Virus record (IMG/VR): IMGVR_UViG_3300021139_001840
Coordinates: 1-64,000 of that record
Length of the DNA: 64,000 bases
Source: a virus
Strand: one strand, 5' to 3'
The position numbers and the translations under genes were made by a program. Below the pieces are notes generated by a model. It was given only the letters and a program-made list of their open reading frames with translations. It did not search any database and was not told the origin of the DNA. The stretch's first letter is position 1; every line of letters begins with the position of its first letter. Positions 1 through 64,000 of the stretch are shown here, one piece after another.

Positions 1-2928
1 ATTTTGAAAGTTAATTTGACTATAATTATTAACATTGGCAGCAAACTGTACAACAACATTGGATCCCAATGAGGTATACTCGGGAACACCTGCATATAGT
101 GCGCCGTCACCTGTTATTGTGTTACCAATAAAAGTACCATTACCTTCTGGAGCTATAAATCCAGATGCTTGTATTACACCTTGAGCAGTAACATTATTAG
201 CAAAGTAAGCGTTATAACCATTTACATTACCAATACCTGATTGTATAATATTCATGGCCACTACGCTGCCAGTTGTCGAAACTCCGCTGTCGATAGTTGT
301 GTTGGCTGTTACAAATGAGTTAGCTGAGATAACATTGGCACCCGTAATATTACCCCCTGATCCGCCAGTTATAAAGTTAGATGCTGTTACATTACCACTA
401 GCACTGAAATTAATAGCATTAATTGTGTCAAAACCGTTAATACTGAGAGCAGGACTTGCTGTTACAGCGTTAAGATTACCAGGAACAGTTAAATTACCGG
501 TCGTATCAAATATCCATTGTGGATTACTACTTTGAGAATTAGAATTGATTGTAACATTAGCATTTGCCCATAATGCCGCGTCACCCGAATTATTTAAAGT
601 TAATGCCGTAGACTGGTCAACAGAATTTCCGTATATCGTTACGCCAGTAACTGGATTTAGTTGTATTGCGGCATTGTTAGTAAAATTAATATTGCCCGGA
701 GCAGTTAGGTTACCATCAGTATCAAAGACCCAGTTTTGTTGGGTACTATTGGCCAAGGAATCGCTGTTGACCTGAATGGTAATAGCGGAGTTGTCCACAT
801 TCACATAGTTCTGGTCATTGGGTGAACCCATCTGAACTCCTGTGTTGTTGGCATCCTTGAATCTGCTGTAAGGAGCATTGTAGTCCAACTGTCCATTGGG
901 CAAGGTTAGAGTACCATCTGCTCCAAAACTCCAGCCTGCTGTGTTACCGTTACTGATAACTACATTGCTTGAGCTGGCCAACAGGCCATTAATTGTACCA
1001 TTGGCATTGAGAGCACCAACGCCAGCTGTGTATTCTGTTGTAGTTAAGTTACCGTTGCCTGTTGTAGCACCCAATAAAATTGTATTACCAGGGCCAACAG
1101 CAATAGCATATTCGCTGGTAACACCAGGATCCATTCCTACTATACCAGCAAAGCCCTCACCTTCTACTCCTGCATACATTAGACCAGCGCCATGGTTGTC
1201 TACAATACCGCGAATCTCTGTTGTACCAGCACCCATGTAGATTTGACTGCTATAAATTGCTGTGCCATTTGAATAAACTTCTGTGCCAAACTCTGCGGCA
1301 TTGGTATTGCCTATGCCACCTGAATTAAGTTTAGCAATCGTTGGCATGAGCATGTCATCGCCACTGAATACAAAGTTACCAGTGCTGGCATTGCCACCTG
1401 AGATGCCAGTTAAGTAAGCGCCATTGCCATAAAAATAATCGGCAGTAACATTACCAGTAACGGATACCGATACCGATGTGGGTCCACCAGTCTGTGTTAT
1501 AATTACATTGCTGCCGAATATAACTACGTTGCCATTAGTTGAAGTAGAGTATGAGAAACCACCAGCCAAATATAAATTACCGCCAAACGTGTTTCCGGCG
1601 CCACCGATTAACGATACATAATTTCCTACTGCTCCGGGTGCTAGTTGAGGAGTCGTACTAATACTAGTATCGCTAAATGTAATATTGCCAGTTGATCCGC
1701 CGCCAGCTGGACCATAAGTCAACTCAAATGTTGAAGTGTTGTAGTACAATGCGTTTGTTGTATTACCATTATCGTTGCGTACTGGTGCTACATAGAAACT
1801 GTCGGTTTGATTAGCAACACCATCTACTTCAACACCAGTGGCATTTAGAATAATTGTGTTGTTGGCTTGACTATCTAGCCCAGCAAAACTACCAATGGCT
1901 ATGGCATCAGTACCTTGATAATTTGACCCAGCCTCCAAGCCAATGGCGATGGCATTAGTACCTTGATTATAACGTCCAGTGTATTCACCAATTGCTACTG
2001 CATTAACACCTTGATTATTTTGACCAGCCGCAAAACCTAGAGCAATAGCCTGTGTTTCTTGGCCATTAGTCCCTGCAGCGCACCCAATGGCAATAGCATA
2101 TTCTCCCTGGGCATTGCCAGCAGTTTGTCCAATTGCTATTGATATTGGGCCATTATTATTATTAATATTGCCAATGTTGGCCCAGTCAGTGTTGCCGCCA
2201 CCTGATCCGCCATAAGGTTGACCGTTGGCATAGTTAATGCTTGGGGAAGAATAAGGGTAGTCAGGTAATGTTAAATTACCTAGGTTATCAAAGACCCAAT
2301 TATTGAGAATCCTAGCGCCGCTGAAGCGGTTTAATGAAGTAGTAGTAATAACTACAGGACCACCAGCTCCGCCAACGTTACCAACGGCAGTGCCCACGCC
2401 GTATTGAAAAATGGATGCATTACCACCTTGTAAATGCAATGCTCCGCCTTCTGCCAGCACTTGCGAATTGGTATAAGCATAATCACCGGCTTGTAAGTAT
2501 AGGTTAGGACCATTTTGCCCGGCTATAACGGAATTTAACGGCTGAATTTGTATGGGTTCAGTAATAATTGTGCTAATGTTGGCATTGGTAAATGTAATAT
2601 CACCAGTATTACCCCCACCACCGTTGCCTGTGACCACATTAGCACCATCCACTTGTAAAGTACCATTGTCAATAGTAAGTGGAACAGATCCAATGTAAAT
2701 TGTATTGCCTGATACCCACAAGTCTTGCCATTGATTAGTGGCATTACCCAAACTATAAGAGACGTTATCTGATGGAATAACGTCAGTAGTTACATTGAGC
2801 AAATTGCCGTTAGCACCTTGCCATATACCGTTGGGGTAATTACCATTGACGTAAGTATAAACTACCCCGTTTTCAGCAGTAAATGTATCACCCTCGTTGG
2901 GGTTTGGTGGAAAAAATAATGTTGACAT
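1..2928 (-). CDS. Giant tail-fibre / adhesin-like protein, C-terminus cut by window edge
   Basis: The minus frame stays open from the ATG at 2926-2928 to base 1, giving 976 residues with no stop. The start follows AGGATACACAC, a good ribosome-binding site. The protein is rich in G, N, T, S and A with many short beta-type repeats such as GNLTLP and TGNITF. A block of about seven AIAIGxxAGxxxQG units lies near 1880-2160, the left-handed beta-roll repeat of YadA/Hep_Hag trimeric adhesin heads. Segments near 1690-1870 and 2180-2250 closely match the neighbouring minus-strand fibre gene, so the two are paralogues. Probably a distal tail fibre or virion adhesin that binds the host surface. The family role is inferred from composition and repeats. 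Confidence 0.85.
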   Translation of the reverse strand, partial: MSTLFFPPNPNEGDTFTAENGVVYTYVNGNYPNGIWQGANGNLLNVTTDVIPSDNVSYSLGNATNQWQDLWVSGNTIYIGSVPLTIDNGTLQVDGANVVTGNGGGGNTGDITFTNANISTIITEPIQIQPLNSVIAGQNGPNLYLQAGDYAYTNSQVLAEGGALHLQGGNASIFQYGVGTAVGNVGGAGGPVVITTTSLNRFSGARILNNWVFDNLGNLTLPDYPYSSPSINYANGQPYGGSGGGNTDWANIGNINNNNGPISIAIGQTAGNAQGEYAIAIGCAAGTNGQETQAIALGFAAGQNNQGVNAVAIGEYTGRYNQGTNAIAIGLEAGSNYQGTDAIAIGSFAGLDSQANNTIILNATGVEVDGVANQTDSFYVAPVRNDNGNTTNALYYNTSTFELTYGPAGGGSTGNITFSDTSISTTPQLAPGAVGNYVSLIGGAGNTFGGNLYLAGGFSYSTSTNGNVVIFGSNVIITQTGGPTSVSVSVTGNVTADYFYGNGAYLTGISGGNASTGNFVFSGDDMLMPTIAKLNSGGIGNTNAAEFGTEVYSNGTAIYSSQIYMGAGTTEIRGIVDNHGAGLMYAGVEGEGFAGIVGMDPGVTSEYAIAVGPGNTILLGATTGNGNLTTTEYTAGVGALNANGTINGLLASSSNVVISNGNTAGWSFGADGTLTLPNGQLDYNAPYSRFKDANNTGVQMGSPNDQNYVNVDNSAITIQVNSDSLANSTQQNWVFDTDGNLTAPGNINFTNNAAIQLNPVTGVTIYGNSVDQSTALTLNNSGDAALWANANVTINSNSQSSNPQWIFDTTGNLTVPGNLNAVTASPALSINGFDTINAINFSASGNVTASNFITGGSGGNITGANVISANSFVTANTTIDSGVSTTGSVVAMNIIQSGIGNVNGYNAYFANNVTAQGVIQASGFIAPEGNGTFIGNTITGDGALYAGVPEYTSLGSNVVVQFAANVNNYSQINFQN
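1880..2160 (-). repeat. YadA/Hep_Hag-like AIAIG beta-roll repeats
   Basis: About seven imperfect units of roughly 14-16 residues with the pattern A-I/V-A-I-G-x2-A-G-x3-Q-G lie inside the fibre gene. They match the collagen-binding head repeat of trimeric autotransporter adhesins. Confidence 0.75.
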
Positions 2929-2950
2929 GTGTGTATCCTAGTTTTATATT

Positions 2951-2956
2951 TATTTA
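2951..2956 (-). promoter_or_regulatory. T4-type late promoter for the fibre gene ending at 2928
   Basis: TAAATA read on the minus strand, 23 bases upstream of the ATG, matches the core of the T4 late promoter TATAAATA. The run around it is TTAAATAAATATAAAAC. Confidence 0.55.
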
Positions 2957-2968
2957 AAATGTACTTCC

Positions 2969-5900
2969 TTATACTGCCGAGTTATCACTGATATAACTCC
3001 AGCGATTGCTTGTTGTGTCCCAGAAAGCTATTCTGCCTCCTGATGTAGGACTGTCTGAAACTGATGCTATTTGTCCCACAGTTCCTGTAATTAAAATTAA
3101 ATTTGCCGCTGTGTAAACTGGTAATTGAGCAAATACTGTGGCTGTGACACCAGCCGATGTTATATTGCCAACCGTAGAAATACTTCCTGGAGCTGTAAAG
3201 TTACCAGTATTATCGAAAGTCCAAGTCTCACCCGGGCCTCCTGATCTTTGATTGTTTGTAATAATTTCTACGTTAGTATTATTAATATAGACTGCACTAG
3301 TACCAAATCCTTTGCCGTCACTGCCATAATTATAAATGCGAACGGCACTATTGTCAGTTGGACCAACGATGTTTAAACCATAGCGCCAGTTAGAACTTGG
3401 TTCTTCAAAAATAGCACTGGTTAACGGTAAAGTCAACGCTCCTGATGAATCATATACCCAATTTGGTGTACCCGCCACACGAATTGTATAGTTGGTAGCA
3501 CCTGCTGTAAACGAGCCAGTCCCGCTACTATTGCGTAAGTCTACATCTGGTGTGTTGTTATTGATAACATAGTTTGTAGCTGATCCATTATTGGCAGCGA
3601 GCAAACTGCCATCATTTTCTATGGTAAGTGACTGCAAGCCGTTTATAATACTGTTGCTGCCAGGTGGACCATATGTCAACTCAAATGTATCTGTATTATA
3701 GTAAAGTGCGTTGACAGTATTGCCTGTGTCATTGCGTACTGGTGCCACTGTGAATGTATTGTCTGTTTGTTGATCTACAATATTACCAGTGGCATTTAAG
3801 ATAATTGAGTTATTGCCTTGCTTGTAATCGCCAGCATGTGCGCCAATAGCTATAGCGTTGGCACCTTGGAAATTATAACCAGCTTGTTGTCCAATTGATA
3901 TGGCCAATGAGTTCTGTCCAGTATGCCCAGAATTATCGCCAATGGCTATGGCACTATTGCCTTGAATAAATGCTCCAGCGGCTACACCAATAGCCACAGC
4001 ATAGTCATGTTGTCCTTCTTGACCTGCCCATTTACCAAGTCCTACAGCACTATTGCCCTGTGTATCTTGCCCAGCAAATTGACCAATTGCAATCGCCGCT
4101 TCGTGTTGAGTATTATTGCCAGCGTAATATCCAACAGCAATACTATTAGCACCTTGCACATTTGAACCAGCATTGGCACCAACAGCTATGTTACTTGGAC
4201 CATATTGATTGTTGATATTCCCAATGTTGGCCCAGTCAGTATTGCCGCCACTTGATCCGCCATAAGGTTGACCATTGGCATAATTAATGCTAGGATTGAC
4301 AGTCTCGACTGCCACAACAGTTAACTCACCGTTGCCAGTACTGCTGGGCTGATTAATAGTTAACTGATCACCCGGCGCATAGCCTTGGCCACGCTGATTA
4401 AGGGTGACACTAGTAATTGAACCAGCGTTGCCACTATCGGCTATGATGTCAACAGTTAGGCCTGTGCCTGTACCTGTGTCAGCAATGGTTGGCACGTTGG
4501 CCGCTGTGGAGTAGCCTACTGTGAGGCCAGCGTTAAGTGTGACAGCAGTAGCCAAGCCAGTTATAGCGCCCGGTAATGTCAAGTTGCCTGTAGCATCAAA
4601 AGTCCATTCAAAATTGTTTGAGCCATCGAATGTTTCTAATACCACAGGATAGTTGGTATTGGCTTGAACGTTAAATTGCATACCATTATCATCAATGCCA
4701 CTACCATTAGGAAAGGTCAATACTCCTTTGTTGCCCCAGGTTAATGTATCGCCCGATACATCTGTTATACTGAGTCCTTGATTGACTCCATTTCCCGACG
4801 GTGATAATACAGTTCCATTAGATAAGACCAAATTGCCGGTATTATCAAATGTCCAAAAGCCATTGTCCGTCTCAACATACGCATTGCCATCTGCAAGATA
4901 AACATAAGATGATCCGTTGCTGTAGCTGTCATTTTCTAACTGTGTATAGCTATTTGGGCCGGTAACAATATTGATACCACCTGTGCCATTGCCGTATATA
5001 CTAATATCTGTGTTGGCTAGATTAGTTGAAATGGTCGTGCTGTTAAATGTAATATTACCGGTATTCCCACTGCCCCCGCCTGGACCTGAAATTCCTGCTG
5101 GACTAGCATCTACCCACTGACTTGTAGTGCCATCATTGTAATAAACATATAAGCGCCCAGCCACTGAATTCCACCAAAGTGTGCTTGGAGTTGGGTTTAA
5201 GGGAGCAGTATCACTTTGTATAATGCTTCCACCGCCACCGCCTGATCCACTAATACCAGCTGGAGCAGCATCTACCCACTGACTTGAGGTACCGTCATTG
5301 TAGTAAACATATAAACGACCTGATACTTCATCCCACCATAAGGTACTTGCTGTAGGGTTTAAGGGAGGAGTTGCGCTTTGAATAATGCTTCCGGCTCCGC
5401 CTGAGAATGGTGTGCCATTGGCATAATAATAGTTGTTGGTTAATATTCCGCCAACTGTAATGTTACCAATCAACGATAAGTTAGCAGTTGGAGCTAACTC
5501 ATAAGCCATGCCAGCTACAACAGCCGAATTGGCGTAATCAGATTGTACAGAATAACCAGATGAATTGGCACGCTGTGACATTACAGCATTATTGGCAAAG
5601 GCAGCTAAATTGGCATTTAGAGCAAATAGTGCTGTATCAGCATTAATAGATTGTGTGGCTAAAGCTGCTAAGTTAGCAGTAGCGGCAGTGCCAGCAAATG
5701 TGGCATAATAAACATTACCAGTAATGGCACTGGCTCTAACATTGCTAATATTACCACCATCACCTGCTAGTATGCCTACTACAGTATTACCATATACAAT
5801 GTTGGCATAAACATTACCAGTTGTGGAAATATCACCAACTGCTGAAATTGAATCTACAGAACCAAATGTAGTTAAATTAGAATAAACGACCGTGGGATTT

Positions 5901-6523
5901 ATTGTAGTGCCTGAGATATTGGCTGCGTCAACATTGGCAGTTACATTAGTCAATTGGCTTCCGTCACCAATAAATGCTGGAGCTGTAACAGGAAGATTTG
6001 TCGTCCACGAATTTGATTCATATGAATAGGTGAAATTGGCATTGGCTCCATCTACCAGTATACCTGCTCCGTCAGCTTGGGCGCCATTAGAAGCGCCACT
6101 AGCCAGTGTAATTGTAGTATTTGATACAGTTAAATTAGAATAGTTAACAGTTACGATATTGCCTGTAACATTTAAATTGCCGTTTACATATAAATTACCA
6201 GTAAAAGTACTGGTATTGGCATTTAAATATTGTGTGTAAACTGTGTTAAAACGATTAGTTGATGTGCCAATTGAACGAACATTTGATAAATCTGGAGCTA
6301 GAGTGGAACGGACAACGACGGCCCCGACACCATTTGGTGCCAGTATCAAATTACCATTGGTATTGGTAGTTATAATGCTGTTATTAACGATTTCAATATT
6401 GCTACCAACAGGGCCAGCGTTGAAAACTTGGTCAAAATTGAGATTTACTTGTGTAAATGCGGTTCGTAAGGGTTCACCGGTTCCATCATTTGCTACATTA
6501 CCTGTGTTTATAATATATTGCAT
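2969..6523 (-). CDS. Large tail-fibre protein with marine-phage N-terminus and YadA-like repeats
   Basis: 1184 residues from the ATG at 6521-6523. A TTG at 6538 is in frame but sits directly on the AAGGA box, so the ATG is preferred. Residues about 5-35 carry the N-terminal motif INTG-ANDGTGEPLRTAF-x5-NFD, shared with the fibre gene at 25504 and typical of marine T4-like fibres. A tandem 54-codon duplication with STLWW and GRLYVYYNDG follows. The C-terminal half has eight or nine AIAIG-type beta-roll units and a conserved FELTYGPPG segment. It lies 40 bases upstream of its paralogue ending at 2928. The likely role is virion fibre or adhesin; attachment site and receptor are unknown. Confidence 0.88.
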   Translation of the reverse strand: MQYIINTGNVANDGTGEPLRTAFTQVNLNFDQVFNAGPVGSNIEIVNNSIITTNTNGNLILAPNGVGAVVVRSTLAPDLSNVRSIGTSTNRFNTVYTQYLNANTSTFTGNLYVNGNLNVTGNIVTVNYSNLTVSNTTITLASGASNGAQADGAGILVDGANANFTYSYESNSWTTNLPVTAPAFIGDGSQLTNVTANVDAANISGTTINPTVVYSNLTTFGSVDSISAVGDISTTGNVYANIVYGNTVVGILAGDGGNISNVRASAITGNVYYATFAGTAATANLAALATQSINADTALFALNANLAAFANNAVMSQRANSSGYSVQSDYANSAVVAGMAYELAPTANLSLIGNITVGGILTNNYYYANGTPFSGGAGSIIQSATPPLNPTASTLWWDEVSGRLYVYYNDGTSSQWVDAAPAGISGSGGGGGSIIQSDTAPLNPTPSTLWWNSVAGRLYVYYNDGTTSQWVDASPAGISGPGGGSGNTGNITFNSTTISTNLANTDISIYGNGTGGINIVTGPNSYTQLENDSYSNGSSYVYLADGNAYVETDNGFWTFDNTGNLVLSNGTVLSPSGNGVNQGLSITDVSGDTLTWGNKGVLTFPNGSGIDDNGMQFNVQANTNYPVVLETFDGSNNFEWTFDATGNLTLPGAITGLATAVTLNAGLTVGYSTAANVPTIADTGTGTGLTVDIIADSGNAGSITSVTLNQRGQGYAPGDQLTINQPSSTGNGELTVVAVETVNPSINYANGQPYGGSSGGNTDWANIGNINNQYGPSNIAVGANAGSNVQGANSIAVGYYAGNNTQHEAAIAIGQFAGQDTQGNSAVGLGKWAGQEGQHDYAVAIGVAAGAFIQGNSAIAIGDNSGHTGQNSLAISIGQQAGYNFQGANAIAIGAHAGDYKQGNNSIILNATGNIVDQQTDNTFTVAPVRNDTGNTVNALYYNTDTFELTYGPPGSNSIINGLQSLTIENDGSLLAANNGSATNYVINNNTPDVDLRNSSGTGSFTAGATNYTIRVAGTPNWVYDSSGALTLPLTSAIFEEPSSNWRYGLNIVGPTDNSAVRIYNYGSDGKGFGTSAVYINNTNVEIITNNQRSGGPGETWTFDNTGNFTAPGSISTVGNITSAGVTATVFAQLPVYTAANLILITGTVGQIASVSDSPTSGGRIAFWDTTSNRWSYISDNSAV
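3790..4200 (-). repeat. YadA/Hep_Hag-like AIAIG repeats
   Basis: Eight or nine imperfect units with A-I-A-I-G-x2-A-G-x3-Q-G spacing inside the 1184-residue fibre protein, the same family as at 1880-2160 and 30420-30960. Confidence 0.75.
5080..5395 (-). repeat. Tandem 162-bp duplication in fibre gene (SIIQS/STLWW/GRLYVYYNDG unit)
   Basis: Two adjacent copies repeat with a period of 162 bases (54 codons); for example ATCTACCCACTGACTTG occurs at 5108 and 5270. Each encodes SIIQS, PLNPT, STLWW, GRLYVYYNDG, SQWVDA and PAGISG, joined by glycine linkers. Confidence 0.8.
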
Positions 6524-6554
6524 ATAGGTTTTTACCAATCCTTAGTATTTGTTA

Positions 6555-6562
6555 TTATTTAG
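6555..6562 (-). promoter_or_regulatory. T4-type late promoter for the 2969-6523 fibre gene
   Basis: CTAAATAA on the minus strand, 33 bases upstream of the chosen ATG, followed by an AAGGA box. Confidence 0.55.
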
Positions 6563-6619
6563 TTAAACTACCGTATAGCAAGTTTTGGATAAAATTATTA
6601 ATACAATCAGCCAAAATAG

Positions 6620-6648
6620 TTGTTTTTCTCGGTTAGTTAGCGTATACT
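6620..6648 (+). promoter_or_regulatory. Sigma70-type promoter, TTGTTT-17-TATACT
   Basis: The -35 is 6620-6625 and the -10 is 6643-6648 with a 17-base spacer. It drives the HTH gene at 6705 with a leader of about 50 bases that contains an AAAGGAT ribosome-binding site. Confidence 0.65.
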
Positions 6649-6704
6649 GCATATATGTTGTTAACTCAACTACCGTTTATATTAACTATGAAAGGATAAA
6701 CGAA

Positions 6705-6974
6705 ATGAAATTGATTAATCCAGAAAGCAAGACTTTTCGCGTATTTCGCGCACTCCAGTCCGGTCAAGCCTTAACCGCTAGCAAAGCAACTAAACTAGGT
6801 GTTAAGAATTTATCTGCTGAAGTTTCACGCATCAAGCAACATGGTTTTGCCGTTTATACCAACAGCCGCAAAGCAAATAACGGTGTCCAAGTTACTGAAT
6901 ACGTAATGGGCAAGCCAAGCCGTAAAATTGTAGCCCTTGGTTACAAAGCATTGGCCGCAGGAATGACTGTTTAA
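6705..6974 (+). CDS. Small winged helix-turn-helix protein
   Basis: 89 residues. The ATG at 6705 follows AAAGGATAAACGA, a good ribosome-binding site, and lies downstream of a clear promoter. The segment ALTASKATKLGVKNLSAEVS reads as a helix-turn-helix with recognition helix around residues 29-45, and HGFAVYTNSR followed by EYVMGKPSRK fits the wing. This layout is familiar from conserved small phage HTH proteins. A DNA-binding or regulatory role is inferred. It is the first gene of the rightward early-type cluster and is followed by a terminator. Confidence 0.7.
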   Translation: MKLINPESKTFRVFRALQSGQALTASKATKLGVKNLSAEVSRIKQHGFAVYTNSRKANNGVQVTEYVMGKPSRKIVALGYKALAAGMTV

Positions 6975-7016
6975 AAACCTCGCTGTCCAAATCAAATTGG
7001 ACACATTTCTTCAGAA

Positions 7017-7039
7017 AGGCTGTCAACGACAGTCTTTTT
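7017..7039 (+). terminator. Rho-independent terminator after the HTH gene
   Basis: The stem AGGCTGTC / GACAGTCT (with one G-T pair) around a 3-base loop is followed by TTTTT. A second hairpin, TGTCCAA / TTGGACA at 6984-7003, lies just upstream. Confidence 0.8.
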
Positions 7040-7041
7040 GT

Positions 7042-7070
7042 TTGACTTTAAATTCAATTGGTCATATAAT
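7042..7070 (+). promoter_or_regulatory. Sigma70-type promoter TTGACT-17-TATAAT, predicted leaderless start at 7077
   Basis: Near-consensus promoter: -35 at 7042-7047, -10 at 7065-7070, 17-base spacer. The expected +1, seven bases after the -10, is the A of the ATG at 7077. Confidence 0.85.
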
Positions 7071-7076
7071 ATGGAT

Positions 7077-7520
7077 ATGCTCAAAAAACTATTTCAGCGT
7101 TTAGGACGCCATAGAATTATATTAGATAGAGAAAGCAACGATCCTTATTTGGAACGATATTATTTGTTCCTAAAAGATCGTAAACGTTTTCCATTTAACA
7201 TATTTCTACACAAATTCCTCAAAGGTGATCGAGACCATTTACACGACCACCCTTGGTCTTACTGCACTTTAATACTTAAAGGTGGATACTGGGAGTGGAT
7301 ACCTGGAAATAATTGTGAAATCCGCAAATGGCGTGGTCCGGGACATTTTCGTATGTGTAGAGCCAATTCCTATCATCGCATAGAATTAGAACCTGGCGTA
7401 ACTGCTTGGACATTGTTCATGCCCGGGCAACAACAACGTGACTGGGGATTTTTGGTTGATGATGTATGGATTCAAAACGAAGAATATTTTAAACAACGCA
7501 AGGAGAATGTAAGTGCCTAA
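7077..7520 (+). CDS. Cupin-like phage protein
   Basis: 147 residues from the ATG at 7077 (MLKKLFQRLG). An in-frame ATG at 7071 would place the start before the predicted +1. The core has HLHDHPWSY, LKGGYWEW, WRGPGHFRMCRAN and HRIELEPGVTAWTLF, a cupin-type arrangement with likely metal-binding histidines in HLHDH and a later HR. The protein ends next to a GTG-started gene that overlaps by 8 bases. The fold call is by motif; the substrate is unknown. No ribosome-binding site is present, consistent with a leaderless transcript. Confidence 0.65.
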   Translation: MLKKLFQRLGRHRIILDRESNDPYLERYYLFLKDRKRFPFNIFLHKFLKGDRDHLHDHPWSYCTLILKGGYWEWIPGNNCEIRKWRGPGHFRMCRANSYHRIELEPGVTAWTLFMPGQQQRDWGFLVDDVWIQNEEYFKQRKENVSA

Positions 7521-8034
7521 CTATTGTGATAACATTGCCACTATTTCTGGACCAGCAGAAGTAATTGGCCAAATTAAAACTATACTGGAAGATCCCAAGG
7601 GTGAGTTGCTAAACTACATGGTTCCAGAACCCAAAGACAATGAAAGCTGGTATGAATGGCGTGTGGAAAATTGGGGCACTAAATGGGATATTTCGGATGT
7701 TTATTTGAACGATGAAGACACAGAAAATAATTCTATAGAATTTGGATTTAGTTCTGCTTGGTCTCCACCAACACAAGCATTTGAAACTTGGGCACGAGGT
7801 CAAGAAGGAGTAACTTTTACCTTAAAATACTTTGAACCTGGTGTGGGATTTTTAGGTGAAGCTACATATGATGGTGAATATTTTGATGATAATTATATAG
7901 ATAGCCAGTCAGATGCTACAGCATATAAAGATTTTGCTCGAGACGAATGGGGCTGGGAAGATGAGGAAGAACCAGAACCATTTACTGAATGGTATAAACA
8001 GGGTGTTGAAGAAAAAGGATTGACAGATGATTGA
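7513..8034 (+). CDS. Api92/DUF1281-like ferredoxin-fold protein
   Basis: 173 residues starting at GTG 7513, preceded by AAGGAG, and overlapping the upstream gene by 8 bases. The N-terminus MPNYCDNIATISG is the hallmark of the Api92-like/YubB (DUF1281) family found in phages and plasmids. FGFSSAWSPPTQAFETWA is also typical. The acidic C-terminus ends EPFTEWYKQGVEEKG, a tail repeated almost exactly in the unrelated protein at 10108. Function unknown. Confidence 0.7.
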   Translation: MPNYCDNIATISGPAEVIGQIKTILEDPKGELLNYMVPEPKDNESWYEWRVENWGTKWDISDVYLNDEDTENNSIEFGFSSAWSPPTQAFETWARGQEGVTFTLKYFEPGVGFLGEATYDGEYFDDNYIDSQSDATAYKDFARDEWGWEDEEEPEPFTEWYKQGVEEKGLTDD

Positions 8035-8365
8035 AATTTTAACTGGAATAGTGTTGGGCATAGTTATTGCCATAGTTGTTATCTACTTGTACATTCGTAG
8101 TTTGATTAGGCAAGTTATGATGGACATTGACGGATTAATCGAAGTAGCAAAAAATCAAATAATGCCCGTAACAGTTGAGCGTGAAAACGGTATAATTTAT
8201 TGTTATAATAAAAATGACAATCAATTTATTTGCCAAGGCGCCAATTTGTCCGAAATCAAAGCGGCATTTAAAGCTCGATTTCCCGATTGTACTGCTTATT
8301 TGGATGGTGGTAATCTCGAATTAGTGGAAGAATTGCGTAGTGAATTGAGAAAAGATTTAGTTTGA
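8027..8365 (+). CDS. Membrane-anchored conserved phage protein
   Basis: 112 residues overlapping the previous stop by 8 bases. Residues about 3-25 form one hydrophobic transmembrane segment (ILTGIVLGIVIAIVVIYLYI). The rest is soluble, with NGIIYCYNKNDNQFICQG and IKAAFKARFPDCTAYL. Single-pass inner-membrane protein with a cytoplasmic or periplasmic domain; function unknown. Its stop overlaps the -35 of the next promoter. Confidence 0.6.
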   Translation: MIEILTGIVLGIVIAIVVIYLYIRSLIRQVMMDIDGLIEVAKNQIMPVTVERENGIIYCYNKNDNQFICQGANLSEIKAAFKARFPDCTAYLDGGNLELVEELRSELRKDLV

Positions 8366-8390
8366 CAAGCAAATCAACAAGTAGTATAAT
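8362..8390 (+). promoter_or_regulatory. Consensus sigma70 promoter TTGACA-17-TATAAT, leaderless
   Basis: Perfect -35 (8362-8367) and perfect -10 (8385-8390) with a 17-base spacer. The ATG of the next gene is at 8397, exactly the expected +1. Confidence 0.9.
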
Positions 8391-8396
8391 AATAAT

Positions 8397-9293
8397 ATGA
8401 AAATAGCCATTGCTTCCGACATACACCTTGAATTTGGTTCAATTATGTTACACAACGACAAACAAGCCGATGTGTTAATTCTTGCGGGTGATATTTGTAC
8501 AGTTAAAACTTTTAAAAAGAAACCCAAAGAACGGGTGGGACTTATTGATTTTTTTAGTAACTGTTCCGCTATGTTTAAAGATGTTATATACATTTGTGGT
8601 AATCACGAACACTATGATTATGACATTGCTGAAACTTATAAAACACTTAAAAAAGAATTAGCACAATTTCCTAATATTCACATTTTAGAAAAAGAAACTG
8701 TAGATATTGGCAACATTACTTTTGTTTGTGGCACACTTTGGACTGATATGAATAAAAATGATTCATTGACTTTATGGCATTGTGGTCGAGCAATGAATGA
8801 TTTTCAGTTGATTAAAAATAGCTGTCGTATGACACATCATACCAATACAGTTTATGTTAAGAATCCTGATGGTTCGGGCATGAATTTAAAAGATGCCGAA
8901 GGTAACTTAGTTGTAGAACGAGTTGACCATTATGAAAAAGCATCTCGTTGGTCGCCAGAAGATTCAGTCGAAGACCACAAAAAAATGATTGACTACATTG
9001 ATATTGTTACCAAAGATAAAACAAAACAATATGTGGTAGTTGGTCATCATGCGCCATCGACTTTAAGTATAGCCGAATGTTATAAAGGTGATAAGTTAAT
9101 GAACGGAGCTTTCCATTCTGACCTCAGCGAATTCATCATTGATCGCCCGCAAATTAAACTTTGGGTACACGGACACATGCACAATAATAGCAATTATTGG
9201 ATTGGCGAAACTCATGTAGTTTGTAATCCCAGAGGATATGTTGGTTACGAAAGTTCTGCCACTTGGTTTGAATTACAATATTTGGAAATATAA
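8397..9293 (+). CDS. Calcineurin-like metallophosphoesterase
   Basis: 298 residues. Metal-binding motifs occur in family order: SDIH (residues 8-11), LAGDIC (about 30-35), CGNHEHYDY (about 64-72), VVGHHAPS and WVHGHMHNN near the C-terminus. These are the five blocks of the calcineurin-like phosphoesterase fold (two-metal phosphohydrolase, probably cytoplasmic). The substrate cannot be told. It has no ribosome-binding site and starts exactly at the predicted transcription start of a consensus promoter. It differs clearly from the PlcP-like enzyme at 14601. Confidence 0.85.
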   Translation: MKIAIASDIHLEFGSIMLHNDKQADVLILAGDICTVKTFKKKPKERVGLIDFFSNCSAMFKDVIYICGNHEHYDYDIAETYKTLKKELAQFPNIHILEKETVDIGNITFVCGTLWTDMNKNDSLTLWHCGRAMNDFQLIKNSCRMTHHTNTVYVKNPDGSGMNLKDAEGNLVVERVDHYEKASRWSPEDSVEDHKKMIDYIDIVTKDKTKQYVVVGHHAPSTLSIAECYKGDKLMNGAFHSDLSEFIIDRPQIKLWVHGHMHNNSNYWIGETHVVCNPRGYVGYESSATWFELQYLEI

Positions 9294-9547
9294 TGAGTAA
9301 ATCTAAACACAAACCTTATCAATGGATTGACGGAGAAACTGCAGATCGTATTACTAGTCTTAACCTAAAGGACTATCGAGCATATCTCAAAAAAGATCTT
9401 AAGGATTGGAAAAAGAATCCAAAAACTGAATCTAACCCCAATGGCTATTGGTTACATCCAGAAGATGTTGCTAGCCATATTCGTACTATTGATGCATTAG
9501 ATTTAATTATTAGCCACTTTATAGAAACATCAGACGAAATCAAATAA
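9293..9547 (+). CDS. Hypothetical phage protein
   Basis: 84 residues beginning on the last base of the preceding stop (TAATG). Charged, lysine- and aspartate-rich, with LNLKDYRAYLKKDLKDW and a C-terminal helix LDLIISHFI. No recognised domain. The overlap suggests translational coupling to the phosphoesterase gene. Confidence 0.6.
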   Translation: MSKSKHKPYQWIDGETADRITSLNLKDYRAYLKKDLKDWKKNPKTESNPNGYWLHPEDVASHIRTIDALDLIISHFIETSDEIK

Positions 9548-9559
9548 AAGGAATTAAAA

Positions 9560-9931
9560 ATGAGTGATTATTCACCAGACCGTTGGGTAGTTATAAAAAT
9601 TACTACACCAACTGAACGTCTTTATAAAGTGTTTGCGTCATGGTCAGGTGGCTATGGCGGTTCAGACTCTTGGAAGATAAATTCAGGTATTACACAAGCT
9701 AGGCTTGTTAAGGATCGTTGGGAGTTTGATGGGTACAGCGGCTCTGTTTACAGTTGTCACACTCAGGCCTATGGAACCAACGGTTATGGTGGCAATGTTT
9801 TACAAAATTTTATTGACTGTGCTCCAAGCGAAGGAGCTACAATTGAAATCATGCCAGGCGAGACCAATTGGGCCAGTTTAGACTATGATGCGCTACAGCA
9901 ATTTATTGCTAACGGAGTTAAAAATGATTAA
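9560..9931 (+). CDS. Hypothetical phage protein
   Basis: 123 residues with an AAAAGGAA ribosome-binding site before ATG 9560. The N-terminus DRWVVIKITTPTERLYKVFASWSGGYGGSDSWKI and a GYSGSVYSCHTQAYG segment look like a small beta-rich soluble fold. Aromatic and glycine rich. Function unknown; within the early cluster. Confidence 0.65.
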   Translation: MSDYSPDRWVVIKITTPTERLYKVFASWSGGYGGSDSWKINSGITQARLVKDRWEFDGYSGSVYSCHTQAYGTNGYGGNVLQNFIDCAPSEGATIEIMPGETNWASLDYDALQQFIANGVKND

Positions 9932-10106
9932 CTGGTTGCGTTATTCCGGGGTCAGTGTTATAATAACATTAAATCCTTTATGGTGGCGATTAGCACCCTG
10001 GGCGCAAAAAGACTATAATGAATGGGCTGGTCCCAATGAATGGACAGGTTCATGCGGCTGGTTGTTTTTAACAATTCGTGTTTGGATTGACGACGGGAGT
10101 TGGTAG
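9924..10106 (+). CDS. Small tryptophan-rich phage protein
   Basis: 60 residues from ATG 9924, overlapping the upstream gene by 8 bases. An unusually Trp-rich sequence (NPLWWRL, NEWAGPNEW, CGWLFLTIRVWIDDGSW) with a hydrophobic first third. Similar short proteins are familiar from T4-like phages of aquatic bacteria. May be membrane associated. Function unknown. Confidence 0.65.
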   Translation: MINWLRYSGVSVIITLNPLWWRLAPWAQKDYNEWAGPNEWTGSCGWLFLTIRVWIDDGSW

Positions 10107-10107
10107 T

Positions 10108-10506
10108 ATGGGCATGTTTGATTGGCTAAAATATCAAGGTGAGGAATATCAAACAAAGGATACTCCAGCCCAATCATTAGATAATTATAAAATTGAACAG
10201 GATCAAACATCCGGTCATTGGCATTTATGGCATGAAGATTATGATGCTGAGTGGAAAGAAGATGCTGACAGATTTGGTGGCGGATACATAAAACATTTTA
10301 ATCAACGTTGGGTATGTTGCGAGGAGTTTGACGGTGAAATTCGTTTTTATCGAGAAGACAAAAACAATGGCGGGTACTACAACAACAGATGGATTGTATA
10401 CAAAACATTGTTTATGAATGGACAGATGTTGAAGATTAAAGAAGTTTTTGATGAACCACTTACAAAGTGGTACAAACAAGGTCTAGAAGATAAGGGAATA
10501 AAATGA
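10108..10506 (+). CDS. Hypothetical phage protein with shared WYKQG tail
   Basis: 132 residues. ATG 10108 is preceded by GGGAGTTGGTAGT, which decides the start over upstream codons. It begins MGMFDWLKYQGEEYQTKDTP, a pattern seen in other phage proteins, and continues with GHWHLWHEDYDAEW. The C-terminus EPLTKWYKQGLEDKG nearly repeats the tail of the Api92-like protein at 7513. Function unknown. Confidence 0.65.
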   Translation: MGMFDWLKYQGEEYQTKDTPAQSLDNYKIEQDQTSGHWHLWHEDYDAEWKEDADRFGGGYIKHFNQRWVCCEEFDGEIRFYREDKNNGGYYNNRWIVYKTLFMNGQMLKIKEVFDEPLTKWYKQGLEDKGIK

Positions 10507-11333
10507 GAGAATATTGGAGCTGTAGTAAATTGGCGGATAAGATTCGTGGTACTATGAAACCTGGTAGTTTAGAGTTGGGTAAATGGGAAGAGTGGGAGGA
10601 GCTAGCAAAAACTAACCACCCCGTTCGTTATTGGATAGTTGAGGAAGGCATGGACGCAGTACAAAAGTTTATTAATTGGCCCGCTGATCAAATTAATAAT
10701 GTTCGATATAGGCTTAATAATCGATTTGTTGCCGGAACCCACCAATTGACTTCGAGGCTTAAACGAGGTGAGTATCACGAATTGGATGAGCGCATACTAC
10801 ATTGTATCTTTGATGAGTTGGTTAATTTTGTTGAAATTGAAAAAGCATGGATGCAAGTTTGTTGGGGAGATGAAGCTACCCGGAAAAAATATCAACTACC
10901 ATTTTGGCGTAAGCAATGGTGGACTCGTTGGTTTATGACTTGGCGCAACCCGCAAGCTGGAATTGATCATTTACTTTGGGAAATGAGTTTGACTAATAAT
11001 GAATATGTAAATGAAACTGATCCAGAATTTGGTAAGCCAACTTATCAATCACTTAGAGCACAAGAAATATTGGACTTGTATCAATGGTGGACTGTAACTC
11101 GTCCAGCTCGTCCTGATCCATATGAGGCCAGCGGGTGGACAGCGTACTGCGAAGCCAGTCGCGAAGCCAATGGCGGCAAGTTGGGATGGAGCGGCAGTAA
11201 GGATAATGCTACACTTAAGAAAATGTCTAAAGAAGCGCACAAAAAATTAAACAAAATAGAAGTGGCGTATGATAAAGAAGATGAAGAAATGTTGATTAAA
11301 TTGATTAAGATTCGTAAAAATCTTTGGACTTAA
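10503..11333 (+). CDS. Conserved hypothetical phage protein
   Basis: 276 residues, overlapping the upstream stop by 4 bases (ATGA). Mostly helical and Trp/Arg-rich, with NNRFVAGTHQLTSRLKRGEYHELDERILHCIFDELVNFVEIEKAW, a block I associate with conserved phage proteins of unknown function. The C-terminus is a charged helix. No catalytic motif is seen. Confidence 0.65.
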   Translation: MREYWSCSKLADKIRGTMKPGSLELGKWEEWEELAKTNHPVRYWIVEEGMDAVQKFINWPADQINNVRYRLNNRFVAGTHQLTSRLKRGEYHELDERILHCIFDELVNFVEIEKAWMQVCWGDEATRKKYQLPFWRKQWWTRWFMTWRNPQAGIDHLLWEMSLTNNEYVNETDPEFGKPTYQSLRAQEILDLYQWWTVTRPARPDPYEASGWTAYCEASREANGGKLGWSGSKDNATLKKMSKEAHKKLNKIEVAYDKEDEEMLIKLIKIRKNLWT

Positions 11334-11873
11334 ATGGGATTAGTACTACCACCTAATGACCCCGCCAACCCCAAGCGTAATAAATCTAACGTAGCTAATG
11401 GACGCGACAGCAAAGATATGGAAGTGGGAGATAATTTAGTTGCATTTATTAATCGTAATGTTAGTCCTTATCCTGTAGATGTAGGTGGTCCTAGTTTTGA
11501 TCTTATTCCCATCGAAAAACAAAAGGATCAGATGGTCAACGTGGCACGTATGCATGCCCGACAGGAATATAGTCGCATTATGGAGTTAGTAGCAGTATTA
11601 CAGCGTCAAGCGGATGAAGTGCGCAAACGAGTAGATATTACAGACTTAGTTCATGCCGCAAAGTATGCGTTTCAGATTTATCATGGACAATGTTATTGGT
11701 TAGTAAGGGACCATAAACGAGGTGGAACTATTTTAGTACAAACAGGGCCGGATGAATGGACAACTACTCCCCCGGAATATTATGAGTATATTTGCCGTGT
11801 CAAGTGGTTAGGTGATTATACATGGATCGAAGTGGATAACGAGGGTAATGATGTCTGGACAAACCGTTTTTGA
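11334..11873 (+). CDS. DUF2452-like phage protein
   Basis: 179 residues starting directly after the preceding stop. A helical middle part (RMHARQEYSRIMELVAVLQRQADEV) precedes a C-terminal block FQIYHGQCYWLVRDHKRGG-ILVQTGPDEW, which resembles the DUF2452 family. That assignment is from memory of the pattern. Function unknown. Confidence 0.55.
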   Translation: MGLVLPPNDPANPKRNKSNVANGRDSKDMEVGDNLVAFINRNVSPYPVDVGGPSFDLIPIEKQKDQMVNVARMHARQEYSRIMELVAVLQRQADEVRKRVDITDLVHAAKYAFQIYHGQCYWLVRDHKRGGTILVQTGPDEWTTTPPEYYEYICRVKWLGDYTWIEVDNEGNDVWTNRF

Positions 11874-12111
11874 GCAAATAGCAACACATATGGCGGAACG
11901 TAACGATACTACATTAAAAGTATGGTCAGGTAAGATTGACATAGAAGAATACCTACAATGGAAGAAAGACTTTATTTGGGAAGCGTTACATGGACAACGC
12001 TATGGGCAAAGTTTTTGTAATCGTTTTGGCATACACGACAATCATTTGTTTTATAATACAGGTGGTATAGAATGGGCAGACGAATATATTAAAAAGACTT
12101 ATTTTGCTTGA
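11851..12111 (+). CDS. Hypothetical phage protein
   Basis: 86 residues. Two adjacent ATGs at 11848 and 11851 follow GAGGGTA; the second has better spacing. It overlaps the previous gene by 23 bases. The block QRYGQSFCNRFGIHDNHLFY is likely the conserved core. Function unknown. Confidence 0.6.
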   Translation: MSGQTVFEQIATHMAERNDTTLKVWSGKIDIEEYLQWKKDFIWEALHGQRYGQSFCNRFGIHDNHLFYNTGGIEWADEYIKKTYFA

Positions 12112-12322
12112 TCCAAAATTTACTCACTCTGTTAGAATTACCATGGTACATAACGATGATATTTTGGCGTGGGATGAAATATGCTACAAGACTATAGAAT
12201 TATTTGGACTGCCAGGCGACAGATATATAACTGATATCAGCTACAAATGGATGGATTGGATATTTCGAGATGCTAAAGATGCGCTGATATTCAAATTAAA
12301 GTTTAGTGAGGTCACCGTATGA
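12104..12322 (+). CDS. Hypothetical phage protein, TTG start
   Basis: 72 residues if begun at TTG 12104, which keeps an amphipathic strand KFTHSVRITMVHNDD before the conserved-looking ELFGLPGDRY and KDALIFKLKF. An ATG at 12143 would remove that strand. It overlaps the upstream gene by 8 bases, as others here do. Function unknown. Confidence 0.5.
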   Translation: MLDPKFTHSVRITMVHNDDILAWDEICYKTIELFGLPGDRYITDISYKWMDWIFRDAKDALIFKLKFSEVTV

Positions 12323-12552
12323 TTCTAGAACAAGGCGATTTTATACAACCAAAACAAGGATTTAATCATGCCAAAATGATTACCAAATCGTTTGGCGTAA
12401 TTGAAGAAATATTAGATTGGTGTAAACGTGAATTATCAAATGAATGGCGCTGGCAACTTAAAGAAGTTAGTACACATACTCGTAATGGTGAATACATATT
12501 TTATTTTGATTCCGAACGAGACTACTTGACTTTTTTAATGAAATGGGCATAG
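12319..12552 (+). CDS. Hypothetical phage protein
   Basis: 77 residues joined to the preceding stop by an ATGA overlap. Contains LDWCKRELSNEWRWQLKEVST and YIFYFDSERDYLTFLMKW, a strand-helix pattern similar to the upstream protein's C-terminus, so the two may be a functional pair. Function unknown. Confidence 0.65.
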   Translation: MILEQGDFIQPKQGFNHAKMITKSFGVIEEILDWCKRELSNEWRWQLKEVSTHTRNGEYIFYFDSERDYLTFLMKWA

Positions 12553-12553
12553 T

Positions 12554-12582
12554 TTGACTTTTAATCATTTTTCAATTATAAT
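12554..12582 (+). promoter_or_regulatory. Sigma70-type promoter TTGACT-17-TATAAT
   Basis: -35 at 12554-12559 and -10 at 12577-12582. It precedes the gene at 12615 with a leader of about 26 bases carrying AAGGAG. Confidence 0.85.
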
Positions 12583-12614
12583 ATAAACTGCTATAGTCAA
12601 TTAAGGAGTAAAAA

Positions 12615-12968
12615 ATGAAATCATATAGATTCTTGGGAGAAGAAGCCGAAGTATTAGGCAATAGACTTGACCATGCTCGTAAGATATTATTCGAAACAAC
12701 AACACCATGGGCTAAAAATTACTGGGGCCAAACAGTGGAACGTTTACTATTTCAATGGCGCCAACTACCTATTCTTCATGATGGAGATGCTCAAATAACT
12801 ATCATACCCAAATGGACAATCAGTTATGAATTTTATGAAAGTCAACAAGAAGGCAACTTGTACGGAGTAAGTGATCGTTTATACGATAAAGTGTTTAATA
12901 GCAAAAATGCCGACTTAACTGCCAGTTGGGAAGCTCATAGAGCACAAAGATTGGCAAGGGCTCAGTAA
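12615..12968 (+). CDS. Conserved hypothetical phage protein
   Basis: 117 residues with an excellent AAGGAG site. Contains ETTTPWAKNYWGQTVERLLFQWRQLPILHDGDAQ and a C-terminal DLTASWEAHRAQRLARA. The pattern looks like a conserved T4-like phage family of unknown function. It opens a new transcription unit of overlapping small genes. Confidence 0.65.
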   Translation: MKSYRFLGEEAEVLGNRLDHARKILFETTTPWAKNYWGQTVERLLFQWRQLPILHDGDAQITIIPKWTISYEFYESQQEGNLYGVSDRLYDKVFNSKNADLTASWEAHRAQRLARAQ

Positions 12969-13162
12969 TGAACGAACGTATTCGACAATTTGCTGAACAA
13001 TCTGGATGGTTAGCCAACGAACGTGATGTTGGTGATCAGTATCGTTTCTTCAATCAACTAAAATTTGCCAAATTAGTTGCCAAAGAATGTGCTGCTATAG
13101 CCGAAGAAGGAAGAGCAGTGGCTGTTGATATTGCTATTAAAAAATATTTTGGAATTGAATAA
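12968..13162 (+). CDS. Small conserved phage protein
   Basis: 64 residues, starting on the last base of the upstream stop. The central KFAKLVAKECAAIAEEG and the C-terminal KKYFGIE match a short helical protein common in T4-like phages. Function unknown. Confidence 0.65.
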   Translation: MNERIRQFAEQSGWLANERDVGDQYRFFNQLKFAKLVAKECAAIAEEGRAVAVDIAIKKYFGIE

Positions 13163-13341
13163 TGAATATTACAAGAAAGCGTTTTAAATCACATGATGGA
13201 AAACTTTTCCATGTTAGAGAAGTTTCAATGGGTAGCGACAACAAACTTTGGGTGTACTATAATGAAGTTGACAAAGAGCATGAATATTCTTGTTTGCTAG
13301 AAGCATTTACTGATAGATTTACGCTAACGGAAGAAGAATGA
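13162..13341 (+). CDS. Small hypothetical protein
   Basis: 59 residues (MNITRKRFKSHDGKLF to FTLTEEE), starting on the last base of the upstream stop (TAATG). The tight coupling to both neighbours supports it being real. Likely a small beta-rich protein (HVREVSMGSDNKLWVYYNE). Function unknown. Confidence 0.6.
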   Translation: MNITRKRFKSHDGKLFHVREVSMGSDNKLWVYYNEVDKEHEYSCLLEAFTDRFTLTEEE

Positions 13342-13529
13342 CTGAAGAAAGATTGATGATTGTCGAAGCTGTATTCAATGGGCTTATTGGGCAAGAACAT
13401 TTGACCCAAGACGAAATCGATGAGTTTATGGAATTGGTATGTGATGCCGCCATTCAAAAAGAATTAGATGCGGCTGTGGAACGCGGTTGCGCAGTCTTTA
13501 GTGGATACGAGGACGAATCAATACATTAG
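13338..13529 (+). CDS. Small acidic hypothetical protein
   Basis: 63 residues with a 4-base ATGA overlap with the upstream gene. Acidic and helical (LTQDEIDEFMELVCDAAIQKELDAAVERG). Last gene of this run; followed by an AT-rich gap and a new promoter. Function unknown. Confidence 0.55.
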   Translation: MTEERLMIVEAVFNGLIGQEHLTQDEIDEFMELVCDAAIQKELDAAVERGCAVFSGYEDESIH

Positions 13530-13591
13530 TTGTTATTAAAAAAATCAATAACGTTTATTAAAATTATTATTGGAAAAATTAATAAAAACCC

Positions 13592-13620
13592 TTGATCTTA
13601 TTATTAAATACTATTACAAT
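13592..13620 (+). promoter_or_regulatory. Sigma70-type promoter TTGATC-17-TACAAT
   Basis: -35 at 13592-13597, -10 at 13615-13620. It drives rubrerythrin with a short leader containing TTAAGGAG. Confidence 0.75.
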
Positions 13621-13645
13621 ATTACTTTACTTTAAGGAGATGTCA

Positions 13646-14095
13646 ATGAGTATTACTATTAAGAATTTGGAGGCGGCATTTGCAGGTGAAAGCCAAGCGT
13701 TTACCAAATATATGTATTTTGCTAAGATTGCTAGAGCAGAAGGATATGAGGAAGTAGCTAAACATTTTGAGCATACAGCTTCGCAAGAACTATTGCATTC
13801 GCATGGTCACTTGGAATTGATTGTGGGTAAACCCTCTACTAAAGAATGTTTGCAAATGGCCATTGAAGGTGAAACATACGAATTCACTACGATGTATCCA
13901 GAATTTTTAGACAAAGCCATGGAAGAAGGCGACTATGCGGCAGCCAAAGAAGCAAAAACACAAATTGCCGAAAGCAGAGAACATGCTAGTGAATTCGTAA
14001 CTATGCTGAAAAAAGCTGAAAAACGATTTGCTGCATTATCTCGAGTAGAAAAGCGTCATGCTGAGGCTTATTCAAAAGTGCTGGAGACTCTATAA
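13646..14095 (+). CDS. Rubrerythrin-like ferritin-fold protein
   Basis: 149 residues from ATG 13646, placed by AAGGAG. Four-helix diiron motifs are visible: GESQAFTKYMYFAKIA with the first Glu, SQELLHSH as the first ExxH, GETYEF, and ESREHA as the second ExxH. Rubrerythrins reduce peroxide using a diiron site and a rubredoxin-type domain. Here the C-terminal rubredoxin domain is absent but is encoded by the next, overlapping gene. Probably a cytoplasmic peroxide-defence enzyme. Confidence 0.85.
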   Translation: MSITIKNLEAAFAGESQAFTKYMYFAKIARAEGYEEVAKHFEHTASQELLHSHGHLELIVGKPSTKECLQMAIEGETYEFTTMYPEFLDKAMEEGDYAAAKEAKTQIAESREHASEFVTMLKKAEKRFAALSRVEKRHAEAYSKVLETL

Positions 14096-14226
14096 TGAAA
14101 CAAGTTTATCGTTGTATCGTTTGCGGACATACATTAACCGTAGAAGAATATAATTCTATGCCAGAGGACTATACCTGTCCAGATTGTGGAGTAGGTAAAT
14201 CAGATTATGAATTGGTAGATTTTTAA
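14095..14226 (+). CDS. Free-standing rubredoxin domain
   Basis: 43 residues (MKQVYRCIVCGH to ELVDF), starting on the last base of the rubrerythrin stop. Cysteines C7-x2-C10 and C28-x2-C31 (CPDCGVGKSDYE) form the Fe(SCys)4 site. The order and coupling suggest it donates electrons to the rubrerythrin, so this is a split version of the usual two-domain rubrerythrin. Confidence 0.85.
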   Translation: MKQVYRCIVCGHTLTVEEYNSMPEDYTCPDCGVGKSDYELVDF

Positions 14227-14242
14227 TCCAATTGTAATATTT

Positions 14243-14301
14243 GAGTTAGTAAATACTCTGCGGGCACAAGATAAGGTGTCGCTGGATCCGTAACCAGTAC
14301 T
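14243..14301 (+). other. Structured 3' region before terminator
   Basis: Three successive hairpins can be drawn: GAGT/ACTC at 14243-14258, GCGGGCAC/GTGTCGC at 14260-14282 with a bulge, and CTGG/CCAG at 14282-14297. The strong terminator follows. Could be a 3' UTR element or a small RNA. Confidence 0.4.
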
Positions 14302-14325
14302 AAAGGACCTTTTGGTCCTTTTTTT
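14302..14325 (+). terminator. Rho-independent terminator after rubredoxin
   Basis: Perfect 8-bp stem AAAGGACC / GGTCCTTT with a TTTT loop and an uninterrupted T tract. Confidence 0.92.
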
Positions 14326-14343
14326 ATTGTAATAATTTTCTGG

Positions 14344-14372
14344 TTGATTTTTGCTATATACTATGTTACAGT
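14344..14372 (+). promoter_or_regulatory. Putative sigma70-type promoter TTGATT-17-TACAGT
   Basis: -35 at 14344-14349 and -10 at 14367-14372. An alternative -10 TATACT lies at 14357-14362. It precedes the small gene at 14397. Confidence 0.5.
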
Positions 14373-14396
14373 TATATTACAAAAGGAGGATTGGCT

Positions 14397-14555
14397 ATGA
14401 AACAAAAAAAATTAATTTCCAAATTGTATCAGGCTTGTCTAGACCACAACGTCGAAAAGGTTCAAGAACTCAAGAAAAAAGAGTTTGAAAAAATCTTTAA
14501 ACACAAGGCCCAAGGCAAACAATTTGATACTAAGTGGCATGTAGTTACGGTGTAA
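14397..14555 (+). CDS. Small basic hypothetical protein
   Basis: 52 residues ([18 protein letters not shown] to HVVTV) with a strong AAAGGAGG site 8 bases upstream. Lysine-rich and helical ([22 protein letters not shown]). Lies between a terminator and the PlcP-like gene. Function unknown. Confidence 0.6.
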
Positions 14556-14589
14556 CAGGAGTGTAATAACGTTTTCTCTGGCAACGCAG

Positions 14590-14595
14590 TAAATA
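14590..14595 (+). promoter_or_regulatory. Possible late promoter core TAAATA, leaderless
   Basis: TAAATA ends six bases before ATG 14601, so the T4-type +1 would be the A of the start codon. The upstream half (CAGTAAATA) is off consensus. Confidence 0.4.
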
Positions 14596-14600
14596 GTATT

Positions 14601-15359
14601 ATGCCAGAGAAAACTTACCGTTCAATCTTCATCTCAGACATACATCTCGGGACCCGTGACTGTAAGGCAGAAGCTCTCAATAACTTTCTCAAGCACAACA
14701 CCTGCGAAACACTTTATCTTGTAGGCGATGTGATAGATGCCTGGAAAATACAGCAAAACAAATGGCGTTGGAAACAGAGCCATACCAATGTTGTACGCAG
14801 AATCTTGGGCCATGCCAAGCGCGGCACTAGAGTGATTTATGTGGCTGGAAATCACGATGAATTCCTCCGCCCGCTTATTCCTTATGGTATGGGTTTTGGC
14901 GCAGTAGAAATTGTTAATCAAACGGAACACATTGGATTAGATGGTAAACACTATCTAGTTACACACGGCGATCTCTTTGATGGCATTACACGCTTGGCTC
15001 CCTGGCTGAGTTTCCTAGGAGATAAATTATATGACTTCGTTCTCGATCTTAACAGCAGGTTTAATTGGATACGCCACAGGATGGGTTTTGGTTATTGGAG
15101 TTTGTCTAAGTTTCTCAAGCATAAGGTCAAGAAAGCCGCTGACTTTATGTTTCAGTTTGAGCTTAATCTTGCTGGTTATTGCCGCAAGCGCGGTTATGAT
15201 GGCGTTATCGTAGGTCATATTCACTCGGCCGAAATAAAAGAAATAGATGGCATTATCTACATGAATGACGGTGACTGGGTGGAGTCAATGACCGCACTAG
15301 TGGAACATCACGATGGTCAGTGGGAAATTGTGTCTTGGACTAAAACAAGTGACAAATAA
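14601..15359 (+). CDS. PlcP/LpxH-like metallophosphoesterase (lipid metabolism)
   Basis: 252 residues. Metal motifs: SDIHLGT (D13, H15), GDVIDAW (D43), GNHDE (N84, H85), THGD (H122) and GHIHS (H206, H208). The GNHDE block and overall pattern match the bacterial family annotated as UDP-2,3-diacylglucosamine diphosphatase-like; E. coli LpxH has GNRD instead. This family includes PlcP, the phospholipase that removes phospholipid head groups under phosphate starvation. The Agt-like glycosyltransferase at 16238 supports the PlcP reading. Probably acts on membrane lipids at the cytoplasmic face. No ribosome-binding site is visible. The exact substrate is inferred. Confidence 0.8.
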   Translation: MPEKTYRSIFISDIHLGTRDCKAEALNNFLKHNTCETLYLVGDVIDAWKIQQNKWRWKQSHTNVVRRILGHAKRGTRVIYVAGNHDEFLRPLIPYGMGFGAVEIVNQTEHIGLDGKHYLVTHGDLFDGITRLAPWLSFLGDKLYDFVLDLNSRFNWIRHRMGFGYWSLSKFLKHKVKKAADFMFQFELNLAGYCRKRGYDGVIVGHIHSAEIKEIDGIIYMNDGDWVESMTALVEHHDGQWEIVSWTKTSDK

Positions 15360-16260
15360 CGACAAATTATATGTAGTAACTAGCATATTCAATCCTCAAG
15401 AATATCAATCAAGATATCGGTTATACAATAATTTTGCTGATTATATTAAACAATTTGAAAATGTTGAATTGTGGACTGTAGAACTTATATTTGAAGGGCA
15501 AAATTTTGTAGTTACACAATCAGATTGTCCGCAACATATACAGCTCAAGACTGATGAAATTTTATGGTATAAAGAAAATTTACTTAATATCGGCATCCAA
15601 CATCTTCCTGTTGAGGCCAAATATATTGCTTGGATAGATGCTGACATTGTATTTGAAAATCCTAATTGGTCAGTTAACACTATAGCCGCATTAGACCAGT
15701 ATCCTTTTGTGCAAATGTTTGAAGAAGCTCTTGACCTTGGCCCTGACGGCGAAGTTGTTGGGCGAGATAAAAGTTTTATATACAAATGGTTAAACGGCAA
15801 TGAAAATCCTAAAAAACGGGGCCGTTCGGGACTAGCTTGGGCCGCTACTCGTGATGCTTTAGATTGTGTTGGCGGGTTAATTGATTGGGGTATCGTAGGA
15901 TCAGGTGACTGGTTTATGGCATTTAGTTTAACAGAGCAAGTAACGGATTCTAGTTTAAATAGAAAGAGCGGCGGATTCAGCGGCCAAGCTATACAAGCGT
16001 GGGCGGACTTATGTAAAAAATGCGTGGCAGGTAATGTAGGATATGTTACTGGATCAATAAAACATAACTGGCACGGTAAAAAATCAAACCGTGGTTATAA
16101 TTGGCGTTGGAAAATATTAAGCGAAAATAAATTTAATCCCATTGAAGATTTAGGATATAAAGAAAATGGATTGATTAAACTTAAATCGCACAAACCTCAA
16201 TTATTAGAAGATATACAACAATACTTTCAATCTAGAGATGAAGACGATACAGAAAAATAA
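15349..16260 (+). CDS. GT-A type glycosyltransferase-like protein
   Basis: 303 residues from GTG 15349, overlapping the upstream gene by 11 bases. No strong ribosome-binding site is seen, so coupling is likely. A nucleotide-sugar binding DxD is present in IAWIDADIVFENPNW (about residues 98-112). Further blocks are SGLAWAATRDAL and GIVGSGDWFMAFSL. The pattern resembles GT-A proteins found in phages and large viruses. It sits between the PlcP-like and Agt-like genes and may add or recognise a sugar in the same pathway; the acceptor is unknown. Confidence 0.65.
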   Translation: MTNNDKLYVVTSIFNPQEYQSRYRLYNNFADYIKQFENVELWTVELIFEGQNFVVTQSDCPQHIQLKTDEILWYKENLLNIGIQHLPVEAKYIAWIDADIVFENPNWSVNTIAALDQYPFVQMFEEALDLGPDGEVVGRDKSFIYKWLNGNENPKKRGRSGLAWAATRDALDCVGGLIDWGIVGSGDWFMAFSLTEQVTDSSLNRKSGGFSGQAIQAWADLCKKCVAGNVGYVTGSIKHNWHGKKSNRGYNWRWKILSENKFNPIEDLGYKENGLIKLKSHKPQLLEDIQQYFQSRDEDDTEK

Positions 16261-17260
16261 ACTTAAAACAATTTTAATAGTTACAGACAATGTTACAAAT
16301 CAAATTAACGGAGTGGTCACAACTTTCAAAGCCTTGGAAGATTGCGCTAATGATGCTGGGTATAACATTGTTTATTGTGATCCCGGGCAGTTCCCTCATA
16401 TTGATTGTCCTGGTTACCCTGAAGTTAAACTTTCCTGGCCACACGGCATTTCTAAAAAGATTAAGGCGTTACAGCCGGATTATATTCACATTGCCACCGA
16501 AGGGCCAGTAGGATTCTTTGCTCGTTGGTGGTGTGAGCGTAATAGCATTCCATATAATACAAGTTATCATACAGATTTTCCTAAGTTTTTAAAAACAATG
16601 TATGGCATACCTAAATCTTGGACTTATTGGTATTTGCGTTGGTTTCATAAAAACAGTCATCGAGTATTAACTACAACCAAAAGTATTAAAAAAGATTTAG
16701 AACTACACGGATTTAAAAATTTAGTAGTATGGACTCGTGGGGTGGACAGAACTATATTTAATAGCACACATCGTGGAGAAACTGTAGCAGGCCGACCTAT
16801 ACTATTAAATGTTAGTCGTGTTAGTAAAGAAAAAGGCTTAGATGATTTTTGTCGTTTAGATTATCCTGGCGCAACTAAAATCATAGTAGGTGACGGTCCG
16901 TATCGACGAGAGTTAGAACAACGTTATCCCAAGGTTCATTTTGCTGGAGCCAAACGAGGAATACAATTGGCACATTATTATGCCCAAGCTGATGTATTTG
17001 TATTTCCAAGTCGTTCCGATACGTTTGGTGTAGTTAACATAGAAGCCATGGCTTGTGGAACTCCTGTCGCTGCTTATCCCGTTCCTGGTCCCATTGACAT
17101 TATCGAAGAAGGAATAACGGGTAGTTTAGATAATAATCTAGCATTGGCTATTGCTCGTTGTTTGCTACTCAATCGTTCTCAAGTAGAAGATGCCAGTTTG
17201 AAATGGACATGGGATAAATGCTGGCATATATTCCAAAAAAACCTTGTGTCTATTGTATAA
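16238..17260 (+). CDS. GT4-family glycosyltransferase, Agt-like
   Basis: 340 residues overlapping the upstream gene by 23 bases. The sequence matches bacterial GT4 lipid glycosyltransferases closely: ILIVTDNVTNQINGVVTTF, PGQFPHIDCPGYPEV, PDYIHIATEGPVGFFARWWC, YHTDFPKF, VWTRGVDRTIF, LLNVSRVSKEKG and the C-terminal SDTFGVVNIEAMACGTPVAA with the E-x7-E signature. Relatives sit beside PlcP in phosphate-starved Alphaproteobacteria (Agt), where they glycosylate diacylglycerol to replace phospholipids. A cytosolic-face membrane enzyme is expected. The lipid acceptor is inferred from context. Confidence 0.8.
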   Translation: MKTIQKNKLKTILIVTDNVTNQINGVVTTFKALEDCANDAGYNIVYCDPGQFPHIDCPGYPEVKLSWPHGISKKIKALQPDYIHIATEGPVGFFARWWCERNSIPYNTSYHTDFPKFLKTMYGIPKSWTYWYLRWFHKNSHRVLTTTKSIKKDLELHGFKNLVVWTRGVDRTIFNSTHRGETVAGRPILLNVSRVSKEKGLDDFCRLDYPGATKIIVGDGPYRRELEQRYPKVHFAGAKRGIQLAHYYAQADVFVFPSRSDTFGVVNIEAMACGTPVAAYPVPGPIDIIEEGITGSLDNNLALAIARCLLLNRSQVEDASLKWTWDKCWHIFQKNLVSIV

Positions 17261-17278
17261 AAATAAAATTACTTTTGG

Positions 17279-17307
17279 TTGATTCTTTATTACCAAACTG
17301 TTATAAT
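17279..17307 (+). promoter_or_regulatory. Sigma70-type promoter TTGATT-17-TATAAT, leaderless
   Basis: -35 at 17279-17284 and -10 at 17302-17307. ATG 17314 is seven bases after the -10, the predicted +1. Confidence 0.85.
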
Positions 17308-17313
17308 CACAGT

Positions 17314-17544
17314 ATGAAAAATAAAGAATTAGCACATTACGTCAAGTGGGTAGCAACCACAATTACCCTTTCGGGCGCAGTATTAGCTTCATTAAACATT
17401 TATCCCTATAGTGCCGTCACGCTAAACATTGGAGCGGGGTTATTCTTAATCTGGGCTATTTTGGTTAAAGATCGTGCTATGATCACAGTAAATCTTGGGT
17501 TATTACTAATATATTCAACGGGATTAGCTATTAAATCGTTGTAA
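17314..17544 (+). CDS. Small inner-membrane protein
   Basis: 76 residues from ATG 17314 (MKNKELAHYVKWVATT). About three hydrophobic segments (TTITLSGAVLASLNI, TLNIGAGLFLIWAILV, NLGLLLIYSTGLAI) indicate a polytopic membrane protein. The pattern is familiar from conserved small membrane proteins of T4-like phages. Starts exactly at the predicted transcription start, with no ribosome-binding site. Confidence 0.7.
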   Translation: MKNKELAHYVKWVATTITLSGAVLASLNIYPYSAVTLNIGAGLFLIWAILVKDRAMITVNLGLLLIYSTGLAIKSL

Positions 17545-17564
17545 AAATACAACATCTATTTTGG

Positions 17565-17593
17565 TTGACAAGTTATTCATTTGGAACTATACT
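17565..17593 (+). promoter_or_regulatory. Sigma70-type promoter TTGACA-17-TATACT
   Basis: -35 at 17565-17570 and -10 at 17588-17593. The leader is about 23 bases with TTAGGAG before ATG 17623. Confidence 0.85.
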
Positions 17594-17622
17594 GCATGTA
17601 TAGTAATTAATTAGGAGCAAAT

Positions 17623-17835
17623 ATGTTTGAAACTTGTGTAGATCAGTTAGTTAAAGTAACACTAACCAATGAACCCATTAAAACTGAATGGTTTAATGGT
17701 ACACTATTTGTTAGCACTATTAACGAAGCTCAAGCTCGTAGTGTGTTTCATAGATTGAGCCAAACTTTAGGATTGGGCAAGGTTCAAATAAGTCCAATTG
17801 GTGATACAGGCGAATATGCCTACGATTTTGTTTAA
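17623..17835 (+). CDS. Small hypothetical protein
   Basis: 70 residues with a TTAGGAG site. Reads as alternating strands and one helix (QARSVFHRLSQTLGLGKVQISPIGDTGEYAYDFV). First gene of a unit that continues with the LPD29-like protein. Function unknown. Confidence 0.65.
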   Translation: MFETCVDQLVKVTLTNEPIKTEWFNGTLFVSTINEAQARSVFHRLSQTLGLGKVQISPIGDTGEYAYDFV

Positions 17836-17850
17836 TTAAGGAGCGATAAC

Positions 17851-18237
17851 ATGGCTTATATTAATAAAAATGATGTGGCACAAATCCGTAATGAACTTAA
17901 AGCGGCATTCCCTAAATTTAAATTTGGGGTACGCAAAGACAACGGATTGGCAGTAGACGTGACCATCAAATCCGGTCCTACCAACTTTGACGCAATTTTT
18001 ACTCATGGTAAAGGGTATGCTCAGATTAATCAATATTGGTTAGGAAACTATGGTGACCATAGTGAGTTTTTAACCAAAGTATTAGATATTATCAAAACGG
18101 CTCCAAGTCGTGGCGAAGGATTCCACAAAGGTTCTGGCTGGTTTGATGAATCAGACGCAATGACTGACTACTTCCATACAGCATACTATATTCATTTGAA
18201 TATTGGTAGCTGGAGCAAACCATACGAGGTGAAGTAA
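17851..18237 (+). CDS. LPD29-domain-like phage protein
   Basis: 128 residues preceded by AAGGAGCG. The pattern AYINKNDVAQIRNELKAAFPKFKFGVRKDN-LAVDVTIKSGP, then WFDESDAMTDYFHTAYYIHLNIG, matches the large polyvalent protein-associated domain 29. This domain is widespread in phage and mobile-element proteins and its role is unknown. Confidence 0.65.
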   Translation: MAYINKNDVAQIRNELKAAFPKFKFGVRKDNGLAVDVTIKSGPTNFDAIFTHGKGYAQINQYWLGNYGDHSEFLTKVLDIIKTAPSRGEGFHKGSGWFDESDAMTDYFHTAYYIHLNIGSWSKPYEVK

Positions 18238-18416
18238 TGATTAATCCAATTCCACGCAGTGGGTTGTTTGTCACTCCAGATAGCTTTGAAGAGCTAATGA
18301 AAATGACTGAAGGATGTAGTGGCAGTGATCAAGAACGTAGATTAGTTTTTCTAGGAGCTATGATGGCACTTAATCTAGCACATAAATTGGTTGAAGAATC
18401 TAAAGAGGTAGCATAA
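18237..18416 (+). CDS. Small hypothetical protein
   Basis: 59 residues (MINPIPRSGLFVTPDSFEEL to ESKEVA), starting on the last base of the preceding stop. A helical C-terminal half (ERRLVFLGAMMALNLAHKLVEES). The stop-start overlaps on both sides suggest translational coupling. Function unknown. Confidence 0.6.
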   Translation: MINPIPRSGLFVTPDSFEELMKMTEGCSGSDQERRLVFLGAMMALNLAHKLVEESKEVA

Positions 18417-18565
18417 TGACACAAATTAAAACTCGCACAGACGCAGAATTAGATGCGTTTGAATACTTAAGATTTGAAATGGAGTATGAAGACTGGTGTA
18501 AAAAATATACTCCAAATTACATCATTGAAAATGAGGATGATGTTTTGGATAACCAAAATAACTAA
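18416..18565 (+). CDS. Small acidic hypothetical protein
   Basis: 49 residues (MTQIKTRTDAELDAFEYLRF to DVLDNQNN), starting on the last base of the preceding stop. Strongly acidic, rich in E, D and Y. Function unknown; last gene before a new promoter. Confidence 0.55.
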   Translation: MTQIKTRTDAELDAFEYLRFEMEYEDWCKKYTPNYIIENEDDVLDNQNN

Positions 18566-18570
18566 AGTGG

Positions 18571-18599
18571 TTGATTTCAAAAGCAAATTCAGCTATAAT
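18571..18599 (+). promoter_or_regulatory. Sigma70-type promoter TTGATT-17-TATAAT
   Basis: -35 at 18571-18576, -10 at 18594-18599. The leader to ATG 18663 is about 57 bases with GAAAGG. Confidence 0.8.
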
Positions 18600-18662
18600 A
18601 GTAGTGTAGTAAGTAGTATAGGCATCAAAATTAACTTAAATAGGCAACTAGAAAGGCATCAA

Positions 18663-18992
18663 ATGAAACAAGAACTTTTATTTACAGTAGCAGGTACTTC
18701 AAACCGTCAAGGCGAAGTTAAAGTACGTTTTGCCAATGACTTGGTAAGTCGTATTAAAGCATTACATCGTGCTGGTCACGCCGACATTAACTTGGTTGAA
18801 CTTCCAAAGCCAATGTCTAAACTTGAAGCGTTGCAATATCTTCAAGCACAAGGTATTACACAAGGTGACGCAGGTTATGCTGTGGCCGCTAAAGTGGCTG
18901 AGAAGACTAAAGTCGCCAAAAAAGGCGAAGTTAAAGTTAAAGCAACTGGTGTAAAAGCCACTGCTAAAACTGGTCAAGCTCAAGCGGTATAA
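18663..18992 (+). CDS. Conserved phage protein with basic C-terminal tail
   Basis: 109 residues from ATG 18663. The N-terminal domain FTVAGTSNRQGEVKVRFANDLVSRIKALHRAGHADINLVELPKPM is a pattern common in T4-like phage genomes. The last 35 residues are Lys/Ala repeats (VAKKGEVKVKATGVKATAK), similar to H1-like tails, so nucleic-acid contact is possible. Monocistronic between a promoter and a terminator, suggesting strong independent expression. Confidence 0.7.
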   Translation: MKQELLFTVAGTSNRQGEVKVRFANDLVSRIKALHRAGHADINLVELPKPMSKLEALQYLQAQGITQGDAGYAVAAKVAEKTKVAKKGEVKVKATGVKATAKTGQAQAV

Positions 18993-18996
18993 TCAT

Positions 18997-19020
18997 TTAG
19001 GGACTTTGGTCCCTAATTAT
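18997..19020 (+). terminator. Hairpin terminator after the KVRFANDLV gene
   Basis: Perfect 8-bp stem TTAGGGAC / GTCCCTAA with a TTTG loop, immediately after the stop codon. The following T tract is weak (TTATATTT). Confidence 0.7.
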
Positions 19021-19022
19021 AT

Positions 19023-19084
19023 TTAAACACATTGACCCGAACCAAGTTATTGGTAGCAAAGCGAAAGCTGGTTAATGTGTTTAA
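19023..19084 (+). other. Three-way-junction-like RNA leader
   Basis: An 11-bp outer stem pairs 19023-19033 (TTAAACACATT) with 19074-19084. It encloses ACCAA-GTTA-TTGGT (19041-19054) and a small AGC/GCT hairpin (19055-19069). It sits in the leader of the DUF805-like gene at 19109. A regulatory role is possible but untested. Confidence 0.45.
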
Positions 19085-19108
19085 TTATAAATTTTTAGAA
19101 AGAATAAC

Positions 19109-19468
19109 ATGAGTAAGCCAGTATTTTCAGATTTATTTAAATTTAGCGGTCGTCGTAATCGTCAATCTTATATTTTATTAAAATTGTTTTATTTTTTAAT
19201 ATTTTGGATTGCGGTGGCATTATCGACCACAATGATTATGACAGTGCCTGTACTTGGATTCATTCTTTGGATGGCCATAGGCATTGGTTTAATTGCCGCA
19301 GCAATTTCTGTTATAGCGGCAACAACACAACGTATTCGTGATTTTGGGCAAAGCGGGGTATGGGTATTGTTGTTGTTAATCCCATATGTTGGGTTAGCGT
19401 TTGCTCTTGCTCTTTGGTTCATCCCCAGTTCAAAAGGCGATAACAAATACGGATCAAGCTGTATTTAA
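19109..19468 (+). CDS. DUF805-family membrane protein
   Basis: 119 residues. The family pattern is present: FKFSGRRNRQSYI near the N-terminus, three to four transmembrane segments, TTQRIRDFGQSGVWVLLLLIPYVG, and the end SSKGDNKYGSS. DUF805 proteins are small inner-membrane proteins of unknown role, common in bacteria and unusual in phages, so acquisition from a host is likely. Preceded by a structured leader and followed by a strong hairpin. Confidence 0.8.
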   Translation: MSKPVFSDLFKFSGRRNRQSYILLKLFYFLIFWIAVALSTTMIMTVPVLGFILWMAIGIGLIAAAISVIAATTQRIRDFGQSGVWVLLLLIPYVGLAFALALWFIPSSKGDNKYGSSCI

Positions 19469-19495
19469 AATACAAAGGGCCGAGCCCTTTGTATT
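19469..19495 (+). terminator. Terminator-like hairpin after the DUF805 gene
   Basis: A 12-bp stem AATACAAAGGGC / GCCCTTTGTATT with a 3-base loop, followed by TTGTAT. Stable, but the T tract is poor, so partial read-through into the next small gene is likely. Confidence 0.6.
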
Positions 19496-19514
19496 TGTAT
19501 AGAAAGGCATTAGC

Positions 19515-19640
19515 ATGGAAAACATCATTGAAAAAGCAAAACAGTTTTTAGAAACTGATAAGGGTAAAGCGGTAGGCATCGCAGCCGCAATTATAACAGC
19601 CTTAATTGCTATAAAACTGTACAATAAAAATAAAAAATAA
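19515..19640 (+). CDS. 41-residue single-pass membrane protein
   Basis: MENIIEKAKQFLETDKGK followed by one transmembrane helix (AVGIAAAIITALIAIKLY) and a basic end NKNKK. Preceded by AGAAAGGC. A small tail-anchored membrane protein, possibly acting with the DUF805 protein upstream. Function unknown. Confidence 0.55.
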   Translation: MENIIEKAKQFLETDKGKAVGIAAAIITALIAIKLYNKNKK

Positions 19641-19732
19641 TTAGCATATTCACAGCGGTTAATTTATAGCCTTAAAAAGCAAATTTAACTGTTAGTTTTT
19701 TACAAATATTCATTAAGGGCATAATTAATATT

Positions 19733-19978
19733 ATGTCCCGCGAAGATGAAATAGAACAAGAAGTTAGAATATTAATCATGGAACTCATGATGGTGTTATA
19801 TAATCATAACATTACAGAAATTCATGTTGGTGCTCTCATGCGACTTATAGGAGTCGAGGATGATAAAGCCACAGAATCAGACGATGAGCGTATTCAAATA
19901 GATGAAAGATTCAGTAAATATATAAAGCAAATGGTCGACTTGACGTTAGACACAGATCATGATCAAACTTTACATTAA
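19733..19978 (+). CDS. Conserved small phage protein
   Basis: 81 residues. Helical N-terminus SREDEIEQEVRILIMELMMVLYNHNITEIHVGALMRLIGV, a pattern seen in T4-like phages of aquatic bacteria. No strong ribosome-binding site; a weak CATAAT lies eight bases upstream, so a leaderless start is possible. Ends overlapping the next ATG by one base. Function unknown. Confidence 0.6.
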   Translation: MSREDEIEQEVRILIMELMMVLYNHNITEIHVGALMRLIGVEDDKATESDDERIQIDERFSKYIKQMVDLTLDTDHDQTLH

Positions 19979-20220
19979 TGACACTTCCTATTTTTAAAAA
20001 CGGTGATGCGCTTTATACTATCATTTACAGACAAGAAGACGCTAGAAGTCGACTACTAAAATGGCTTAATTCTAGCCGTTCAATACAAGCCCGAGTAGAA
20101 GATAACAAGTTATATCTTTACGATTACAATAGCTTATCCGTTTTTATTTTAAATTGGTCCTTTGGTTGGGACAATTTATTAATTTGGGACTGTTACGCCA
20201 AAAGACACATTAACATCTAA
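19978..20220 (+). CDS. Hypothetical protein
   Basis: 80 residues, starting on the last base of the preceding stop. Aromatic-rich C-terminus (FILNWSFGWDNLLIWDCYAKRHINI), with ARSRLLKWLNSSRSIQARVE before it. No recognised domain. Confidence 0.55.
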   Translation: MTLPIFKNGDALYTIIYRQEDARSRLLKWLNSSRSIQARVEDNKLYLYDYNSLSVFILNWSFGWDNLLIWDCYAKRHINI

Positions 20221-20226
20221 GAAAAT

Positions 20227-20254
20227 TTGACTTATACATTAATTCATGTATAAT
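20227..20254 (+). promoter_or_regulatory. Sigma70-type promoter TTGACT-16-TATAAT
   Basis: -35 at 20227-20232 and -10 at 20249-20254. The leader contains AAAGGAAT before ATG 20293. Confidence 0.8.
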
Positions 20255-20292
20255 TAAGTATGTATTAAGACACCAATCATAAAGGAATAACA

Positions 20293-20481
20293 ATGTCAAC
20301 ACATGAACAACTATTAGCAGCAATTGAAACATACAAAGCCGAAAATGAAAAATTTACAGGCAAAGGCGTTAAAGCCGCCGCCGCTCGTGCTCGTAAAGCA
20401 CTACAAGAAATCAGCAAAGGTTGTAAGGCACGCCGTGCTGAAATTACTGAAGAAAAAAACTCATTAGCAGCCGCAAAATAA
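20293..20481 (+). CDS. Small basic H1-like phage protein
   Basis: 62 residues. KFTGKGVKAAAARARKALQEISKGCKARRAEI is a Lys/Arg/Ala-rich helix seen in conserved small phage proteins sometimes called histone-like. Its own promoter and ribosome-binding site suggest high expression. DNA binding is an inference from composition. Confidence 0.65.
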   Translation: MSTHEQLLAAIETYKAENEKFTGKGVKAAAARARKALQEISKGCKARRAEITEEKNSLAAAK

Positions 20482-20482
20482 T

Positions 20483-20653
20483 ATGACTCGCTACGAGTGG
20501 ATACAAGCTCTTGTTGAGGATCCAGAGCATCCAGGTGAATTATTACTGGACCTCGGCAATGAGTTGTGTGAATACCTTGATTGGAAAGAAGGTGACACAC
20601 TGGATTGGATTGATAATAAGGACGGTACATGGACGATACGAAAGAAGACTTAA
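20483..20653 (+). CDS. Small AbrB/SpoVT-like domain protein
   Basis: 56 residues (MTRYEWIQALVED to WTIRKKT). The second half, LDWKEGDTLDWIDNKDGTWTIRK, resembles the swapped-hairpin AbrB/MazE DNA-binding half-fold often seen in phages. It begins one base after the previous stop and its end overlaps the next gene by 25 bases. A transcription-regulator role is plausible, not shown. Confidence 0.55.
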   Translation: MTRYEWIQALVEDPEHPGELLLDLGNELCEYLDWKEGDTLDWIDNKDGTWTIRKKT

Positions 20654-21219
20654 ATTTAGATATAAAAGAACTGCTAGACAAACTTAGGACTGTTGACGTG
20701 AACAAAAGTGCTTCTTCATCAGCAGATGTATCCACAAATGATGCCTGTTATGATAGCAGTCCATACATTTATAATAATGCGTCTGATACTATTACCTTAA
20801 GTGGGAGTGAGTTAACTAATGGTGGGTCAACAATACTAAATCCCGGCGGGCTTACAGGATCATACGGGCAAGTTTATACCGCAAGCTCTGGTCTTGGTGG
20901 TACTTACAGTAATACCTCGCCCTGGGCAACCAGCACAGGCACTGCAAGTCCTTGGGTCACTAATACCACTCTAAAAGGCGGACAACTAGAACTCGAAGGC
21001 AAAGATGCCGATATTATTATAGATGGTAAAAGTTTGCTTGATACACTGGCAGCCTTAGAAGAACGATTAAACCTATTGGTTCCCAATCCTGAAATGGAAA
21101 AGGAATGGGACCAACTTAAACGGTTAGGTGACCGGTATCGTAAGTTAGAAAAAAAACTTAAAGAACAAAGTGACATGTGGAACAAACTAAAATCCATGCC
21201 ACCTCCAGAAATATATTAG
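20629..21219 (+). CDS. Conserved phage protein with coiled-coil C-terminus
   Basis: 196 residues from ATG 20629 (AAGGACGGT upstream). The first 60% is Ser/Thr/Gly-rich and low complexity. Then comes LKGGQLELEGKDADIIIDGKSLLDTLAALEERLNLLVPNPEMEKEWDQLKRLGDRYRKLEKKLKEQ, a block conserved in many phage proteins and likely a trimeric coiled coil. Possibly a virion or scaffold-associated protein. Confidence 0.65.
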   Translation: MDDTKEDLNLDIKELLDKLRTVDVNKSASSSADVSTNDACYDSSPYIYNNASDTITLSGSELTNGGSTILNPGGLTGSYGQVYTASSGLGGTYSNTSPWATSTGTASPWVTNTTLKGGQLELEGKDADIIIDGKSLLDTLAALEERLNLLVPNPEMEKEWDQLKRLGDRYRKLEKKLKEQSDMWNKLKSMPPPEIY

Positions 21220-21248
21220 TAGTTAATAGCAAAAAGACATCGAAATGA

Positions 21249-21277
21249 TTGCTTTTTTACAAGTTCTGTAATAAAAT
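21249..21277 (+). promoter_or_regulatory. Putative sigma70-type promoter TTGCTT-17-TAAAAT for a small RNA
   Basis: -35 at 21249-21254 and -10 at 21272-21277. The expected +1 is near 21284, at the head of a hairpin-rich non-coding stretch. A weak terminator-like T run overlaps the -35. Confidence 0.5.
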
Positions 21278-21283
21278 TAGTAA

Positions 21284-21517
21284 GTATTAATAGTAGCGAA
21301 CACCGGACGGGCTTGATGCCGGAATATAAATGTAAGTCACGCCCAGTTAATAAGGTTTGTCCAAGTCTTATTAACTGTTCGAAAGAGGACTTCGGAACTC
21401 CTCTTCGTTGACAACTTAGAATTGTTTACACTCACTACAATTTATCGGACACAAGTGTAAACCAGGAAGAAGTATGCCAAAGAAGGCCGAGGTCTCGTAT
21501 CTACACTTCTCCTTTTT
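21284..21517 (+). ncRNA. Candidate structured non-coding RNA
   Basis: This 365-base gap between genes has no convincing ORF but many strong stems. CCGG 21303-21306 pairs with 21319-21322, and GGGC 21309-21312 with GCCC 21341-21344, an H-type pseudoknot arrangement. A perfect 10-bp hairpin AGTTAATAAG / CTTATTAACT lies at 21345-21376. CGAAAGAGGA / TCCTCTTCG lies at 21380-21407, with one bulge. A perfect 9-bp stem GTTTACACT / AGTGTAAAC lies at 21424-21462. A final branched stem ends in TTTTT. It matches no RNA family I recognise. Confidence 0.55.
21465..21517 (+). terminator. Intrinsic terminator of the candidate ncRNA
   Basis: GGA(A)GAAGT at 21465-21473 pairs with ACTTCTCC at 21505-21512. It encloses small GCC/GGC and CGAG/CTCG hairpins and is followed directly by TTTTT. 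Confidence 0.6.
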
Positions 21518-21583
21518 AATTTGTCAATGTGCTCATCCTGAGCATCCGCCGAAACGGTCCGGTTGAACCGAAGGAGAACGACA

Positions 21584-22267
21584 ATGAAGAATATCTTATT
21601 ATCGTTATTAATAGCATTAGGCAGTACCGCAGTAGTAGCACAAGAATACCAAGTAGCAGATTTAAAAGCAGAAGTAACATTTAAAGATCACGTGATTAAC
21701 CAAGCCACAAGTTTTGTGGAATCAACAGTTAATATGATCGCAACACCATTCTTATCCGACAAGGATGTAGAATGTTTAGCTCGTAATATATTTTATGAAG
21801 CTGGCGGCGAACCTATAGAAGGCAAAGCAGCAGTTGGAATAGTTACACTTAACCGCACTCAAGATGACAGATATCCACAAACCGTATGCGGTGTAGTTAA
21901 ACAACGTACTGTATTATCAGTACCACATCGAGTAAAAGAAGTTAAAACTATTAAAACTGATTGGCTAAGCCCTCCAAAACAAGTTGTTGAAGTTAAAACA
22001 ACTTGGGTACAAAAAACCATTTATCAATTTAGTTGGGTTGGACAACGCAATATCAAAATTCGTGAAGACGATCCACGCTGGATAGAATCCCGAGCAGTAG
22101 CCGAAGAGTTAGCTCGTGGTGGATATGAAACGTGGCAAGAAAAATATGAAAATGCAAAAAATTTCCACGCGGTTTATGTACATCCGGGCTGGAAATTAAA
22201 GCGTATTGGCCGGGTAGGTAACCATATCTTCTACGAAGGCACAACTCCTATTCAGCGGGGCGGTTGA
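21584..22267 (+). CDS. SleB/Hydrolase_2-type cell-wall hydrolase, secreted
   Basis: 227 residues from ATG 21584, chosen by AAGGAG. A Sec signal peptide is present (MKNILLSLLIALGSTAVVAQ). The mature part has CLARNIFYEAGGEPIEGKAAVGIVTLNR with the likely catalytic Glu, YPQTVCGVVKQ, YQFSW, NAKNFHAVYVHPGW and GNHIFYEG, the order of the Hydrolase_2 family (spore-cortex lytic SleB type). A Lys/Val-rich insert of about 40 residues separates VVKQ from YQFSW. Predicted periplasmic peptidoglycan hydrolase, distinct from the GH19 endolysin at 40298. Confidence 0.85.
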   Translation: MKNILLSLLIALGSTAVVAQEYQVADLKAEVTFKDHVINQATSFVESTVNMIATPFLSDKDVECLARNIFYEAGGEPIEGKAAVGIVTLNRTQDDRYPQTVCGVVKQRTVLSVPHRVKEVKTIKTDWLSPPKQVVEVKTTWVQKTIYQFSWVGQRNIKIREDDPRWIESRAVAEELARGGYETWQEKYENAKNFHAVYVHPGWKLKRIGRVGNHIFYEGTTPIQRGG

Positions 22268-22292
22268 CAATAAATCCCAAGTTTGTTATAAT
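22264..22292 (+). promoter_or_regulatory. Consensus sigma70 promoter TTGACA-17-TATAAT, leaderless
   Basis: -35 at 22264-22269 and -10 at 22287-22292, overlapping the end of the hydrolase gene. The predicted +1 is the A of ATG 22299. Confidence 0.88.
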
Positions 22293-22298
22293 AGTAGT

Positions 22299-22325
22299 AT
22301 GAATAGCAAATTTGGATTGATTTGA
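22299..22325 (+). CDS. Possible 8-codon leader peptide (MNSKFGLI)
   Basis: ATG 22299 lies exactly seven bases after a consensus -10. The frame ends in TGA whose last base starts the next gene (TGATG). This geometry would allow leaderless translation of the minicistron and reinitiation at 22325. Too short to prove by sequence alone. Confidence 0.4.
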   Translation: MNSKFGLI

Positions 22326-22720
22326 TGACGATGCATTTGGAAGGGCCGTGGTTAAGCACTACAGGCAAACAAAAGACCAAACGTAAGTGGACAAGTTCTG
22401 AAGCTAAGAAGTTAGCTGAAAAACGACAAGCTGAGTGGGATCGCAAGTTAGTTGAGTTTGATAAACTTGCTCCCAAATTCAGCACTGGGCCTTACAATGC
22501 TCCCCGAAAAACTATGGCAGATTTCATGCCCAAAACTCCCCCGGGTCGTGAAACTCCTCGAGTTCAATCACAGGACACAGGATGGGTGGCTTGTGTAAAA
22601 GTTAAGGATAACGAATATACTGGTGATGCTGTAGTCGGAATAGCGCAAATGGCAAAATCTAATGCAGTCCCTGTATTTGACTCTGACCATATTGTAGAGA
22701 TCGCTAGGATGCGGCGATAA
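22325..22720 (+). CDS. Conserved phage protein (MTMHLEGPWLSTTGK family)
   Basis: 131 residues. The N-terminus TMHLEGPWLSTTGKQKTKRKWTSSEAKKLAE and the C-terminus YTGDAVVGIAQMAKSNAVPVFDSDHIVEIARMRR match a protein widespread in large phages, whose start is MTMxLEGPWL. This supports ATG 22325. The middle is basic and helical. Function unknown. It is read from a leaderless promoter through an 8-codon upstream frame. Confidence 0.75.
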   Translation: MTMHLEGPWLSTTGKQKTKRKWTSSEAKKLAEKRQAEWDRKLVEFDKLAPKFSTGPYNAPRKTMADFMPKTPPGRETPRVQSQDTGWVACVKVKDNEYTGDAVVGIAQMAKSNAVPVFDSDHIVEIARMRR

Positions 22721-22748
22721 TATTTACACAGGTAATAAGATGATAGGG

Positions 22749-22755
22749 ATAAATA
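22749..22755 (+). promoter_or_regulatory. T4-type late promoter ATAAATA
   Basis: Ends nine bases before ATG 22764 of the GIY-YIG gene, giving a leader of about 3 bases. Confidence 0.5.
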
Positions 22756-22763
22756 AAGTTACT

Positions 22764-23654
22764 ATGAGTAAACCATTTAAACCTACCACACTTTATATCA
22801 AGACCCATAATGTTACGGGACTTAAATATTTTGGCAAAACAACAGGAAACCCATTTGAATACCGCGGCTCCGGGATCTATTGGACGGCACACCTTAAAAA
22901 ACATGGCAATGATATTACTACAGAAATTCTAGGTTATTATACTGATAAAGACGAATGCATACAAGCCGCTAATTTGTTCTCTACTGAAAATAATATTGTT
23001 AAGGCCGTGAACGAAAATAATAAAAAGATATGGGCTAATCAAATTATCGAAAACGGCATCGATGGAGGAGCAACTTGGTTCGGCCCGCGCCCAAGAGAAA
23101 TGGTGGAAAGAATCGCCGCGAAACAACGAGGAGTACCAAAATCATTACCTCCTGAAGTAGCTAAAGCCGCCGCAGAAAAGGGATTGGCTACACGAGCAAA
23201 AAATGGAACTCTTCGAAAAAAAGGTGAGTGGAAATTCCCTGAAGCAAGTAAGCAAAAGTTAAGAGACGCTAATTTAGGCAAAAAACAATCCAAAGAAACT
23301 ATTGAAAAGCGCCGAGCTAACTTAATAGGAAAAAAACGTCCCGAAGTGGCAGCAAAGTTACGTGGCAGAACACATACACTAGAAGCTAGAGCTAATATGA
23401 AAGCGGCCCAACAAAATAAAGGGCCGTTAACTAAAGAAACCAAGCAAAAAATAAAAGCGGCACGAGCAAAACAGCAGAATGTTAAATCGTGGGGCGAACA
23501 AAATCAAGGCAAAGTAATAGTTATCGATAAAGAAGGAATAATGAGTCGAATACCAAAAGAACAGTATTATGCTCAAACGGGTCCAAAAAATGATTGGGAA
23601 TGGTTAAGTCATAAATCAGCCGATGCTAACGCTCGTAAGCTAAGTAAAATATAG
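22764..23654 (+). CDS. GIY-YIG homing endonuclease
   Basis: 296 residues. The N-terminal nuclease domain shows a degenerate GIY-YIG pattern (TLYIKTHNVTGLKYFGKT, then EYRGSGIYWTAHLKKHG), with the later Glu in STENNIV and WANQIIENGIDGG. The C-terminal two thirds is Lys/Arg-rich with NUMOD3-like repeats (SKQKLRDANLGKKQSKETIEKRR; EARANMKAAQQ; TKEKQKIKAARA-type), which bind DNA in such enzymes. A free-standing mobile gene between phage genes, with its own late promoter, as in T4 seg genes. Confidence 0.85.
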   Translation: MSKPFKPTTLYIKTHNVTGLKYFGKTTGNPFEYRGSGIYWTAHLKKHGNDITTEILGYYTDKDECIQAANLFSTENNIVKAVNENNKKIWANQIIENGIDGGATWFGPRPREMVERIAAKQRGVPKSLPPEVAKAAAEKGLATRAKNGTLRKKGEWKFPEASKQKLRDANLGKKQSKETIEKRRANLIGKKRPEVAAKLRGRTHTLEARANMKAAQQNKGPLTKETKQKIKAARAKQQNVKSWGEQNQGKVIVIDKEGIMSRIPKEQYYAQTGPKNDWEWLSHKSADANARKLSKI

Positions 23655-23665
23655 GGAGAATAACG

Positions 23666-23884
23666 ATTTCAAAAGACAATATTATTAAAATGGATGGTGT
23701 AATCACCGAGGTGCTACGCAACACTAACTACAGAGTTAAACTAGACAATATGGAAACTCCTATACTGGCTACATTATCCGGTAAAATGCGTATGAATAAT
23801 ATTAAAGTATTAGAAGGCGACGTTGTAGAATTAGAGCTCAGCCCATATGATTTAACTAGAGGCAGAATTTCTCGCCGTAGATAA
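23666..23884 (+). CDS. infA: Translation initiation factor IF-1, probable AUU start
   Basis: The OB fold is clear: MDGVITEVLRNTNYRVKLDN, ATLSGKMRMNNIKVLEGDVVELELSPYDLTRGRISRR. Starting at ATG 23690 would give only 64 residues and lose the first strand region. In-frame codons from ATT 23666 add ISKDNIIK, which aligns with the MAKEDNIE start of bacterial IF-1 and gives 72 residues, the E. coli length. GGGAG at 23654-23658 is seven bases before ATT, whereas 23690 has no ribosome-binding site. IF-1 binds the 30S A site and tunes start-codon selection. Phage copies are rare. Confidence 0.85.
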   Translation: MSKDNIIKMDGVITEVLRNTNYRVKLDNMETPILATLSGKMRMNNIKVLEGDVVELELSPYDLTRGRISRRR

Positions 23885-23887
23885 ATA
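23881..23887 (+). promoter_or_regulatory. T4-type late promoter ATAAATA, leaderless
   Basis: Overlaps the IF-1 stop and ends exactly six bases before ATG 23893, so +1 would be the start codon of the SOD-like gene. Confidence 0.6.
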
Positions 23888-23892
23888 ACTTT

Positions 23893-24444
23893 ATGAACAC
23901 ACTACGCAAAGACATTAATTTAGTAGAGGCTACTACTAAACCAGCCAAATTAGAAACAACCCCACTGCCTTATACACACAAGGCGCTTGAACCAGTAATG
24001 TCAGCTGAAACTATAGAATATCATTTTGAGCATCTTGCCAAAGGATACGCTAAAAAATACAATGCTGGGGAAGGGAATCCTGACTTTAATCGTGCGGGCA
24101 GTTTCTTGCACAACAAGTTTTTCCCACAACTTCGTGCGCCCAAGGGTGCTAATCGCCCTAAAGGTGCTGTGTTAGAATTAATTGAAACTAATTTTAAAAC
24201 TTACGAAGATTTTAAAATAGCATTTAAAAAGGTGGCCATGGCCATCCAGGGAAGTGGATGGTCCTATCTCTCTACATCGGGCACGATTAAAACCATCCCA
24301 AACCATCAGGTGCGGACAGATGTCGCTCTTTTGCTTGATATGTGGGAGCATTCGTTCGTTTTAGACTATCTCTGGGACAAAGAAAAATATATAGATAACT
24401 TCTGGAAAATAGTAGACTGGAATGTCGTAAACGAACGGCTTTGA
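23893..24444 (+). CDS. Fe/Mn superoxide dismutase-like protein with altered ligand
   Basis: 183 residues with an extra N-terminal 25 residues. The SOD framework is clear: LPYTHKALEPVMSAETIEYH (ligand H44), FNRAGSFLHNKFF, GSGWSYLSTSG, and LLLDMWEHSFVLDY (ligands D149 and H153). In ungapped alignment with E. coli SodB, the second His ligand (WNHTFYW) falls on Asn74, and the residue before it is His73 (LHNKFF), a swap. Metal binding may shift or be lost. The enzyme would convert superoxide to peroxide in the cytoplasm. It lies in an oxidative-stress and Fe-S neighbourhood. Confidence 0.82.
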   Translation: MNTLRKDINLVEATTKPAKLETTPLPYTHKALEPVMSAETIEYHFEHLAKGYAKKYNAGEGNPDFNRAGSFLHNKFFPQLRAPKGANRPKGAVLELIETNFKTYEDFKIAFKKVAMAIQGSGWSYLSTSGTIKTIPNHQVRTDVALLLDMWEHSFVLDYLWDKEKYIDNFWKIVDWNVVNERL

Positions 24445-24445
24445 C

Positions 24446-24470
24446 ATAAATACTTGTGGGAACACACAAG
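24446..24470 (+). promoter_or_regulatory. Late promoter ATAAATA plus leader hairpin of the HNH gene
   Basis: ATAAATA at 24446-24452 is followed by a perfect 6-bp hairpin CTTGTG-GGAACA-CACAAG (24453-24470), ending four bases before the start codon. No ribosome-binding site is seen. Confidence 0.5.
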
Positions 24471-24474
24471 AACA

Positions 24475-25122
24475 ATGTCAAAAAATTATAGAAAAGTATT
24501 TGAACGTTATCATCAATGTTGTTTATTACCGGGTGTAGATATACATCATATAGACGGCGATCATAACAATAACCATCCTGAAAATTTACAAGCAGTTACA
24601 TTACAAGAGCATTATGATATTCATAAATCTCAAAATGATCATTATGCCTGTTACATGATTGCTACTCGTATGGATATTAAACCAAACGATTGGATAGAAA
24701 TGGCAAGGATCAATGGCCGTAAGTCAGCTATTAAAAACAAAGATAACGGAATTGGATTATTATCTTGGATAAAAAACAATCCTGAATTAGCACAAAAACA
24801 AAGATCAGATAGCGGAAAAGTTGGCGGCAAAAAATGTGCTGATGAAAAGATTGGATTCCATGGGTTATCTAAAGAACAAAAATTAGAAATAGCATCGCAA
24901 GGTGGTAAGAAAGCCGCTGAACTTGGATTGGGATTTAAGGCAGGACACGCATCTCAGGCAGGTAGAGTTGGTGGTAAGAAAGGCGGGCAATGGGCCAAAG
25001 AAAACAAGTCAGGAATTTTTGCTCTCACACCTGAGCAAATAAAAGCAAAAAATCAAAAAGCGGCAATAACTAAACTTATTAAAAACGGCAAAGCCTGTCG
25101 TTATCCAAAGGAAACCATATGA
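24475..25122 (+). CDS. HNH homing endonuclease
   Basis: 215 residues from ATG 24475. The HNH core is [30 protein letters not shown] at about residues 20-50. The remainder is basic with repeated GGKK/GKKxA motifs ([38 protein letters not shown]) that resemble NUMOD-type DNA-binding repeats. Inserted between the SOD-like and Fe-S carrier genes, overlapping the latter by 4 bases. A free-standing mobile gene with its own late promoter. Confidence 0.87.
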
Positions 25123-25445
25123 TTACTATTACAGAATCCGCTAATGCTAAGATTAAAGACATTATAGCTGAAGAAAACAACCCTGATTTAAAATTAAGGG
25201 TGTTTATACAAGGTGGTGGATGTTCTGGATTTCAAACAGGCTTTACTTTAGATGATACCCAAGCAGAAGACGATTGGGATTTTGAAGCTGATGGGGTCCA
25301 CGTGCTTGTAGATTCCATGAGTGGCGGCTATTTGGCGGGCGCTACAGTGGATTACAAAGAAGATATACACGGTGCGGCGTTTACAATTACCGGTATGGAC
25401 GCTAAAACAACTTGCGGTTGCGGCTCCAGTTTTTCACCCTTTTAA
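25119..25445 (+). CDS. A-type Fe-S cluster carrier (ErpA/IscA family)
   Basis: 108 residues. Three cluster-binding cysteines have family spacing: C35 in QGGGCSGFQ, and C99 and C101 in TTCGCGSSF. Typical length for the family. It would deliver 2Fe-2S or 4Fe-4S clusters to apo-proteins in the cytoplasm. Such carriers occur in phages of aquatic bacteria. Near the SOD-like protein; possibly supports host or phage Fe-S enzymes during oxidative stress. Confidence 0.92.
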
Positions 25446-25474
25446 CTCCCAAAATTACAGATATACTAATTTAG

Positions 25475-25481
25475 CTAAATA
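25475..25481 (+). promoter_or_regulatory. T4-type late promoter CTAAATA
   Basis: 23 bases upstream of the fibre gene ATG 25504, whose leader has AGAGGAA. Confidence 0.6.
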
Positions 25482-25503
25482 CTTGTAGCTAAAGAGGAAT
25501 GGT

Positions 25504-26439
25504 ATGTCTCAACAATACATTAATGTAGGTGCTTCGGCAAACGACGGTTTGGGCGATCCTATACGCACAGCATTTCAAAAAACTAACGAAAATTTTAGTG
25601 AATTATACGCAAATAGTGGCGGCAATGCTAACACTGGTAATATTACATTCAGTGATACCACTATCAGCACAACCAACAATAATTTAATCCAGTTTACACC
25701 AAACGCAGCACTTCCAAATCTCACTTGGGCTATGGGAGATGTATCTAGTGATGTAAGCCTTTTGGTAGCCCCTACCAGCGATAGTGCTCAGATTGGAGCT
25801 TTTTTTATGCCAGGTAGCAACGGCACAGGAATACTTGCTTGGTCAAATGTTAATCCTTATTATGATACTGTTCTATTAGAAAGCTCGAAAAACATAACTT
25901 TAGTAACAAATTCCAATGGGCCAGGTCAATTACCTTGGATATTTGATAATACTGGTGTGTTAACATTACCAATCACCGCAGGCTCGGGCTTTAGTGTCAT
26001 AGCGGCAGCCAATTCTTATCCAGAATTATTGGCCTATGGATCAAGTGGCGATGGTGGCCCAGAATTAGACTGGATGGATGCCGATGATCCTGCTAATACC
26101 TTTAGCAATGTCAACACTTATCGCAATACTTTGTATATCAACAGTACTGGGTTATATGTTGGGTTAAATGAAAACGGCAATGCTAATCATTTCACAGGCA
26201 ATTTAACTTTAAGCAGCACCAACGGAGATTTGACTGTTCCTGGAAATATTGTTGCCAGTGGCACAATAACCACTAGTGGGACATTTAGACTCCCAAGTTA
26301 TACTACTAGTCAAATTGCTAATTTAACTGCCGTTGGCGGAGATATGGTTTATAATACAGATCTTCAAACTATACAGGGATATCAATTTAATTCAGTCACA
26401 AGCGTAATGGGATGGGTAAGCTGGGTTGTAGCCCCTTAA
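25504..26439 (+). CDS. Tail-fibre-like protein with ANDGxGDPIRTAF N-terminus
   Basis: 311 residues. Residues 5-35 (INVGASANDGLGDPIRTAF-x6-NFSELY) share the N-terminal attachment-type motif with the 1184-residue fibre at 2969-6523. TGNITFSDTTIST and WIFDNTGVLTLP are repeated fibre blocks also found in the minus-strand fibres. The C-terminus has SGTFRLPSYTTSQIANLTAVGGDMVYNTD, a common phage fibre end. Late expressed; probable virion fibre. Confidence 0.82.
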   Translation: MSQQYINVGASANDGLGDPIRTAFQKTNENFSELYANSGGNANTGNITFSDTTISTTNNNLIQFTPNAALPNLTWAMGDVSSDVSLLVAPTSDSAQIGAFFMPGSNGTGILAWSNVNPYYDTVLLESSKNITLVTNSNGPGQLPWIFDNTGVLTLPITAGSGFSVIAAANSYPELLAYGSSGDGGPELDWMDADDPANTFSNVNTYRNTLYINSTGLYVGLNENGNANHFTGNLTLSSTNGDLTVPGNIVASGTITTSGTFRLPSYTTSQIANLTAVGGDMVYNTDLQTIQGYQFNSVTSVMGWVSWVVAP

Positions 26440-26461
26440 CAATAAAGAGATCTATTAATCT

Positions 26462-29400
26462 ATGGCAACGCAACCTGTTTGGATTACTCCTGCTGGTAGT
26501 TTAGGAACTGTTCCAGAAGGCGCTTTTTATCAAGTGCCATTGCAAGTTACTGACTCTGTCACTATTGCCATAACAAGTCTAGTTTCAAATGGAAATACAG
26601 TTACAGTTACGTACGGTGCTTTAACATCTATACCATTTCAACGCGGTGATACTGTTGTTGTAGCTTCAGTAAATCCTTCAGCATACAACGGAAATTATAC
26701 AGCAACGTCTAGTAGCCTTACACAAACAACATTTACCTGCTCAGTCACTGATGCTTGGATTGGTGGTGGAACCGTATCCGATATTCCCAGCACAGTTTAT
26801 TTTGAACCTGTAGCTGGCGCACTACCTTCAGGAATTGAATGTACTCTAGATGGCGTGATACAAGGTGTGCCAAATAATATTGTTACTGTTGCTGACGAAG
26901 TAGTCATAGCAGGGCGCAATGTTACTAGTAAATTTGCCATACGAGCTTATACCGAAACGGTAGTGAATAATATTATAGTTGTTAACCGACTAGCGGATCG
27001 TACATTTACTATAACAGTTGCGGGTCAAAATGCTCCGCAGTGGATAACACCGCCTGGTCGTATTGGTGAGTATTGGGACGGAGAATTATTAGAACCTGGG
27101 CTACAACTGCAATATGTCAACGACAATAACACAGGTGTGCCTCCAGCCATTAGTCTTGTGTCAGGAAGGTTACCGCCCGGATTGACTTTAAGTTCAACTG
27201 GGTTGATATCAGGATACATTGGACTTAACCCTATTATATCGACAACTCCAGGATTTAGTAGAGCGGGGCAAGGGTTTTCAGTTTATCCTTTTGATTTCAA
27301 TGCAGAAACTCAAAACGCCAATTATGAATTTGTTTTACGAGTAACCGATGGAAAAACTTCGGCTCTACAAACTTTTTCAATGTTTGTTTGGAGTACCGCA
27401 ACATTTACTGCTGACACTACATTGATTACTGCTGATGATTCATATTTAACAGCATCAATTGCCAATGTAAATGTGCCAGTATTAAACAACATACAGGGAA
27501 GTATTGGCAGTGCTCCTAGTGATACATTCTTTGCTTATAAATTTACTGGTGAAGACATCAACGGAGATGAAATTAGATATAGTGGACTCAATATTCCACC
27601 TGGATTATATTTAGACCCTGTCAGCGGCTGGCTATCAGGATACTTGCCCGGTATCGGTCTAACTGAAACTGTTTACAACTTTAAAATCCAAGTGTATATC
27701 TACGCAACACCTTCAGTTATCAGCGATCCTTATCAATATAGTTTGACGTCAATTGGTCCTATATCAACCGAAGTTATTTGGGTTACACCATCTAATTTGG
27801 GATCTATAGTTAATGGCGGAACTAGTTTATTTTATGTTGAAGCAACTACTACAGCCGGATTACCATTAGAATATCGATTAGAATCTGGATCGGATTCTAC
27901 GTTGCCGCAAGGTTTGACACTTTTACCATCAGGAAATATAGTAGGACGAGTAAGTTTTAACATATTTACTTTAGACAGTGGCGCTACTACAATTGACAGA
28001 AATAGCACTACCTTTGATCTCACATATACATTTACGGTAAATGCTTATAGCGTTAATGGATATGTTAATGTGTTTAAATCTTTTACTATTAATGTTGTGC
28101 CTGTATATAACACACCCTATAACAATTTGTATATTGAATGTATGCCGCCCGTTCCAGACCGTCAACTTATTGGAAATTTGTTGCAAAATATTTCCATATT
28201 TACTCCATCATTAATATACAGACCTGATGACTACAATTTTGGCGTAAGCGACAACGTAATTTATTATCATGCGTATGGACTAAACGCTGTTAGTTTAAAT
28301 TACTATATTGAGTCACTACAACTTAATCATTATTGGAAAAATTTGACATTGGGCAAAATTAAAACAGCACAAGCTGTAGATCCAGTTACCGGCAAAGTTA
28401 TTTACGAAGTAGTGTATAGTGAAGTTATAGATAATTTAGTTAACAATAACGGAGTCAGTGTTGGCAAAGAGGTAGTACTACCATATGCTATTACTGAAAC
28501 CATATCTTGGATTTGGGATCCTGCCAAAGTTGGTCCAAACATAATTTTAAGCAATAATAATTTAACTGCCGCCGCAAATAGCAGTGATAATGAGTACGAT
28601 TCTGTGCTGGGAAATTATGCAATTACTCCTGGTACCAAAGTCATGTTTAGCTTAACACAAGAAGCTTGGGCACCTGAGTTTGAATCCACTGGCATTGGCA
28701 TTGGCAATGCGTCAACAAATATTCAAGCATGGGTTGGGTATGATAATAATTCTGGTGGATTTTACGATGATGGAACATATTGGACCAACGGCAATAATCT
28801 TATTAGTGGATATCCCGCATTTGAAATTAGTCCATTAATTATAGATGTGGCGGTTGACCGTGTAAACAATTTGATGTGGATAAGAGTTAATGGTGGACTT
28901 TGGAATAATAGTACAGTAGCAGACCCAGGTGCTGCTTTAGGTGGAGTTGATATCTCCAATATTGCCGGTGATGTTTATCCTTGTTATACTCCTTATTATT
29001 ATGCTGGTATAGGAAGTCAGGCAACTATAAATCCTTCCGCATTATACGGTGTGCCACTAGGTTATACATTTATAGCCGTATCTACATCAACAGATGTAGT
29101 ATATCCAAATGCTTTAACTAATATGCGTGATCAAGTTATTGATGTAGTGGGCCAAGAAAGTGATATGCTACCGTTGTGGATGCTATCTACCCAAAGTAAT
29201 GGGCATATATTAGGATTTACTCCGGCTTGGGTTATAGCATATACAGTACCAGGAGCCAGTGGTCAAATACAATATAATATAGAAACACAATTTGGTACTC
29301 AATTAAATCAAATTGATTTTGAAGCTGACCGTTATGAATTAGATAATGCCTTAACACAAAATTGGGACGCTGATACACAACAATGGATTCCAACGCCTCC

Positions 29401-30055
29401 AACATCAACTACGTTTGACATAAATTATCATTATACTGTTTTTGTACAATCAGCAGGGACAGGATATAGAGTTGGGGATCGAATTAAAATTTTAGGTACC
29501 AGTTTAGGCGGAGCTAGCCCGTACAATGATGCCGTTATGACTGTGGATACAGTAAACAATGCGGGCGGGATTGTCAATGCGTTTTACGAAGGAACAGCTT
29601 CTGTATTAGCATATAATAATAGTTATACTAATATAGCAGGGATAAACATTACAGGCACAGGATCAGGAGCACGTTGGGATTTAATAATTGTTCCAGGATT
29701 GGGTGCTACGATTCCTGCATATGTAGTTTGGAATAACGATAACAACCAACAATTAGGATGGTATAATAATTATTTTGAAATTGTTAATTGGGGATCCAGT
29801 ATTGGAACTACTGTATTTGATACACAATTTGACGGAGGCAGTTTAACCTTTACTGCCCCTGCTGATCGAGATACTAATACTAATGCCTATGACAAATATT
29901 TGTTATTCCCTAAAAAGAATATTTTACAAAGTTTACCACAAACTGGAGTTGGCCCTTACCCAGGCCCTGGCGTAGTTTATTGGATCAATGAATATAATGA
30001 ACTTATATCATGGGTAAATAACCTAAATCAGCCAATACCTTGGGCACACACTTAA
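26462..30055 (+). CDS. Giant virion structural protein with Ig-like (He_PIG) repeats
   Basis: 1197 residues. It opens with QPVWITPAGSLGTVPEGAFYQ, a start common to large structural proteins of T4-like marine phages. At least four putative Ig/cadherin-like He_PIG units carry the LPxGLxL-x4-G-x-I-x-G signature: LPSGIECTLDGVIQG, LPPGLTLSSTGLISG, IPPGLYLDPVSGWLSG and LPQGLTLLPSGNIVG. The C-terminal half holds long beta domains with GTGYRVGDRIKILG. Probably tail or baseplate decoration. Lies between fibre genes and is late by context. Confidence 0.82.
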   Translation: MATQPVWITPAGSLGTVPEGAFYQVPLQVTDSVTIAITSLVSNGNTVTVTYGALTSIPFQRGDTVVVASVNPSAYNGNYTATSSSLTQTTFTCSVTDAWIGGGTVSDIPSTVYFEPVAGALPSGIECTLDGVIQGVPNNIVTVADEVVIAGRNVTSKFAIRAYTETVVNNIIVVNRLADRTFTITVAGQNAPQWITPPGRIGEYWDGELLEPGLQLQYVNDNNTGVPPAISLVSGRLPPGLTLSSTGLISGYIGLNPIISTTPGFSRAGQGFSVYPFDFNAETQNANYEFVLRVTDGKTSALQTFSMFVWSTATFTADTTLITADDSYLTASIANVNVPVLNNIQGSIGSAPSDTFFAYKFTGEDINGDEIRYSGLNIPPGLYLDPVSGWLSGYLPGIGLTETVYNFKIQVYIYATPSVISDPYQYSLTSIGPISTEVIWVTPSNLGSIVNGGTSLFYVEATTTAGLPLEYRLESGSDSTLPQGLTLLPSGNIVGRVSFNIFTLDSGATTIDRNSTTFDLTYTFTVNAYSVNGYVNVFKSFTINVVPVYNTPYNNLYIECMPPVPDRQLIGNLLQNISIFTPSLIYRPDDYNFGVSDNVIYYHAYGLNAVSLNYYIESLQLNHYWKNLTLGKIKTAQAVDPVTGKVIYEVVYSEVIDNLVNNNGVSVGKEVVLPYAITETISWIWDPAKVGPNIILSNNNLTAAANSSDNEYDSVLGNYAITPGTKVMFSLTQEAWAPEFESTGIGIGNASTNIQAWVGYDNNSGGFYDDGTYWTNGNNLISGYPAFEISPLIIDVAVDRVNNLMWIRVNGGLWNNSTVADPGAALGGVDISNIAGDVYPCYTPYYYAGIGSQATINPSALYGVPLGYTFIAVSTSTDVVYPNALTNMRDQVIDVVGQESDMLPLWMLSTQSNGHILGFTPAWVIAYTVPGASGQIQYNIETQFGTQLNQIDFEADRYELDNALTQNWDADTQQWIPTPPTSTTFDINYHYTVFVQSAGTGYRVGDRIKILGTSLGGASPYNDAVMTVDTVNNAGGIVNAFYEGTASVLAYNNSYTNIAGINITGTGSGARWDLIIVPGLGATIPAYVVWNNDNNQQLGWYNNYFEIVNWGSSIGTTVFDTQFDGGSLTFTAPADRDTNTNAYDKYLLFPKKNILQSLPQTGVGPYPGPGVVYWINEYNELISWVNNLNQPIPWAHT

Positions 30056-30057
30056 AC

Positions 30058-30064
30058 ATAAATA
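30058..30064 (+). promoter_or_regulatory. T4-type late promoter ATAAATA
   Basis: 26 bases upstream of ATG 30090, whose leader holds AGGATAAA. Confidence 0.55.
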
Positions 30065-30089
30065 TATTAAACTATTTTAGGATAAAAAA

Positions 30090-31868
30090 ATGACGGTACC
30101 ATATACTTTTGCCAATCAAACTGGTCCAATACCTTTAGCGGAACTTGACGCTAATTTTGCTGCAGTTCCCAATTACGCTAATGCAGCTGGAAGGGTTGTA
30201 GAAAATTCGCAACCAAATATTACATCTGTTGGTACGCTGACATCAGTTACGTCAACTGGAAATATTACAGGAAATTATTTTATTGGAAACGGCAGTCATT
30301 TAACAGGGGTAATTGCGTCTGGAGGAACTATTGATTGGGCCAACATTGGTAATATTTCTAATCAAAATGGACCAAGTTATATATGGATTGGCACAAATGC
30401 TGGTGACGTCTCTAACGTTGCTATTGATACTATTGCCATTGGAAATTCTGCTGGTAATAATTTTCAAGGTACGAATGCTATATCACTTGGTTCATTTGCA
30501 GGGTCAAACACACAAGGGGTTTATTCAATAGCAGTAGGACGTCTTGCTGCCAGCACGGCACAAGGTGGAAATTCTATTGCTATTGGACACTCCGCCGGTA
30601 ATAATAATCAAGGTGCTAATGTAGTTTCCATTGGTTATTTGTCGGGTAATTTAAACTCGGGTGACGATAGTATAGCCATAGGGACCCAGTCTGGGTACAA
30701 CACTCAAGGTAACGGTGCCGTTGCAATTGGACGTTTTGCTGGGAATAACACACAAGGGGCTAATTCAGTAGCACTAGGTCGTAACTCAGGCAACCTATTT
30801 CAAGGGAACGAAGCAGTAGCAATTGGACATAGCGCAGGTAACAATAATCAAGGATTTGGAGCAGTTGCTATTGGAGCATATGCTGGTAATAATTTTCAAG
30901 GGGCGAATTCTATTGCCATAGGAGCTTATGCTGGCTATCCAACAGTAGCCAATAATTCTATTATAATTAATGGATTAGACGTACCATTTGCCGCCACAAA
31001 TGCAGGGCTATACATAGCGCCAATAAGAAATATTACGTTATCTAATATAAGTGTTTTACAATATAATTCAGTGGATTCAGAAATAGTAGCATCTAATTCT
31101 CTTGCTTTGTCAGGTAATGTAAGTGCTAATTATTTTATTGGAAACGGCAGTCAATTAACTGGCATTAGTGCTGGAAACGTTGTCGGGGCTTATGGAAATT
31201 CTAATGTAGCGGCATATATGCCAACATATAATGGAGCGTTGGGATCAGTTAGTACTGTTACAGCAACTGGCAATATAGTTGGTTCAACTATATTATCTAC
31301 AGGAGTTGTTAGTGCTAACGGAAATGTTCGCGGTGGAAATATTAACACAACCGGATTAATAACTGCTACTGGCAACGTAACTGGTGGTAACATAACCACT
31401 GTGGGTCTCGTAACAGCTACTGGCAATATCGCTGGTAGCTATTTTATTGGAAACGGAGCATTTTTAACTGGGGTTTCTAATGTTGGAATGGCCAGTAGAA
31501 CTCAAATTACAATTACTACACCTAGTTTAGCTGCCAATGCTGCCGCAAATATTATTGTAAATGGATTCAAAGGATATGCTCTTTACAGCATACAATCAAA
31601 TGCTGGCGCTTGGGTTACTGTGTATACCTCAAATGCGGCGGCAGTTTCAGATTATACACGCACTATAAACACTGATCCTACCCCAGGATCAGGAGTAATA
31701 GCCGAAGCCGTCAGCAACGTTGCTGCCACAACAAACTTTACTCCCGGAGTTCTTGGATTTAATCTTGAATCCCCTCCAACTACGGCCATTCCCATAAAAG
31801 TAGTTAATAATGATAGCGTAACTGGAAATATATCAGTAACATTTACTTTATTACAGACTGAACAGTGA
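30090..31868 (+). CDS. Tail-fibre protein with YadA-like repeats
   Basis: 592 residues. The N-terminus PYTFANQTGPIPLAELDANFAAV is a known marine-phage fibre start. Residues about 110-290 carry 10 or more AIAIGxxAGxxxQG beta-roll units, followed by VTATGNI/GNGSQLTG stalk repeats. The same repeat family occurs in the two minus-strand fibres. The C-terminus (ITITTPSLAANAAANIIVNGFKGYALYSI) is a small globular domain. Probably a trimeric fibre. Confidence 0.85.
   Translation: MTVPYTFANQTGPIPLAELDANFAAVPNYANAAGRVVENSQPNITSVGTLTSVTSTGNITGNYFIGNGSHLTGVIASGGTIDWANIGNISNQNGPSYIWIGTNAGDVSNVAIDTIAIGNSAGNNFQGTNAISLGSFAGSNTQGVYSIAVGRLAASTAQGGNSIAIGHSAGNNNQGANVVSIGYLSGNLNSGDDSIAIGTQSGYNTQGNGAVAIGRFAGNNTQGANSVALGRNSGNLFQGNEAVAIGHSAGNNNQGFGAVAIGAYAGNNFQGANSIAIGAYAGYPTVANNSIIINGLDVPFAATNAGLYIAPIRNITLSNISVLQYNSVDSEIVASNSLALSGNVSANYFIGNGSQLTGISAGNVVGAYGNSNVAAYMPTYNGALGSVSTVTATGNIVGSTILSTGVVSANGNVRGGNINTTGLITATGNVTGGNITTVGLVTATGNIAGSYFIGNGAFLTGVSNVGMASRTQITITTPSLAANAAANIIVNGFKGYALYSIQSNAGAWVTVYTSNAAAVSDYTRTINTDPTPGSGVIAEAVSNVAATTNFTPGVLGFNLESPPTTAIPIKVVNNDSVTGNISVTFTLLQTEQ
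30420..30960 (+). repeat. YadA/Hep_Hag-like AIAIG repeats
   Basis: Ten or more units of about 14-16 codons with A-I/V-A-I-G-x2-A-G-x3-Q-G, homologous to the arrays at 1880-2160 and 3790-4200 on the other strand. Confidence 0.78.
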
Positions 31869-32011
31869 TATGTCTTTATTGACTGATCTTAATACCCCAA
31901 TAATGATCAGTGTATATCTTAAAAGAGATACACATGATACAAGACCTTCTACGGGGCAAACTTTCCCCAGAGTAAACAACTTTTATTAATTTTGTTTAGA
32001 TACTAAAATAA

Positions 32012-32018
32012 CTAAATA
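32012..32018 (+). promoter_or_regulatory. T4-type late promoter CTAAATA
   Basis: 26 bases upstream of ATG 32044, with AGGAA in the leader. The preceding gap, 31869-32011, holds only weak hairpins (for example GTGTAT/ATACAC). Confidence 0.6.
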
Positions 32019-32043
32019 CAGCAACAACTAGGAACAGTAAAAA

Positions 32044-32922
32044 ATGACTTCACAAATTAACCCGAATAACATTAATGGCGCTTACCCAGTAGCTGGTCAG
32101 GACAATAATTCGCAAGGTTTTCGTGATAATTTCACGAACACTTCAACAAATTTTCAATACGCTGCAAATGAAATTACTGATTTGCAAAACAAAGCTATTG
32201 TAAACGCTCAATTGACAGGCGGTAGCGCATTGACTACACAAAATAACATGTTAAATTCGCCGTTGCTTAATGCCTTAATTAGTGATTTTGCCGCTACTAC
32301 TGTAAATTTGGGAGTGTTGTCAGGTACTGTTACAATTAACTATGTTTCAGGGCATTATCAAACTGTTACTACTGGGGCCAGTTTAACTTTAGGTTTTACT
32401 AATTTCCCCATCGCAGGCCAAATGGGATTGGTAACTGTACAAATTACCGTAACTGACATTGCTTATACTGTAACTTTCCCCACTGCCGTAAGTGTTAATA
32501 CAACAGGTGTTCAAGGATTAGATCCTGCCACAAACATAATGGAATTTGCGGCTACAGGAGTTTATACATTTACATTTGTAACTTCCGATGGCGGAACTAC
32601 TGTTACACTTTCACAAGCCAACCAATCGCTAACACCATTTAATGCCAGTAGTGAAAGTTTAGCTAGTGCCGGAGCTGCAAACTTGGCTGTTACCACAAGT
32701 TATTTTACCACAGCTGGTACAGCTACACTAGCCAATGGTGTTGAAGGACAAATCAAAGTGTTTACACAAACTTTTGCAGGTTCAATGGTAGTTACTGTTG
32801 CCACCCCAGGATGGGGCGGAGCCGGTCACATTACTTTAGGTTCAACTGGAACTGGTTGTACACTTCAATATACCAATTCAGCTTGGTGGTGTATTGGCAA
32901 CAATGGTTGTGTGTTTGCCTAA
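32044..32922 (+). CDS. Virion fibre/structural protein (INPNNINGAYPVAGQDNNSQGFRDNF family)
   Basis: 292 residues. The N-terminal INPNNINGAYPVAGQDNNSQ, followed by GFRDNFTNTSTNFQ, is a recognisable start of a structural family in T4-like aquatic phages. The rest is beta-rich (TVNLGVLSGTVTINY, ITVTDIAYTVTFPTAV). The C-terminus ends SAWWCIGNNGCVFA. Late promoter upstream. Exact position in the virion unknown. Confidence 0.78.
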   Translation: MTSQINPNNINGAYPVAGQDNNSQGFRDNFTNTSTNFQYAANEITDLQNKAIVNAQLTGGSALTTQNNMLNSPLLNALISDFAATTVNLGVLSGTVTINYVSGHYQTVTTGASLTLGFTNFPIAGQMGLVTVQITVTDIAYTVTFPTAVSVNTTGVQGLDPATNIMEFAATGVYTFTFVTSDGGTTVTLSQANQSLTPFNASSESLASAGAANLAVTTSYFTTAGTATLANGVEGQIKVFTQTFAGSMVVTVATPGWGGAGHITLGSTGTGCTLQYTNSAWWCIGNNGCVFA

Positions 32923-32931
32923 TCAAAACTA

Positions 32932-32960
32932 TTGATTTACTGACAAAAATCCTATACAAT
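32932..32960 (+). promoter_or_regulatory. Sigma70-type promoter TTGATT-17-TACAAT, leaderless
   Basis: -35 at 32932-32937 and -10 at 32955-32960. ATG 32967 is the predicted +1. Confidence 0.78.
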
Positions 32961-32966
32961 TAGGAT

Positions 32967-33200
32967 ATGGACTACCCCGAACACCCACTAATTCCTAGCC
33001 TTGATGCTCTCACTACCGAAGAGCTCAGTGAAAAAATCACTGAATTAAATAAAAAACTTGCAATTGCTTATCGTATTGGCAATAATGATTTATGTAATCA
33101 ATTGCGTATGTCATTGAACACTTATCAAACCAAATACACACAAAAAATGCGTACCGATCAAACCGGTACCGATTTTAATGGAATCATAGATATTTCATGA
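32967..33200 (+). CDS. Small conserved phage protein
   Basis: 77 residues. LTTEELSEKITELNKKLAIAYRIGNNDLCNQLRMSLNTYQTKY is a helical hairpin pattern seen in T4-like phage genomes. Starts exactly at the predicted transcription start. Its stop overlaps the next gene by four bases (ATGA). Function unknown. Confidence 0.7.
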   Translation: MDYPEHPLIPSLDALTTEELSEKITELNKKLAIAYRIGNNDLCNQLRMSLNTYQTKYTQKMRTDQTGTDFNGIIDIS

Positions 33201-33814
33201 ATGTGAGAATACAATTCCCTGTAAACTTTACAGCAGGCATTTTTTATAATGGAAAAATGCAAATGAACAATTACACAGCTAAAATTTACATGATGACTAA
33301 TACTCCAGATGGAGATGCCAACAATGTAGCATTTGAACGTGTAAAGCATTTTATCTACAATGAACTTGATAGTTCTATTTTTATTAGCAGTGAGTATGAA
33401 GAGCAATGTAAAAAATATTTAGAAGCTGGAATTAAAATTACTACGTTTCCCGGAGATCCTGTAGACCAACTAGTGGGTATTATGCTGCATTTTAAATTAT
33501 CTGCCATTGCGGAAGAACGACTCCTTGTTGGCGAGGTGGAATTAAGCAGCGTACTTGGTGATGGATTGATTTATGTACACAGTGAAATTGAAAATATAAA
33601 TGATGTAGAAGTACCTGAATGGTGGGATACTGTGGATTTGGTACATTGTGACACGGACTTGATTGATTCCGATAAAATTGTTACAATGCATCACAGTAGC
33701 GTTTGGCGTGAATTAGACCTACAATGGCCCGATATCAAAGACGTTGCCATTGATAAAGAGGAAGAAAACACAGTGGTATTTGCTGATTTTAAACGAAAAG
33801 ATGAAACAGAATAA
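33197..33814 (+). CDS. Hypothetical phage protein
   Basis: 205 residues beginning in an ATGA overlap. Mixed alpha/beta; YTAKIYMMTNTPDGDANNVAFERVKHFIYNELDSSIFI and GDPVDQLVGIMLHFKLSAIAEERLLV are the likely conserved parts. The C-terminus is acidic. No catalytic motif recognised. Coupled to the DnaE-like fragment gene downstream. Confidence 0.65.
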   Translation: MNVRIQFPVNFTAGIFYNGKMQMNNYTAKIYMMTNTPDGDANNVAFERVKHFIYNELDSSIFISSEYEEQCKKYLEAGIKITTFPGDPVDQLVGIMLHFKLSAIAEERLLVGEVELSSVLGDGLIYVHSEIENINDVEVPEWWDTVDLVHCDTDLIDSDKIVTMHHSSVWRELDLQWPDIKDVAIDKEEENTVVFADFKRKDETE

Positions 33815-34319
33815 TTACGGTGAAATGATTTTTGACAACAACGATGTAGCTGATTTGCTTATGCAAGGTCGTGAAGTTGAATCATTAAATGGCATGTTAG
33901 TAGACAGCACAGTTAATATTGAAAAAATAGTTGAATTTGTAGAAGACTTTCCCAACAAATTCGTTTATTATAATTATGTTGATGATGCACTTATTCCAGA
34001 ATGGGATCATGTACAACAACAAAACTGGCATATGCCACAAGCGTACAAAGATTTAGACATTGCCGAATATATTTTGTCTTTATGTAGTAATGAAACAGAG
34101 TTACAAAGATGCGCTGAAGAATTGCTATTATATCAGGAACGTGATTTATTCAATTTACTCAAATATTTGAAGTATTTGGTAGATTTAATGACCAAAAATC
34201 ATGTAATTTGGGGAGTTGGTCGCGGTAGCTCCACAGCTTCATATGTACTTTATAAATTAGGCGTACATAAAATTGACTCAATTTTTTACAAATTAAATAT
34301 CAACGAATTTTTACGTTAA
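33801..34319 (+). CDS. DnaE-palm-like fragment protein
   Basis: 172 residues from ATG 33801, overlapping the upstream gene by 14 bases. The C-terminus, KNHVIWGVGRGSSTASYVLYKLGVHKIDSIFYKLNINEFLR, aligns with the conserved PolIII alpha (DnaE) motif GxGRGSAAGSLVAYxLGITDxDPLxYxLLFERFL. The catalytic Asp block that follows in DnaE is absent because the protein ends there. It may be a domesticated polymerase III fragment. Function unknown. Confidence 0.6.
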   Translation: MKQNNYGEMIFDNNDVADLLMQGREVESLNGMLVDSTVNIEKIVEFVEDFPNKFVYYNYVDDALIPEWDHVQQQNWHMPQAYKDLDIAEYILSLCSNETELQRCAEELLLYQERDLFNLLKYLKYLVDLMTKNHVIWGVGRGSSTASYVLYKLGVHKIDSIFYKLNINEFLR

Positions 34320-34322
34320 ATA
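34316..34322 (+). promoter_or_regulatory. Possible late promoter TTAAATA
   Basis: Overlaps the upstream stop, 25 bases before ATG 34347, which has TTAGGAG. Confidence 0.4.
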
Positions 34323-34346
34323 CAACGAGAATTTAGGAGAAAGATT

Positions 34347-34736
34347 ATGACACAAAAAATTTACAAAAGTTCCAGAGGTAAAACAATTGATATGGGCGCT
34401 CTACGTCTTCAAAATGAACACGTTCGTGCTGTTGGTAATATGAGTGTTAATGCCCGCGGAGATCGTATTGACGCCCAAGGCAAAGTAATAGATTCAAAAA
34501 GTCAGCAAGTAACACGACGTATTCAACGTCAAACTAATGTAACCGAAGGACCGGTACATACAAGCAGTCGCGATGCTGCCGCACATCAACCTGCTCCTAC
34601 AGTAGTAAAAGCTCCTGTTGCTCCTGTAGTAGAAAATATTCCCGTTGAATCGGTCTCTGATTCAACGGATCCTAAAGAAACTGGCGGCTTGGCTGGTGCC
34701 ATTGCTCGTTCCAAAAAACAAAAAGAAACAAAATGA
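34347..34736 (+). CDS. Conserved T4-like phage protein with Pro/Ala-rich tail
   Basis: 129 residues. The N-terminus IYKSSRGKTIDMGALRLQNEHVRAVGNMSVNARGDRID is a pattern conserved in T4-like phages of aquatic bacteria. The C-terminal half is disordered and Pro/Val/Ala-rich. Good TTAGGAG site. A possible virion or assembly protein; function unknown. Overlaps the co-chaperonin gene by 4 bases. Confidence 0.65.
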   Translation: MTQKIYKSSRGKTIDMGALRLQNEHVRAVGNMSVNARGDRIDAQGKVIDSKSQQVTRRIQRQTNVTEGPVHTSSRDAAAHQPAPTVVKAPVAPVVENIPVESVSDSTDPKETGGLAGAIARSKKQKETK

Positions 34737-35128
34737 AACCAGCATTTTCACCACACAAGTTACGCAAGGAACAAATTGTAGCAGTAAAAGATCATATCCT
34801 AGTTTCAGATATGGCATTCGATGTGCGTATTACTAACGGTGGTATTTGGTTGCCAAACGATAACGGCAAAGGACATGGTATTCGCCCACGATGGGGTCGC
34901 GTTTATGCCGTGGGTCCTAAACAACAAGATGTAAAAGTTGGGCAATGGATTCTAGTTGAACATGGGCGTTGGACTCGTGGCTTGGAAATCGAAGATGAAA
35001 CGGGCGAGCGTACAATTCGCAAGGTTGATCCAAAATGTATTATGATGGTGTCCGATGAAAAAGAATGCCCAGACGTTGAAGGCATCTCTAGTGCGGTACA
35101 CATCGAAAAACAAGAAATGCCAACTTAA
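34733..35128 (+). CDS. GroES/gp31-like co-chaperonin
   Basis: 131 residues. HILVSDMAFDVRITNGGIWLPNDNGKGHGIRPRWGRVYAVGPKQQDVKVGQWILVEHGRWTRG matches the GroES fold: the first strand, the mobile-loop position (TNGGIWLP), and the VGPKQ-VKVGQWILVEHG core. T4 gp31 replaces GroES to let GroEL fold the major capsid protein; the same role is expected here. The mobile-loop hydrophobic IWL would contact GroEL. Confidence 0.75.
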   Translation: MKPAFSPHKLRKEQIVAVKDHILVSDMAFDVRITNGGIWLPNDNGKGHGIRPRWGRVYAVGPKQQDVKVGQWILVEHGRWTRGLEIEDETGERTIRKVDPKCIMMVSDEKECPDVEGISSAVHIEKQEMPT

Positions 35129-35138
35129 CCAAAGTTTA

Positions 35139-35167
35139 TTGTAAAATAGGGTATTAGACAATATAAT
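35139..35167 (+). promoter_or_regulatory. Sigma70-type promoter TTGTAA-17-TATAAT, near-leaderless
   Basis: -35 at 35139-35144, -10 at 35162-35167. ATG 35175 is eight bases after the -10, within one base of the predicted +1. Confidence 0.75.
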
Positions 35168-35174
35168 ATACTTT

Positions 35175-35441
35175 ATGAAACAAGAAAAATGTACAGCTTG
35201 TGGGCAATTTCCAAAAATTAATTGTAATTGGAAACAAGGTCGATGCCCACATTTGCCACCATTAATTAAAGGAACTGTTATGAATCATAGAAATATTAGC
35301 CTCATTAAAAGTGTATTTAGAATTGTGGCTGGTCTAGCACTTGCTGGCGGTGGGTGGCTAGAAATGAATCCATATATTCAAGCGGCTGGGTACATACTAG
35401 TGTTTGCTGAAATTTTAGGAATTGCCGAGGAATTGGTTTAA
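35175..35441 (+). CDS. Zn-ribbon-like plus membrane protein, possible nested start
   Basis: 88 residues. The N-terminal part, KCTACGQFPKINCNWKQGRCPHLPP, has a CxxC...C...C/H cluster. The rest, MNHRNISLIKSVFRIVAGLALAGGGWLEMNPYIQAAGYILVFAEILGI, is a two-segment membrane protein. An internal in-frame ATG at 35280 has its own AAAGGA at ideal spacing, so a 53-residue short form is likely made too. The long form fits the leaderless promoter. Confidence 0.65.
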   Translation: MKQEKCTACGQFPKINCNWKQGRCPHLPPLIKGTVMNHRNISLIKSVFRIVAGLALAGGGWLEMNPYIQAAGYILVFAEILGIAEELV

Positions 35442-35617
35442 TGGCTTTAGGTGGTGATGGCGGCAAAGGTCATGGGCGCAGACCACAGCTTGCGCCAAAT
35501 GACGTAGTTGAATCAAACTGGGAAAAAATATTTGGAACTAAAAAGCCCGACCCTAATAATAAAAAACAACCGCATAAGGAAAATATAAATGCAATCCCTT
35601 TGGACAGAAAAATTTAG
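35441..35617 (+). CDS. Small conserved phage protein
   Basis: 58 residues (MALGGDGGKGHGRRPQLAP to LDRKI), starting on the last base of the previous stop and overlapping the clamp-loader gene by 29 bases. Contains VVESNWEKIFGTKKPDP. Basic and probably unstructured. The pattern is familiar from T4-like phages. Function unknown. Confidence 0.55.
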   Translation: MALGGDGGKGHGRRPQLAPNDVVESNWEKIFGTKKPDPNNKKQPHKENINAIPLDRKI

Positions 35618-36509
35618 ACCTAATACCACAGAAGGTTATGTGTTTACAGACGAAAGTCAACGGCAACAAGTTTTAGCATGGATTAAACAAGGTAGTATTC
35701 CTCACTTGTTATTATCCGGCAGTCCTGGCACAGGCAAAACTACATTAGCCAAACTTCTAATCAACGAGTTAGGTGTAGATGAATATGATGTTATGTCTGC
35801 TAATGGATCTAAAGATGCTCGCAAAGTTGAATGGATTGACAAACTAATTGGATTTTGTAGTACTATGCCATTTGGTAAGTTTAAAGTGGTACTAATTGAT
35901 GAAGCTGACTATATGAATATTAATTCTGTACAGCCAGCACTTCGTAACTTAATGGAAGACTATGCTGAATCAGTTCGTTTTATATTAACTTGTAATTATC
36001 CCAACAAAATTATGCCGGCCATACATAGTCGTTGTCAAGGTTTCCATATTGAAAAAACAGATATTACAGAGTTTACTGCTCGTGTAGCAACTGTATTAGT
36101 GACTGAGGAAGTTGAATTTGATTTAGACACACTAGATTCTTATGTGCGTGCCACTTACCCAGACTTGCGCAAATGTTTAAATTTAGTACAACCCAATAGC
36201 ATGACCGGCACTTTAGTTAAACCAGGCGACAATGATCAGTCAGTTAAAGATTGGAAGCTAGACGCTGTAGCATTATTTAAAGCTGGTAAAATTATAGAAG
36301 CTAGGAAACTGATGTGTAGTCAAGCAAGTACTGAAGACATGGATTCCATGTTTAGATGGATGTACGATAATTTGGATTTGTGGAGCACGGATACGCACAA
36401 GCAAGATCAAGCAATTATAATCATACGCAATGGTCTAATAAATGTGCCTCTAGTCAGTGATCAAGAAATTAATATTTCGGCAACACTTACGGAATTATGC
36501 CAACTATGA
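35589..36509 (+). CDS. 44: Clamp-loader ATPase subunit, gp44-like
   Basis: 306 residues (T4 gp44 has 319). Starts SLWTEKFRPNTTEGYVF as RFC-family subunits do. Walker A SGSPGTGKTT (about 43-52), Walker B VVLIDEADY (D104-D107), sensor-like ILTCNYPNKI, and the arginine finger in HSRCQ (R148). It loads the sliding clamp for DNA replication and late transcription. AAGGA is upstream of the start. No gp62-type subunit is recognised next to it. Confidence 0.93.
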   Translation: MQSLWTEKFRPNTTEGYVFTDESQRQQVLAWIKQGSIPHLLLSGSPGTGKTTLAKLLINELGVDEYDVMSANGSKDARKVEWIDKLIGFCSTMPFGKFKVVLIDEADYMNINSVQPALRNLMEDYAESVRFILTCNYPNKIMPAIHSRCQGFHIEKTDITEFTARVATVLVTEEVEFDLDTLDSYVRATYPDLRKCLNLVQPNSMTGTLVKPGDNDQSVKDWKLDAVALFKAGKIIEARKLMCSQASTEDMDSMFRWMYDNLDLWSTDTHKQDQAIIIIRNGLINVPLVSDQEINISATLTELCQL

Positions 36510-36796
36510 GATATTTGTTTTTAACATACTATACGCAAGCTTCGGGTAAAATTGACGAAGCCATGACTGTGTCTAATAAAATTCGCACTCGAGACTGGCA
36601 AACAGTCAACGTTATATTAGATTTCAAGGAACAAAAAGTTATTAAAGCAGGAGTTAAAGATACTAGTATACCAAAAGATTGGGATCGTATTGTAGGATAC
36701 TATTATCCTTTTTACACTAAAATCTTTGAACGATTGTTTGAAGAAAACGGCCATGCCCTTAGTATTAAAGCAGATGCGCCTACAACAGAAAGTTAG
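36506..36796 (+). CDS. Conserved small phage protein downstream of the clamp loader
   Basis: 96 residues from ATG 36506 in an ATGA overlap with gp44; an in-frame ATG at 36497 is less likely. MRYLFLTYYTQASGKIDEAMTVSNKIRTRDWQTVNVILDFKEQKVIKA and PKDWDRIVGYYYPFY are a pattern familiar from T4-like aquatic phages. The position next to gp44 suggests a replication-linked role, but gp62 similarity cannot be claimed. Confidence 0.7.
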   Translation: MRYLFLTYYTQASGKIDEAMTVSNKIRTRDWQTVNVILDFKEQKVIKAGVKDTSIPKDWDRIVGYYYPFYTKIFERLFEENGHALSIKADAPTTES

Positions 36797-36814
36797 TAAA
36801 CACTAACATATCGT

Positions 36815-36843
36815 TTGACTTTTAATTCATTTTACATTATAAT
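36815..36843 (+). promoter_or_regulatory. Sigma70-type promoter TTGACT-17-TATAAT, leaderless
   Basis: -35 at 36815-36820 and -10 at 36838-36843. ATG 36850 is exactly the predicted +1. Confidence 0.88.
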
Positions 36844-36849
36844 AGTAAT

Positions 36850-37461
36850 ATGAAATCAAAATATAGAAACAGAAAAAAATTAATCCTAACTGATGCTGAC
36901 GGCTGTTTGCTGGATTGGGAGTGGGCTTTTAATGTATGGATGCAAGAACATGGTTTTGAAGAAGTTGCTGGGTCCAAATTAAACTATGACATGGCTATAC
37001 GCTATGGTATTCCTAGAGAACAAGTAGTAAAGCTGATACGCATTTTTAATGAATCTGCGGCTATTGGATTTCTTCCTGCCCAGCGCGATGCTATGTACTA
37101 TGTCAAACGGTTAGTCGAAGAACACGGATATAAATTCCATTGTATTACTTCGTTAAGTCTAGATCCTAATGCGCAAAGACTTCGTGAGATGAATCTAAGT
37201 AAGTTGTTCGGTGAACATACATTTGAACGTATCGTATGTTTAGATACCGGAGCGCACAAAGATGACGCACTAGAAGAATATGAAGGCACTGGCCTCGTTT
37301 GGATTGAGGACAAGCCAGAGAATGCTGAGGCCGGATATAAGTACGGATTAAATTCCCTACTTATAGAACATGGTCATAATTTTGAATATGCCCATCCGCA
37401 TATTAAATTAGTTAAAAATTGGAAACATATTTATAGTATAATTACAGGAGAACAGGGTTAA
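36850..37461 (+). CDS. HAD-superfamily phosphatase-like protein
   Basis: 203 residues. HAD motif I is LTDADGCLLDWEWAF (nucleophile and acid in DADG); motif II is the Ser/Thr in CITSLSLDPN; the motif III/IV region is GLVWIEDKPENA. A cytoplasmic phosphohydrolase acting on a nucleotide or sugar phosphate is likely. No ribosome-binding site; starts at the predicted transcription start. Its 3' end overlaps the minus-strand GIY-YIG gene by 20 bases. Confidence 0.75.
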   Translation: MKSKYRNRKKLILTDADGCLLDWEWAFNVWMQEHGFEEVAGSKLNYDMAIRYGIPREQVVKLIRIFNESAAIGFLPAQRDAMYYVKRLVEEHGYKFHCITSLSLDPNAQRLREMNLSKLFGEHTFERIVCLDTGAHKDDALEEYEGTGLVWIEDKPENAEAGYKYGLNSLLIEHGHNFEYAHPHIKLVKNWKHIYSIITGEQG

Positions 37462-38071
37462 GTTTGCAATTATCATTGTGCCATCGTACTAAGTGACTTG
37501 GTTGAAACATTCCGTTACAATGAATACACTTAAATCGTTCTCTGTTTTTTGCTTTATTGCTAAGTACAGCCCGATATTCTACCGATGATCTTGACTCTGC
37601 TTGTTTCTTAATATAATCTGGATCATTCCATAGAGCTTTTACGGAATTAGTAATATTATTAATTATCACTTTTCCAGCAGGAGTAGTATATCGAGTTTGC
37701 CTTTCAATTTTCATAGTGTTGTATTGATCTGTATCCTGCCAACGGGCTATAGCACTTTTATGTTGAAGATAACTTGATTGCTCAGTTGAATTATAACTTC
37801 TGCCAGTTCCACCTGATCGTAAATTATAACAGAGCGGATTGGATAAGTTTTCGTTAATAACTTTAATTTCCTGTTGATAGGCCTCACCCTCATTGTCAAA
37901 CTCAAACAGAGTTTCACGAACAAAGTTGTCTTTTCCGTATTTTTTGATTGCTTTTGCTAATAACGATCCAGACCCGTAATATCCGTCAAATGATTCTTTA
38001 GATTGATTATGTTTGCCAATGTAAAATTTTCCATTGACTAAATTTGTAGTTTTGTATATAATAAATATCAT
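37442..38071 (-). CDS. GIY-YIG homing endonuclease, minus strand
   Basis: 209 residues. The GIY-YIG core FIIYKTTNLVNGKFYIGKHNQ, the catalytic-region YYGSGSLLAKAIKKYGKDNF, and Glu in EIKVINENL followed by YNLRSGGTG place it with Seg/Mob-type nucleases. The C-terminal CIHCNGMF-x8-RWHNDNC looks like a small zinc finger for DNA binding. It has its own late promoter and a structured leader shared with the nuclease at 54148-54534. A mobile gene lying convergent to its neighbour. Confidence 0.88.
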   Translation of the reverse strand: MIFIIYKTTNLVNGKFYIGKHNQSKESFDGYYGSGSLLAKAIKKYGKDNFVRETLFEFDNEGEAYQQEIKVINENLSNPLCYNLRSGGTGRSYNSTEQSSYLQHKSAIARWQDTDQYNTMKIERQTRYTTPAGKVIINNITNSVKALWNDPDYIKKQAESRSSVEYRAVLSNKAKNRERFKCIHCNGMFQPSHLVRWHNDNCKLNPVLL

Positions 38072-38098
38072 TGCTGATTGCTCCTTTAAAGCGTTAGA

Positions 38099-38128
38099 GT
38101 CCCTGGGTGTTTCAGCACCGCGAGGGAC
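38099..38128 (-). other. Conserved structured RNA leader (copy A) of a GIY-YIG gene
   Basis: On the minus strand a 6-bp stem GUCCCU/AGGGAC encloses an internal loop CGC/C, a 4-bp stem GGUG/CACC and a CUGAAA hexaloop. The segment GCUUUAAAGGAGCAAUCAGC with the ribosome-binding site follows. Copy B at 54561-54590 keeps the exact geometry with compensatory pairs. Confidence 0.7.
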
Positions 38129-38133
38129 ATCTT

Positions 38134-38140
38134 TATTTAG
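38134..38140 (-). promoter_or_regulatory. T4-type late promoter CTAAATA for the GIY-YIG gene
   Basis: CTAAATA on the minus strand just upstream of the structured leader, 63 bases before the start codon. Confidence 0.6.
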
Positions 38141-38143
38141 TGC

Positions 38144-38941
38144 TTAATCGTACATCTTTAAGATATGCGTTATCATATGATGACGCTGAATATCCTTAGA
38201 TTCAAACTCGCATAGACTAATGCCCTTTACACCCCCTTTCTTAAGTCTGGTTAGGATGTCGGCTAAGCCGTTTTTTGCGCCGGTTCGATCGGTCTGTTCG
38301 GTGTCCCCTGTCACTACTATCTTACTGCCTTCGCCAATGCGTGTTAGAAGCATGACCATTTGAGCAGGGGTCATATTTTGAGCCTCGTCAGCGATGATAA
38401 ATGCTTTTTTTAGTGATCTGCCTCTCATAAACGACAACGGAGCAATTTCAATTTTCTGATCTTCGATCATCGCTGCAATGTCTTGCGGACGATAATACTC
38501 TCTCAGTATGTCTGTAATTGGTTTAATCCACGGGTCCATTTTTTGATTTAAGTCACCCGGTAAAAATCCGTGATTTTCGTTTTCAACAGAAACTGCTGGT
38601 CTAGTTAGTACTATGCGATCTACTTCTCCTTCTCTAAAGGCTTTTATTGCCGCCAGGACGGCAAGATATGTCTTGCCTGTGCCTGCCGGACCCGCTGTTA
38701 CGACAATATACTGACTATCGTCTTGTAAAGCCAATACTAACTTTTCCTGATTTCTAGTTCTGGGAACTATGTCAATCGGGCGTTGTTTTACTGGTTTAAC
38801 TTGGTCGAAGCGTATTGTGTTTTCTGGTTGTGCCATTTGGCGTTTTTGTGATTTTACTGCTCTGTGTCTACTCAATTTATACTCCATTGTAGTTGAGTTA
38901 CTTCCGACAGCACCTTGCTGTCCAAAGTATTTACGACCCAT
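38144..38941 (-). CDS. phoH: PhoH-like ATPase
   Basis: 265 residues. Walker A TAGPAGTGKTYLAV (about 82-95), RIVLTRPAVSVENENHGFLPGDL, Walker B AFIIADEAQNMTP, and GSKIVVTGDTEQTD form the full PhoH signature. PhoH is a common phage protein first linked to phosphate starvation and more recently to RNA helicase/RNase activity. The N-terminal 60 residues are basic and possibly nucleic-acid binding. It is on the minus strand, divergent from the late gene at 39054. Confidence 0.95.
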   Translation of the reverse strand: MGRKYFGQQGAVGSNSTTMEYKLSRHRAVKSQKRQMAQPENTIRFDQVKPVKQRPIDIVPRTRNQEKLVLALQDDSQYIVVTAGPAGTGKTYLAVLAAIKAFREGEVDRIVLTRPAVSVENENHGFLPGDLNQKMDPWIKPITDILREYYRPQDIAAMIEDQKIEIAPLSFMRGRSLKKAFIIADEAQNMTPAQMVMLLTRIGEGSKIVVTGDTEQTDRTGAKNGLADILTRLKKGGVKGISLCEFESKDIQRHHMITHILKMYD

Positions 38942-39038
38942 GATTTTTATATTCTATGGGTGTTAATAAGTGTAATAGATAGCATAAGTACATACCCAGG
39001 CCCCAAAAATTCAAAATAACCCTAACCTTTCCATTTAA

Positions 39039-39045
39039 CTAAATA
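39039..39045 (+). promoter_or_regulatory. T4-type late promoter CTAAATA
   Basis: Ends nine bases before ATG 39054, giving a predicted leader of about three bases. The divergent gap 38942-39038 holds nothing else clear. Confidence 0.6.
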
Positions 39046-39053
39046 ATAGTACC

Positions 39054-39644
39054 ATGGCAAACAAACCTTTCGACTCGGACATATTTAAAGACCATCAAGA
39101 TTATTGGCAGGTCGCTAAGAATATTAAAGATATCTACATGTCTGAAGGATCTTTATTAACTTTGCTGGATTTTGAGCGGGTTTTAGATTCGCTTGATTTA
39201 TATGCTTTTAAGAACTGGGATATTGGCGAGCTAGTTCAAGGCCCAACAATTACTAGATATAATGTGTCCTGTATATTTTTGTGGCCTGAGAATTTAATGC
39301 CCGATCCACGTGGCGCACGTAGATTACTTCCATTTGATTGCGAAGTAAAGTTTAAAAAAACTAACATGAAGATTCCTATTAAAATTGAGGATCCTACCGA
39401 CTATCGCCCAGGTACTAAGATTGCTAGAATTACCGAAAAGAAAATATGGCTAGTTGAAATTACTATGCCCAAGAGTTTAATGAGTGATATACGCACTGGC
39501 AGTATTGAAATGGAAGAACAAGAAATTGATTTGGCAGCTTTAGATAAAGCCTATACTCAAAATTTTGGAAAAGACCAACAACCTGATGAAACAGAAAATG
39601 AACAACAACCAGCACAACCACCAGCCCAACCACCAGCCCAATAA
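39054..39644 (+). CDS. Conserved late phage protein
   Basis: 196 residues. FKDHQDYWQVAKNIKDIYMSEGSLLTLLDFERVLDSLDLYAFKNWDIGELVQGPTITRYNVSCIFLWPENLMPDP is the probable conserved core, followed by WLVEITMPKSLMSDIRTG. The C-terminus is a Pro/Gln/Ala repeat (QPPAQPPAQ). Late promoter and no ribosome-binding site. Probably structural or assembly. The repeat region is also read in a second frame by the next gene. Confidence 0.65.
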   Translation: MANKPFDSDIFKDHQDYWQVAKNIKDIYMSEGSLLTLLDFERVLDSLDLYAFKNWDIGELVQGPTITRYNVSCIFLWPENLMPDPRGARRLLPFDCEVKFKKTNMKIPIKIEDPTDYRPGTKIARITEKKIWLVEITMPKSLMSDIRTGSIEMEEQEIDLAALDKAYTQNFGKDQQPDETENEQQPAQPPAQPPAQ

Positions 39645-40188
39645 CCCCAACTCTAATTTTATATTTGAAACTTTAACATATAAAGATATGGAAGGGTTGT
39701 TAAAACCTACAATTCATGTTGACGAGTTTACTTCCAAGATGGGCGAAGATGACGACATTATTGTTGTGTCATTTTTTGTTCGTGACGAAAAAGCCGCCAA
39801 AGACCTAATGAATTGGTTTGAAAAAGGCTATGATTTTGTTATTGACGCTGACCGTTCGCCAGGTGAAATTAAACCTAATCGTTACTTAGTATACGTTGAA
39901 ATTCGTCGACGCAGTACAGCAGGAGCACATGTACAACAATTATTAGATGATCTGGCAACGCTTACAGAATTTGAAGCAAAAGATTGGTCTATGATATATG
40001 GTGGCAAAGAAACGCCATTTAGTCAAGAAGAATTTGAGCGCATAGTTCCACTATCGCCAAAAGAATACCGTAAAGAACACGATGAAGATTTAAATGAAGT
40101 GCGTGTTGCTGCCGGGTTACCTCCTCGAACATTTTACGAGCAGGATGAGGACATTAAGGCTCTTCAAAGCGCCGCAGGAATATTATAA
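39586..40188 (+). CDS. Conserved late phage protein overlapping its neighbour
   Basis: 200 residues from ATG 39586 (another in-frame ATG at 39598). The first 59 bases overlap the previous gene in a different frame, encoding Asn/Gln/His-rich sequence (NHQPNHQPN). The core is FIFETLTYKDMEGLLKPTIHVDEFTSKMGEDDDIIVVSFFVRDEKAAKDLMNWFEKGYDFVIDADRSPGEIKPNRYLVYVEIRRR. No known domain recognised. Paired with the upstream gene; likely late assembly. Confidence 0.65.
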   Translation: MKQKMNNNQHNHQPNHQPNNPNSNFIFETLTYKDMEGLLKPTIHVDEFTSKMGEDDDIIVVSFFVRDEKAAKDLMNWFEKGYDFVIDADRSPGEIKPNRYLVYVEIRRRSTAGAHVQQLLDDLATLTEFEAKDWSMIYGGKETPFSQEEFERIVPLSPKEYRKEHDEDLNEVRVAAGLPPRTFYEQDEDIKALQSAAGIL

Positions 40189-40189
40189 T

Positions 40190-40243
40190 ATGAAAATTGG
40201 TGAAATTTTAAGAACTATAGCAGATGCTATGGAACAAGCATAA
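40190..40243 (+). CDS. 17-residue mini-protein (MKIGEILRTIADAMEQA)
   Basis: ATG 40190 follows CAGGAATATTATA, a plausible ribosome-binding site. The sequence is a perfect short amphipathic helix resembling the start of longer phage proteins (MxIGxILRxIADxMEQ). It may be a truncated relative or a genuine mini-protein. Confidence 0.4.
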   Translation: MKIGEILRTIADAMEQA

Positions 40244-40271
40244 AACAGTACAAAAATGTAATAATGCTTAA

Positions 40272-40278
40272 CTAAATA
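40272..40278 (+). promoter_or_regulatory. T4-type late promoter CTAAATA for the lysis cassette
   Basis: 20 bases before ATG 40298. The predicted leader is a hairpin, TAGATA-ATAC-TATCTA, without a ribosome-binding site. Confidence 0.6.
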
Positions 40279-40297
40279 GTAGATAATACTATCTACT

Positions 40298-40912
40298 ATG
40301 CCGATTACAGAACAACAATTACAGCAGTTTTTACCCAATAATTCCTATATTGCAGAGTGGTGTAACACTTTGAATACGTATTTTCCAACATATGAAATTG
40401 ATAATACTTACAGAATAGCACAATTTTTAGCTCAAACTTATGTTGAATCAGAAGCATATACAGCACTAATAGAAAATTTGAATTATAGTGCTCAAAGTTT
40501 GATGCGGGAATGGCCCAATTATTTTCCTACTATTCAAATAGCCAATGAATATGCACATCATCCAGAACAGATTGCTAATCGTGCCTACGCTAATAGACTA
40601 GGAAATGGCGATGAAGCATCTGGAGATGGATGGCGTTATATAGGACGTGGGTTAATTCAAATTACTGGTAAATACAATTATAATTTATTTGCGCAAAACA
40701 CTGATATGGATATTACACAAGTGCCAGCGTACTTACTTACATTTGATGGGGCAGTAGAAGTAGCATGTTGGGTTTGGTCGACAAACAACTTAAATCAATA
40801 TTCAGATACTCAAAATACTAAGGAAGTAACTTATCTTATTAATGGTGGGTATACAGATTTACAACAACGCGAAGCTGCTTACAGCAACGCATTAACTATA
40901 TTGGAGCAGTAA
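40298..40912 (+). CDS. GH19-type endolysin (chitinase-like muramidase)
   Basis: 204 residues with no signal peptide. Family blocks: RIAQFLAQTYVESEAYTALIENLNYSAQSL with catalytic Glu candidates, WPNYFPT, EQIANRAYANRLGNGDEASGDGWRYIGRGLIQITGKYNY, and EVACWVWSTNNLNQY. This is the phage lysozyme-like branch of glycoside hydrolase 19, cleaving peptidoglycan glycan strands. It needs a holin; one lies at 42362. Confidence 0.93.
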   Translation: MPITEQQLQQFLPNNSYIAEWCNTLNTYFPTYEIDNTYRIAQFLAQTYVESEAYTALIENLNYSAQSLMREWPNYFPTIQIANEYAHHPEQIANRAYANRLGNGDEASGDGWRYIGRGLIQITGKYNYNLFAQNTDMDITQVPAYLLTFDGAVEVACWVWSTNNLNQYSDTQNTKEVTYLINGGYTDLQQREAAYSNALTILEQ

Positions 40913-41383
40913 ATGTTTACATTTTACGTTAATCATGTCTTAGCATATATTCCTACTTGGATGTGGCCAATTTTGGCAGGGGGTGGAGTAGCGGCTTTTT
41001 TCTTGGCAGGAGTTGGAAGTTATGTTCCAGCATTATCTCCGTATGCTAACTTCATTAAACCTATTAGTTTTATAACAATTTGTGTTAGTTTTTTCATGTG
41101 GGGCGGGGCTGGAGTACAGGATGTGTATCAAGCAGAAGTTAATGAGCAAAAAGCTAAAGCCGACGCAGCCGAACAAGCCAGTAAAGATACTAATAACCAA
41201 CTTCAAAAAACATTGGTATCACAAAATCAAATCATTTTGCAAAAAACTAAAACACTAAATGACATCATAGCAAGCGAAGGCAATAGAATTAATAAAAACT
41301 GCACTATAGACAGCGCCACAGTTAATTTATATAATAACATTGTAACAAATAGTATAACCACACCCGCAGGAGTAAAAAAATAA
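40913..41383 (+). CDS. Two-pass membrane protein with coiled coil, possible i-spanin
   Basis: 156 residues, starting directly after the endolysin stop. Two hydrophobic segments (MWPILAGGGVAAFFLAGVGSYV and PISFITICVSFFMWGGAGV) precede a Gln/Lys/Ala-rich coiled coil (VNEQKAKADAAEQASKDTNNQLQKTL). Together with the lipoprotein gene that overlaps it by one base, it fits an Rz/Rz1-like spanin pair. The two membrane segments are unusual for Rz, so the call is tentative. Confidence 0.6.
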   Translation: MFTFYVNHVLAYIPTWMWPILAGGGVAAFFLAGVGSYVPALSPYANFIKPISFITICVSFFMWGGAGVQDVYQAEVNEQKAKADAAEQASKDTNNQLQKTLVSQNQIILQKTKTLNDIIASEGNRINKNCTIDSATVNLYNNIVTNSITTPAGVKK

Positions 41384-41652
41384 TGAAAAAATTTTTATTG
41401 AGTTTTTTATTAGTTTTGTCAGGTTGTGCTACTCATGTAGCGGCTCCAGGAGAAAATTGGCCAGCGGCGCCTGATACTTTATTAGATCCAGTTCCAAATT
41501 TAACTGTATTGCCAGAGGGTGATTCAAAACTTACCGATCTACTCTCTAATGTTAATCAAAATTATTCCGCATATTATTTGTTAAAAAATAAATTTGAATT
41601 ATGGCAGCAATGGTACAACCAACAAAAACAAATTTATAAACAATCACAATAA
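41383..41652 (+). CDS. Small outer-membrane lipoprotein, Rz1-like o-spanin candidate
   Basis: 89 residues. Lipobox LVLSGC with Cys15, then a Pro-rich mature start (AAPGENWPAAPDTLLDPVPNLTVLPEGD). It starts on the last base of the upstream stop. In lysis cassettes such lipoproteins are o-spanins that fuse inner and outer membranes, which would imply a Gram-negative host. Confidence 0.72.
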   Translation: MKKFLLSFLLVLSGCATHVAAPGENWPAAPDTLLDPVPNLTVLPEGDSKLTDLLSNVNQNYSAYYLLKNKFELWQQWYNQQKQIYKQSQ

Positions 41653-42071
41653 TGAAAAAAATATTTTATATAATTTTACTATTGAATTGCTTGGTTGGAT
41701 GTGCTGTGTATGATAATTATTTCAAAGCTGGTTATGATAATCAAGAATATGAACATATTGTTGAAATAAGACTGTTGGCCAGACAAGGAGTTCAGATGTG
41801 TGGAAATCCCTATAAAGTAACAAAAAGTAAAACAGCGGAGATTATAAGCCAGATGCTTGATAAAGCTGAATTATTTGAAATTTATGAAGAACATAGGCCA
41901 AAAAATGATTCAGAATATGATGCCGCTGTTAAACTACGCGAAATTATAGAAAGTTTTAATAACCGATATCAAAAAGGATCAGTATCCTATTTTTATTGTA
42001 AAACTAAATTTGAAAGCATAGATTCTAGCGCAGGAGTTATACAATCAGTTATAGGAAATAGACCCAAATGA
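41652..42071 (+). CDS. Second lipoprotein of the lysis cassette
   Basis: 139 residues. Signal with lipobox LNCLVGC (Cys17), then a helical mature part (EYEHIVEIRLLARQGVQMC). Starts on the last base of the upstream stop. Function unknown; may assist outer-membrane disruption or lysis timing. Confidence 0.65.
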   Translation: MKKIFYIILLLNCLVGCAVYDNYFKAGYDNQEYEHIVEIRLLARQGVQMCGNPYKVTKSKTAEIISQMLDKAELFEIYEEHRPKNDSEYDAAVKLREIIESFNNRYQKGSVSYFYCKTKFESIDSSAGVIQSVIGNRPK

Positions 42072-42334
42072 CAATGGATGAAATTAAGCATACTTTGAAT
42101 GCTTTACACACTTGCGGAGATCCAACATTTGAAAGAGCCGCAGAATATATACAACAACTCATACAGCGAATTCAAAGCTCTCAATTAAGTCAACAAGATG
42201 CCGCAGAATTATTGTTAGACGTTCAAAGACAGTTACAAATAGTACAAGATTCTCAAGAATTACACCATAAAGAATCATTGAATACTGCCATCACTAGTTT
42301 ACTATCTATACTGACATTAGGCAGCAACACATAG
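42068..42334 (+). CDS. Helical protein in the lysis cassette
   Basis: 88 residues with a 4-base ATGA overlap. Almost entirely helical, Gln/Leu-rich (EYIQQLIQRIQSSQLSQQDAAELLLDVQRQLQIVQD), with a weakly hydrophobic C-terminus TAITSLLSILTLG. No signal peptide. Possibly a lysis-timing or antiholin-like factor; speculative. Confidence 0.55.
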   Translation: MTMDEIKHTLNALHTCGDPTFERAAEYIQQLIQRIQSSQLSQQDAAELLLDVQRQLQIVQDSQELHHKESLNTAITSLLSILTLGSNT

Positions 42335-42335
42335 T

Positions 42336-42343
42336 TATAAATA
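42336..42343 (+). promoter_or_regulatory. Perfect late promoter TATAAATA
   Basis: Exact T4 late consensus, 19 bases before ATG 42362, which has AAAGGA. Confidence 0.85.
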
Positions 42344-42361
42344 CAAGTTACAAAGGATTTT

Positions 42362-42928
42362 ATGGAAAAAGCACAGCACCATAGAAAAAATCGTGATGAA
42401 AATGATTACGTAGATGCGTCAGACGCTTGGATTTATACCAAATGGCGTCCAATGATGGCTTGGATGTATTTGGTAGTTTGTTTATTTGATTTCGTGCTTT
42501 TTCCAATTGGCTGGAGTTTTTTACAAGCTCTAGAACACGGGCAAATAGCCTCTCAATGGCAGCCATTAACATTGCAAGGAGGCGGATTATTTCATATTGC
42601 CATGGGATTAATATTAGGTGTAAGTGCTTATGGCAGAACTAAAGAAAAAATAGCTGGTGTAGCATCTCCGGGGTATTTAAATGATTTCTTTGGTGCTAAC
42701 GCTGGCACCACTTATATTCCGCCAGGACAAGGGCAGGCTAATGTAAACAACACTAACCAGCCACCATATAATAATAGATTTTATCATTCAGACAATCGCT
42801 ATGATCCAGACGAAAATGGTAATTATGTAGCTCCGCCATTATTTGGTACAGCACCCAATAACACAACAAATAGTAAACCTGATTCAACTCCAGCTGGACC
42901 ACCGATCCCCCCGTTCCCAGAAAAATAA
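42362..42928 (+). CDS. Holin, 3-TM type
   Basis: 188 residues. WRPMMAWMYLVVCLFDFVLFPIGWSFLQAL and WQPLTLQGGGLFHIAMGLILGVSAYGRTKEKI match the Holin_3TMs family (RPxMAWxY; PLTLxGxGLFH; GxxAxxRxxEK). It forms inner-membrane lesions that release the endolysin. The C-terminal 80 residues are Pro/Asn-rich and probably cytoplasmic, longer than in typical relatives. It has its own perfect late promoter. Confidence 0.85.
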   Translation: MEKAQHHRKNRDENDYVDASDAWIYTKWRPMMAWMYLVVCLFDFVLFPIGWSFLQALEHGQIASQWQPLTLQGGGLFHIAMGLILGVSAYGRTKEKIAGVASPGYLNDFFGANAGTTYIPPGQGQANVNNTNQPPYNNRFYHSDNRYDPDENGNYVAPPLFGTAPNNTTNSKPDSTPAGPPIPPFPEK

Positions 42929-42961
42929 TTGCAGTGACTTTAAAAATACATAATTAGTAAT

Positions 42962-43741
42962 ATGTCAGATCATTATCAAACACTAAATGTTCCCCGCGGA
43001 GCAACGCAAGAAGAAATTAAAAAGGCTTATCGCAAATTAGCCGGGCAATATCATCCAGATAAAGGTGGTGATAAAGTAAAGTTTCAGGAAATTCAAGCCG
43101 CATACTCTGTATTAGGTGATGATCAAAAAAGAGCACAATACGATAATCCTGGACAAAATATTCATTTTGAATTTGGCAGTCCCGGAGGTTTTGATTTTAG
43201 TTCCATTTTTAGTATGTTTGGACAGCAAGTTCATCAACAATCACATCGTCAAAGTCATACACGCATGAGTTTGTGGGTAACACTACAAGATGTCGCACAA
43301 GGCGGAAAACGCCCAGTTACTGTTGGTACTAGCCACGGTACTATGAATATTGAAATTGAAATTCCTTTGGGCATTGAAGATGGGGATAATGTTCAGTATC
43401 CAAAATTGGGGCCCGGCGGTACAGATTTAATTGTTAATTTCCGCATACATCCTAATCCTAAATGGGCACGAGCTGGGTTACATTTAACCACTGAACATTC
43501 TATTAGTATTTGGGACTGTATGGTTGGTGGCACAACAGAAATACGTGATATATTAGGCAACCAAATTAATCTTACCATTCCTGCACTTACACAGCCTGGC
43601 AGTTTATTGCGTTTAAAGGGCAGAGGGTTATCATCGCGTCAAGGAATCACAGGTGATTTATTGGTTAGAATTCAAGCCAAAATGCCATCAAATATTAGCA
43701 CAGAATTATCCGAACTTATTAAACAAGAACAAAAAAAATAG
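42962..43741 (+). CDS. dnaJ: DnaJ/CbpA-like J-domain co-chaperone
   Basis: 259 residues. J domain DHYQTLNVPRGATQEEIKKAYRKLAGQYHPDKGGD with HPD (about 32-34), a Gly/Phe-rich linker, then two C-terminal substrate-binding folds (TRMSLWVTLQDVAQGGKRPV; IPLGIEDGDNVQYPKLG; LRLKGRGLSSRQGITGDLLV). No zinc-finger cysteines, so it is the CbpA type. It would recruit host DnaK. Next to ClpA, suggesting a proteostasis pair. Confidence 0.93.
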   Translation: MSDHYQTLNVPRGATQEEIKKAYRKLAGQYHPDKGGDKVKFQEIQAAYSVLGDDQKRAQYDNPGQNIHFEFGSPGGFDFSSIFSMFGQQVHQQSHRQSHTRMSLWVTLQDVAQGGKRPVTVGTSHGTMNIEIEIPLGIEDGDNVQYPKLGPGGTDLIVNFRIHPNPKWARAGLHLTTEHSISIWDCMVGGTTEIRDILGNQINLTIPALTQPGSLLRLKGRGLSSRQGITGDLLVRIQAKMPSNISTELSELIKQEQKK

Positions 43742-43750
43742 CCATAACAG

Positions 43751-43779
43751 TTGTGTTTGCGACAAAATTGCTATATACT
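43751..43779 (+). promoter_or_regulatory. Sigma70-type promoter TTGTGT-17-TATACT
   Basis: -35 at 43751-43756 and -10 at 43774-43779. The leader to ATG 43805 is about 19 bases with AAAGGAAAAC. Confidence 0.6.
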
Positions 43780-43804
43780 ATTACAGTACCAAGCAAAGGA
43801 AAAC

Positions 43805-46084
43805 ATGCAGAATAATAAAGAAATTGAACAAATTGTTGCGCAGGCTGTCAAAATAGCTAAAGATCTTCAACACGAATACGTGTTAACCGAACATGTTTTA
43901 TTGGCGCTAATACGTCATGCTCCATTTCAGACTGTGATGGAAAATTTTGGTATCAATGTCAATATGTTAGACATGGAACTTGATGCTTATTTGCAAAGTT
44001 TAACAAATTTAGTCACTGACAAAAAAGATCACCAGCCTAGAAAAACAAATGCGTTGGAACGCTGTTTTAATCGAGCAATGACACAAGTTCTTTTTACTGG
44101 TCGTCGCTCTATGACTACTGGAGATTTATATCTTGCTATTATGGCCGAAACCAATAGCCATGCTCAATATTTCCTTTTAAAATATGGTGTTAAAAAAGTT
44201 GAGTTTTATGATTATTGGCAACAAAATTATAAACATGATGACATTAAACTTACAGGCACACAAGCGGATGAAATATTAAATGAATACTGTGTAAATTTGA
44301 CTCGTTTGGCAACAGAAGATAGACTAGAGCCAATGATTGGACGCAGTGAAGAATTAGATCAAATGATTACAGCACTGGCAAGGCGTTTTAAAGCCAATGT
44401 ATTAATGGTAGGCGATCCTGGCGTGGGCAAAACTGCTATTGTAGAAGGACTTGCTCAAGAAATTATTGCTAATCGTGTTCCTAAATTCCTTATTGGACAC
44501 GAAGTATGGTCGTTAGAAATTGGATCATTGCTTGCTGGCAGCAAATACCGCGGTGAATTTGAAGAAAAATTTAAACAAGTTATTGGTGCGCTTGAAGCTA
44601 AGAAAAATTGTATTTTGTTTATTGACGAAGCACATACAATGAAAGGTGCTGGTGCTAGTTCACAAAGTACTTTAGACTTTGCCAATATGTTGAAGCCAAG
44701 CATTACTAAAGGCACACTCAAAGTTGTAGCGTCAACAACATGGGAAGAATATTACGAATCATTTGAAAAAGATCGTGCTTTAATGCGTCGTTTCCATCGT
44801 GTGGCTATTGATGAGCCAAGTCCAGAAGTTACGGAACAAATTCTTATTGGATTAAGCCCACGTTTAGAATTATTTCACAATGTTATGATTGAAACAGAAG
44901 CCATTAAAACTGCTGTGGATTTAAGCGGCCGTTATATACATGACCGTAAGAATCCGGATAAGTCAATTGACTTATTAGATGGTGCTTGTGCTCGTGAACG
45001 TGTTAAAGATGCAGGCAATGTGCCTATTACTAAAGATTTAATTATGGCTCAGTTAAGTCGTGTAACTGAAGTGCCAATAGATAGACTACAAAACGAACGT
45101 TCTGCCAGCATAGTAGAGTTAGAAAGCAATATTAAAGAAAAACTATATGGGCAAGACGAAGCAGTAGATTCAGTACTTGAACGTGTCTACATTAACTTTT
45201 CAGGCATTGGCAACGATTCTCGCCCCATTGCTTCATTTTTGTTCTTGGGTCCAACAGGTACTGGTAAAACGGAACTTGCTAAATTGCTGGCCAAGAATTT
45301 AGATATGCAATTATTAAAGTATGACATGAGTGAATATCAAGAAAAACATACTGTTAGCTCATTAATTGGTGCTCCGCCTGGTTATGTAGGATTTGAAGAT
45401 GGCAATGTCGGAGGTGGAAAACTTATTTCGGACATTTCAAAGAATCCATATTCAATTATTTTGTTTGACGAAATTGAAAAAGCACATCCAGATGTTATCA
45501 ACATTATGTTACAAATGCTTGATGAAGCTCGCATTACATCAGCCAATGGAAAAACAGTTAATCTCAAAAATACCATTATCATTATGACATCAAATTTAGG
45601 ATCTCGTGATAATGAAAATAATAATATTGGGTTTGGGCAAGACTTAGAAAAAACTGGATCAGAAGAAAAAGCAATGAAAAACTTCTTCAAGCCTGAACTA
45701 CGCAATCGTATTGACCAAATATGTAAATTCAAAAAACTTGATACATTGGCCATTAAGAAAGTTGTACTTAAATTTGTTGAGCAATTACAAACAAGTTTAA
45801 CTACAAAAAATATCAAACTTAATTTATCCGAATCAGTTATTGACATGTTAGCTGAAAAAGGATATGACAGTAAAATGGGGGCTCGTCCTTTGAATCGCAA
45901 AATTGATGAACTTATTCGTGTACCATTAAGTAAGAAAATTTTATTCGAACGGTTAACTGACTGTGTAATTAATGCTATAATGGTAGATGATAAAATTGAT
46001 TTTACAATTATACCAACAACTACATTTCCAGCTTTAGATAGTTCCGGAATAATTGTGCTGAATAATGAATCCCCTAACATTTAA
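43805..46084 (+). CDS. clpA: ClpA-like AAA+ unfoldase
   Basis: 759 residues from ATG 43805 (E. coli ClpA 758); an upstream in-frame GTG region is excluded because it precedes the promoter and ribosome-binding site. Clp N-domain HEYVLTEHVLLALIRH. D1: GDPGVGKT 203-210, FIDEAHTM. D2: GPTGTGKT 482-489, LFDEIEKAHP. The ClpP-docking loop is present as NIGFGQD near residue 608. It would feed substrates to host ClpP or act as a free unfoldase. A full-length ClpA is unusual in a phage. Confidence 0.92.
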   Translation: MQNNKEIEQIVAQAVKIAKDLQHEYVLTEHVLLALIRHAPFQTVMENFGINVNMLDMELDAYLQSLTNLVTDKKDHQPRKTNALERCFNRAMTQVLFTGRRSMTTGDLYLAIMAETNSHAQYFLLKYGVKKVEFYDYWQQNYKHDDIKLTGTQADEILNEYCVNLTRLATEDRLEPMIGRSEELDQMITALARRFKANVLMVGDPGVGKTAIVEGLAQEIIANRVPKFLIGHEVWSLEIGSLLAGSKYRGEFEEKFKQVIGALEAKKNCILFIDEAHTMKGAGASSQSTLDFANMLKPSITKGTLKVVASTTWEEYYESFEKDRALMRRFHRVAIDEPSPEVTEQILIGLSPRLELFHNVMIETEAIKTAVDLSGRYIHDRKNPDKSIDLLDGACARERVKDAGNVPITKDLIMAQLSRVTEVPIDRLQNERSASIVELESNIKEKLYGQDEAVDSVLERVYINFSGIGNDSRPIASFLFLGPTGTGKTELAKLLAKNLDMQLLKYDMSEYQEKHTVSSLIGAPPGYVGFEDGNVGGGKLISDISKNPYSIILFDEIEKAHPDVINIMLQMLDEARITSANGKTVNLKNTIIIMTSNLGSRDNENNNIGFGQDLEKTGSEEKAMKNFFKPELRNRIDQICKFKKLDTLAIKKVVLKFVEQLQTSLTTKNIKLNLSESVIDMLAEKGYDSKMGARPLNRKIDELIRVPLSKKILFERLTDCVINAIMVDDKIDFTIIPTTTFPALDSSGIIVLNNESPNI

Positions 46085-46778
46085 TCCTGTTCCTAAAGAC
46101 AAATATTTTTACGACAAATATCGATATTGTATAGCGTTTGCTTTAGATGAAGTAAGTGCTATGAAAACACTCGACCATCAATATATTGATGCTGTTATTG
46201 AACGTAGAAAAGTTTGGCGCGAAGTCGCACAACAACGCTGGGTCAATGGGAAAAAAGGTGGTATTACTAGATCAATGCCTTCCATAGCAGGATATCGTTG
46301 GAAGGAAATTACAGATAAAACTGTAGAAAATTTACACGAATTAGCCGACATATTAATGAAAACTTCTATAGATTTTAAATTAGTTACATCAGTTAATCAA
46401 GGTTGGGTGTATACAAATAGTGTTACATTAATTAAACGATTAACTTCCGTAAGTTTTCTTAAAGATATAGAGTATACCGAGTCAATAATTGTACGTCCTA
46501 GAAATACTATTAAGTTAACAAATCCTACGCACACTCATCGTAGTTATTTTAAAGGTACAAAATTAACCGCCCAAGATAAAACAAATCTCAATAACTTTTT
46601 TATCAATCAAACAGAATATATACGAATTAGCCCTGCTTTGAGCAAATGGTTAGAAAATCCCTATACCCGTACTCAAGATTATTTCTTTATAGATCATACA
46701 GGTGAAAGCTGGTTAATAATGTTATCTTTAGTTAGAGCAGGATTAGTGAGGAAAACTGCTGAAATTATACCAGCATAA
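46065..46778 (+). CDS. Conserved T4-like phage protein
   Basis: 237 residues, overlapping the clpA end by 20 bases. Blocks PVPKDKYFYDKYRYCIAFALDEVSAM, DAVIERRKVWREVAQQRW, ITDKTVENLHELADILM, IIVRPRNTIKL and YTRTQDYFFIDHTGESWLIMLSLVRAGLVRKT form a pattern known from T4-like aquatic phages. Function unknown. Confidence 0.7.
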   Translation: MNPLTFNPVPKDKYFYDKYRYCIAFALDEVSAMKTLDHQYIDAVIERRKVWREVAQQRWVNGKKGGITRSMPSIAGYRWKEITDKTVENLHELADILMKTSIDFKLVTSVNQGWVYTNSVTLIKRLTSVSFLKDIEYTESIIVRPRNTIKLTNPTHTHRSYFKGTKLTAQDKTNLNNFFINQTEYIRISPALSKWLENPYTRTQDYFFIDHTGESWLIMLSLVRAGLVRKTAEIIPA

Positions 46779-46781
46779 ATA
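46775..46781 (+). promoter_or_regulatory. T4-type late promoter ATAAATA, near-leaderless
   Basis: Overlaps the upstream stop. It ends eight bases before ATG 46789, giving a leader of about two bases. Confidence 0.6.
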
Positions 46782-46788
46782 CTTGACT

Positions 46789-47154
46789 ATGACTTTAACT
46801 ACAGAAACACTATTACCCACAACCGTTTATGGTACCCCCTCGGGAAACTATGATGGATCTAGTACTACTTTTATTGGCAACGCTATTCCGGCTGCTAACT
46901 TTTACGGTGGACAAGGTTCCGCGCAAACTGCTATAATTGAAGTAACAGGTCTACTAGCCAATATTACAATACAAGGCAGTTTAAATGATTGGACCGAACA
47001 GGCTGTATGGTTTGACATTGAACGTTATGGTAATACTACAGTTCCAGTCACTGAAACAACTGCTATTAATATGGTGGGTAATTTTGTTTGGCTTCGAGCC
47101 GCTGTTACAGATTTTACCGCAGGCACCGTCAATTCAGCTAACGTAATATATTAA
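46789..47154 (+). CDS. Small late virion protein candidate
   Basis: 121 residues from ATG 46789; an in-frame TTG six bases earlier is less likely. Beta-rich, Thr/Asn/Ala-rich (TLLPTTVYGTPSGNYDGSSTTFIGN, AIIEVTGLLANITIQGSLND, NFVWLRAAVTDFTAGTVN), resembling small decoration or fibre-associated proteins. No known domain. Confidence 0.6.
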   Translation: MTLTTETLLPTTVYGTPSGNYDGSSTTFIGNAIPAANFYGGQGSAQTAIIEVTGLLANITIQGSLNDWTEQAVWFDIERYGNTTVPVTETTAINMVGNFVWLRAAVTDFTAGTVNSANVIY

Positions 47155-47155
47155 G

Positions 47156-47162
47156 CTAAATA
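47156..47162 (+). promoter_or_regulatory. T4-type late promoter CTAAATA, leaderless
   Basis: Ends exactly six bases before ATG 47168, so the predicted +1 is the start codon. Confidence 0.65.
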
Positions 47163-47167
47163 TTACA

Positions 47168-47992
47168 ATGCGTACTATTGTAATTTACCCCGGTCGTTAT
47201 CAACCCCCACACAAAGGTCATAAATCTTCTTATGATTATTTGACAAAAAAGTTTGGTGAAAATAACGTTTTTGTAGCCACGTCAGATGTTGTTGCTCCAA
47301 TGACTAGCCCTTTTAGTTATCCAGATAAAGTAGAAATGCTTGCCAAATTGGGAATTCCAGCTAGTCACATTGTGCAAGTTCGGAACCCATATCAAGCGCA
47401 GGAAATTACACGTGATATTTCTAATCCTGAAGATACAGCATTGGTATTTGCTGTATCTGAAAAAGATATGACTGATGAAAAGCCACGTTTTACGTTTGGA
47501 GTGAAGAAAAACGGTGAGCCATCTTACATGCAACCATATCCAGAAAATGGTAAAAAATTGCAACCATTAACTAAACACGGTTATGTTATGGTAACTCCGA
47601 CTACTACATTTAAAGTTAAAGGAAAAGACGCCAATTCTGCTACAGCAATACGCAAACTGTATATAGATGGAAATGACAATGACCGTAAACAAATTATCCA
47701 TGATTTATATGGTGTCGATGATTCAGCAATTAAAGATATTTTTGACAAGAAATTAGGCGTAGCTAAAAAGACTAAAGAAGTAGTATTACAACCGCCTCCA
47801 CTTGATGCCAATGTATTAGATACCCCGGCGCCATTGCAACGTGAAAATAAAAAATACCAAGCAAAAAAAGCACGTTTATTAGAATCAACTATACTAGCTG
47901 AACGTAAAGCTGCACATTGTTATCGTTCCTATGACGAAGATTTAATACCTAATTACATAGACGAAAAAACAGGCAGAAAATTTTACCGGTGA
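47168..47992 (+). CDS. Nucleotidylyltransferase-like protein (NadM/cytidylyltransferase fold)
   Basis: 274 residues. The N-terminus IVIYPGRYQPPHKGHKSSYDYL contains the HxGH nucleotide-binding motif (H15, H18). SATAIRKLY near residue 158 corresponds to the ISxTxxR motif. This fold includes NMN adenylyltransferases such as those in large Vibrio phages. The C-terminal 100 residues are charged and basic. Reaction not determined; NAD synthesis is one option. Late expressed, so it may be virion-packaged. Confidence 0.7.
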   Translation: MRTIVIYPGRYQPPHKGHKSSYDYLTKKFGENNVFVATSDVVAPMTSPFSYPDKVEMLAKLGIPASHIVQVRNPYQAQEITRDISNPEDTALVFAVSEKDMTDEKPRFTFGVKKNGEPSYMQPYPENGKKLQPLTKHGYVMVTPTTTFKVKGKDANSATAIRKLYIDGNDNDRKQIIHDLYGVDDSAIKDIFDKKLGVAKKTKEVVLQPPPLDANVLDTPAPLQRENKKYQAKKARLLESTILAERKAAHCYRSYDEDLIPNYIDEKTGRKFYR

Positions 47993-48000
47993 TATAACTT

Positions 48001-48029
48001 CTGTTAAATATTAGGACATATTTTAACAG
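48001..48029 (+). promoter_or_regulatory. Late promoter TTAAATA embedded in a perfect hairpin
   Basis: TTAAATA at 48004-48010 lies inside an 8-bp inverted repeat CTGTTAAA / TTTAACAG (48001-48008 / 48022-48029). AGAGGA precedes ATG 48038. Confidence 0.5.
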
Positions 48030-48037
48030 AGGAAAAA

Positions 48038-48997
48038 ATGGTATCCACAAATCAAGCAGTAGAAGCAAAAGCCCCCGAAGTAACTCCAACAACAGAAGCC
48101 CCAGCTCAACAGGCACCTGGACCCGGTCAAGTACAAATCAATATTGATTTCTTAAAAACTACTAGAGTACACATCTGTATGCCCTGTTACGGTGGAATGT
48201 TAACAGAATCAACTTTCATGAGCTATATTAAATGGGCTAATACTGCTCGTCAATTGGGCATTGATTGGACTATGGAAACCATGACCAATGAGAGTTTAAT
48301 CTCTCGTGCCCGTAATACTCTCACAGCCAAATTCCTCTCAAATCCAGATTCCACACATTTAATGTTTATTGATGCTGACATTGGTTGGGAACCATGGCAT
48401 TTGCTAGTTATGTTAAATCGTGATGTGGATGTTATTGGTGGACTATACCCGATGAAATCACTGCCAGTTAAATGGTGTGTAAACGGCTTTGAAGGTGCCG
48501 AAGAAGGTCCAGATGGTTTACAAGAAGTTACTAAAACAGGCACAGGTTTCCTCTTAATGAAACGTGGAGTATTTGAAAAATTAAATGCTCACCCAGCAGT
48601 TAAACCATTTAACTCCGATATTGGTCTCCCACCAGAGTTAAATGTGTATATGAAAACTTATTTTGACACAGCAGTTCGCGAAAATCGCTATTATAGTGAA
48701 GATTGGACATTCTGCGAAAACTGGCGCGATCTAGGTGGTAAAGTTTGGGTAGATAAACGAGTATTGCTACGTCATACTGGAACTTATGTATTTGACTTTG
48801 CTACCCAAGATCAACTGTACAAAGATTTACATGAAATTGTGGTTAACAATCAAGCACAAGCACAGACTGTAGCACAGGCTACTGGTGCGGCTCCGGCACC
48901 AGCAATGGCAGCCCCAGTTGATACTACCGCTGTTCCTGCTCCGGCTGCTCCGGCTGCTCAGGTTATAGCAAGTAGTAAGGGAAAAAAGAAAAAATAA
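48038..48997 (+). CDS. GT-A glycosyltransferase-like late protein
   Basis: 319 residues. Core: RVHICMPCYGGMLTESTFMSYIKW, SLISRARNTLTAKFLSNPDSTHLMFIDADIGWEPWHL with DxD, DVIGGLYP, and EDWTFCENWRDLGGKVWVD. These are glycosyltransferase family 2-like blocks common in phages. Both termini are Ala/Pro/Gln-rich linkers (about 35 residues at the N-terminus, 55 at the C-terminus). Probably glycosylates a virion or cell-surface molecule. Good AGAGGA site; a terminator follows. Confidence 0.78.
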   Translation: MVSTNQAVEAKAPEVTPTTEAPAQQAPGPGQVQINIDFLKTTRVHICMPCYGGMLTESTFMSYIKWANTARQLGIDWTMETMTNESLISRARNTLTAKFLSNPDSTHLMFIDADIGWEPWHLLVMLNRDVDVIGGLYPMKSLPVKWCVNGFEGAEEGPDGLQEVTKTGTGFLLMKRGVFEKLNAHPAVKPFNSDIGLPPELNVYMKTYFDTAVRENRYYSEDWTFCENWRDLGGKVWVDKRVLLRHTGTYVFDFATQDQLYKDLHEIVVNNQAQAQTVAQATGAAPAPAMAAPVDTTAVPAPAAPAAQVIASSKGKKKK

Positions 48998-49019
48998 ACT
49001 GAATAGTTTATAAACGGGC

Positions 49020-49057
49020 AAAGCCGCTATCAGCAATGTTAGCGGTTTTGTTTTTTT
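49020..49057 (+). terminator. Rho-independent terminator
   Basis: Stem AAAGCCGCTA / TAGCGGTTTT (one G-T pair) with a 10-base loop, followed by G and seven T residues. Confidence 0.93.
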
Positions 49058-49060
49058 GCA

Positions 49061-49067
49061 CTAAATA
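49061..49067 (+). promoter_or_regulatory. T4-type late promoter CTAAATA, leaderless
   Basis: Begins four bases after the terminator T tract and ends exactly six bases before ATG 49073. Confidence 0.7.
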
Positions 49068-49072
49068 TATTA

Positions 49073-50815
49073 ATGAACATTCAAGAACTTAAATCTTATA
49101 ATCTAGCCGATGCAGTAAAGTTTCATGACCATCTTAATCCTTTATTGTGGGATAGGCAAGAACATTTACACCCCGAAATAAAGGATCAATTATTAGCCAT
49201 TGCCGCTGATTTTAGCGAATTTTTGGGAGTTAAAGATTTAGAACTTAAAGACATAACAATATCTGGTAGCAATGCCGCTTATTCTTATACGCCACACTCA
49301 GACATAGATTTACACTTAATTGTTGATTTATCCAATGAAGCTAATAACGAAGTTTATCGCGAGTTATTTGATGCTAAGAAATTTATATATAATAGCGAAA
49401 ATAAAATTACCATAAAAGGTATTCCAGTTGAGTTATATGTACAAGATGCTGGACAGGCGCATCATAGTCAAGGAATTTATAGTATTTTAAATAATAATTG
49501 GATACAAGTACCTCGTAGAAAACATGCTGACATAGATGACATGAGTGTTCGTAGCAAATATCGAGATTTAAGCAAACGTATTCGAGAAGCTATCAAAACT
49601 AATTCTACAGAAAAAATGTCCGAGGTTATGGATAAAATAAGAGCTTTGCGTCAAACTGGTCTTGCTGAACATGGAGAATTTGGTGCTGAAAATTTAGCAT
49701 TCAAACTGCTCCGCAATAAAGGTGATTTAGAAAAATTATCCAAAGCTCGTAAAGCAGCAAAAAGTCAAGAATTAAGTTTAAAAGAACGCGAACGTACGCC
49801 TACCCCAGTTGTATATGGATATAAATCTGATCGAGATTACATTGATGAAGTAGGTATTACTCCTGATGGTACTGATCCTAGCACTTGTGAATTTACCAAT
49901 GAAGGACAATTAAACGAAGTAGGTATTACGCCTGATGGTACTGATCCTAGCACTTGTGAATTTACCAATGAAAATGATAATAATCAATCAGAAACAAATA
50001 TCATTGATGACTTTGTAAAATTTTGTATTGACAAATTAAAATTAGATAATCCTCCTAAATTAAGATTACGCCGAGATCCAACATGGTCACAACGCAATAA
50101 AACATTTGGAAGATTTAATCCTCAAACAGGTGAGTTAGAGGTGGCGGTAGGATCTAGACATATTATGGATACTCTTCGTACCCTGGCACACGAACTTACA
50201 CACCAACACCAGCACGAAACTATCGATATGCCAGATACAGCAGGAGAAACTGGAAGCGAGTTTGAAAATGAAGCTAATGCTCGCGCTGGCATAATTATGC
50301 GCGACTATGGTAGTATGCATCCTGAATTGTTTACTGACAATATTATTGACGAAGGATACGGAGCCATTACACCTGCTGGCGAAAAAATTGTTAAATGGCA
50401 ACAAGATAAACTTGCTGGAAAAGAATTTGCCATTCAAGGTTATAGAATTAAATTTACTGATAAAGGTCTTTTGATTTTTAAAGGTGCTGATTTAATTTTT
50501 AAAAAACCCGGAGATTATTCCAATCCTACTAATTTGGATATGACCAAGGCTAGGCGATATATTACTAATTTGTCTAGAAATTGGAAACCAGATCCTATAG
50601 TAAATGAAGCTACTGGCTATATCCCCACTGCCGCAGAAGCACATGATCCACGTTTTGAAATGGCACTTACTGTAGATATACGCCCAGGTGCGCTTGGCAA
50701 AAATGCCAATAAGTTATTATTAGATACTGATAGCCAAGGTCGTCCACAAGAACTACGTCCAGATGGCATAGTACATCGTATGATGGAAGAATTAGAATTG
50801 TTTAAAAGGAATTAA
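49073..50815 (+). CDS. Multidomain late protein: nucleotidyltransferase-like plus zinc metallopeptidase
   Basis: 580 residues. N-terminal domain: G65-S66 then D77-x-D79 (GSNAAYSYTPHSDIDLHLIV), the minimal nucleotidyltransferase signature. Residues 259-300 hold two copies of EVGITPDGTDPSTCEFTNE. The central peptidase segment is RTLAHELTHQHQHE (H373-E374-x2-H377), with ENEANARAGI supplying a possible third ligand. The C-terminus ends RPDGIVHRMMEELELF. The N-terminus MNIQE contains an IxE site like T4 prohead-protease sites. Possibly a packaged, injected effector. Confidence 0.75.
   Translation: MNIQELKSYNLADAVKFHDHLNPLLWDRQEHLHPEIKDQLLAIAADFSEFLGVKDLELKDITISGSNAAYSYTPHSDIDLHLIVDLSNEANNEVYRELFDAKKFIYNSENKITIKGIPVELYVQDAGQAHHSQGIYSILNNNWIQVPRRKHADIDDMSVRSKYRDLSKRIREAIKTNSTEKMSEVMDKIRALRQTGLAEHGEFGAENLAFKLLRNKGDLEKLSKARKAAKSQELSLKERERTPTPVVYGYKSDRDYIDEVGITPDGTDPSTCEFTNEGQLNEVGITPDGTDPSTCEFTNENDNNQSETNIIDDFVKFCIDKLKLDNPPKLRLRRDPTWSQRNKTFGRFNPQTGELEVAVGSRHIMDTLRTLAHELTHQHQHETIDMPDTAGETGSEFENEANARAGIIMRDYGSMHPELFTDNIIDEGYGAITPAGEKIVKWQQDKLAGKEFAIQGYRIKFTDKGLLIFKGADLIFKKPGDYSNPTNLDMTKARRYITNLSRNWKPDPIVNEATGYIPTAAEAHDPRFEMALTVDIRPGALGKNANKLLLDTDSQGRPQELRPDGIVHRMMEELELFKRN
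49847..49972 (+). repeat. 69-bp tandem duplication encoding EVGITPDGTDPSTCEFTNE
   Basis: Copies start at 49847 and 49916, 23 codons apart, and are almost identical at the base level (one synonymous change, ACT to ACG). This indicates a recent duplication. Confidence 0.92.
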
Positions 50816-50817
50816 CA

Positions 50818-52158
50818 ATGAAAGCTCGTGAATTTATTATCGAATCTGCACAGACAACACTAGGTGGATTTAAAGTCACTCCGTTACATATTGAAGATCA
50901 AGGTGTTGAAGAATCTGACATTAGTGGGTTATTAGCAGCCGGCCAATTTAATAAACAATTTAGAATTACAGCAAATATATACGGTGTCATAAAACACTTT
51001 AAGGTCAAAGCTCAGAGCGCACGAATCGCACAACATAAAGTTGAGATTCACCACCCCGGGGCTAAAATTTTAAATGTAGAAGAAATTACAAATGAAGCTA
51101 TTGGGTTAAATGCTCCACATCGCCGAATGAGTCGCGATGAGTTACAAGGTTATACCGATCGTATTAAAACTGGTACTAAGACAAAGAAAGATAGATTTGC
51201 TCCAATCATACACGGTAGCAATATCAAAGCAATTACTAAAGATGACGAAGGTACCGAATGGGATTTAGATGATTTAGCCCGACAAATCACTACCCGCCCT
51301 CGTTCATTATTAGGCACTAATGCTAAAATGAGTAAGAGTGCTACAGAAGGCGAAATTGTTTATGACTTAACATTGCCAGCATTAAGCGGTGTTGTTGTGG
51401 ACGAGGAAACAGGCGATTTTGTAGAAATTACTACTTGCCCTGGTGCTGGTGGTTGTCAATTATTTTGTTACGCTCGTAAAGGTGGATATGTAATGTTCCC
51501 TGCTAGTAGTATGTCAGCTGCACAAGCATTAAACTTTTTAGTCAATGACCCTGCTGGATATATGGCCATGGTTAACAAAGAAATACAAGGTCTTAAAGGC
51601 AAAGCAGACAAGCATGGTATTAGATTAGTTGTACGCTGGCATGATGCTGGAGATTTCTTTAGTAAAGAATATTTAGATCTAGCATTTAACGTTGCTCGTA
51701 CTAATCCAGATGTAAAATTTTATGCTTATACAAAAATAGCCGCGGCTGCGACTGCCAACAAACCAGATAATTTTATTGTTAACTTTAGTTCGGGAAGTAA
51801 ACGCGGTGAAGAAAAGCAAATTGAACTACACAAAGCTCAAGGAAACGCAGTGAAAGATGCTGTAACATTACCCAAAGACTTGTTCCGCACATTGTTTGTT
51901 ACGGATGCTAAAGGCAAATATGTTAAAGATACCAAAGGTCGTACACAAGTTAAAAGTCCTGAAGCATGGGAAGAATTTAAAAAAATGCTGGCCACTAGGT
52001 ATAAAATTGATCCAGCATCAATTATCACATACGATCAAATGTTAACAATTCCTGAAGGCCCTCAACCTAAGTGGAATGTGGTTATATTTCCAGCAGGACA
52101 CGGAGACCGTGCTGCCAACAGATTGGATGTAATTAACAGTTTTTTAATGTTCCACTAA
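50818..52158 (+). CDS. GP88-like late protein with capsid-targeting-like leader
   Basis: 446 residues. It starts MKAREFIIESAQ, close to the T4 internal-protein leader MKTYQEFIAEA, with an IIE cleavage-type site. The core has TTCPGAGGCQLFCYARKGGYVMFPASSMSAAQALNFLVNDP, RWHDAGDFFSKEYLDLAFNVARTNPDVKFYAYTK and a later FPAGHGDRAANR, resembling the mycobacteriophage gene 88 domain family, whose function is unknown. Conserved Cys and HDAGD suggest a metal-dependent enzyme. Possibly packaged in the head. Confidence 0.72.
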   Translation: MKAREFIIESAQTTLGGFKVTPLHIEDQGVEESDISGLLAAGQFNKQFRITANIYGVIKHFKVKAQSARIAQHKVEIHHPGAKILNVEEITNEAIGLNAPHRRMSRDELQGYTDRIKTGTKTKKDRFAPIIHGSNIKAITKDDEGTEWDLDDLARQITTRPRSLLGTNAKMSKSATEGEIVYDLTLPALSGVVVDEETGDFVEITTCPGAGGCQLFCYARKGGYVMFPASSMSAAQALNFLVNDPAGYMAMVNKEIQGLKGKADKHGIRLVVRWHDAGDFFSKEYLDLAFNVARTNPDVKFYAYTKIAAAATANKPDNFIVNFSSGSKRGEEKQIELHKAQGNAVKDAVTLPKDLFRTLFVTDAKGKYVKDTKGRTQVKSPEAWEEFKKMLATRYKIDPASIITYDQMLTIPEGPQPKWNVVIFPAGHGDRAANRLDVINSFLMFH

Positions 52159-52159
52159 A

Positions 52160-53035
52160 ATGATTTTAAACGATTTTATCCAACCTAAACTAAAGTTTAG
52201 TCGTGAAAAACTAGACGCAGTTCTTGTTGAGCTTTGCGATATGGTTATCGAAGGTCAACAAGATAATCCAGACTTTTATGGTATGGTAGCTGCCGCGGTA
52301 TTAGATCCTCGAGGTAGATTAGTCACTGGTGTAAATTATCTATATGGAAATTCAAGAATCCATGCTGAACGAGCAGCCATAGACAAGTATGAAGAAGAGT
52401 ATGGAGAATTGCCAAAAGGCAGTATTGTAATTACTACACTGAGCCCATGCTGTGAAGATACTGGCGATAATCGCTATGGTGTTAGCTGTACAGATTTATT
52501 AAATGAAAAACATGTCAAATTAGCCTATTGTGGGTATCAAGATCCCACACAGGACAGTAAAAATAGTTTTATAGTTATTGTCACTGAAAATGAAAAATTA
52601 AAATCACTCTGTAAAAAATTTGCTGATACATTTTTGGACAAAGGCATTACTGAAAGTGCTGAATCAAGTCGTGCCCAACAGTTTATTGACAGCGTATATA
52701 GTCAGTATCCAGATTGGCCTTATGGCCAAGCAGATAAAGTTATGGTATGGGGTGAGGGCGAAGATCAACAATTTGCCGCGTTCAAACTTAAACCTGGAAC
52801 GGCACCTGACACAGTAGAAATAGATTGGATTATGGCTGGCCCCGAACAGCGCAAAGGCGTTGGTAGTCGCGCTATTAAAGAATTACAGCGACAAGCAAAA
52901 GAGGCCGGTATCAAATTAACATTATACCCTTGGGCTAAAGGCAATGTAAGTCAAGCATCACTGACTAGGTTATACAAACGTCATGGATTTAAACCTGTCG
53001 CAAAAGGTGCTAAGCCAATGCGCTGGAACTGCTAA
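52160..53035 (+). CDS. Cytidine/RibD-like deaminase fused to a GNAT acetyltransferase
   Basis: 291 residues. Residues 1-160 carry the deaminase zinc motifs IHAERAAIDKY (HAE) and ITTLSPCCEDT-x6-VSCTD (PCxxC-type, with Cys spacing altered). Residues 170-291 are a GNAT domain: WIMAGPEQRKGVGSRAIKELQRQA (acetyl-CoA loop QRKGVG) and LTRLYKRHGFKP. The fusion is unusual. It begins MILNDFIQP and sits in the run of late proteins with short leaders. Likely a base, nucleotide or metabolite modifier. Confidence 0.78.
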   Translation: MILNDFIQPKLKFSREKLDAVLVELCDMVIEGQQDNPDFYGMVAAAVLDPRGRLVTGVNYLYGNSRIHAERAAIDKYEEEYGELPKGSIVITTLSPCCEDTGDNRYGVSCTDLLNEKHVKLAYCGYQDPTQDSKNSFIVIVTENEKLKSLCKKFADTFLDKGITESAESSRAQQFIDSVYSQYPDWPYGQADKVMVWGEGEDQQFAAFKLKPGTAPDTVEIDWIMAGPEQRKGVGSRAIKELQRQAKEAGIKLTLYPWAKGNVSQASLTRLYKRHGFKPVAKGAKPMRWNC

Positions 53036-53638
53036 ATGAGATTTTTTGAAATAGCCCGCATACCAAAAAGCCAATTAGATGGGTGGGGCGATGCAGATAC
53101 CATAACCCCACAGCAAGAACCTGTAGGTTCAAAACCCTTGCCAGGTGGTAGTGGATACAAATATCACGTAAATCGCAAAGGCAACGATAATATAGAAATT
53201 ACTTTGTATGACAAAGGAGAAATTATTGCCGAATTAGATTTAGAAGAATTAGGAGCTCCCATTCCACTTTGGCGAGTTGAAACTGTTGTTGCTACTCCCG
53301 AATATCAAGGTCGAGGCTTAGGTATGGCATTATATGGTATAGCATTAAGTATATTAAAATTAACTCTAGTAGCAGGCGAAACACAAACTCAACACGGTGC
53401 TCGCCAATGGCTTAAACTAAGTCAGATACCCGGTGTAGAAGTTATGGGTATGAAAACTGCTCCTAAAAAAGATTATAACCCTGGACCAGATAATCAAGTA
53501 TTATGGTCGGGACCTGAATACCATACATATACTTTCCCTGTAGCACAAGGATCTAAATCAATGAAAAGTGCCCAGCGCGGTAATGGAATATATAATTCAG
53601 CTGGCGCATCTATGATTGCCAAATGGACTGGCAAATAA
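53036..53638 (+). CDS. GNAT-fold acetyltransferase-like late protein
   Basis: 200 residues, directly after the fusion gene's stop. The GNAT core is PLWRVETVVATPEYQGRGLGMALYGIALSIL, with the acetyl-CoA loop QGRGLG at about residue 97. The N-terminus MRFFEIARIPKSQL resembles the short leaders of neighbouring genes. The C-terminus is Gly/Ser-rich. Substrate unknown. The second GNAT in tandem hints at paired functions. Confidence 0.72.
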   Translation: MRFFEIARIPKSQLDGWGDADTITPQQEPVGSKPLPGGSGYKYHVNRKGNDNIEITLYDKGEIIAELDLEELGAPIPLWRVETVVATPEYQGRGLGMALYGIALSILKLTLVAGETQTQHGARQWLKLSQIPGVEVMGMKTAPKKDYNPGPDNQVLWSGPEYHTYTFPVAQGSKSMKSAQRGNGIYNSAGASMIAKWTGK

Positions 53639-53656
53639 TACTAAAAATATAATACG

Positions 53657-53663
53657 CTAAATA
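53657..53663 (+). promoter_or_regulatory. T4-type late promoter CTAAATA, leaderless
   Basis: Ends five bases before ATG 53668, within one base of the predicted +1. A TATAAT lies just upstream at 53648-53653. Confidence 0.55.
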
Positions 53664-53667
53664 CAGT

Positions 53668-53955
53668 ATGACAAAACAATTTGTTCGCATACTGAGTAAT
53701 ATTGACTGTGATTGGGAAGGTTTATCTCCCACATACAGACTATATGTTAACGATGAGTTATTTTCTGAACGTACTTGGCGCTGGACCGATAAAGTTTTAC
53801 AGGAAAATTTACAAGTTGAGGCAGAACCTGGAATTTATGAATTAAAATATGAGCTGGTACCTCCTCATTTAGCCACTTTTAAAGTGGGCAGTTTATCTGT
53901 AGCTTATGGGCCAGCTGAGATCGTCGACAACACACATTTTAGGATTACAGCATGA
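53668..53955 (+). CDS. Small beta-sandwich-like late protein
   Basis: 95 residues. Alternating strands (TYRLYVNDELFSERTWRWTDKVLQENLQVEAEPGIYELKYELV) resemble a carbohydrate-binding or Ig-like module. No ribosome-binding site; leaderless late promoter. It overlaps the next gene by 4 bases. Function unknown. Confidence 0.6.
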   Translation: MTKQFVRILSNIDCDWEGLSPTYRLYVNDELFSERTWRWTDKVLQENLQVEAEPGIYELKYELVPPHLATFKVGSLSVAYGPAEIVDNTHFRITA

Positions 53956-54158
53956 GATTACATGAATTTGTTAATTTGCAAGAAGAGGCATCAGTTGGGG
54001 CAACTGCTAGCGGCAGTGTTGCCACTGTAGCAATGCCGCTAGGCGCTGTACAAAGAAGAATACCAGCAGATTCATTTTTTATCGGAGTTGAAACTATAGA
54101 TTCTACTCCTAATACTCCTAAAGAGTATAAAACATATAAGGAAAAATCTAAAGTTTAA
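53952..54158 (+). CDS. Short late protein with capsid-targeting-like leader
   Basis: 68 residues: MRLHEFVNLQEEASVGATASGS then a Ser/Ala/Gly-rich and basic remainder. The start matches the EF-x3-LxE pattern of T4 internal head proteins, with a possible cleavage after LQE. Its 3' end overlaps the minus-strand GIY-YIG gene by 11 bases, which may mark a mobile insertion that altered the C-terminus. Confidence 0.55.
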   Translation: MRLHEFVNLQEEASVGATASGSVATVAMPLGAVQRRIPADSFFIGVETIDSTPNTPKEYKTYKEKSKV

Positions 54159-54534
54159 CCAATTTATTTCTTGATTTATTTCTTTGTATTGAACCAACAC
54201 CACGATAATACCCCTCAGGGCATCTATCTGATTTAACACTATCTCTTCCTTTAACGCCGCCCGGCCCTCCCCCTGTTTCAGGTATACGATTTGCCCAATT
54301 ATTGCTTTCGGCAACATTCCATAATTTGCTGTAGTATCTTCCAGCAGATTTCATTTCTTCTTTATTATCAGTTTCTAATAAAATTTCGGTATCGACGTCA
54401 TAACCATAATCTTGTATATGCAAAGTCCAATCAACACCCGAACCTTCATATTTAAATGGATTTTTAGATGGTTGACCTAAATATTGTAACCCTGTTATTC
54501 TGCGAGTCTTTTTGTAGAGATAGTAAATACTCAT
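54148..54534 (-). CDS. Short GIY-YIG homing endonuclease, minus strand
   Basis: 128 residues. Degenerate GIY-YIG core SIYYLYKKTRRITGLQYLGQPSKNPFKYEGSGVDWTLHIQDYG, then ESNNWANRIPETGGG, most similar to the N-terminal domain of the nuclease at 22764. It lacks that protein's long basic C-terminus, so it may be a truncated or minimal form. Late promoter and the same structured leader as the gene at 37442-38071. Confidence 0.82.
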   Translation of the reverse strand: MSIYYLYKKTRRITGLQYLGQPSKNPFKYEGSGVDWTLHIQDYGYDVDTEILLETDNKEEMKSAGRYYSKLWNVAESNNWANRIPETGGGPGGVKGRDSVKSDRCPEGYYRGVGSIQRNKSRNKLVKL

Positions 54535-54560
54535 GCTGATTGCTCCTTTAAAGCATTAGG

Positions 54561-54590
54561 GTAGTTGGGGATTACAGTCCCGCGAACTAC
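54561..54590 (-). other. Conserved structured RNA leader (copy B) of a GIY-YIG gene
   Basis: Minus strand: 6-bp stem GUAGUU/AACUAC, internal loop CGC/C, 4-bp stem GGGA/UCCC, CUGUAA hexaloop. It keeps the exact geometry of copy A at 38099-38128 but with changed, still complementary, pairs. The GCUUUAAAGGAGCAAUCAGC segment follows in both. Confidence 0.7.
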
Positions 54591-54595
54591 ACTTC

Positions 54596-54618
54596 TATTT
54601 AGTTAATTTAACTAAATA
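54596..54618. promoter_or_regulatory. Divergent pair of late promoters in a palindrome
   Basis: TATTTAGTTAATTTAACTAAATA is a near-perfect inverted repeat holding CTAAATA on both strands (54602-54596 minus, 54612-54618 plus). They serve the GIY-YIG gene and the Dps-like gene respectively. Confidence 0.65.
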
Positions 54619-54643
54619 ATAGATAATATATAAAGGATTTATA

Positions 54644-55084
54644 ATGCTTGCTGAATTATTAAAAGTGCTACTTGCTTCTACATTTACTTATTACCTTAAA
54701 GCACACTTTTTTCATTGGTCAGTAGAAGGCAAAGACTTCTATCAATATCACAAATTCCTACAAAAAATCTACGAAGATGCTTACGGGGCTGTAGATACTA
54801 TTGCGGAATTTATTCGCACACTAGACGAATATGCCCCGGGAAGCCTAACTCGTTATCAAGAACTATCACGTATTCAAGATCAAACTAAAGTGCCAAGAGC
54901 ACAACTAATGATAGAAGAGTTATTGCATGACTCACATATTATGATTGAACTTCTCAATGAATGTTTTGCTGCTGCCACAGCAGAAAATAAACAAGACATC
55001 GCAAATTTTATTGCTGAAAGATTAACTGCTACTAATAAGTATATCTGGATGCTATCAAGTTTTTTAAAAGAATCTAGAGAGTGA
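54644..55084 (+). CDS. Dps-like ferritin-fold protein
   Basis: 146 residues. TYYLKAHFFHWSVEGKDFYQYHKFLQKIYEDAYGAVDTIAEFIRTLDEYAPGS matches the Dps ferroxidase region (HxxHW; DxxxE in VDTIAEFIR), and the four-helix length fits. Dps proteins store iron, detoxify peroxide and may coat DNA. AAAGGA upstream and a late promoter suggest late, abundant synthesis, perhaps packaging with the DNA. No basic N-terminal tail is present. Confidence 0.82.
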   Translation: MLAELLKVLLASTFTYYLKAHFFHWSVEGKDFYQYHKFLQKIYEDAYGAVDTIAEFIRTLDEYAPGSLTRYQELSRIQDQTKVPRAQLMIEELLHDSHIMIELLNECFAAATAENKQDIANFIAERLTATNKYIWMLSSFLKESRE

Positions 55085-55085
55085 T

Positions 55086-56315
55086 ATGGATAATGAATTT
55101 TACAGCATAGTAGAAAAATTAGCTATTCTTGAAGGACGTATTGCTCCCAAGGATAAAGAAACATTGTCTGCGGCAAAACAAAAGAAGCCAGCACTTTTTA
55201 ATAATTTAAAAAAAGCTGATGAAAATGTTATACCTGATGTTGGCGGCGTTCCTGTTGCTGAAGCTAATATGGAAGAAGATGTAGTATCCAAAGTAAAAGC
55301 ATCACTAGCTGATTATTTAAAATCTGCCGAAGAAGAATTAAAACAAGATTCAGATTTAATCAAAAAGAAAAAACAAGATTTAGATCTAAAGAAAAAAGAA
55401 TTAAAGGATTTAGACTTACAACAAAAAGCTCATCAAGAAGTTGACGAAGCTGATGAAGACGATGAAGACGATGAAGAAGGTGATGACGATTTATTCTATG
55501 TTGTTTTACATGACCGCGATGATGACTCAACATTTGTTGGCGAAATTTATAAGCAAGATGGCCGTTGGCGCGAAGGCAATGTCAGTGGAAATCCTCCATA
55601 TAATTGGGGTGGATCACACACTTATATGAGTTATTTGACACCTCAAGATATCTGGCAACATATTCAAAATGATTTCCGTCGCGGGTTTGATATTGCTGGC
55701 CCATTTAGCGACCAGCAAAAAGCATTAGACTACGCAGAATATGAATTTGGAACTGAAGAATTAGACGAAGACCACAGAAAACTTGAAGTAGGCGACCGCG
55801 TTATGGTTATGGGACCAAATCATTATCAAGGTGAATTTGCTAAGGTTGAAGAATTTAGTCCGTCAGGTAAATTTGTTGTAGTAAAATTTGACAATGGCGA
55901 TGAAGCAAGTATGCATTTATCAGATGTTGAATTTCACAATGATCAAGAAGATGTCGAAGATTGGGAAGAAGAATTGGATGAAAACCCAACAGAAGCTCCT
56001 CCGCAATCAGCTTCAGGTGGTGGAGGGAATCCCACATACGCAGAAAGTACTACAGCGCCAGTAAAAACAGTTCATGTACCAGTGGAATGTGGCGATACTG
56101 CTATTGGCGGAGCAGGTGGAGCAGGCGGTGGCACACTATTAGTTGAACTACATGGTGATGAACGTGATGGATTTTGTATTAAACGTGCTGGACGAGAATT
56201 ACCAACAAGATTTAAAACATTAGCAGAAGCTGAATTAGCATTAGAAATGTATGTAGCGCATCGTAAGACCAAACACGATGCTGAACAATCTACTGATTAT
56301 CTTGAAGAAAAATAA
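55086..56315 (+). CDS. Acidic coiled-coil late protein with KOW-like domain
   Basis: 409 residues. The start MDNEFYSIVEKLAILEGR contains IVE and ILE sites of prohead-protease type. Residues 70-115 form a Lys/Glu coiled coil. Residues 117-137 are an Asp/Glu run (EADEDDEDDEEGDDD). A KOW-like segment, VGDRVMVMGPNHYQGEFAKVEEFSPSGKFVVVKFDNGDEA, follows. The C-terminus has a Gly-rich loop. Possibly an internal head or scaffold protein. Function unknown. Confidence 0.68.
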   Translation: MDNEFYSIVEKLAILEGRIAPKDKETLSAAKQKKPALFNNLKKADENVIPDVGGVPVAEANMEEDVVSKVKASLADYLKSAEEELKQDSDLIKKKKQDLDLKKKELKDLDLQQKAHQEVDEADEDDEDDEEGDDDLFYVVLHDRDDDSTFVGEIYKQDGRWREGNVSGNPPYNWGGSHTYMSYLTPQDIWQHIQNDFRRGFDIAGPFSDQQKALDYAEYEFGTEELDEDHRKLEVGDRVMVMGPNHYQGEFAKVEEFSPSGKFVVVKFDNGDEASMHLSDVEFHNDQEDVEDWEEELDENPTEAPPQSASGGGGNPTYAESTTAPVKTVHVPVECGDTAIGGAGGAGGGTLLVELHGDERDGFCIKRAGRELPTRFKTLAEAELALEMYVAHRKTKHDAEQSTDYLEEK

Positions 56316-56317
56316 AC

Positions 56318-58231
56318 ATGAATATATTTGATTTGTTCGAAGGCGACTCTGCTCGCGATAAATGGAATAAAGAATCCGCCAAACGTGATGCGGCCGCTAA
56401 AAAGCGTGAAGAAGAAATGACAGCACGACATAATCGAGGCAAAGAAGATATGTCAGGCGCAATTGATCGTTTAGAAAAACATTTAAATACTCCTGTTAAA
56501 GAACATGATATGTCGGAAGGCTGGAGTGACGCGATTGTTAGTCAAAGAACCGGCCGACCACGCACACCCTACTCAGTGTATATCAAAGGTAAGAAGTGGC
56601 GAGATTTTGAAAACGAAGATCATGCAGAAGCTGTAGCAAATAAATTACGAGCCAAATTCAAAGCTGACGGTCGTGACGCCAGTGTTATTACTATTGCCCC
56701 TACTGACTATGATAAAGATATAGTAAAAAAAGAAGCAGCAGTAAACGACGTAAACTTTGGTCATACAGTAACTAAAGGTGCTTGGATTGTACACCAGGAT
56801 GGCAAGAAACCAATTAGATTTAAGACACACATCGGCGCTAAAAAATATGCTGAAAAAAACGGCGGCAAAGTTTACTCAAGTGAGTTCTACGCAGACAAGA
56901 TTCAATCACAGGTTGATGAGCATGGTGGTGGTGTAAACGCTATGAATAAATATATTTCATGGCGCAATAGTGCTAACAAAGAACGTGGAATCACAAAATA
57001 CCAACCTGTAGGCAAACCTGCCGAAAGTTTACGAGAGTTTGCCCTAGGTGATGAAGGTGAGGAAGATACTTTACTCAAGTTTGCTCGCTTATGGTGGAAT
57101 GGTGACGAAGCTACACAAAATAAAGTTGAAGAAGTATTAGCCAAGATGGGTTGGACTATTGGTGAAAATGAATCTGGCGATGAAAACGATGCTTGTTTTG
57201 TTGTTCGCAATGGTGACATGAACGGCGATAGTTATATTGCGTTTGGCAAAGAAGATTTAAATGAAGGTTCAATGTCCACTGCCGCACATCATCATGCTGG
57301 TCCAGAATTTCCAGGATATTGGAAAGGAACTGACTCTGCTAGTTTATCACGTAGACGTATGGTGGGTGATGATATAGAAGAAGGTATTGAAGGTAACATG
57401 ACCGTTAAGTCCTCACCACTATCAGAGCCATTACGTAAACGTAATTTTGTTGCTAAAAATTCTCCCATTACCGGTGCTGGAAAACACACCAATCAGTTAA
57501 AAAAAGCCATGGCAGCAGGCCGCAATGCCAAGCATAAAGCACAAACTATTCCATTCGATGAAAGTATGAATTTTATGGAGTGGGCAGTAAACAATGACTA
57601 TAATTTTGCAAAAAATCCCGCTGTTTACAAAGAAGCCAAAGAAGCATTTAAAAAAAAAATAAACGAAATATCTAAAGATAAAATTGAAAAGTACTACACT
57701 GATGTTATTAAAAAACAAGCTGACAACATTGGTATCCAGCCTAATATGTATAGCAAGCTAGAACCAAAACATCAACGTGGTATTGATAGAGCAAATAATC
57801 GTTTATACAAAAATAATGAAGAGCGCGGACCAATAGCGCCGCACGAAACATATTATGGCGCAATGGATGAAGCCAAAGGTTTAGGTACACAAGTTAAAAT
57901 CATCAAAGGCAGTGATGCGGGCAAAATTGGATGGATTAGAGAAATTAAACTTGGTTCTTTTAAAGGAGCTCCAAAAACTTATTATATTGATCTCGAAGAT
58001 GGTGGGCAAGCAAATAATTTACCTGGCACTGCATTACGCATAATTAAAAACAAAGTAGATGAAAGTTTACAGCCAGGCGAATACTATGTTTGGACCGTAT
58101 ACTTTGATAATGGCGGTAAACAAAATATTAAAGTAACCTCAGATAATTTTGATCCAACAGCATATTATGCCAATCAAAACAAAGCGGTAGTAAATGTAGA
58201 TTATAATTGGGAGAAACATAATGAAATTTAA
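56318..58231 (+). CDS. Large late protein with capsid-targeting-like leader
   Basis: 637 residues. It begins MNIFDLFEGD (LFE site), then a charged coiled coil (KESAKRDAAAKKREEEMTARHNRGKED). Several small domains follow, including TPYSVYIKGKKWRDFENEDHAEAVANKL and a KOW-like segment VKIIKGSDAGKIGWIREIKLGSFKGAPKTYYIDLEDGG. Many LxE/IxE sites separate them, so the polyprotein could be cut during head maturation. No enzyme motif recognised. Confidence 0.66.
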   Translation: MNIFDLFEGDSARDKWNKESAKRDAAAKKREEEMTARHNRGKEDMSGAIDRLEKHLNTPVKEHDMSEGWSDAIVSQRTGRPRTPYSVYIKGKKWRDFENEDHAEAVANKLRAKFKADGRDASVITIAPTDYDKDIVKKEAAVNDVNFGHTVTKGAWIVHQDGKKPIRFKTHIGAKKYAEKNGGKVYSSEFYADKIQSQVDEHGGGVNAMNKYISWRNSANKERGITKYQPVGKPAESLREFALGDEGEEDTLLKFARLWWNGDEATQNKVEEVLAKMGWTIGENESGDENDACFVVRNGDMNGDSYIAFGKEDLNEGSMSTAAHHHAGPEFPGYWKGTDSASLSRRRMVGDDIEEGIEGNMTVKSSPLSEPLRKRNFVAKNSPITGAGKHTNQLKKAMAAGRNAKHKAQTIPFDESMNFMEWAVNNDYNFAKNPAVYKEAKEAFKKKINEISKDKIEKYYTDVIKKQADNIGIQPNMYSKLEPKHQRGIDRANNRLYKNNEERGPIAPHETYYGAMDEAKGLGTQVKIIKGSDAGKIGWIREIKLGSFKGAPKTYYIDLEDGGQANNLPGTALRIIKNKVDESLQPGEYYVWTVYFDNGGKQNIKVTSDNFDPTAYYANQNKAVVNVDYNWEKHNEI

Positions 58232-58796
58232 AAATATTGTAGCAATGACGCTAGTAGTATTTGCAGGCGCAGTTTCAGCCGAGCCATTACACATTTGCAA
58301 AAACATTGACTATGCACTTTGTGCTGCTAGTCCAACAACACCAACAGGTAAAACTATGAAGGTTGATGGCAAAACATTCAAAGAAGGTATGGCAGTTTGT
58401 CCCATACTTCACGGCGATGCTGTAGCCAATTTGAGTTTAATGAATGGATCGTGTGATGTTCCTGGACCAGGTAAAATTTGGAGTTTGTTTGGAGTTCCGG
58501 CTCAAACAAACTATCCGCAACAACCAACATGGGCAGTAGCCCCAGCCGCATTTAGAAGTTTTACAATTGGCACAACATCAACAACCGGTATGAGCAATAT
58601 GTGGAGTTTTCCATGCGATATACAAGCACAAAAAGTCAATGGCGTAAAATTGGCATCTTGCTACGGTCCTATCATGGAAAGTCCTTGGACAAATGACCAT
58701 GTCAAACCAGGCCAAATTGGATTTACGCAAGCCGCCGAAGGTGTAACATATCCTGTTGGTGGTAATGCTCCTGCTAATATCGTAATTAAAAAGTAA
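58221..58796 (+). CDS. Secreted hypothetical protein
   Basis: 191 residues overlapping the upstream gene by 11 bases, with GGGAGAAA before ATG. Sec signal peptide MKFKNIVAMTLVVFAGAVSA cut before EPLHIC. The mature part has several cysteines (ICKN, ALCAAS, AVCPIL, GSCDV, FPCDI, ASCYG), suggesting disulfides in the periplasm. Contains PAAFRSFTIGTTSTTGMSNMWSFPCD. No family recognised. Unusual among phage genes for being exported. Confidence 0.72.
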   Translation: MKFKNIVAMTLVVFAGAVSAEPLHICKNIDYALCAASPTTPTGKTMKVDGKTFKEGMAVCPILHGDAVANLSLMNGSCDVPGPGKIWSLFGVPAQTNYPQQPTWAVAPAAFRSFTIGTTSTTGMSNMWSFPCDIQAQKVNGVKLASCYGPIMESPWTNDHVKPGQIGFTQAAEGVTYPVGGNAPANIVIKK

Positions 58797-58797
58797 T

Positions 58798-58875
58798 ATG
58801 AATCCAAACGAGTATCCGGTATACCCAGAAGATGATGGGTATGACACTCCAAAAAATCCATTTTCTCCAGTTTAG
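58798..58875 (+). CDS. 25-residue hypothetical protein
   Basis: MNPNEYPVYPEDDGYDTPKN then PFSPV, starting one base after the previous stop. Acidic, Pro/Tyr-rich, with no ribosome-binding site. The stop abuts the -35 of the next promoter. Low support. Confidence 0.35.
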   Translation: MNPNEYPVYPEDDGYDTPKNPFSPV

Positions 58876-58904
58876 TTGACTAGTCAAGATAAATATGCTA
58901 TCAT
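58876..58904 (+). promoter_or_regulatory. Sigma70-type promoter TTGACT-17-TATCAT, leaderless
   Basis: -35 at 58876-58881 and -10 at 58899-58904. ATG 58910 is six bases after the -10, within one base of the predicted +1. Confidence 0.78.
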
Positions 58905-58909
58905 AGCAT

Positions 58910-60274
58910 ATGACACTTAAATCTACTAAACGAATTGGTATACTGGTTGCCCGCACTAACTTTGTTTATCGCGGGGTAGGTGCTTATGCTAAAAGTATTA
59001 TTGATTGGGCATTAAGTTTAGGATACCACGTTGATGTCATTTCTGATGCTCCTGTAAGACGTGATGGTTTATTTGATCAATATGAATTACGGGTTCAGTG
59101 GATTAGTCCTCCTACTACCATAGATGATAATGTTTACAAAGAACTGGCTTCTTTTTCAAAACCATTTGATACCACACTGAGCATTAATTTTCGTAACGCA
59201 TTAGTTTACGCATTGCGTCATCATACTTACGATATGATAATTACAAATACTGGCGAAGCATTGGATGCTGTAACTGGTATTGGTGTACACAAATATTGCA
59301 CAGTACTACATCCTACGCATCATGAATCCGAAGCTGGAGTTAAAGTTAAACATGACATTTTTGCTCCTGGTGTAACCGATCGTTATCGCGCTTTATGTAA
59401 CTTACCCGATGTACTACTGGCTTGCCAAAGTGATTGGATACAAGAAAATGCTCAAACACAATATCCTGACAAAGTGACTGAATGTTTAGTTGTGCCTCCA
59501 TTAGTTCCAGAAAAAGAATTACTTGATTTTAGCACATTGCCAACAGAACGTTGGGGAGTAGGATTTGTTGGCCCTTGGGAACCACGTAAAAATCCCGAAG
59601 CATATATTGCCGCACTTAAAGCCTCGGGATTACCTGGCGTAGTACTGGTGCCATCAGAAACATCTGCTAAGAAATTTAAGGAACGTTTTAAACAAGAAGG
59701 TATTGAGTATAAAATTCACGTGGGTGTCACTGGCGCGGAAAAAACAAGAATTATACAAAGTTTGGCGGCTGCATATCATCCAGCAGTTAGTGAAACTTTT
59801 GGATTAGGAGCATTAGAAACTGCTCACAGTTGCCCTACTGTATTACTATCTAAACATGATTGGAGCTACGCACATAAAGACTATGCTGTTATAGTGGAAG
59901 AAAGTGAAGCCGCTGATGTACTTAAATCAGTATATGGAGCAGGAGTTATCAAAGAAGTACAAGACATATTAACAGCACGTCATAAAACTATTAGTGAGCA
60001 ATTAGTCAAATTGGCTACCCGAAAAAAAATCACAACCGTTCACAAAAATAACTTTCACACAGAATTGGGAACCGTGGGTTTAATAAATCATAAAGAATTT
60101 ACTGATACTCATAATTCTTTTTGTACAGATGAAATATATAAAATGTTACGACTACCGGCGGTAGAAGCTGTAGAAGTGTTACATAGTTATAACGAAACAT
60201 ATTATAGAAATCGAGGAAGTAACTTGTTGCCGGAGGAAAAATCAGATCCTAGCAGTTTGTTTACTTTCGAATAG
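58910..60274 (+). CDS. GT4-type glycosyltransferase
   Basis: 454 residues. GT-B fold: N-terminal GILVARTNFVYRGVGAYAKSIIDWALSLGYHVDVISD, linker VVPPLVPEKE, C-terminal VGFVGPWEPRKNPEAYIAAL, and PAVSETFGLGALETAHSCPTVLLS with the E-x-FG-x4-E signature. Likely modifies a host or phage surface glycan, or DNA bases as T4 glucosyltransferases do. It has an early-type leaderless promoter. A structured gap follows. Confidence 0.82.
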   Translation: MTLKSTKRIGILVARTNFVYRGVGAYAKSIIDWALSLGYHVDVISDAPVRRDGLFDQYELRVQWISPPTTIDDNVYKELASFSKPFDTTLSINFRNALVYALRHHTYDMIITNTGEALDAVTGIGVHKYCTVLHPTHHESEAGVKVKHDIFAPGVTDRYRALCNLPDVLLACQSDWIQENAQTQYPDKVTECLVVPPLVPEKELLDFSTLPTERWGVGFVGPWEPRKNPEAYIAALKASGLPGVVLVPSETSAKKFKERFKQEGIEYKIHVGVTGAEKTRIIQSLAAAYHPAVSETFGLGALETAHSCPTVLLSKHDWSYAHKDYAVIVEESEAADVLKSVYGAGVIKEVQDILTARHKTISEQLVKLATRKKITTVHKNNFHTELGTVGLINHKEFTDTHNSFCTDEIYKMLRLPAVEAVEVLHSYNETYYRNRGSNLLPEEKSDPSSLFTFE

Positions 60275-60287
60275 AATGGCCTTAGGA

Positions 60288-60348
60288 CCGGTAATTCGTT
60301 ACCGTAGGCTGGGCGGCTACTGCCTTGAGTAATCCGATTCGCTACCGG
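60288..60348 (+). other. Structured intergenic RNA with alternative folds
   Basis: CCGGTA (60288-60293) can pair with TACCGG (60343-60348) to close a domain. Alternatively GGTAA-UUCG-UUACC (60290-60303) forms a very stable tetraloop hairpin. GTAG/CTAC (60304-60320) sits inside. The two pairings of GGTA are mutually exclusive, as in a switch. It lies between the glycosyltransferase and DsbA-like genes. Confidence 0.45.
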
Positions 60349-60427
60349 AACCTCTAAAAGTAGCATTACCAATTTACTACAATTTAATTAATTAATCGTG
60401 TATAATACTACATCAAAGGAGATTTAA

Positions 60428-60688
60428 ATGTCAGACAGAATTTTTACCGCAGAACAAACTAATAAACTTACTCAAGTCATTAATGAAGGCATGCAGGTTA
60501 TGCAAGAAATTGAAACACTGACTGGCGGATTAAGTGACACTGTCAAAGCAGTTGCTGAAGAATTGGAAATCAAACCCAACATTCTCAAAAAAGCCATTCG
60601 CTTGGCACATAAATCTGAATTTGGTCGTGAACAAGATGACCATGCTTTACTTGAACAAATTCTCACACAAGTTGGTAAGACACTATAA
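60428..60688 (+). CDS. DsbA-like dsDNA-binding protein candidate
   Basis: 86 residues with AAAGGAG. Entirely helical: SDRIFTAEQTNKLTQVINEGMQVMQEIETLTGGLSDTVKAVAEELEIKPNILKKAIRLAHKSEFGREQDDHALLEQILTQVGKTL. Size and helical plan (AEELEIKP-LKKAIRLAHK) resemble T4 DsbA, a small dsDNA-binding protein linked to late transcription. Position before the polymerase fits a replication and transcription block. TATAAT at 60401-60406 may be its -10. Confidence 0.62.
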   Translation: MSDRIFTAEQTNKLTQVINEGMQVMQEIETLTGGLSDTVKAVAEELEIKPNILKKAIRLAHKSEFGREQDDHALLEQILTQVGKTL

Positions 60689-60691
60689 ATA
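60684..60691 (+). promoter_or_regulatory. Perfect late-promoter match TATAAATA upstream of DNA polymerase
   Basis: Overlaps the stop of the DsbA-like gene. If used, +1 would be near 60697 and give the polymerase mRNA a leader of about 68 bases. Confidence 0.6.
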
Positions 60692-60704
60692 TTATAGTTA
60701 GAAG

Positions 60705-60756
60705 TAAGAGTCGTTCACTTAAAGAACATGAGACACGGCTTACCGGCCATAAACGG
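60705..60756 (+). promoter_or_regulatory. Possible translational operator of DNA polymerase
   Basis: Nested stem: TAAG/CTTA (60705-60708/60739-60742) encloses GTTC/GAAC (60713-60716/60724-60727). CCG 60743-60745 can pair with CGG 60754-60756, which overlaps the CGGAGA ribosome-binding site. T4 gp43 represses its own mRNA through such a hairpin. Confidence 0.4.
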
Positions 60757-60764
60757 AGAATAAT

Positions 60765-63422
60765 TTGAGTTATGTAGATTGTCTATACGATCGCGAACAT
60801 GATCGTATCCATGTTGTAGAACGTGTCAACGGCGAACGTGTTTACAAAGAATATCCAGCTGATTATATCTTTTACTACAACGATCCGCGTGGTAAATTTA
60901 CTTCAATATATGGCACTCCTGTTGCTCGTTTTTCCAGTCGCAACGCCAAAGAGTTTCGAAAAGAAGTTGCTATCCAACGTGGCAAACAACTTTATGAATC
61001 GGATATCAATCCTATATTCCGTTGTTTAGAAGAAAACTATAAAGGCAAAGATGCTCCTGAGCTTCAAACAGCGTTTTTTGACATTGAAGTAGACTTCCAC
61101 AAAGACAAAGGATTTTCTCCTACCACTGATCCGTTCAACGCCATTACTGCCATTTCAGTTTACCTACAATGGATGAATCAACTGGTTACTTTAGTTGTTC
61201 CGCCCGCACATATGAGTTTGGCAACAGCGCAGGAAGTTGCCGCTGACTTTGAAAATTGTATTGTGTTCGAGCATGAAGCTGATATGCTTAAAACATTCCT
61301 TGACTTAATTGAAGATGCTGATGTTATATCCGGCTGGAATAGTGAAGGATATGACGTGCCATATACTATCAATCGTATTACTAGAATACTAAGCAAAGAC
61401 GACACCCGTAGATTTTGTTTATGGGGCCAATACCCTAAACAACGAGAATTCGAACGCTTTGGCGCCACTAGTACAACTTATGATATTGTTGGTCGTGTAC
61501 ACATGGACTACATGCAATTATATCGCAAATACACATACGAAGAGCGACATAGTTACAGTTTAGATGCTATTGGTGAATATGAATTAAGTGAAAGTAAAAC
61601 AGCATACGAAGGTACGCTAGATCAATTATATAATCAAAATTTTAAAAAGTTTATTGAATATAATAGACAAGATACATTGTTACTTGACAAGTTAGATAAA
61701 AAGTTGCGGTTTATCGAATTAGCAAATGAATTAGCTCACGCCAATACTGTATTACTTCCAACTACAATGGGAGCGGTGGCTGTAACTGAGCAAGCTATTA
61801 TTAACGAAGCACATGAACGTGGGCTTGTTGTGCCAAATCGTAAACAAAGATTAACTGATGATGAAACTGCGGCTGCTGGTGCCTATGTTGCGTATCCCAA
61901 AAAAGGAACACATGAATGGGTAGGTGCTGTAGACATTAACTCTCTATATCCAAGTGCTATCCGCGCACTAAACATGGGAATGGAAACAGTAGTTGGGCAA
62001 CTAAGACCTGTAATGACTGAACGTTATATCGACGAATTAGTATCTAAAGGAAAAACATTTGCCGCGGCTTGGGAAGGTGTATTTGCCAGTTTGGAATATA
62101 CAGCAATCATGGAACAACAGCGTGGCACTGAAATTACTATTGACTGGCAGGACGGGGAACATTCAGTACATTCTGCTTCTGAAATATGGGAAATGATTTT
62201 TAATAGTAATCAACCTTGGATGTTAACAGCCAATGGCACTATCGTTACTTACGAAAAGAAAGGTGTCGTTCCTGGATTATTAGAGCGTTGGTATGCCGAA
62301 CGAAAAGAAATGCAAGAAAAGAAAAAAGAAGCTACCGATCCTAAAGAAATTGCATTTTGGGATAAACGACAACTTGTAAAAAAGATTAACTTGAATAGCC
62401 TATACGGGGCAATTCTTAATCCGCATTGTAGATTTGCGGACAAACGTATTGGACAATCAACCACATTATCTGGACGCAGTATTGCTCGGCATATGGCAGG
62501 TTATATCAACGAATGTATTACCGGCAAGTTTGATCATTTGGGTGATGCTATTGTATATGGCGATACAGACTCGTGTTATTTTAGTGCCTGGCCCGTTCTC
62601 AAAAAAGAAGTTGCGGCAGGCAATATGGAATGGAGCAAAGAAATTTGTATTCAATTATATGATTCAATTGCTGAACAAGTAAATTTATCGTTTCCAGCAT
62701 TTATGGAACAAGCGTTCCACTGCCCTAGAGAAGCTGGTGAATTAATCAAAGCCGGTAGAGAATTAATAGCATCTAACAGTTTGTTCATTACTAAAAAACG
62801 TTATGCTGTATTAATTTATGATTTAGAAAATAAACGTCTTGACATTAATGGGTCACATGGCAAAATTAAAGCTATGGGCTTAGATTTAAAACGAAGCGAT
62901 ACACCAAAAGTTATTCAAGAATTTTTGTATGAAATTTTAGAAAAAGTATTGACAGGTACTACGAGAGATGAAATCGTAGACCGTATTCGAGAATTTAAAT
63001 ATGCGTTTGCTGAGCGTCCAGCCTGGGAAAAAGGAACTCCTAAACGTGTCAACAATTTAACCAAATATGGAAAAGCCGAAGAAGCTGAAGGCAAAGCAAA
63101 TATGCCAGGGCATGTTCGAGCAGCATTGAACTGGAACAATATGCGTCGCATGAACAGCGACAATTATTCTATTGCGGTAGTTGACGGAATGAAAACCATT
63201 GTGTGTAAATTAAAACCCAATCCCATGGGATGGACTAGTATTGGATACCCAACTGACGAACAACGATTACCGGATTGGTTTAAAGAATTACCCTTTGACG
63301 ATGGATTAATGGAAGCTACTATTGTAGATCAAAAAATTGACAATTTATTAAGTGTATTAAACTGGGATTTAGCAAGTGCTACTAACACAGAAAATACATT
63401 CCAAACATTATTCGAGTTCTAA
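60765..63422 (+). CDS. 43: Family B DNA polymerase, gp43-like, TTG start
   Basis: 885 residues (T4 gp43 898) from TTG 60765, placed by CGGAGAATAAT. Exonuclease motifs: FFDIEVD (D106, E108), NSEGYD (N192-D197), YNRQD (Y299, D303). Polymerase motifs: DINSLYP (390-396), KKINLNSLYG (about 539-548), YGDTDS (598-603), then TKKRYA. All catalytic residues are present, so it should be an active proofreading replicase. The TTG start and structured leader may keep expression low. Confidence 0.96.
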   Translation: MSYVDCLYDREHDRIHVVERVNGERVYKEYPADYIFYYNDPRGKFTSIYGTPVARFSSRNAKEFRKEVAIQRGKQLYESDINPIFRCLEENYKGKDAPELQTAFFDIEVDFHKDKGFSPTTDPFNAITAISVYLQWMNQLVTLVVPPAHMSLATAQEVAADFENCIVFEHEADMLKTFLDLIEDADVISGWNSEGYDVPYTINRITRILSKDDTRRFCLWGQYPKQREFERFGATSTTYDIVGRVHMDYMQLYRKYTYEERHSYSLDAIGEYELSESKTAYEGTLDQLYNQNFKKFIEYNRQDTLLLDKLDKKLRFIELANELAHANTVLLPTTMGAVAVTEQAIINEAHERGLVVPNRKQRLTDDETAAAGAYVAYPKKGTHEWVGAVDINSLYPSAIRALNMGMETVVGQLRPVMTERYIDELVSKGKTFAAAWEGVFASLEYTAIMEQQRGTEITIDWQDGEHSVHSASEIWEMIFNSNQPWMLTANGTIVTYEKKGVVPGLLERWYAERKEMQEKKKEATDPKEIAFWDKRQLVKKINLNSLYGAILNPHCRFADKRIGQSTTLSGRSIARHMAGYINECITGKFDHLGDAIVYGDTDSCYFSAWPVLKKEVAAGNMEWSKEICIQLYDSIAEQVNLSFPAFMEQAFHCPREAGELIKAGRELIASNSLFITKKRYAVLIYDLENKRLDINGSHGKIKAMGLDLKRSDTPKVIQEFLYEILEKVLTGTTRDEIVDRIREFKYAFAERPAWEKGTPKRVNNLTKYGKAEEAEGKANMPGHVRAALNWNNMRRMNSDNYSIAVVDGMKTIVCKLKPNPMGWTSIGYPTDEQRLPDWFKELPFDDGLMEATIVDQKIDNLLSVLNWDLASATNTENTFQTLFEF

Positions 63423-64000
63423 ATGCCTTTAAGCGATATTGTACTTGTAAAAACACAATTAGATAAATTATCGGCTATTCCAATTCAAAAAGTAGCTGTT
63501 CATTCATTAAATGAAATTACACAATTATCCAACAGACTGAATGATACAAAACAAACCATAGAACAAGCATTTGATAATTTTGAACATGAGCTTGACCAAG
63601 TTAAATTAGGAATAAAAAAAGACATAGAAGAAAGTGAAAAACACTGGTTTCAAGAAAGTTATAAATCTTATAAAGAAGTAATTGAATGGGAGTTATCTGA
63701 AGATCCTGATACTATATTTAAAATTAGAAAAGGGTATGTTGAGGATATGGAATTGTTGCGTAGTAGATTACGATTATACGTAGATTGGAAATATGCCGCT
63801 ATCGTTATTCATCCAGGACAAGAAGAATTTATAGAAGATATGGTAGGATTTGATCCATTATACATAATAGACGTAAAACACGATTTACTGTTATCAGCAT
63901 TAGGAAAATTCCCTGAACAATATCAAAATCGATTACGCTCTTATACCATTACTGAAAATTTTGATAAAGATATTTTAGATAAGATACCCGATAGTCAATT
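63423..64000 (+). CDS. Hypothetical phage protein, cut by window edge
   Basis: 192 residues visible, starting one base after the polymerase stop. Helical first part (VLVKTQLDKLSAIPIQKVAVHSLNEITQLSNRLNDTKQTIEQ), then RLYVDWKYAAIVIHPGQEEFIEDMVGFDPLYIIDVKHDLLLSALGKFPEQYQNRLRSYTI. The second part looks conserved and may lead into an enzymatic domain beyond the window. Function unknown. Confidence 0.65.
   Translation, partial: MPLSDIVLVKTQLDKLSAIPIQKVAVHSLNEITQLSNRLNDTKQTIEQAFDNFEHELDQVKLGIKKDIEESEKHWFQESYKSYKEVIEWELSEDPDTIFKIRKGYVEDMELLRSRLRLYVDWKYAAIVIHPGQEEFIEDMVGFDPLYIIDVKHDLLLSALGKFPEQYQNRLRSYTITENFDKDILDKIPDSQ

Follow-up and report, generated by a model that had tools for sequence, protein, structure and literature searches.

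Promoter positions and gene starts indicate that a T4-like phage and its relatives very probably possess a conserved class of leaderless mRNAs, in which translation would begin from an AUG at +1 of a sigma70-type promoter, with a minority of the transcripts opening in a short leader ORF. The sequence analysed (the window) comprises bases 1-64,000 of a 96,791-base IMG/VR virus contig (G000). The phage behind it is described as a large freshwater phage. Its DNA polymerase is T4-like; by this protein two jumbo phages, Phosso (Sinorhizobium) and Atu_ph07 (Agrobacterium), come closest among cultured phages with 46-50% identity, and the metagenomic relatives include genomes of up to 364 kb. A search of GTDB genomes for the host with the G000 DNA polymerase gave no match. 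The contig was compared with the relatives G002 (364 kb), G003 (347 kb) and G004 (51 kb); a further record, G001 (138 kb), corresponds approximately to part of G002 and was left out as a separate genome.

The sequence-only reading had named eight promoters in the window that are closely followed by an ATG, and the window sequence confirms the coordinates of all eight promoters and ATGs as well as the 17-base spacer of each. Expressed as the gap (the number of bases separating the end of the -10 hexamer from the A of ATG), the distances given there as seven, six and eight are gaps of 6 at six sites, 5 at 58910 and 7 at 35175:

7042..7520, + strand: promoter TTGACT-17-TATAAT (-35 at 7042-7047, -10 at 7065-7070), gap 6, ATG 7077 of a 147-aa gene
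8362..9293, + strand: promoter TTGACA-17-TATAAT (-35 at 8362-8367, -10 at 8385-8390), gap 6, ATG 8397 of a metallophosphoesterase starting MKIAIASDIH, with its Pfam domain from residue 1
17279..17544, + strand: promoter TTGATT-17-TATAAT (-35 at 17279-17284, -10 at 17302-17307), gap 6, ATG 17314 of a 76-aa DUF6552 protein, with PF20189 from residue 2
22264..22720, + strand: promoter TTGACA-17-TATAAT (-35 at 22264-22269, -10 at 22287-22292), gap 6, ATG 22299
32932..33200, + strand: promoter TTGATT-17-TACAAT (-35 at 32932-32937, -10 at 32955-32960), gap 6, ATG 32967 of a 77-aa gene
35139..35441, + strand: weak promoter TTGTAA-17-TATAAT (-35 at 35139-35144, -10 at 35162-35167), the weakest of the eight, gap 7, ATG 35175 of an 88-aa gene
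36815..37461, + strand: promoter TTGACT-17-TATAAT (-35 at 36815-36820, -10 at 36838-36843), gap 6, ATG 36850 of a 203-aa HAD-like phosphatase
58876..60274, + strand: promoter TTGACT-17-TATCAT (-35 at 58876-58881, -10 at 58899-58904), gap 5, ATG 58910 of a 454-aa glycosyltransferase-like protein, with weak Pfam matches below the cut-off

The sites in the window have the sigma70-type architecture (-35 TTGACA, -10 TATAAT, spacer of about 17 bases), in which the -10 box usually lies at -12 to -7; a gap of 6 therefore places the A of ATG at the predicted +1. The boxes had been called near-consensus, which is correct for most sites but generous for 32967 (TTGATT/TACAAT), 35175 (-35 TTGTAA) and 58910 (TATCAT). 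The claim that no site has a Shine-Dalgarno (SD) sequence holds in effect: the AGGA at 32967 lies 2 bases from the ATG, too near to act as an SD. Seven of the ATGs open genes, and the one at 22299 opens an eight-codon leader frame. At 7077 and 17314 the longest ORF starts further upstream, but orthologs and a Pfam domain favour the named ATGs over these starts. T4-type late promoters, which consist of an extended -10-like TATAAATA without a -35 box, were ruled out, all sites having a -35 box at 17 bases and a TATAAT-type -10.

That the matching sites were chance occurrences picked out by eye might be supposed from the way in which the cases were chosen, by reading, and from the weakness of three of the eight promoters, and the weak single sites 35175 and 58910 could still be of chance origin. 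For the class, chance is barely credible: it is refuted by a predefined scan against shuffled sequence, by the repetition of the result in genomes that the sequence-only reading had not seen, and by conservation in orthologs, all of which uphold its judgement that the recurring register is unlikely to be fortuitous. The scan rule, set beforehand, was TTGACA/TATAAT with at most two mismatches in all and a spacer of 16-18, on both strands; ATGs opening at least 40 codons were counted at every gap, with Markov-shuffled sequence as control. The window contains four such ATGs at gap 6 versus 0.10 in shuffled sequence (Poisson P about 2e-5), and the genome-wide excess that the earlier reading had named as a check is found in the whole 96.8-kb contig (5 versus 0.15), in G002 (15 versus 0.45; P about 3e-13) and in G003 (8 versus 0.40; P about 2e-6). 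Gaps 8-17 are nearly devoid of ATGs, and a second hump, mostly with SD sites, lies at about 18-31. Two further matches in the contig were set aside, 62874 being inside the DNA polymerase gene and 73295 opening only 39 codons. The same scan of T4 and of the E. coli jumbo phage 121Q finds the leadered hump but no spike at gap 6, so that the spike is not general to T4-like phages. Stenotrophomonas phage CM1 has a smaller excess (5-6 each at gaps 6 and 7, versus about 1), and the cultured relatives Phosso, Atu_ph07, phiM12, 2.275.O and B23 have no match to the strict gap-6 pattern with one mismatch.

Ortholog families drawn from IMG/VR and collapsed to distinct upstream sequences indicate that the distance is maintained despite sequence drift in the HAD-like (36850) and RNase H-like exonuclease (contig position 83708) families. 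Of the HAD-like orthologs, 43 carry a promoter no more than 40 bases before the start. The gap is 6 in 34 of them, 5 in three and 7 in one, and these 38 all lack an SD; the remaining five have gap 10 (one) or gaps 28-31 (four). In the RNase H-like family, 21 of the 25 promoter-bearing orthologs have gap 6 and four have gap 5, again with no SD in any; other members lack a promoter there. The -35, -10 and ATG hardly vary among gap-6 members, partly since the sets were chosen by those boxes, while mean identity is only 52% (HAD) and 48% (RNase H) in the spacer and 57% and 53% in the gap bases; the spacers form 9 (HAD) and 11 (RNase H) clusters below 60% identity.

The other genes of the window are more mixed. 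Counterparts of 17314 (G002:124218, G003:305072) are at gap 6, and an IMG/VR search for DUF6552 relatives found none; counterparts of 32967 with the MEHPLI start are at gap 5 (G002:85108) and gap 6 (G004:2930). The ortholog of 7077 in G002 (MLKKFFQRLGRYRI, G002:120449) keeps gap 6, as do three distinct IMG/VR orthologs, and six distinct orthologs of 8397 are at gap 6-7. In L137 the metallophosphoesterase ATG is displaced 12 bases upstream, and its promoter has shifted along with it. Counting against the class is the fact that orthologs of 7077 and 8397 are mostly arranged otherwise, many of them with an SD or without a promoter; in the family of 7077 most of the others combine an SD with the lack of a promoter. 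The gene at 58910 is absent from its place next to the polymerase in the relatives, and was unusable for ortholog comparison.

Two promoters of the same type in the window are followed by ordinary leaders with SD sites:

12554..12968, + strand: promoter and ordinary leader, AAGGAG before ATG 12615
17565..17835, + strand: promoter and ordinary leader, TAGGAG before ATG 17623

Both were checked and agree with the earlier statement that the phage uses both modes. An SD-like motif precedes 1 of 36 leaderless candidates versus 53 of 77 leadered starts, the former as expected of leaderless mRNA; with the promoter at a gap of about 21-31, an SD is the usual finding. Leaderless and leadered promoters appear to start transcription at the same place, as suggested by a pair in G002, where TATAATACACAC-ATG (leaderless, 10253-10216) compares with TATAATACACAC-ATAGACACTAAGGAGCTTGAG-ATG (leadered, 9639-9581). 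Among 58 SD-leadered promoters of G000, G002 and G003, AT is found at gap 6 in 25 and at gap 5 in 12, versus 0-6 at other gaps; AT at gap 6 is likely to mark the transcription start. Bacterial RNA polymerase usually prefers to initiate at a purine following a pyrimidine, and of the 27 gap-6 starts in these genomes 26 have a pyrimidine immediately ahead of the ATG, compared with 5-14 of 27 at the five positions further upstream. The 5' ends that we predict at the A of ATG derive from promoter geometry, this pyrimidine at -1 and the AT mark of the leadered promoters.

Transcription might instead start a few bases upstream; the resulting leaders of 1-8 bases could not accommodate an SD, and translation would be SD-independent but not strictly leaderless. 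Sequence by itself does not fix the start to the base, and some sites have gap 5 or 7; however, the spike is one base sharp, and both the pyrimidine at -1 and the equal distance of AT in leadered promoters make such leaders highly improbable. Marginally less improbable is that the promoters merely favour AT as first bases, that in some of them a G happens to follow and that the ATGs are not used as starts. This would account for the AT preference of leadered promoters at the same position and for the enrichment of ATA, ATC and ATT (ATH) at gap 6 (34 versus about 13 at other gaps). AT preference alone is nevertheless insufficient, because ATG is enriched beyond AT (ATG:ATH 36:34 at gap 6 versus 83:247 at other gaps, P 2e-5) and opens longer frames (at least 35 codons from 27/36 ATG versus 14/34 ATH, P 0.004). 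Moreover, in the two large ortholog families the conserved start of the protein is the gap-6 ATG, and most of the genes have no SD-led start just downstream of it.

Use of the ATG as a start codon is also favoured by a pattern scan of IMG/VR for TTGAC-N18-TATAAT-N0..20-ATGAAA (at least 120 stretches; the ATGAAA context was our choice). Among the matches listed, gap 6 accounts for 30/130, and for 23/70 of those opening 40 codons, whereas the corresponding GTGAAA scan has no coding peak at gap 6 among the matches listed (1/28). The sample, which includes relatives of the G000 phage (DUF6552-like, HAD-like and RNase H-like) and other proteins, thus displays, among the matches listed, the preference for AUG reported for leaderless mRNA of E. 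coli and Caulobacter (PMC9031893). The interpretation of the earlier reading, a class of leaderless transcripts, gains support from the register excess, the orthologs, the lack of SD sites, the pyrimidine at -1 and the use of ATG but not GTG.

Genes of the class in G000 encode the metallophosphoesterase, the HAD-like phosphatase, the RNase H-like exonuclease, DUF6552, the glycosyltransferase-like protein and small proteins; the relatives add a UvdE endonuclease, a UvsW-like helicase, a gamma-glutamyl cyclotransferase and a further protein with a weak Radical SAM match that we read as QueE-like. Several class proteins have a Pfam domain that starts within residues 1-3, which supports the ATG as their true start. 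Of the phage factors sought to explain the class, a bS21 homolog is present only in G002, and no IF3 domain was found in G000, G002 or G003. Escape of leaderless mRNAs from a T4 RegB-like nuclease that cuts at GGAG was considered and dropped, there being no RegB match in these records.

The ATG at 22299 opens a leader ORF, MNSKFGLI (22299-22325), whose stop overlaps the start of the next gene (22325-22720) as TGATG; this arrangement was not found among the distant orthologs compared. By sequence, nine gap-6 ATGs of G000, G002 and G003, including 22299, open only 2-24 codons, and in two of the nine no start of 50 codons follows within 150 bases. At G003:16824 and G003:333730 the leader ORF closes with an ATGA overlap. 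Counterparts of the leader ORF G002:110282 (MLSSDAKHFLNSVSKL) precede the same gene in G003 (MLSSKAQHFFKLR), L571 and L488; the contig's own copy of the gene, behind promoter 18571, has none. In E. coli mRNAs with a 5'-terminal AUG, translation from that AUG is possible and the next gene can be affected (PMC4965119).

We propose that host RNA polymerase with its main sigma factor would transcribe the class genes from TTGAC-N18-TATAAT promoters, the first transcribed base being the A of the start codon, so that the mRNAs would have neither leader nor SD. Use of the host polymerase is inferred, and the host-type promoters would suggest early timing of the transcripts. Ribosomes would presumably bind the 5'-terminal AUG and initiate as on known leaderless mRNAs, by the 70S or IF2-assisted route. 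Other such promoters would start at the corresponding AT and yield an SD-bearing leader of about 15-26 bases, and in the minority represented by 22299 the 5'-terminal AUG would open a short ORF before the main gene. Counting against a purely leaderless output, read-through from upstream promoters could yield leadered copies of the same genes too.

Leaderless phage mRNA is already known from lambda cI, named as the standard case (PMC4965119, PMC9031893); what is new is the predicted class, which recurs and is conserved among T4-like jumbo phages. Like cI, the genes described here are phage genes with a host sigma70-type promoter, an AUG at the predicted 5' end and no need of an SD, but cI is a single lysogeny gene of a temperate phage, whereas here many genes of T4-like jumbo phages are concerned and the register is conserved over diverged orthologs. 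The leaderless transcriptomes of Mycobacterium, Deinococcus and Caulobacter similarly combine leadered genes with SD-less ones whose -10 keeps a constant spacing to the start codon (PMC9031893, PMC3898074); unlike these, the present class is viral, with a full -35 and -10 consensus and, in the sample, only ATG. Some E. coli mRNAs begin with an AUG and carry an SD-led gene further downstream (Beck et al. 2016, PMC4965119); 22299 and eight more sites may resemble them, with a short ORF at the predicted +1 before the main gene. Here, however, the setting is a phage, the next start is overlapped by some of the leader ORFs (TGATG/ATGA) and one leader ORF recurs across related phages. For AR9, also a jumbo phage, leaderless transcripts are remarked to be frequent in phages (PMC5312081), but its own leaders are 26-491 bases and it has its own RNA polymerases, in contrast to the host-type promoters and predicted absence of leaders here. 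No earlier description of such a leaderless class in phages was found in a literature search covering few subscription journals.

A broader interpretation, which we advance tentatively and consider unlikely, is that leaderless mRNAs may be a separate expression channel in T4-like jumbo phages, exchangeable with SD-leadered expression through small changes around +1, that would translate chosen genes when SD-dependent initiation is limited or altered in the infected cell, the leader ORFs at +1 being a regulatory offshoot. The rule TTGAC-N18-TATAAT-N6-ATG can help to correct annotated gene starts in phage genomes, and the presence of candidate sites in two cultured phages makes the class testable: Stenotrophomonas phage CM1 (OP883945.1) has candidate ATGs at 192073, 122428 and 220852, and Pseudomonas phage Paride (OR805295.1) has candidate promoters that begin at 119929, 171153 and 224041. 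Orthologs of which one has a leader and the other lacks it form natural pairs for measuring the benefit of leaderlessness. Evidence for leaderless translation in phages has so far come mostly from single cases; the genome data presented here suggest that in giant phages it is a recurrent class.

Among the sampled IMG/VR matches to the promoter-plus-start-codon patterns, smaller excesses were also seen at other gaps (bases between the last base of the -10 hexamer and the start codon): at gap 9 in the ATG scan (8 coding among the matches listed) and at gap 11 in the GTG scan (6 coding among the matches listed; loci L376-L495 and L530-L644 for the two scans together), each of which may represent a single phage group. 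In the cultured jumbo Stenotrophomonas phage CM1 (OP883945.1), ATGs are modestly over-represented at gaps 6 and 7, among others at OP883945.1 192073, and one of these ATGs opens what we read as a GroES-like protein.

Judged by sequence, a leader with a short ORF from the predicted +1 recurs before the same small gene in the two metagenomic jumbo-phage relatives (G002, 364 kb; G003, 347 kb) and at two IMG/VR loci:
G002:110282, minus strand
G003:13265, plus strand
L571
L488

AGGCAAC/AAAGGCAAC motifs are repeated in this leader; the window's copy of the gene, behind the promoter at 18571, keeps these motifs and lacks the short leader ORF. Elsewhere in the window, where long ORFs are rare on the minus strand, 2969-6538 (minus strand) holds an ORF of 1189 amino acids, with no match in a Pfam search.

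G002 also encodes a homolog of ribosomal protein bS21 (L645, G002:147682-147837, minus strand); neither G003 nor the contig that contains the window yielded one.

At two further G002 sites, a gap-6 ATG is followed eight codons on by an in-frame ATG:
G002:130211, minus strand
G002:111563, minus strand

Because the second ATG has its own AAGGAG, each gene may possibly have two starts.
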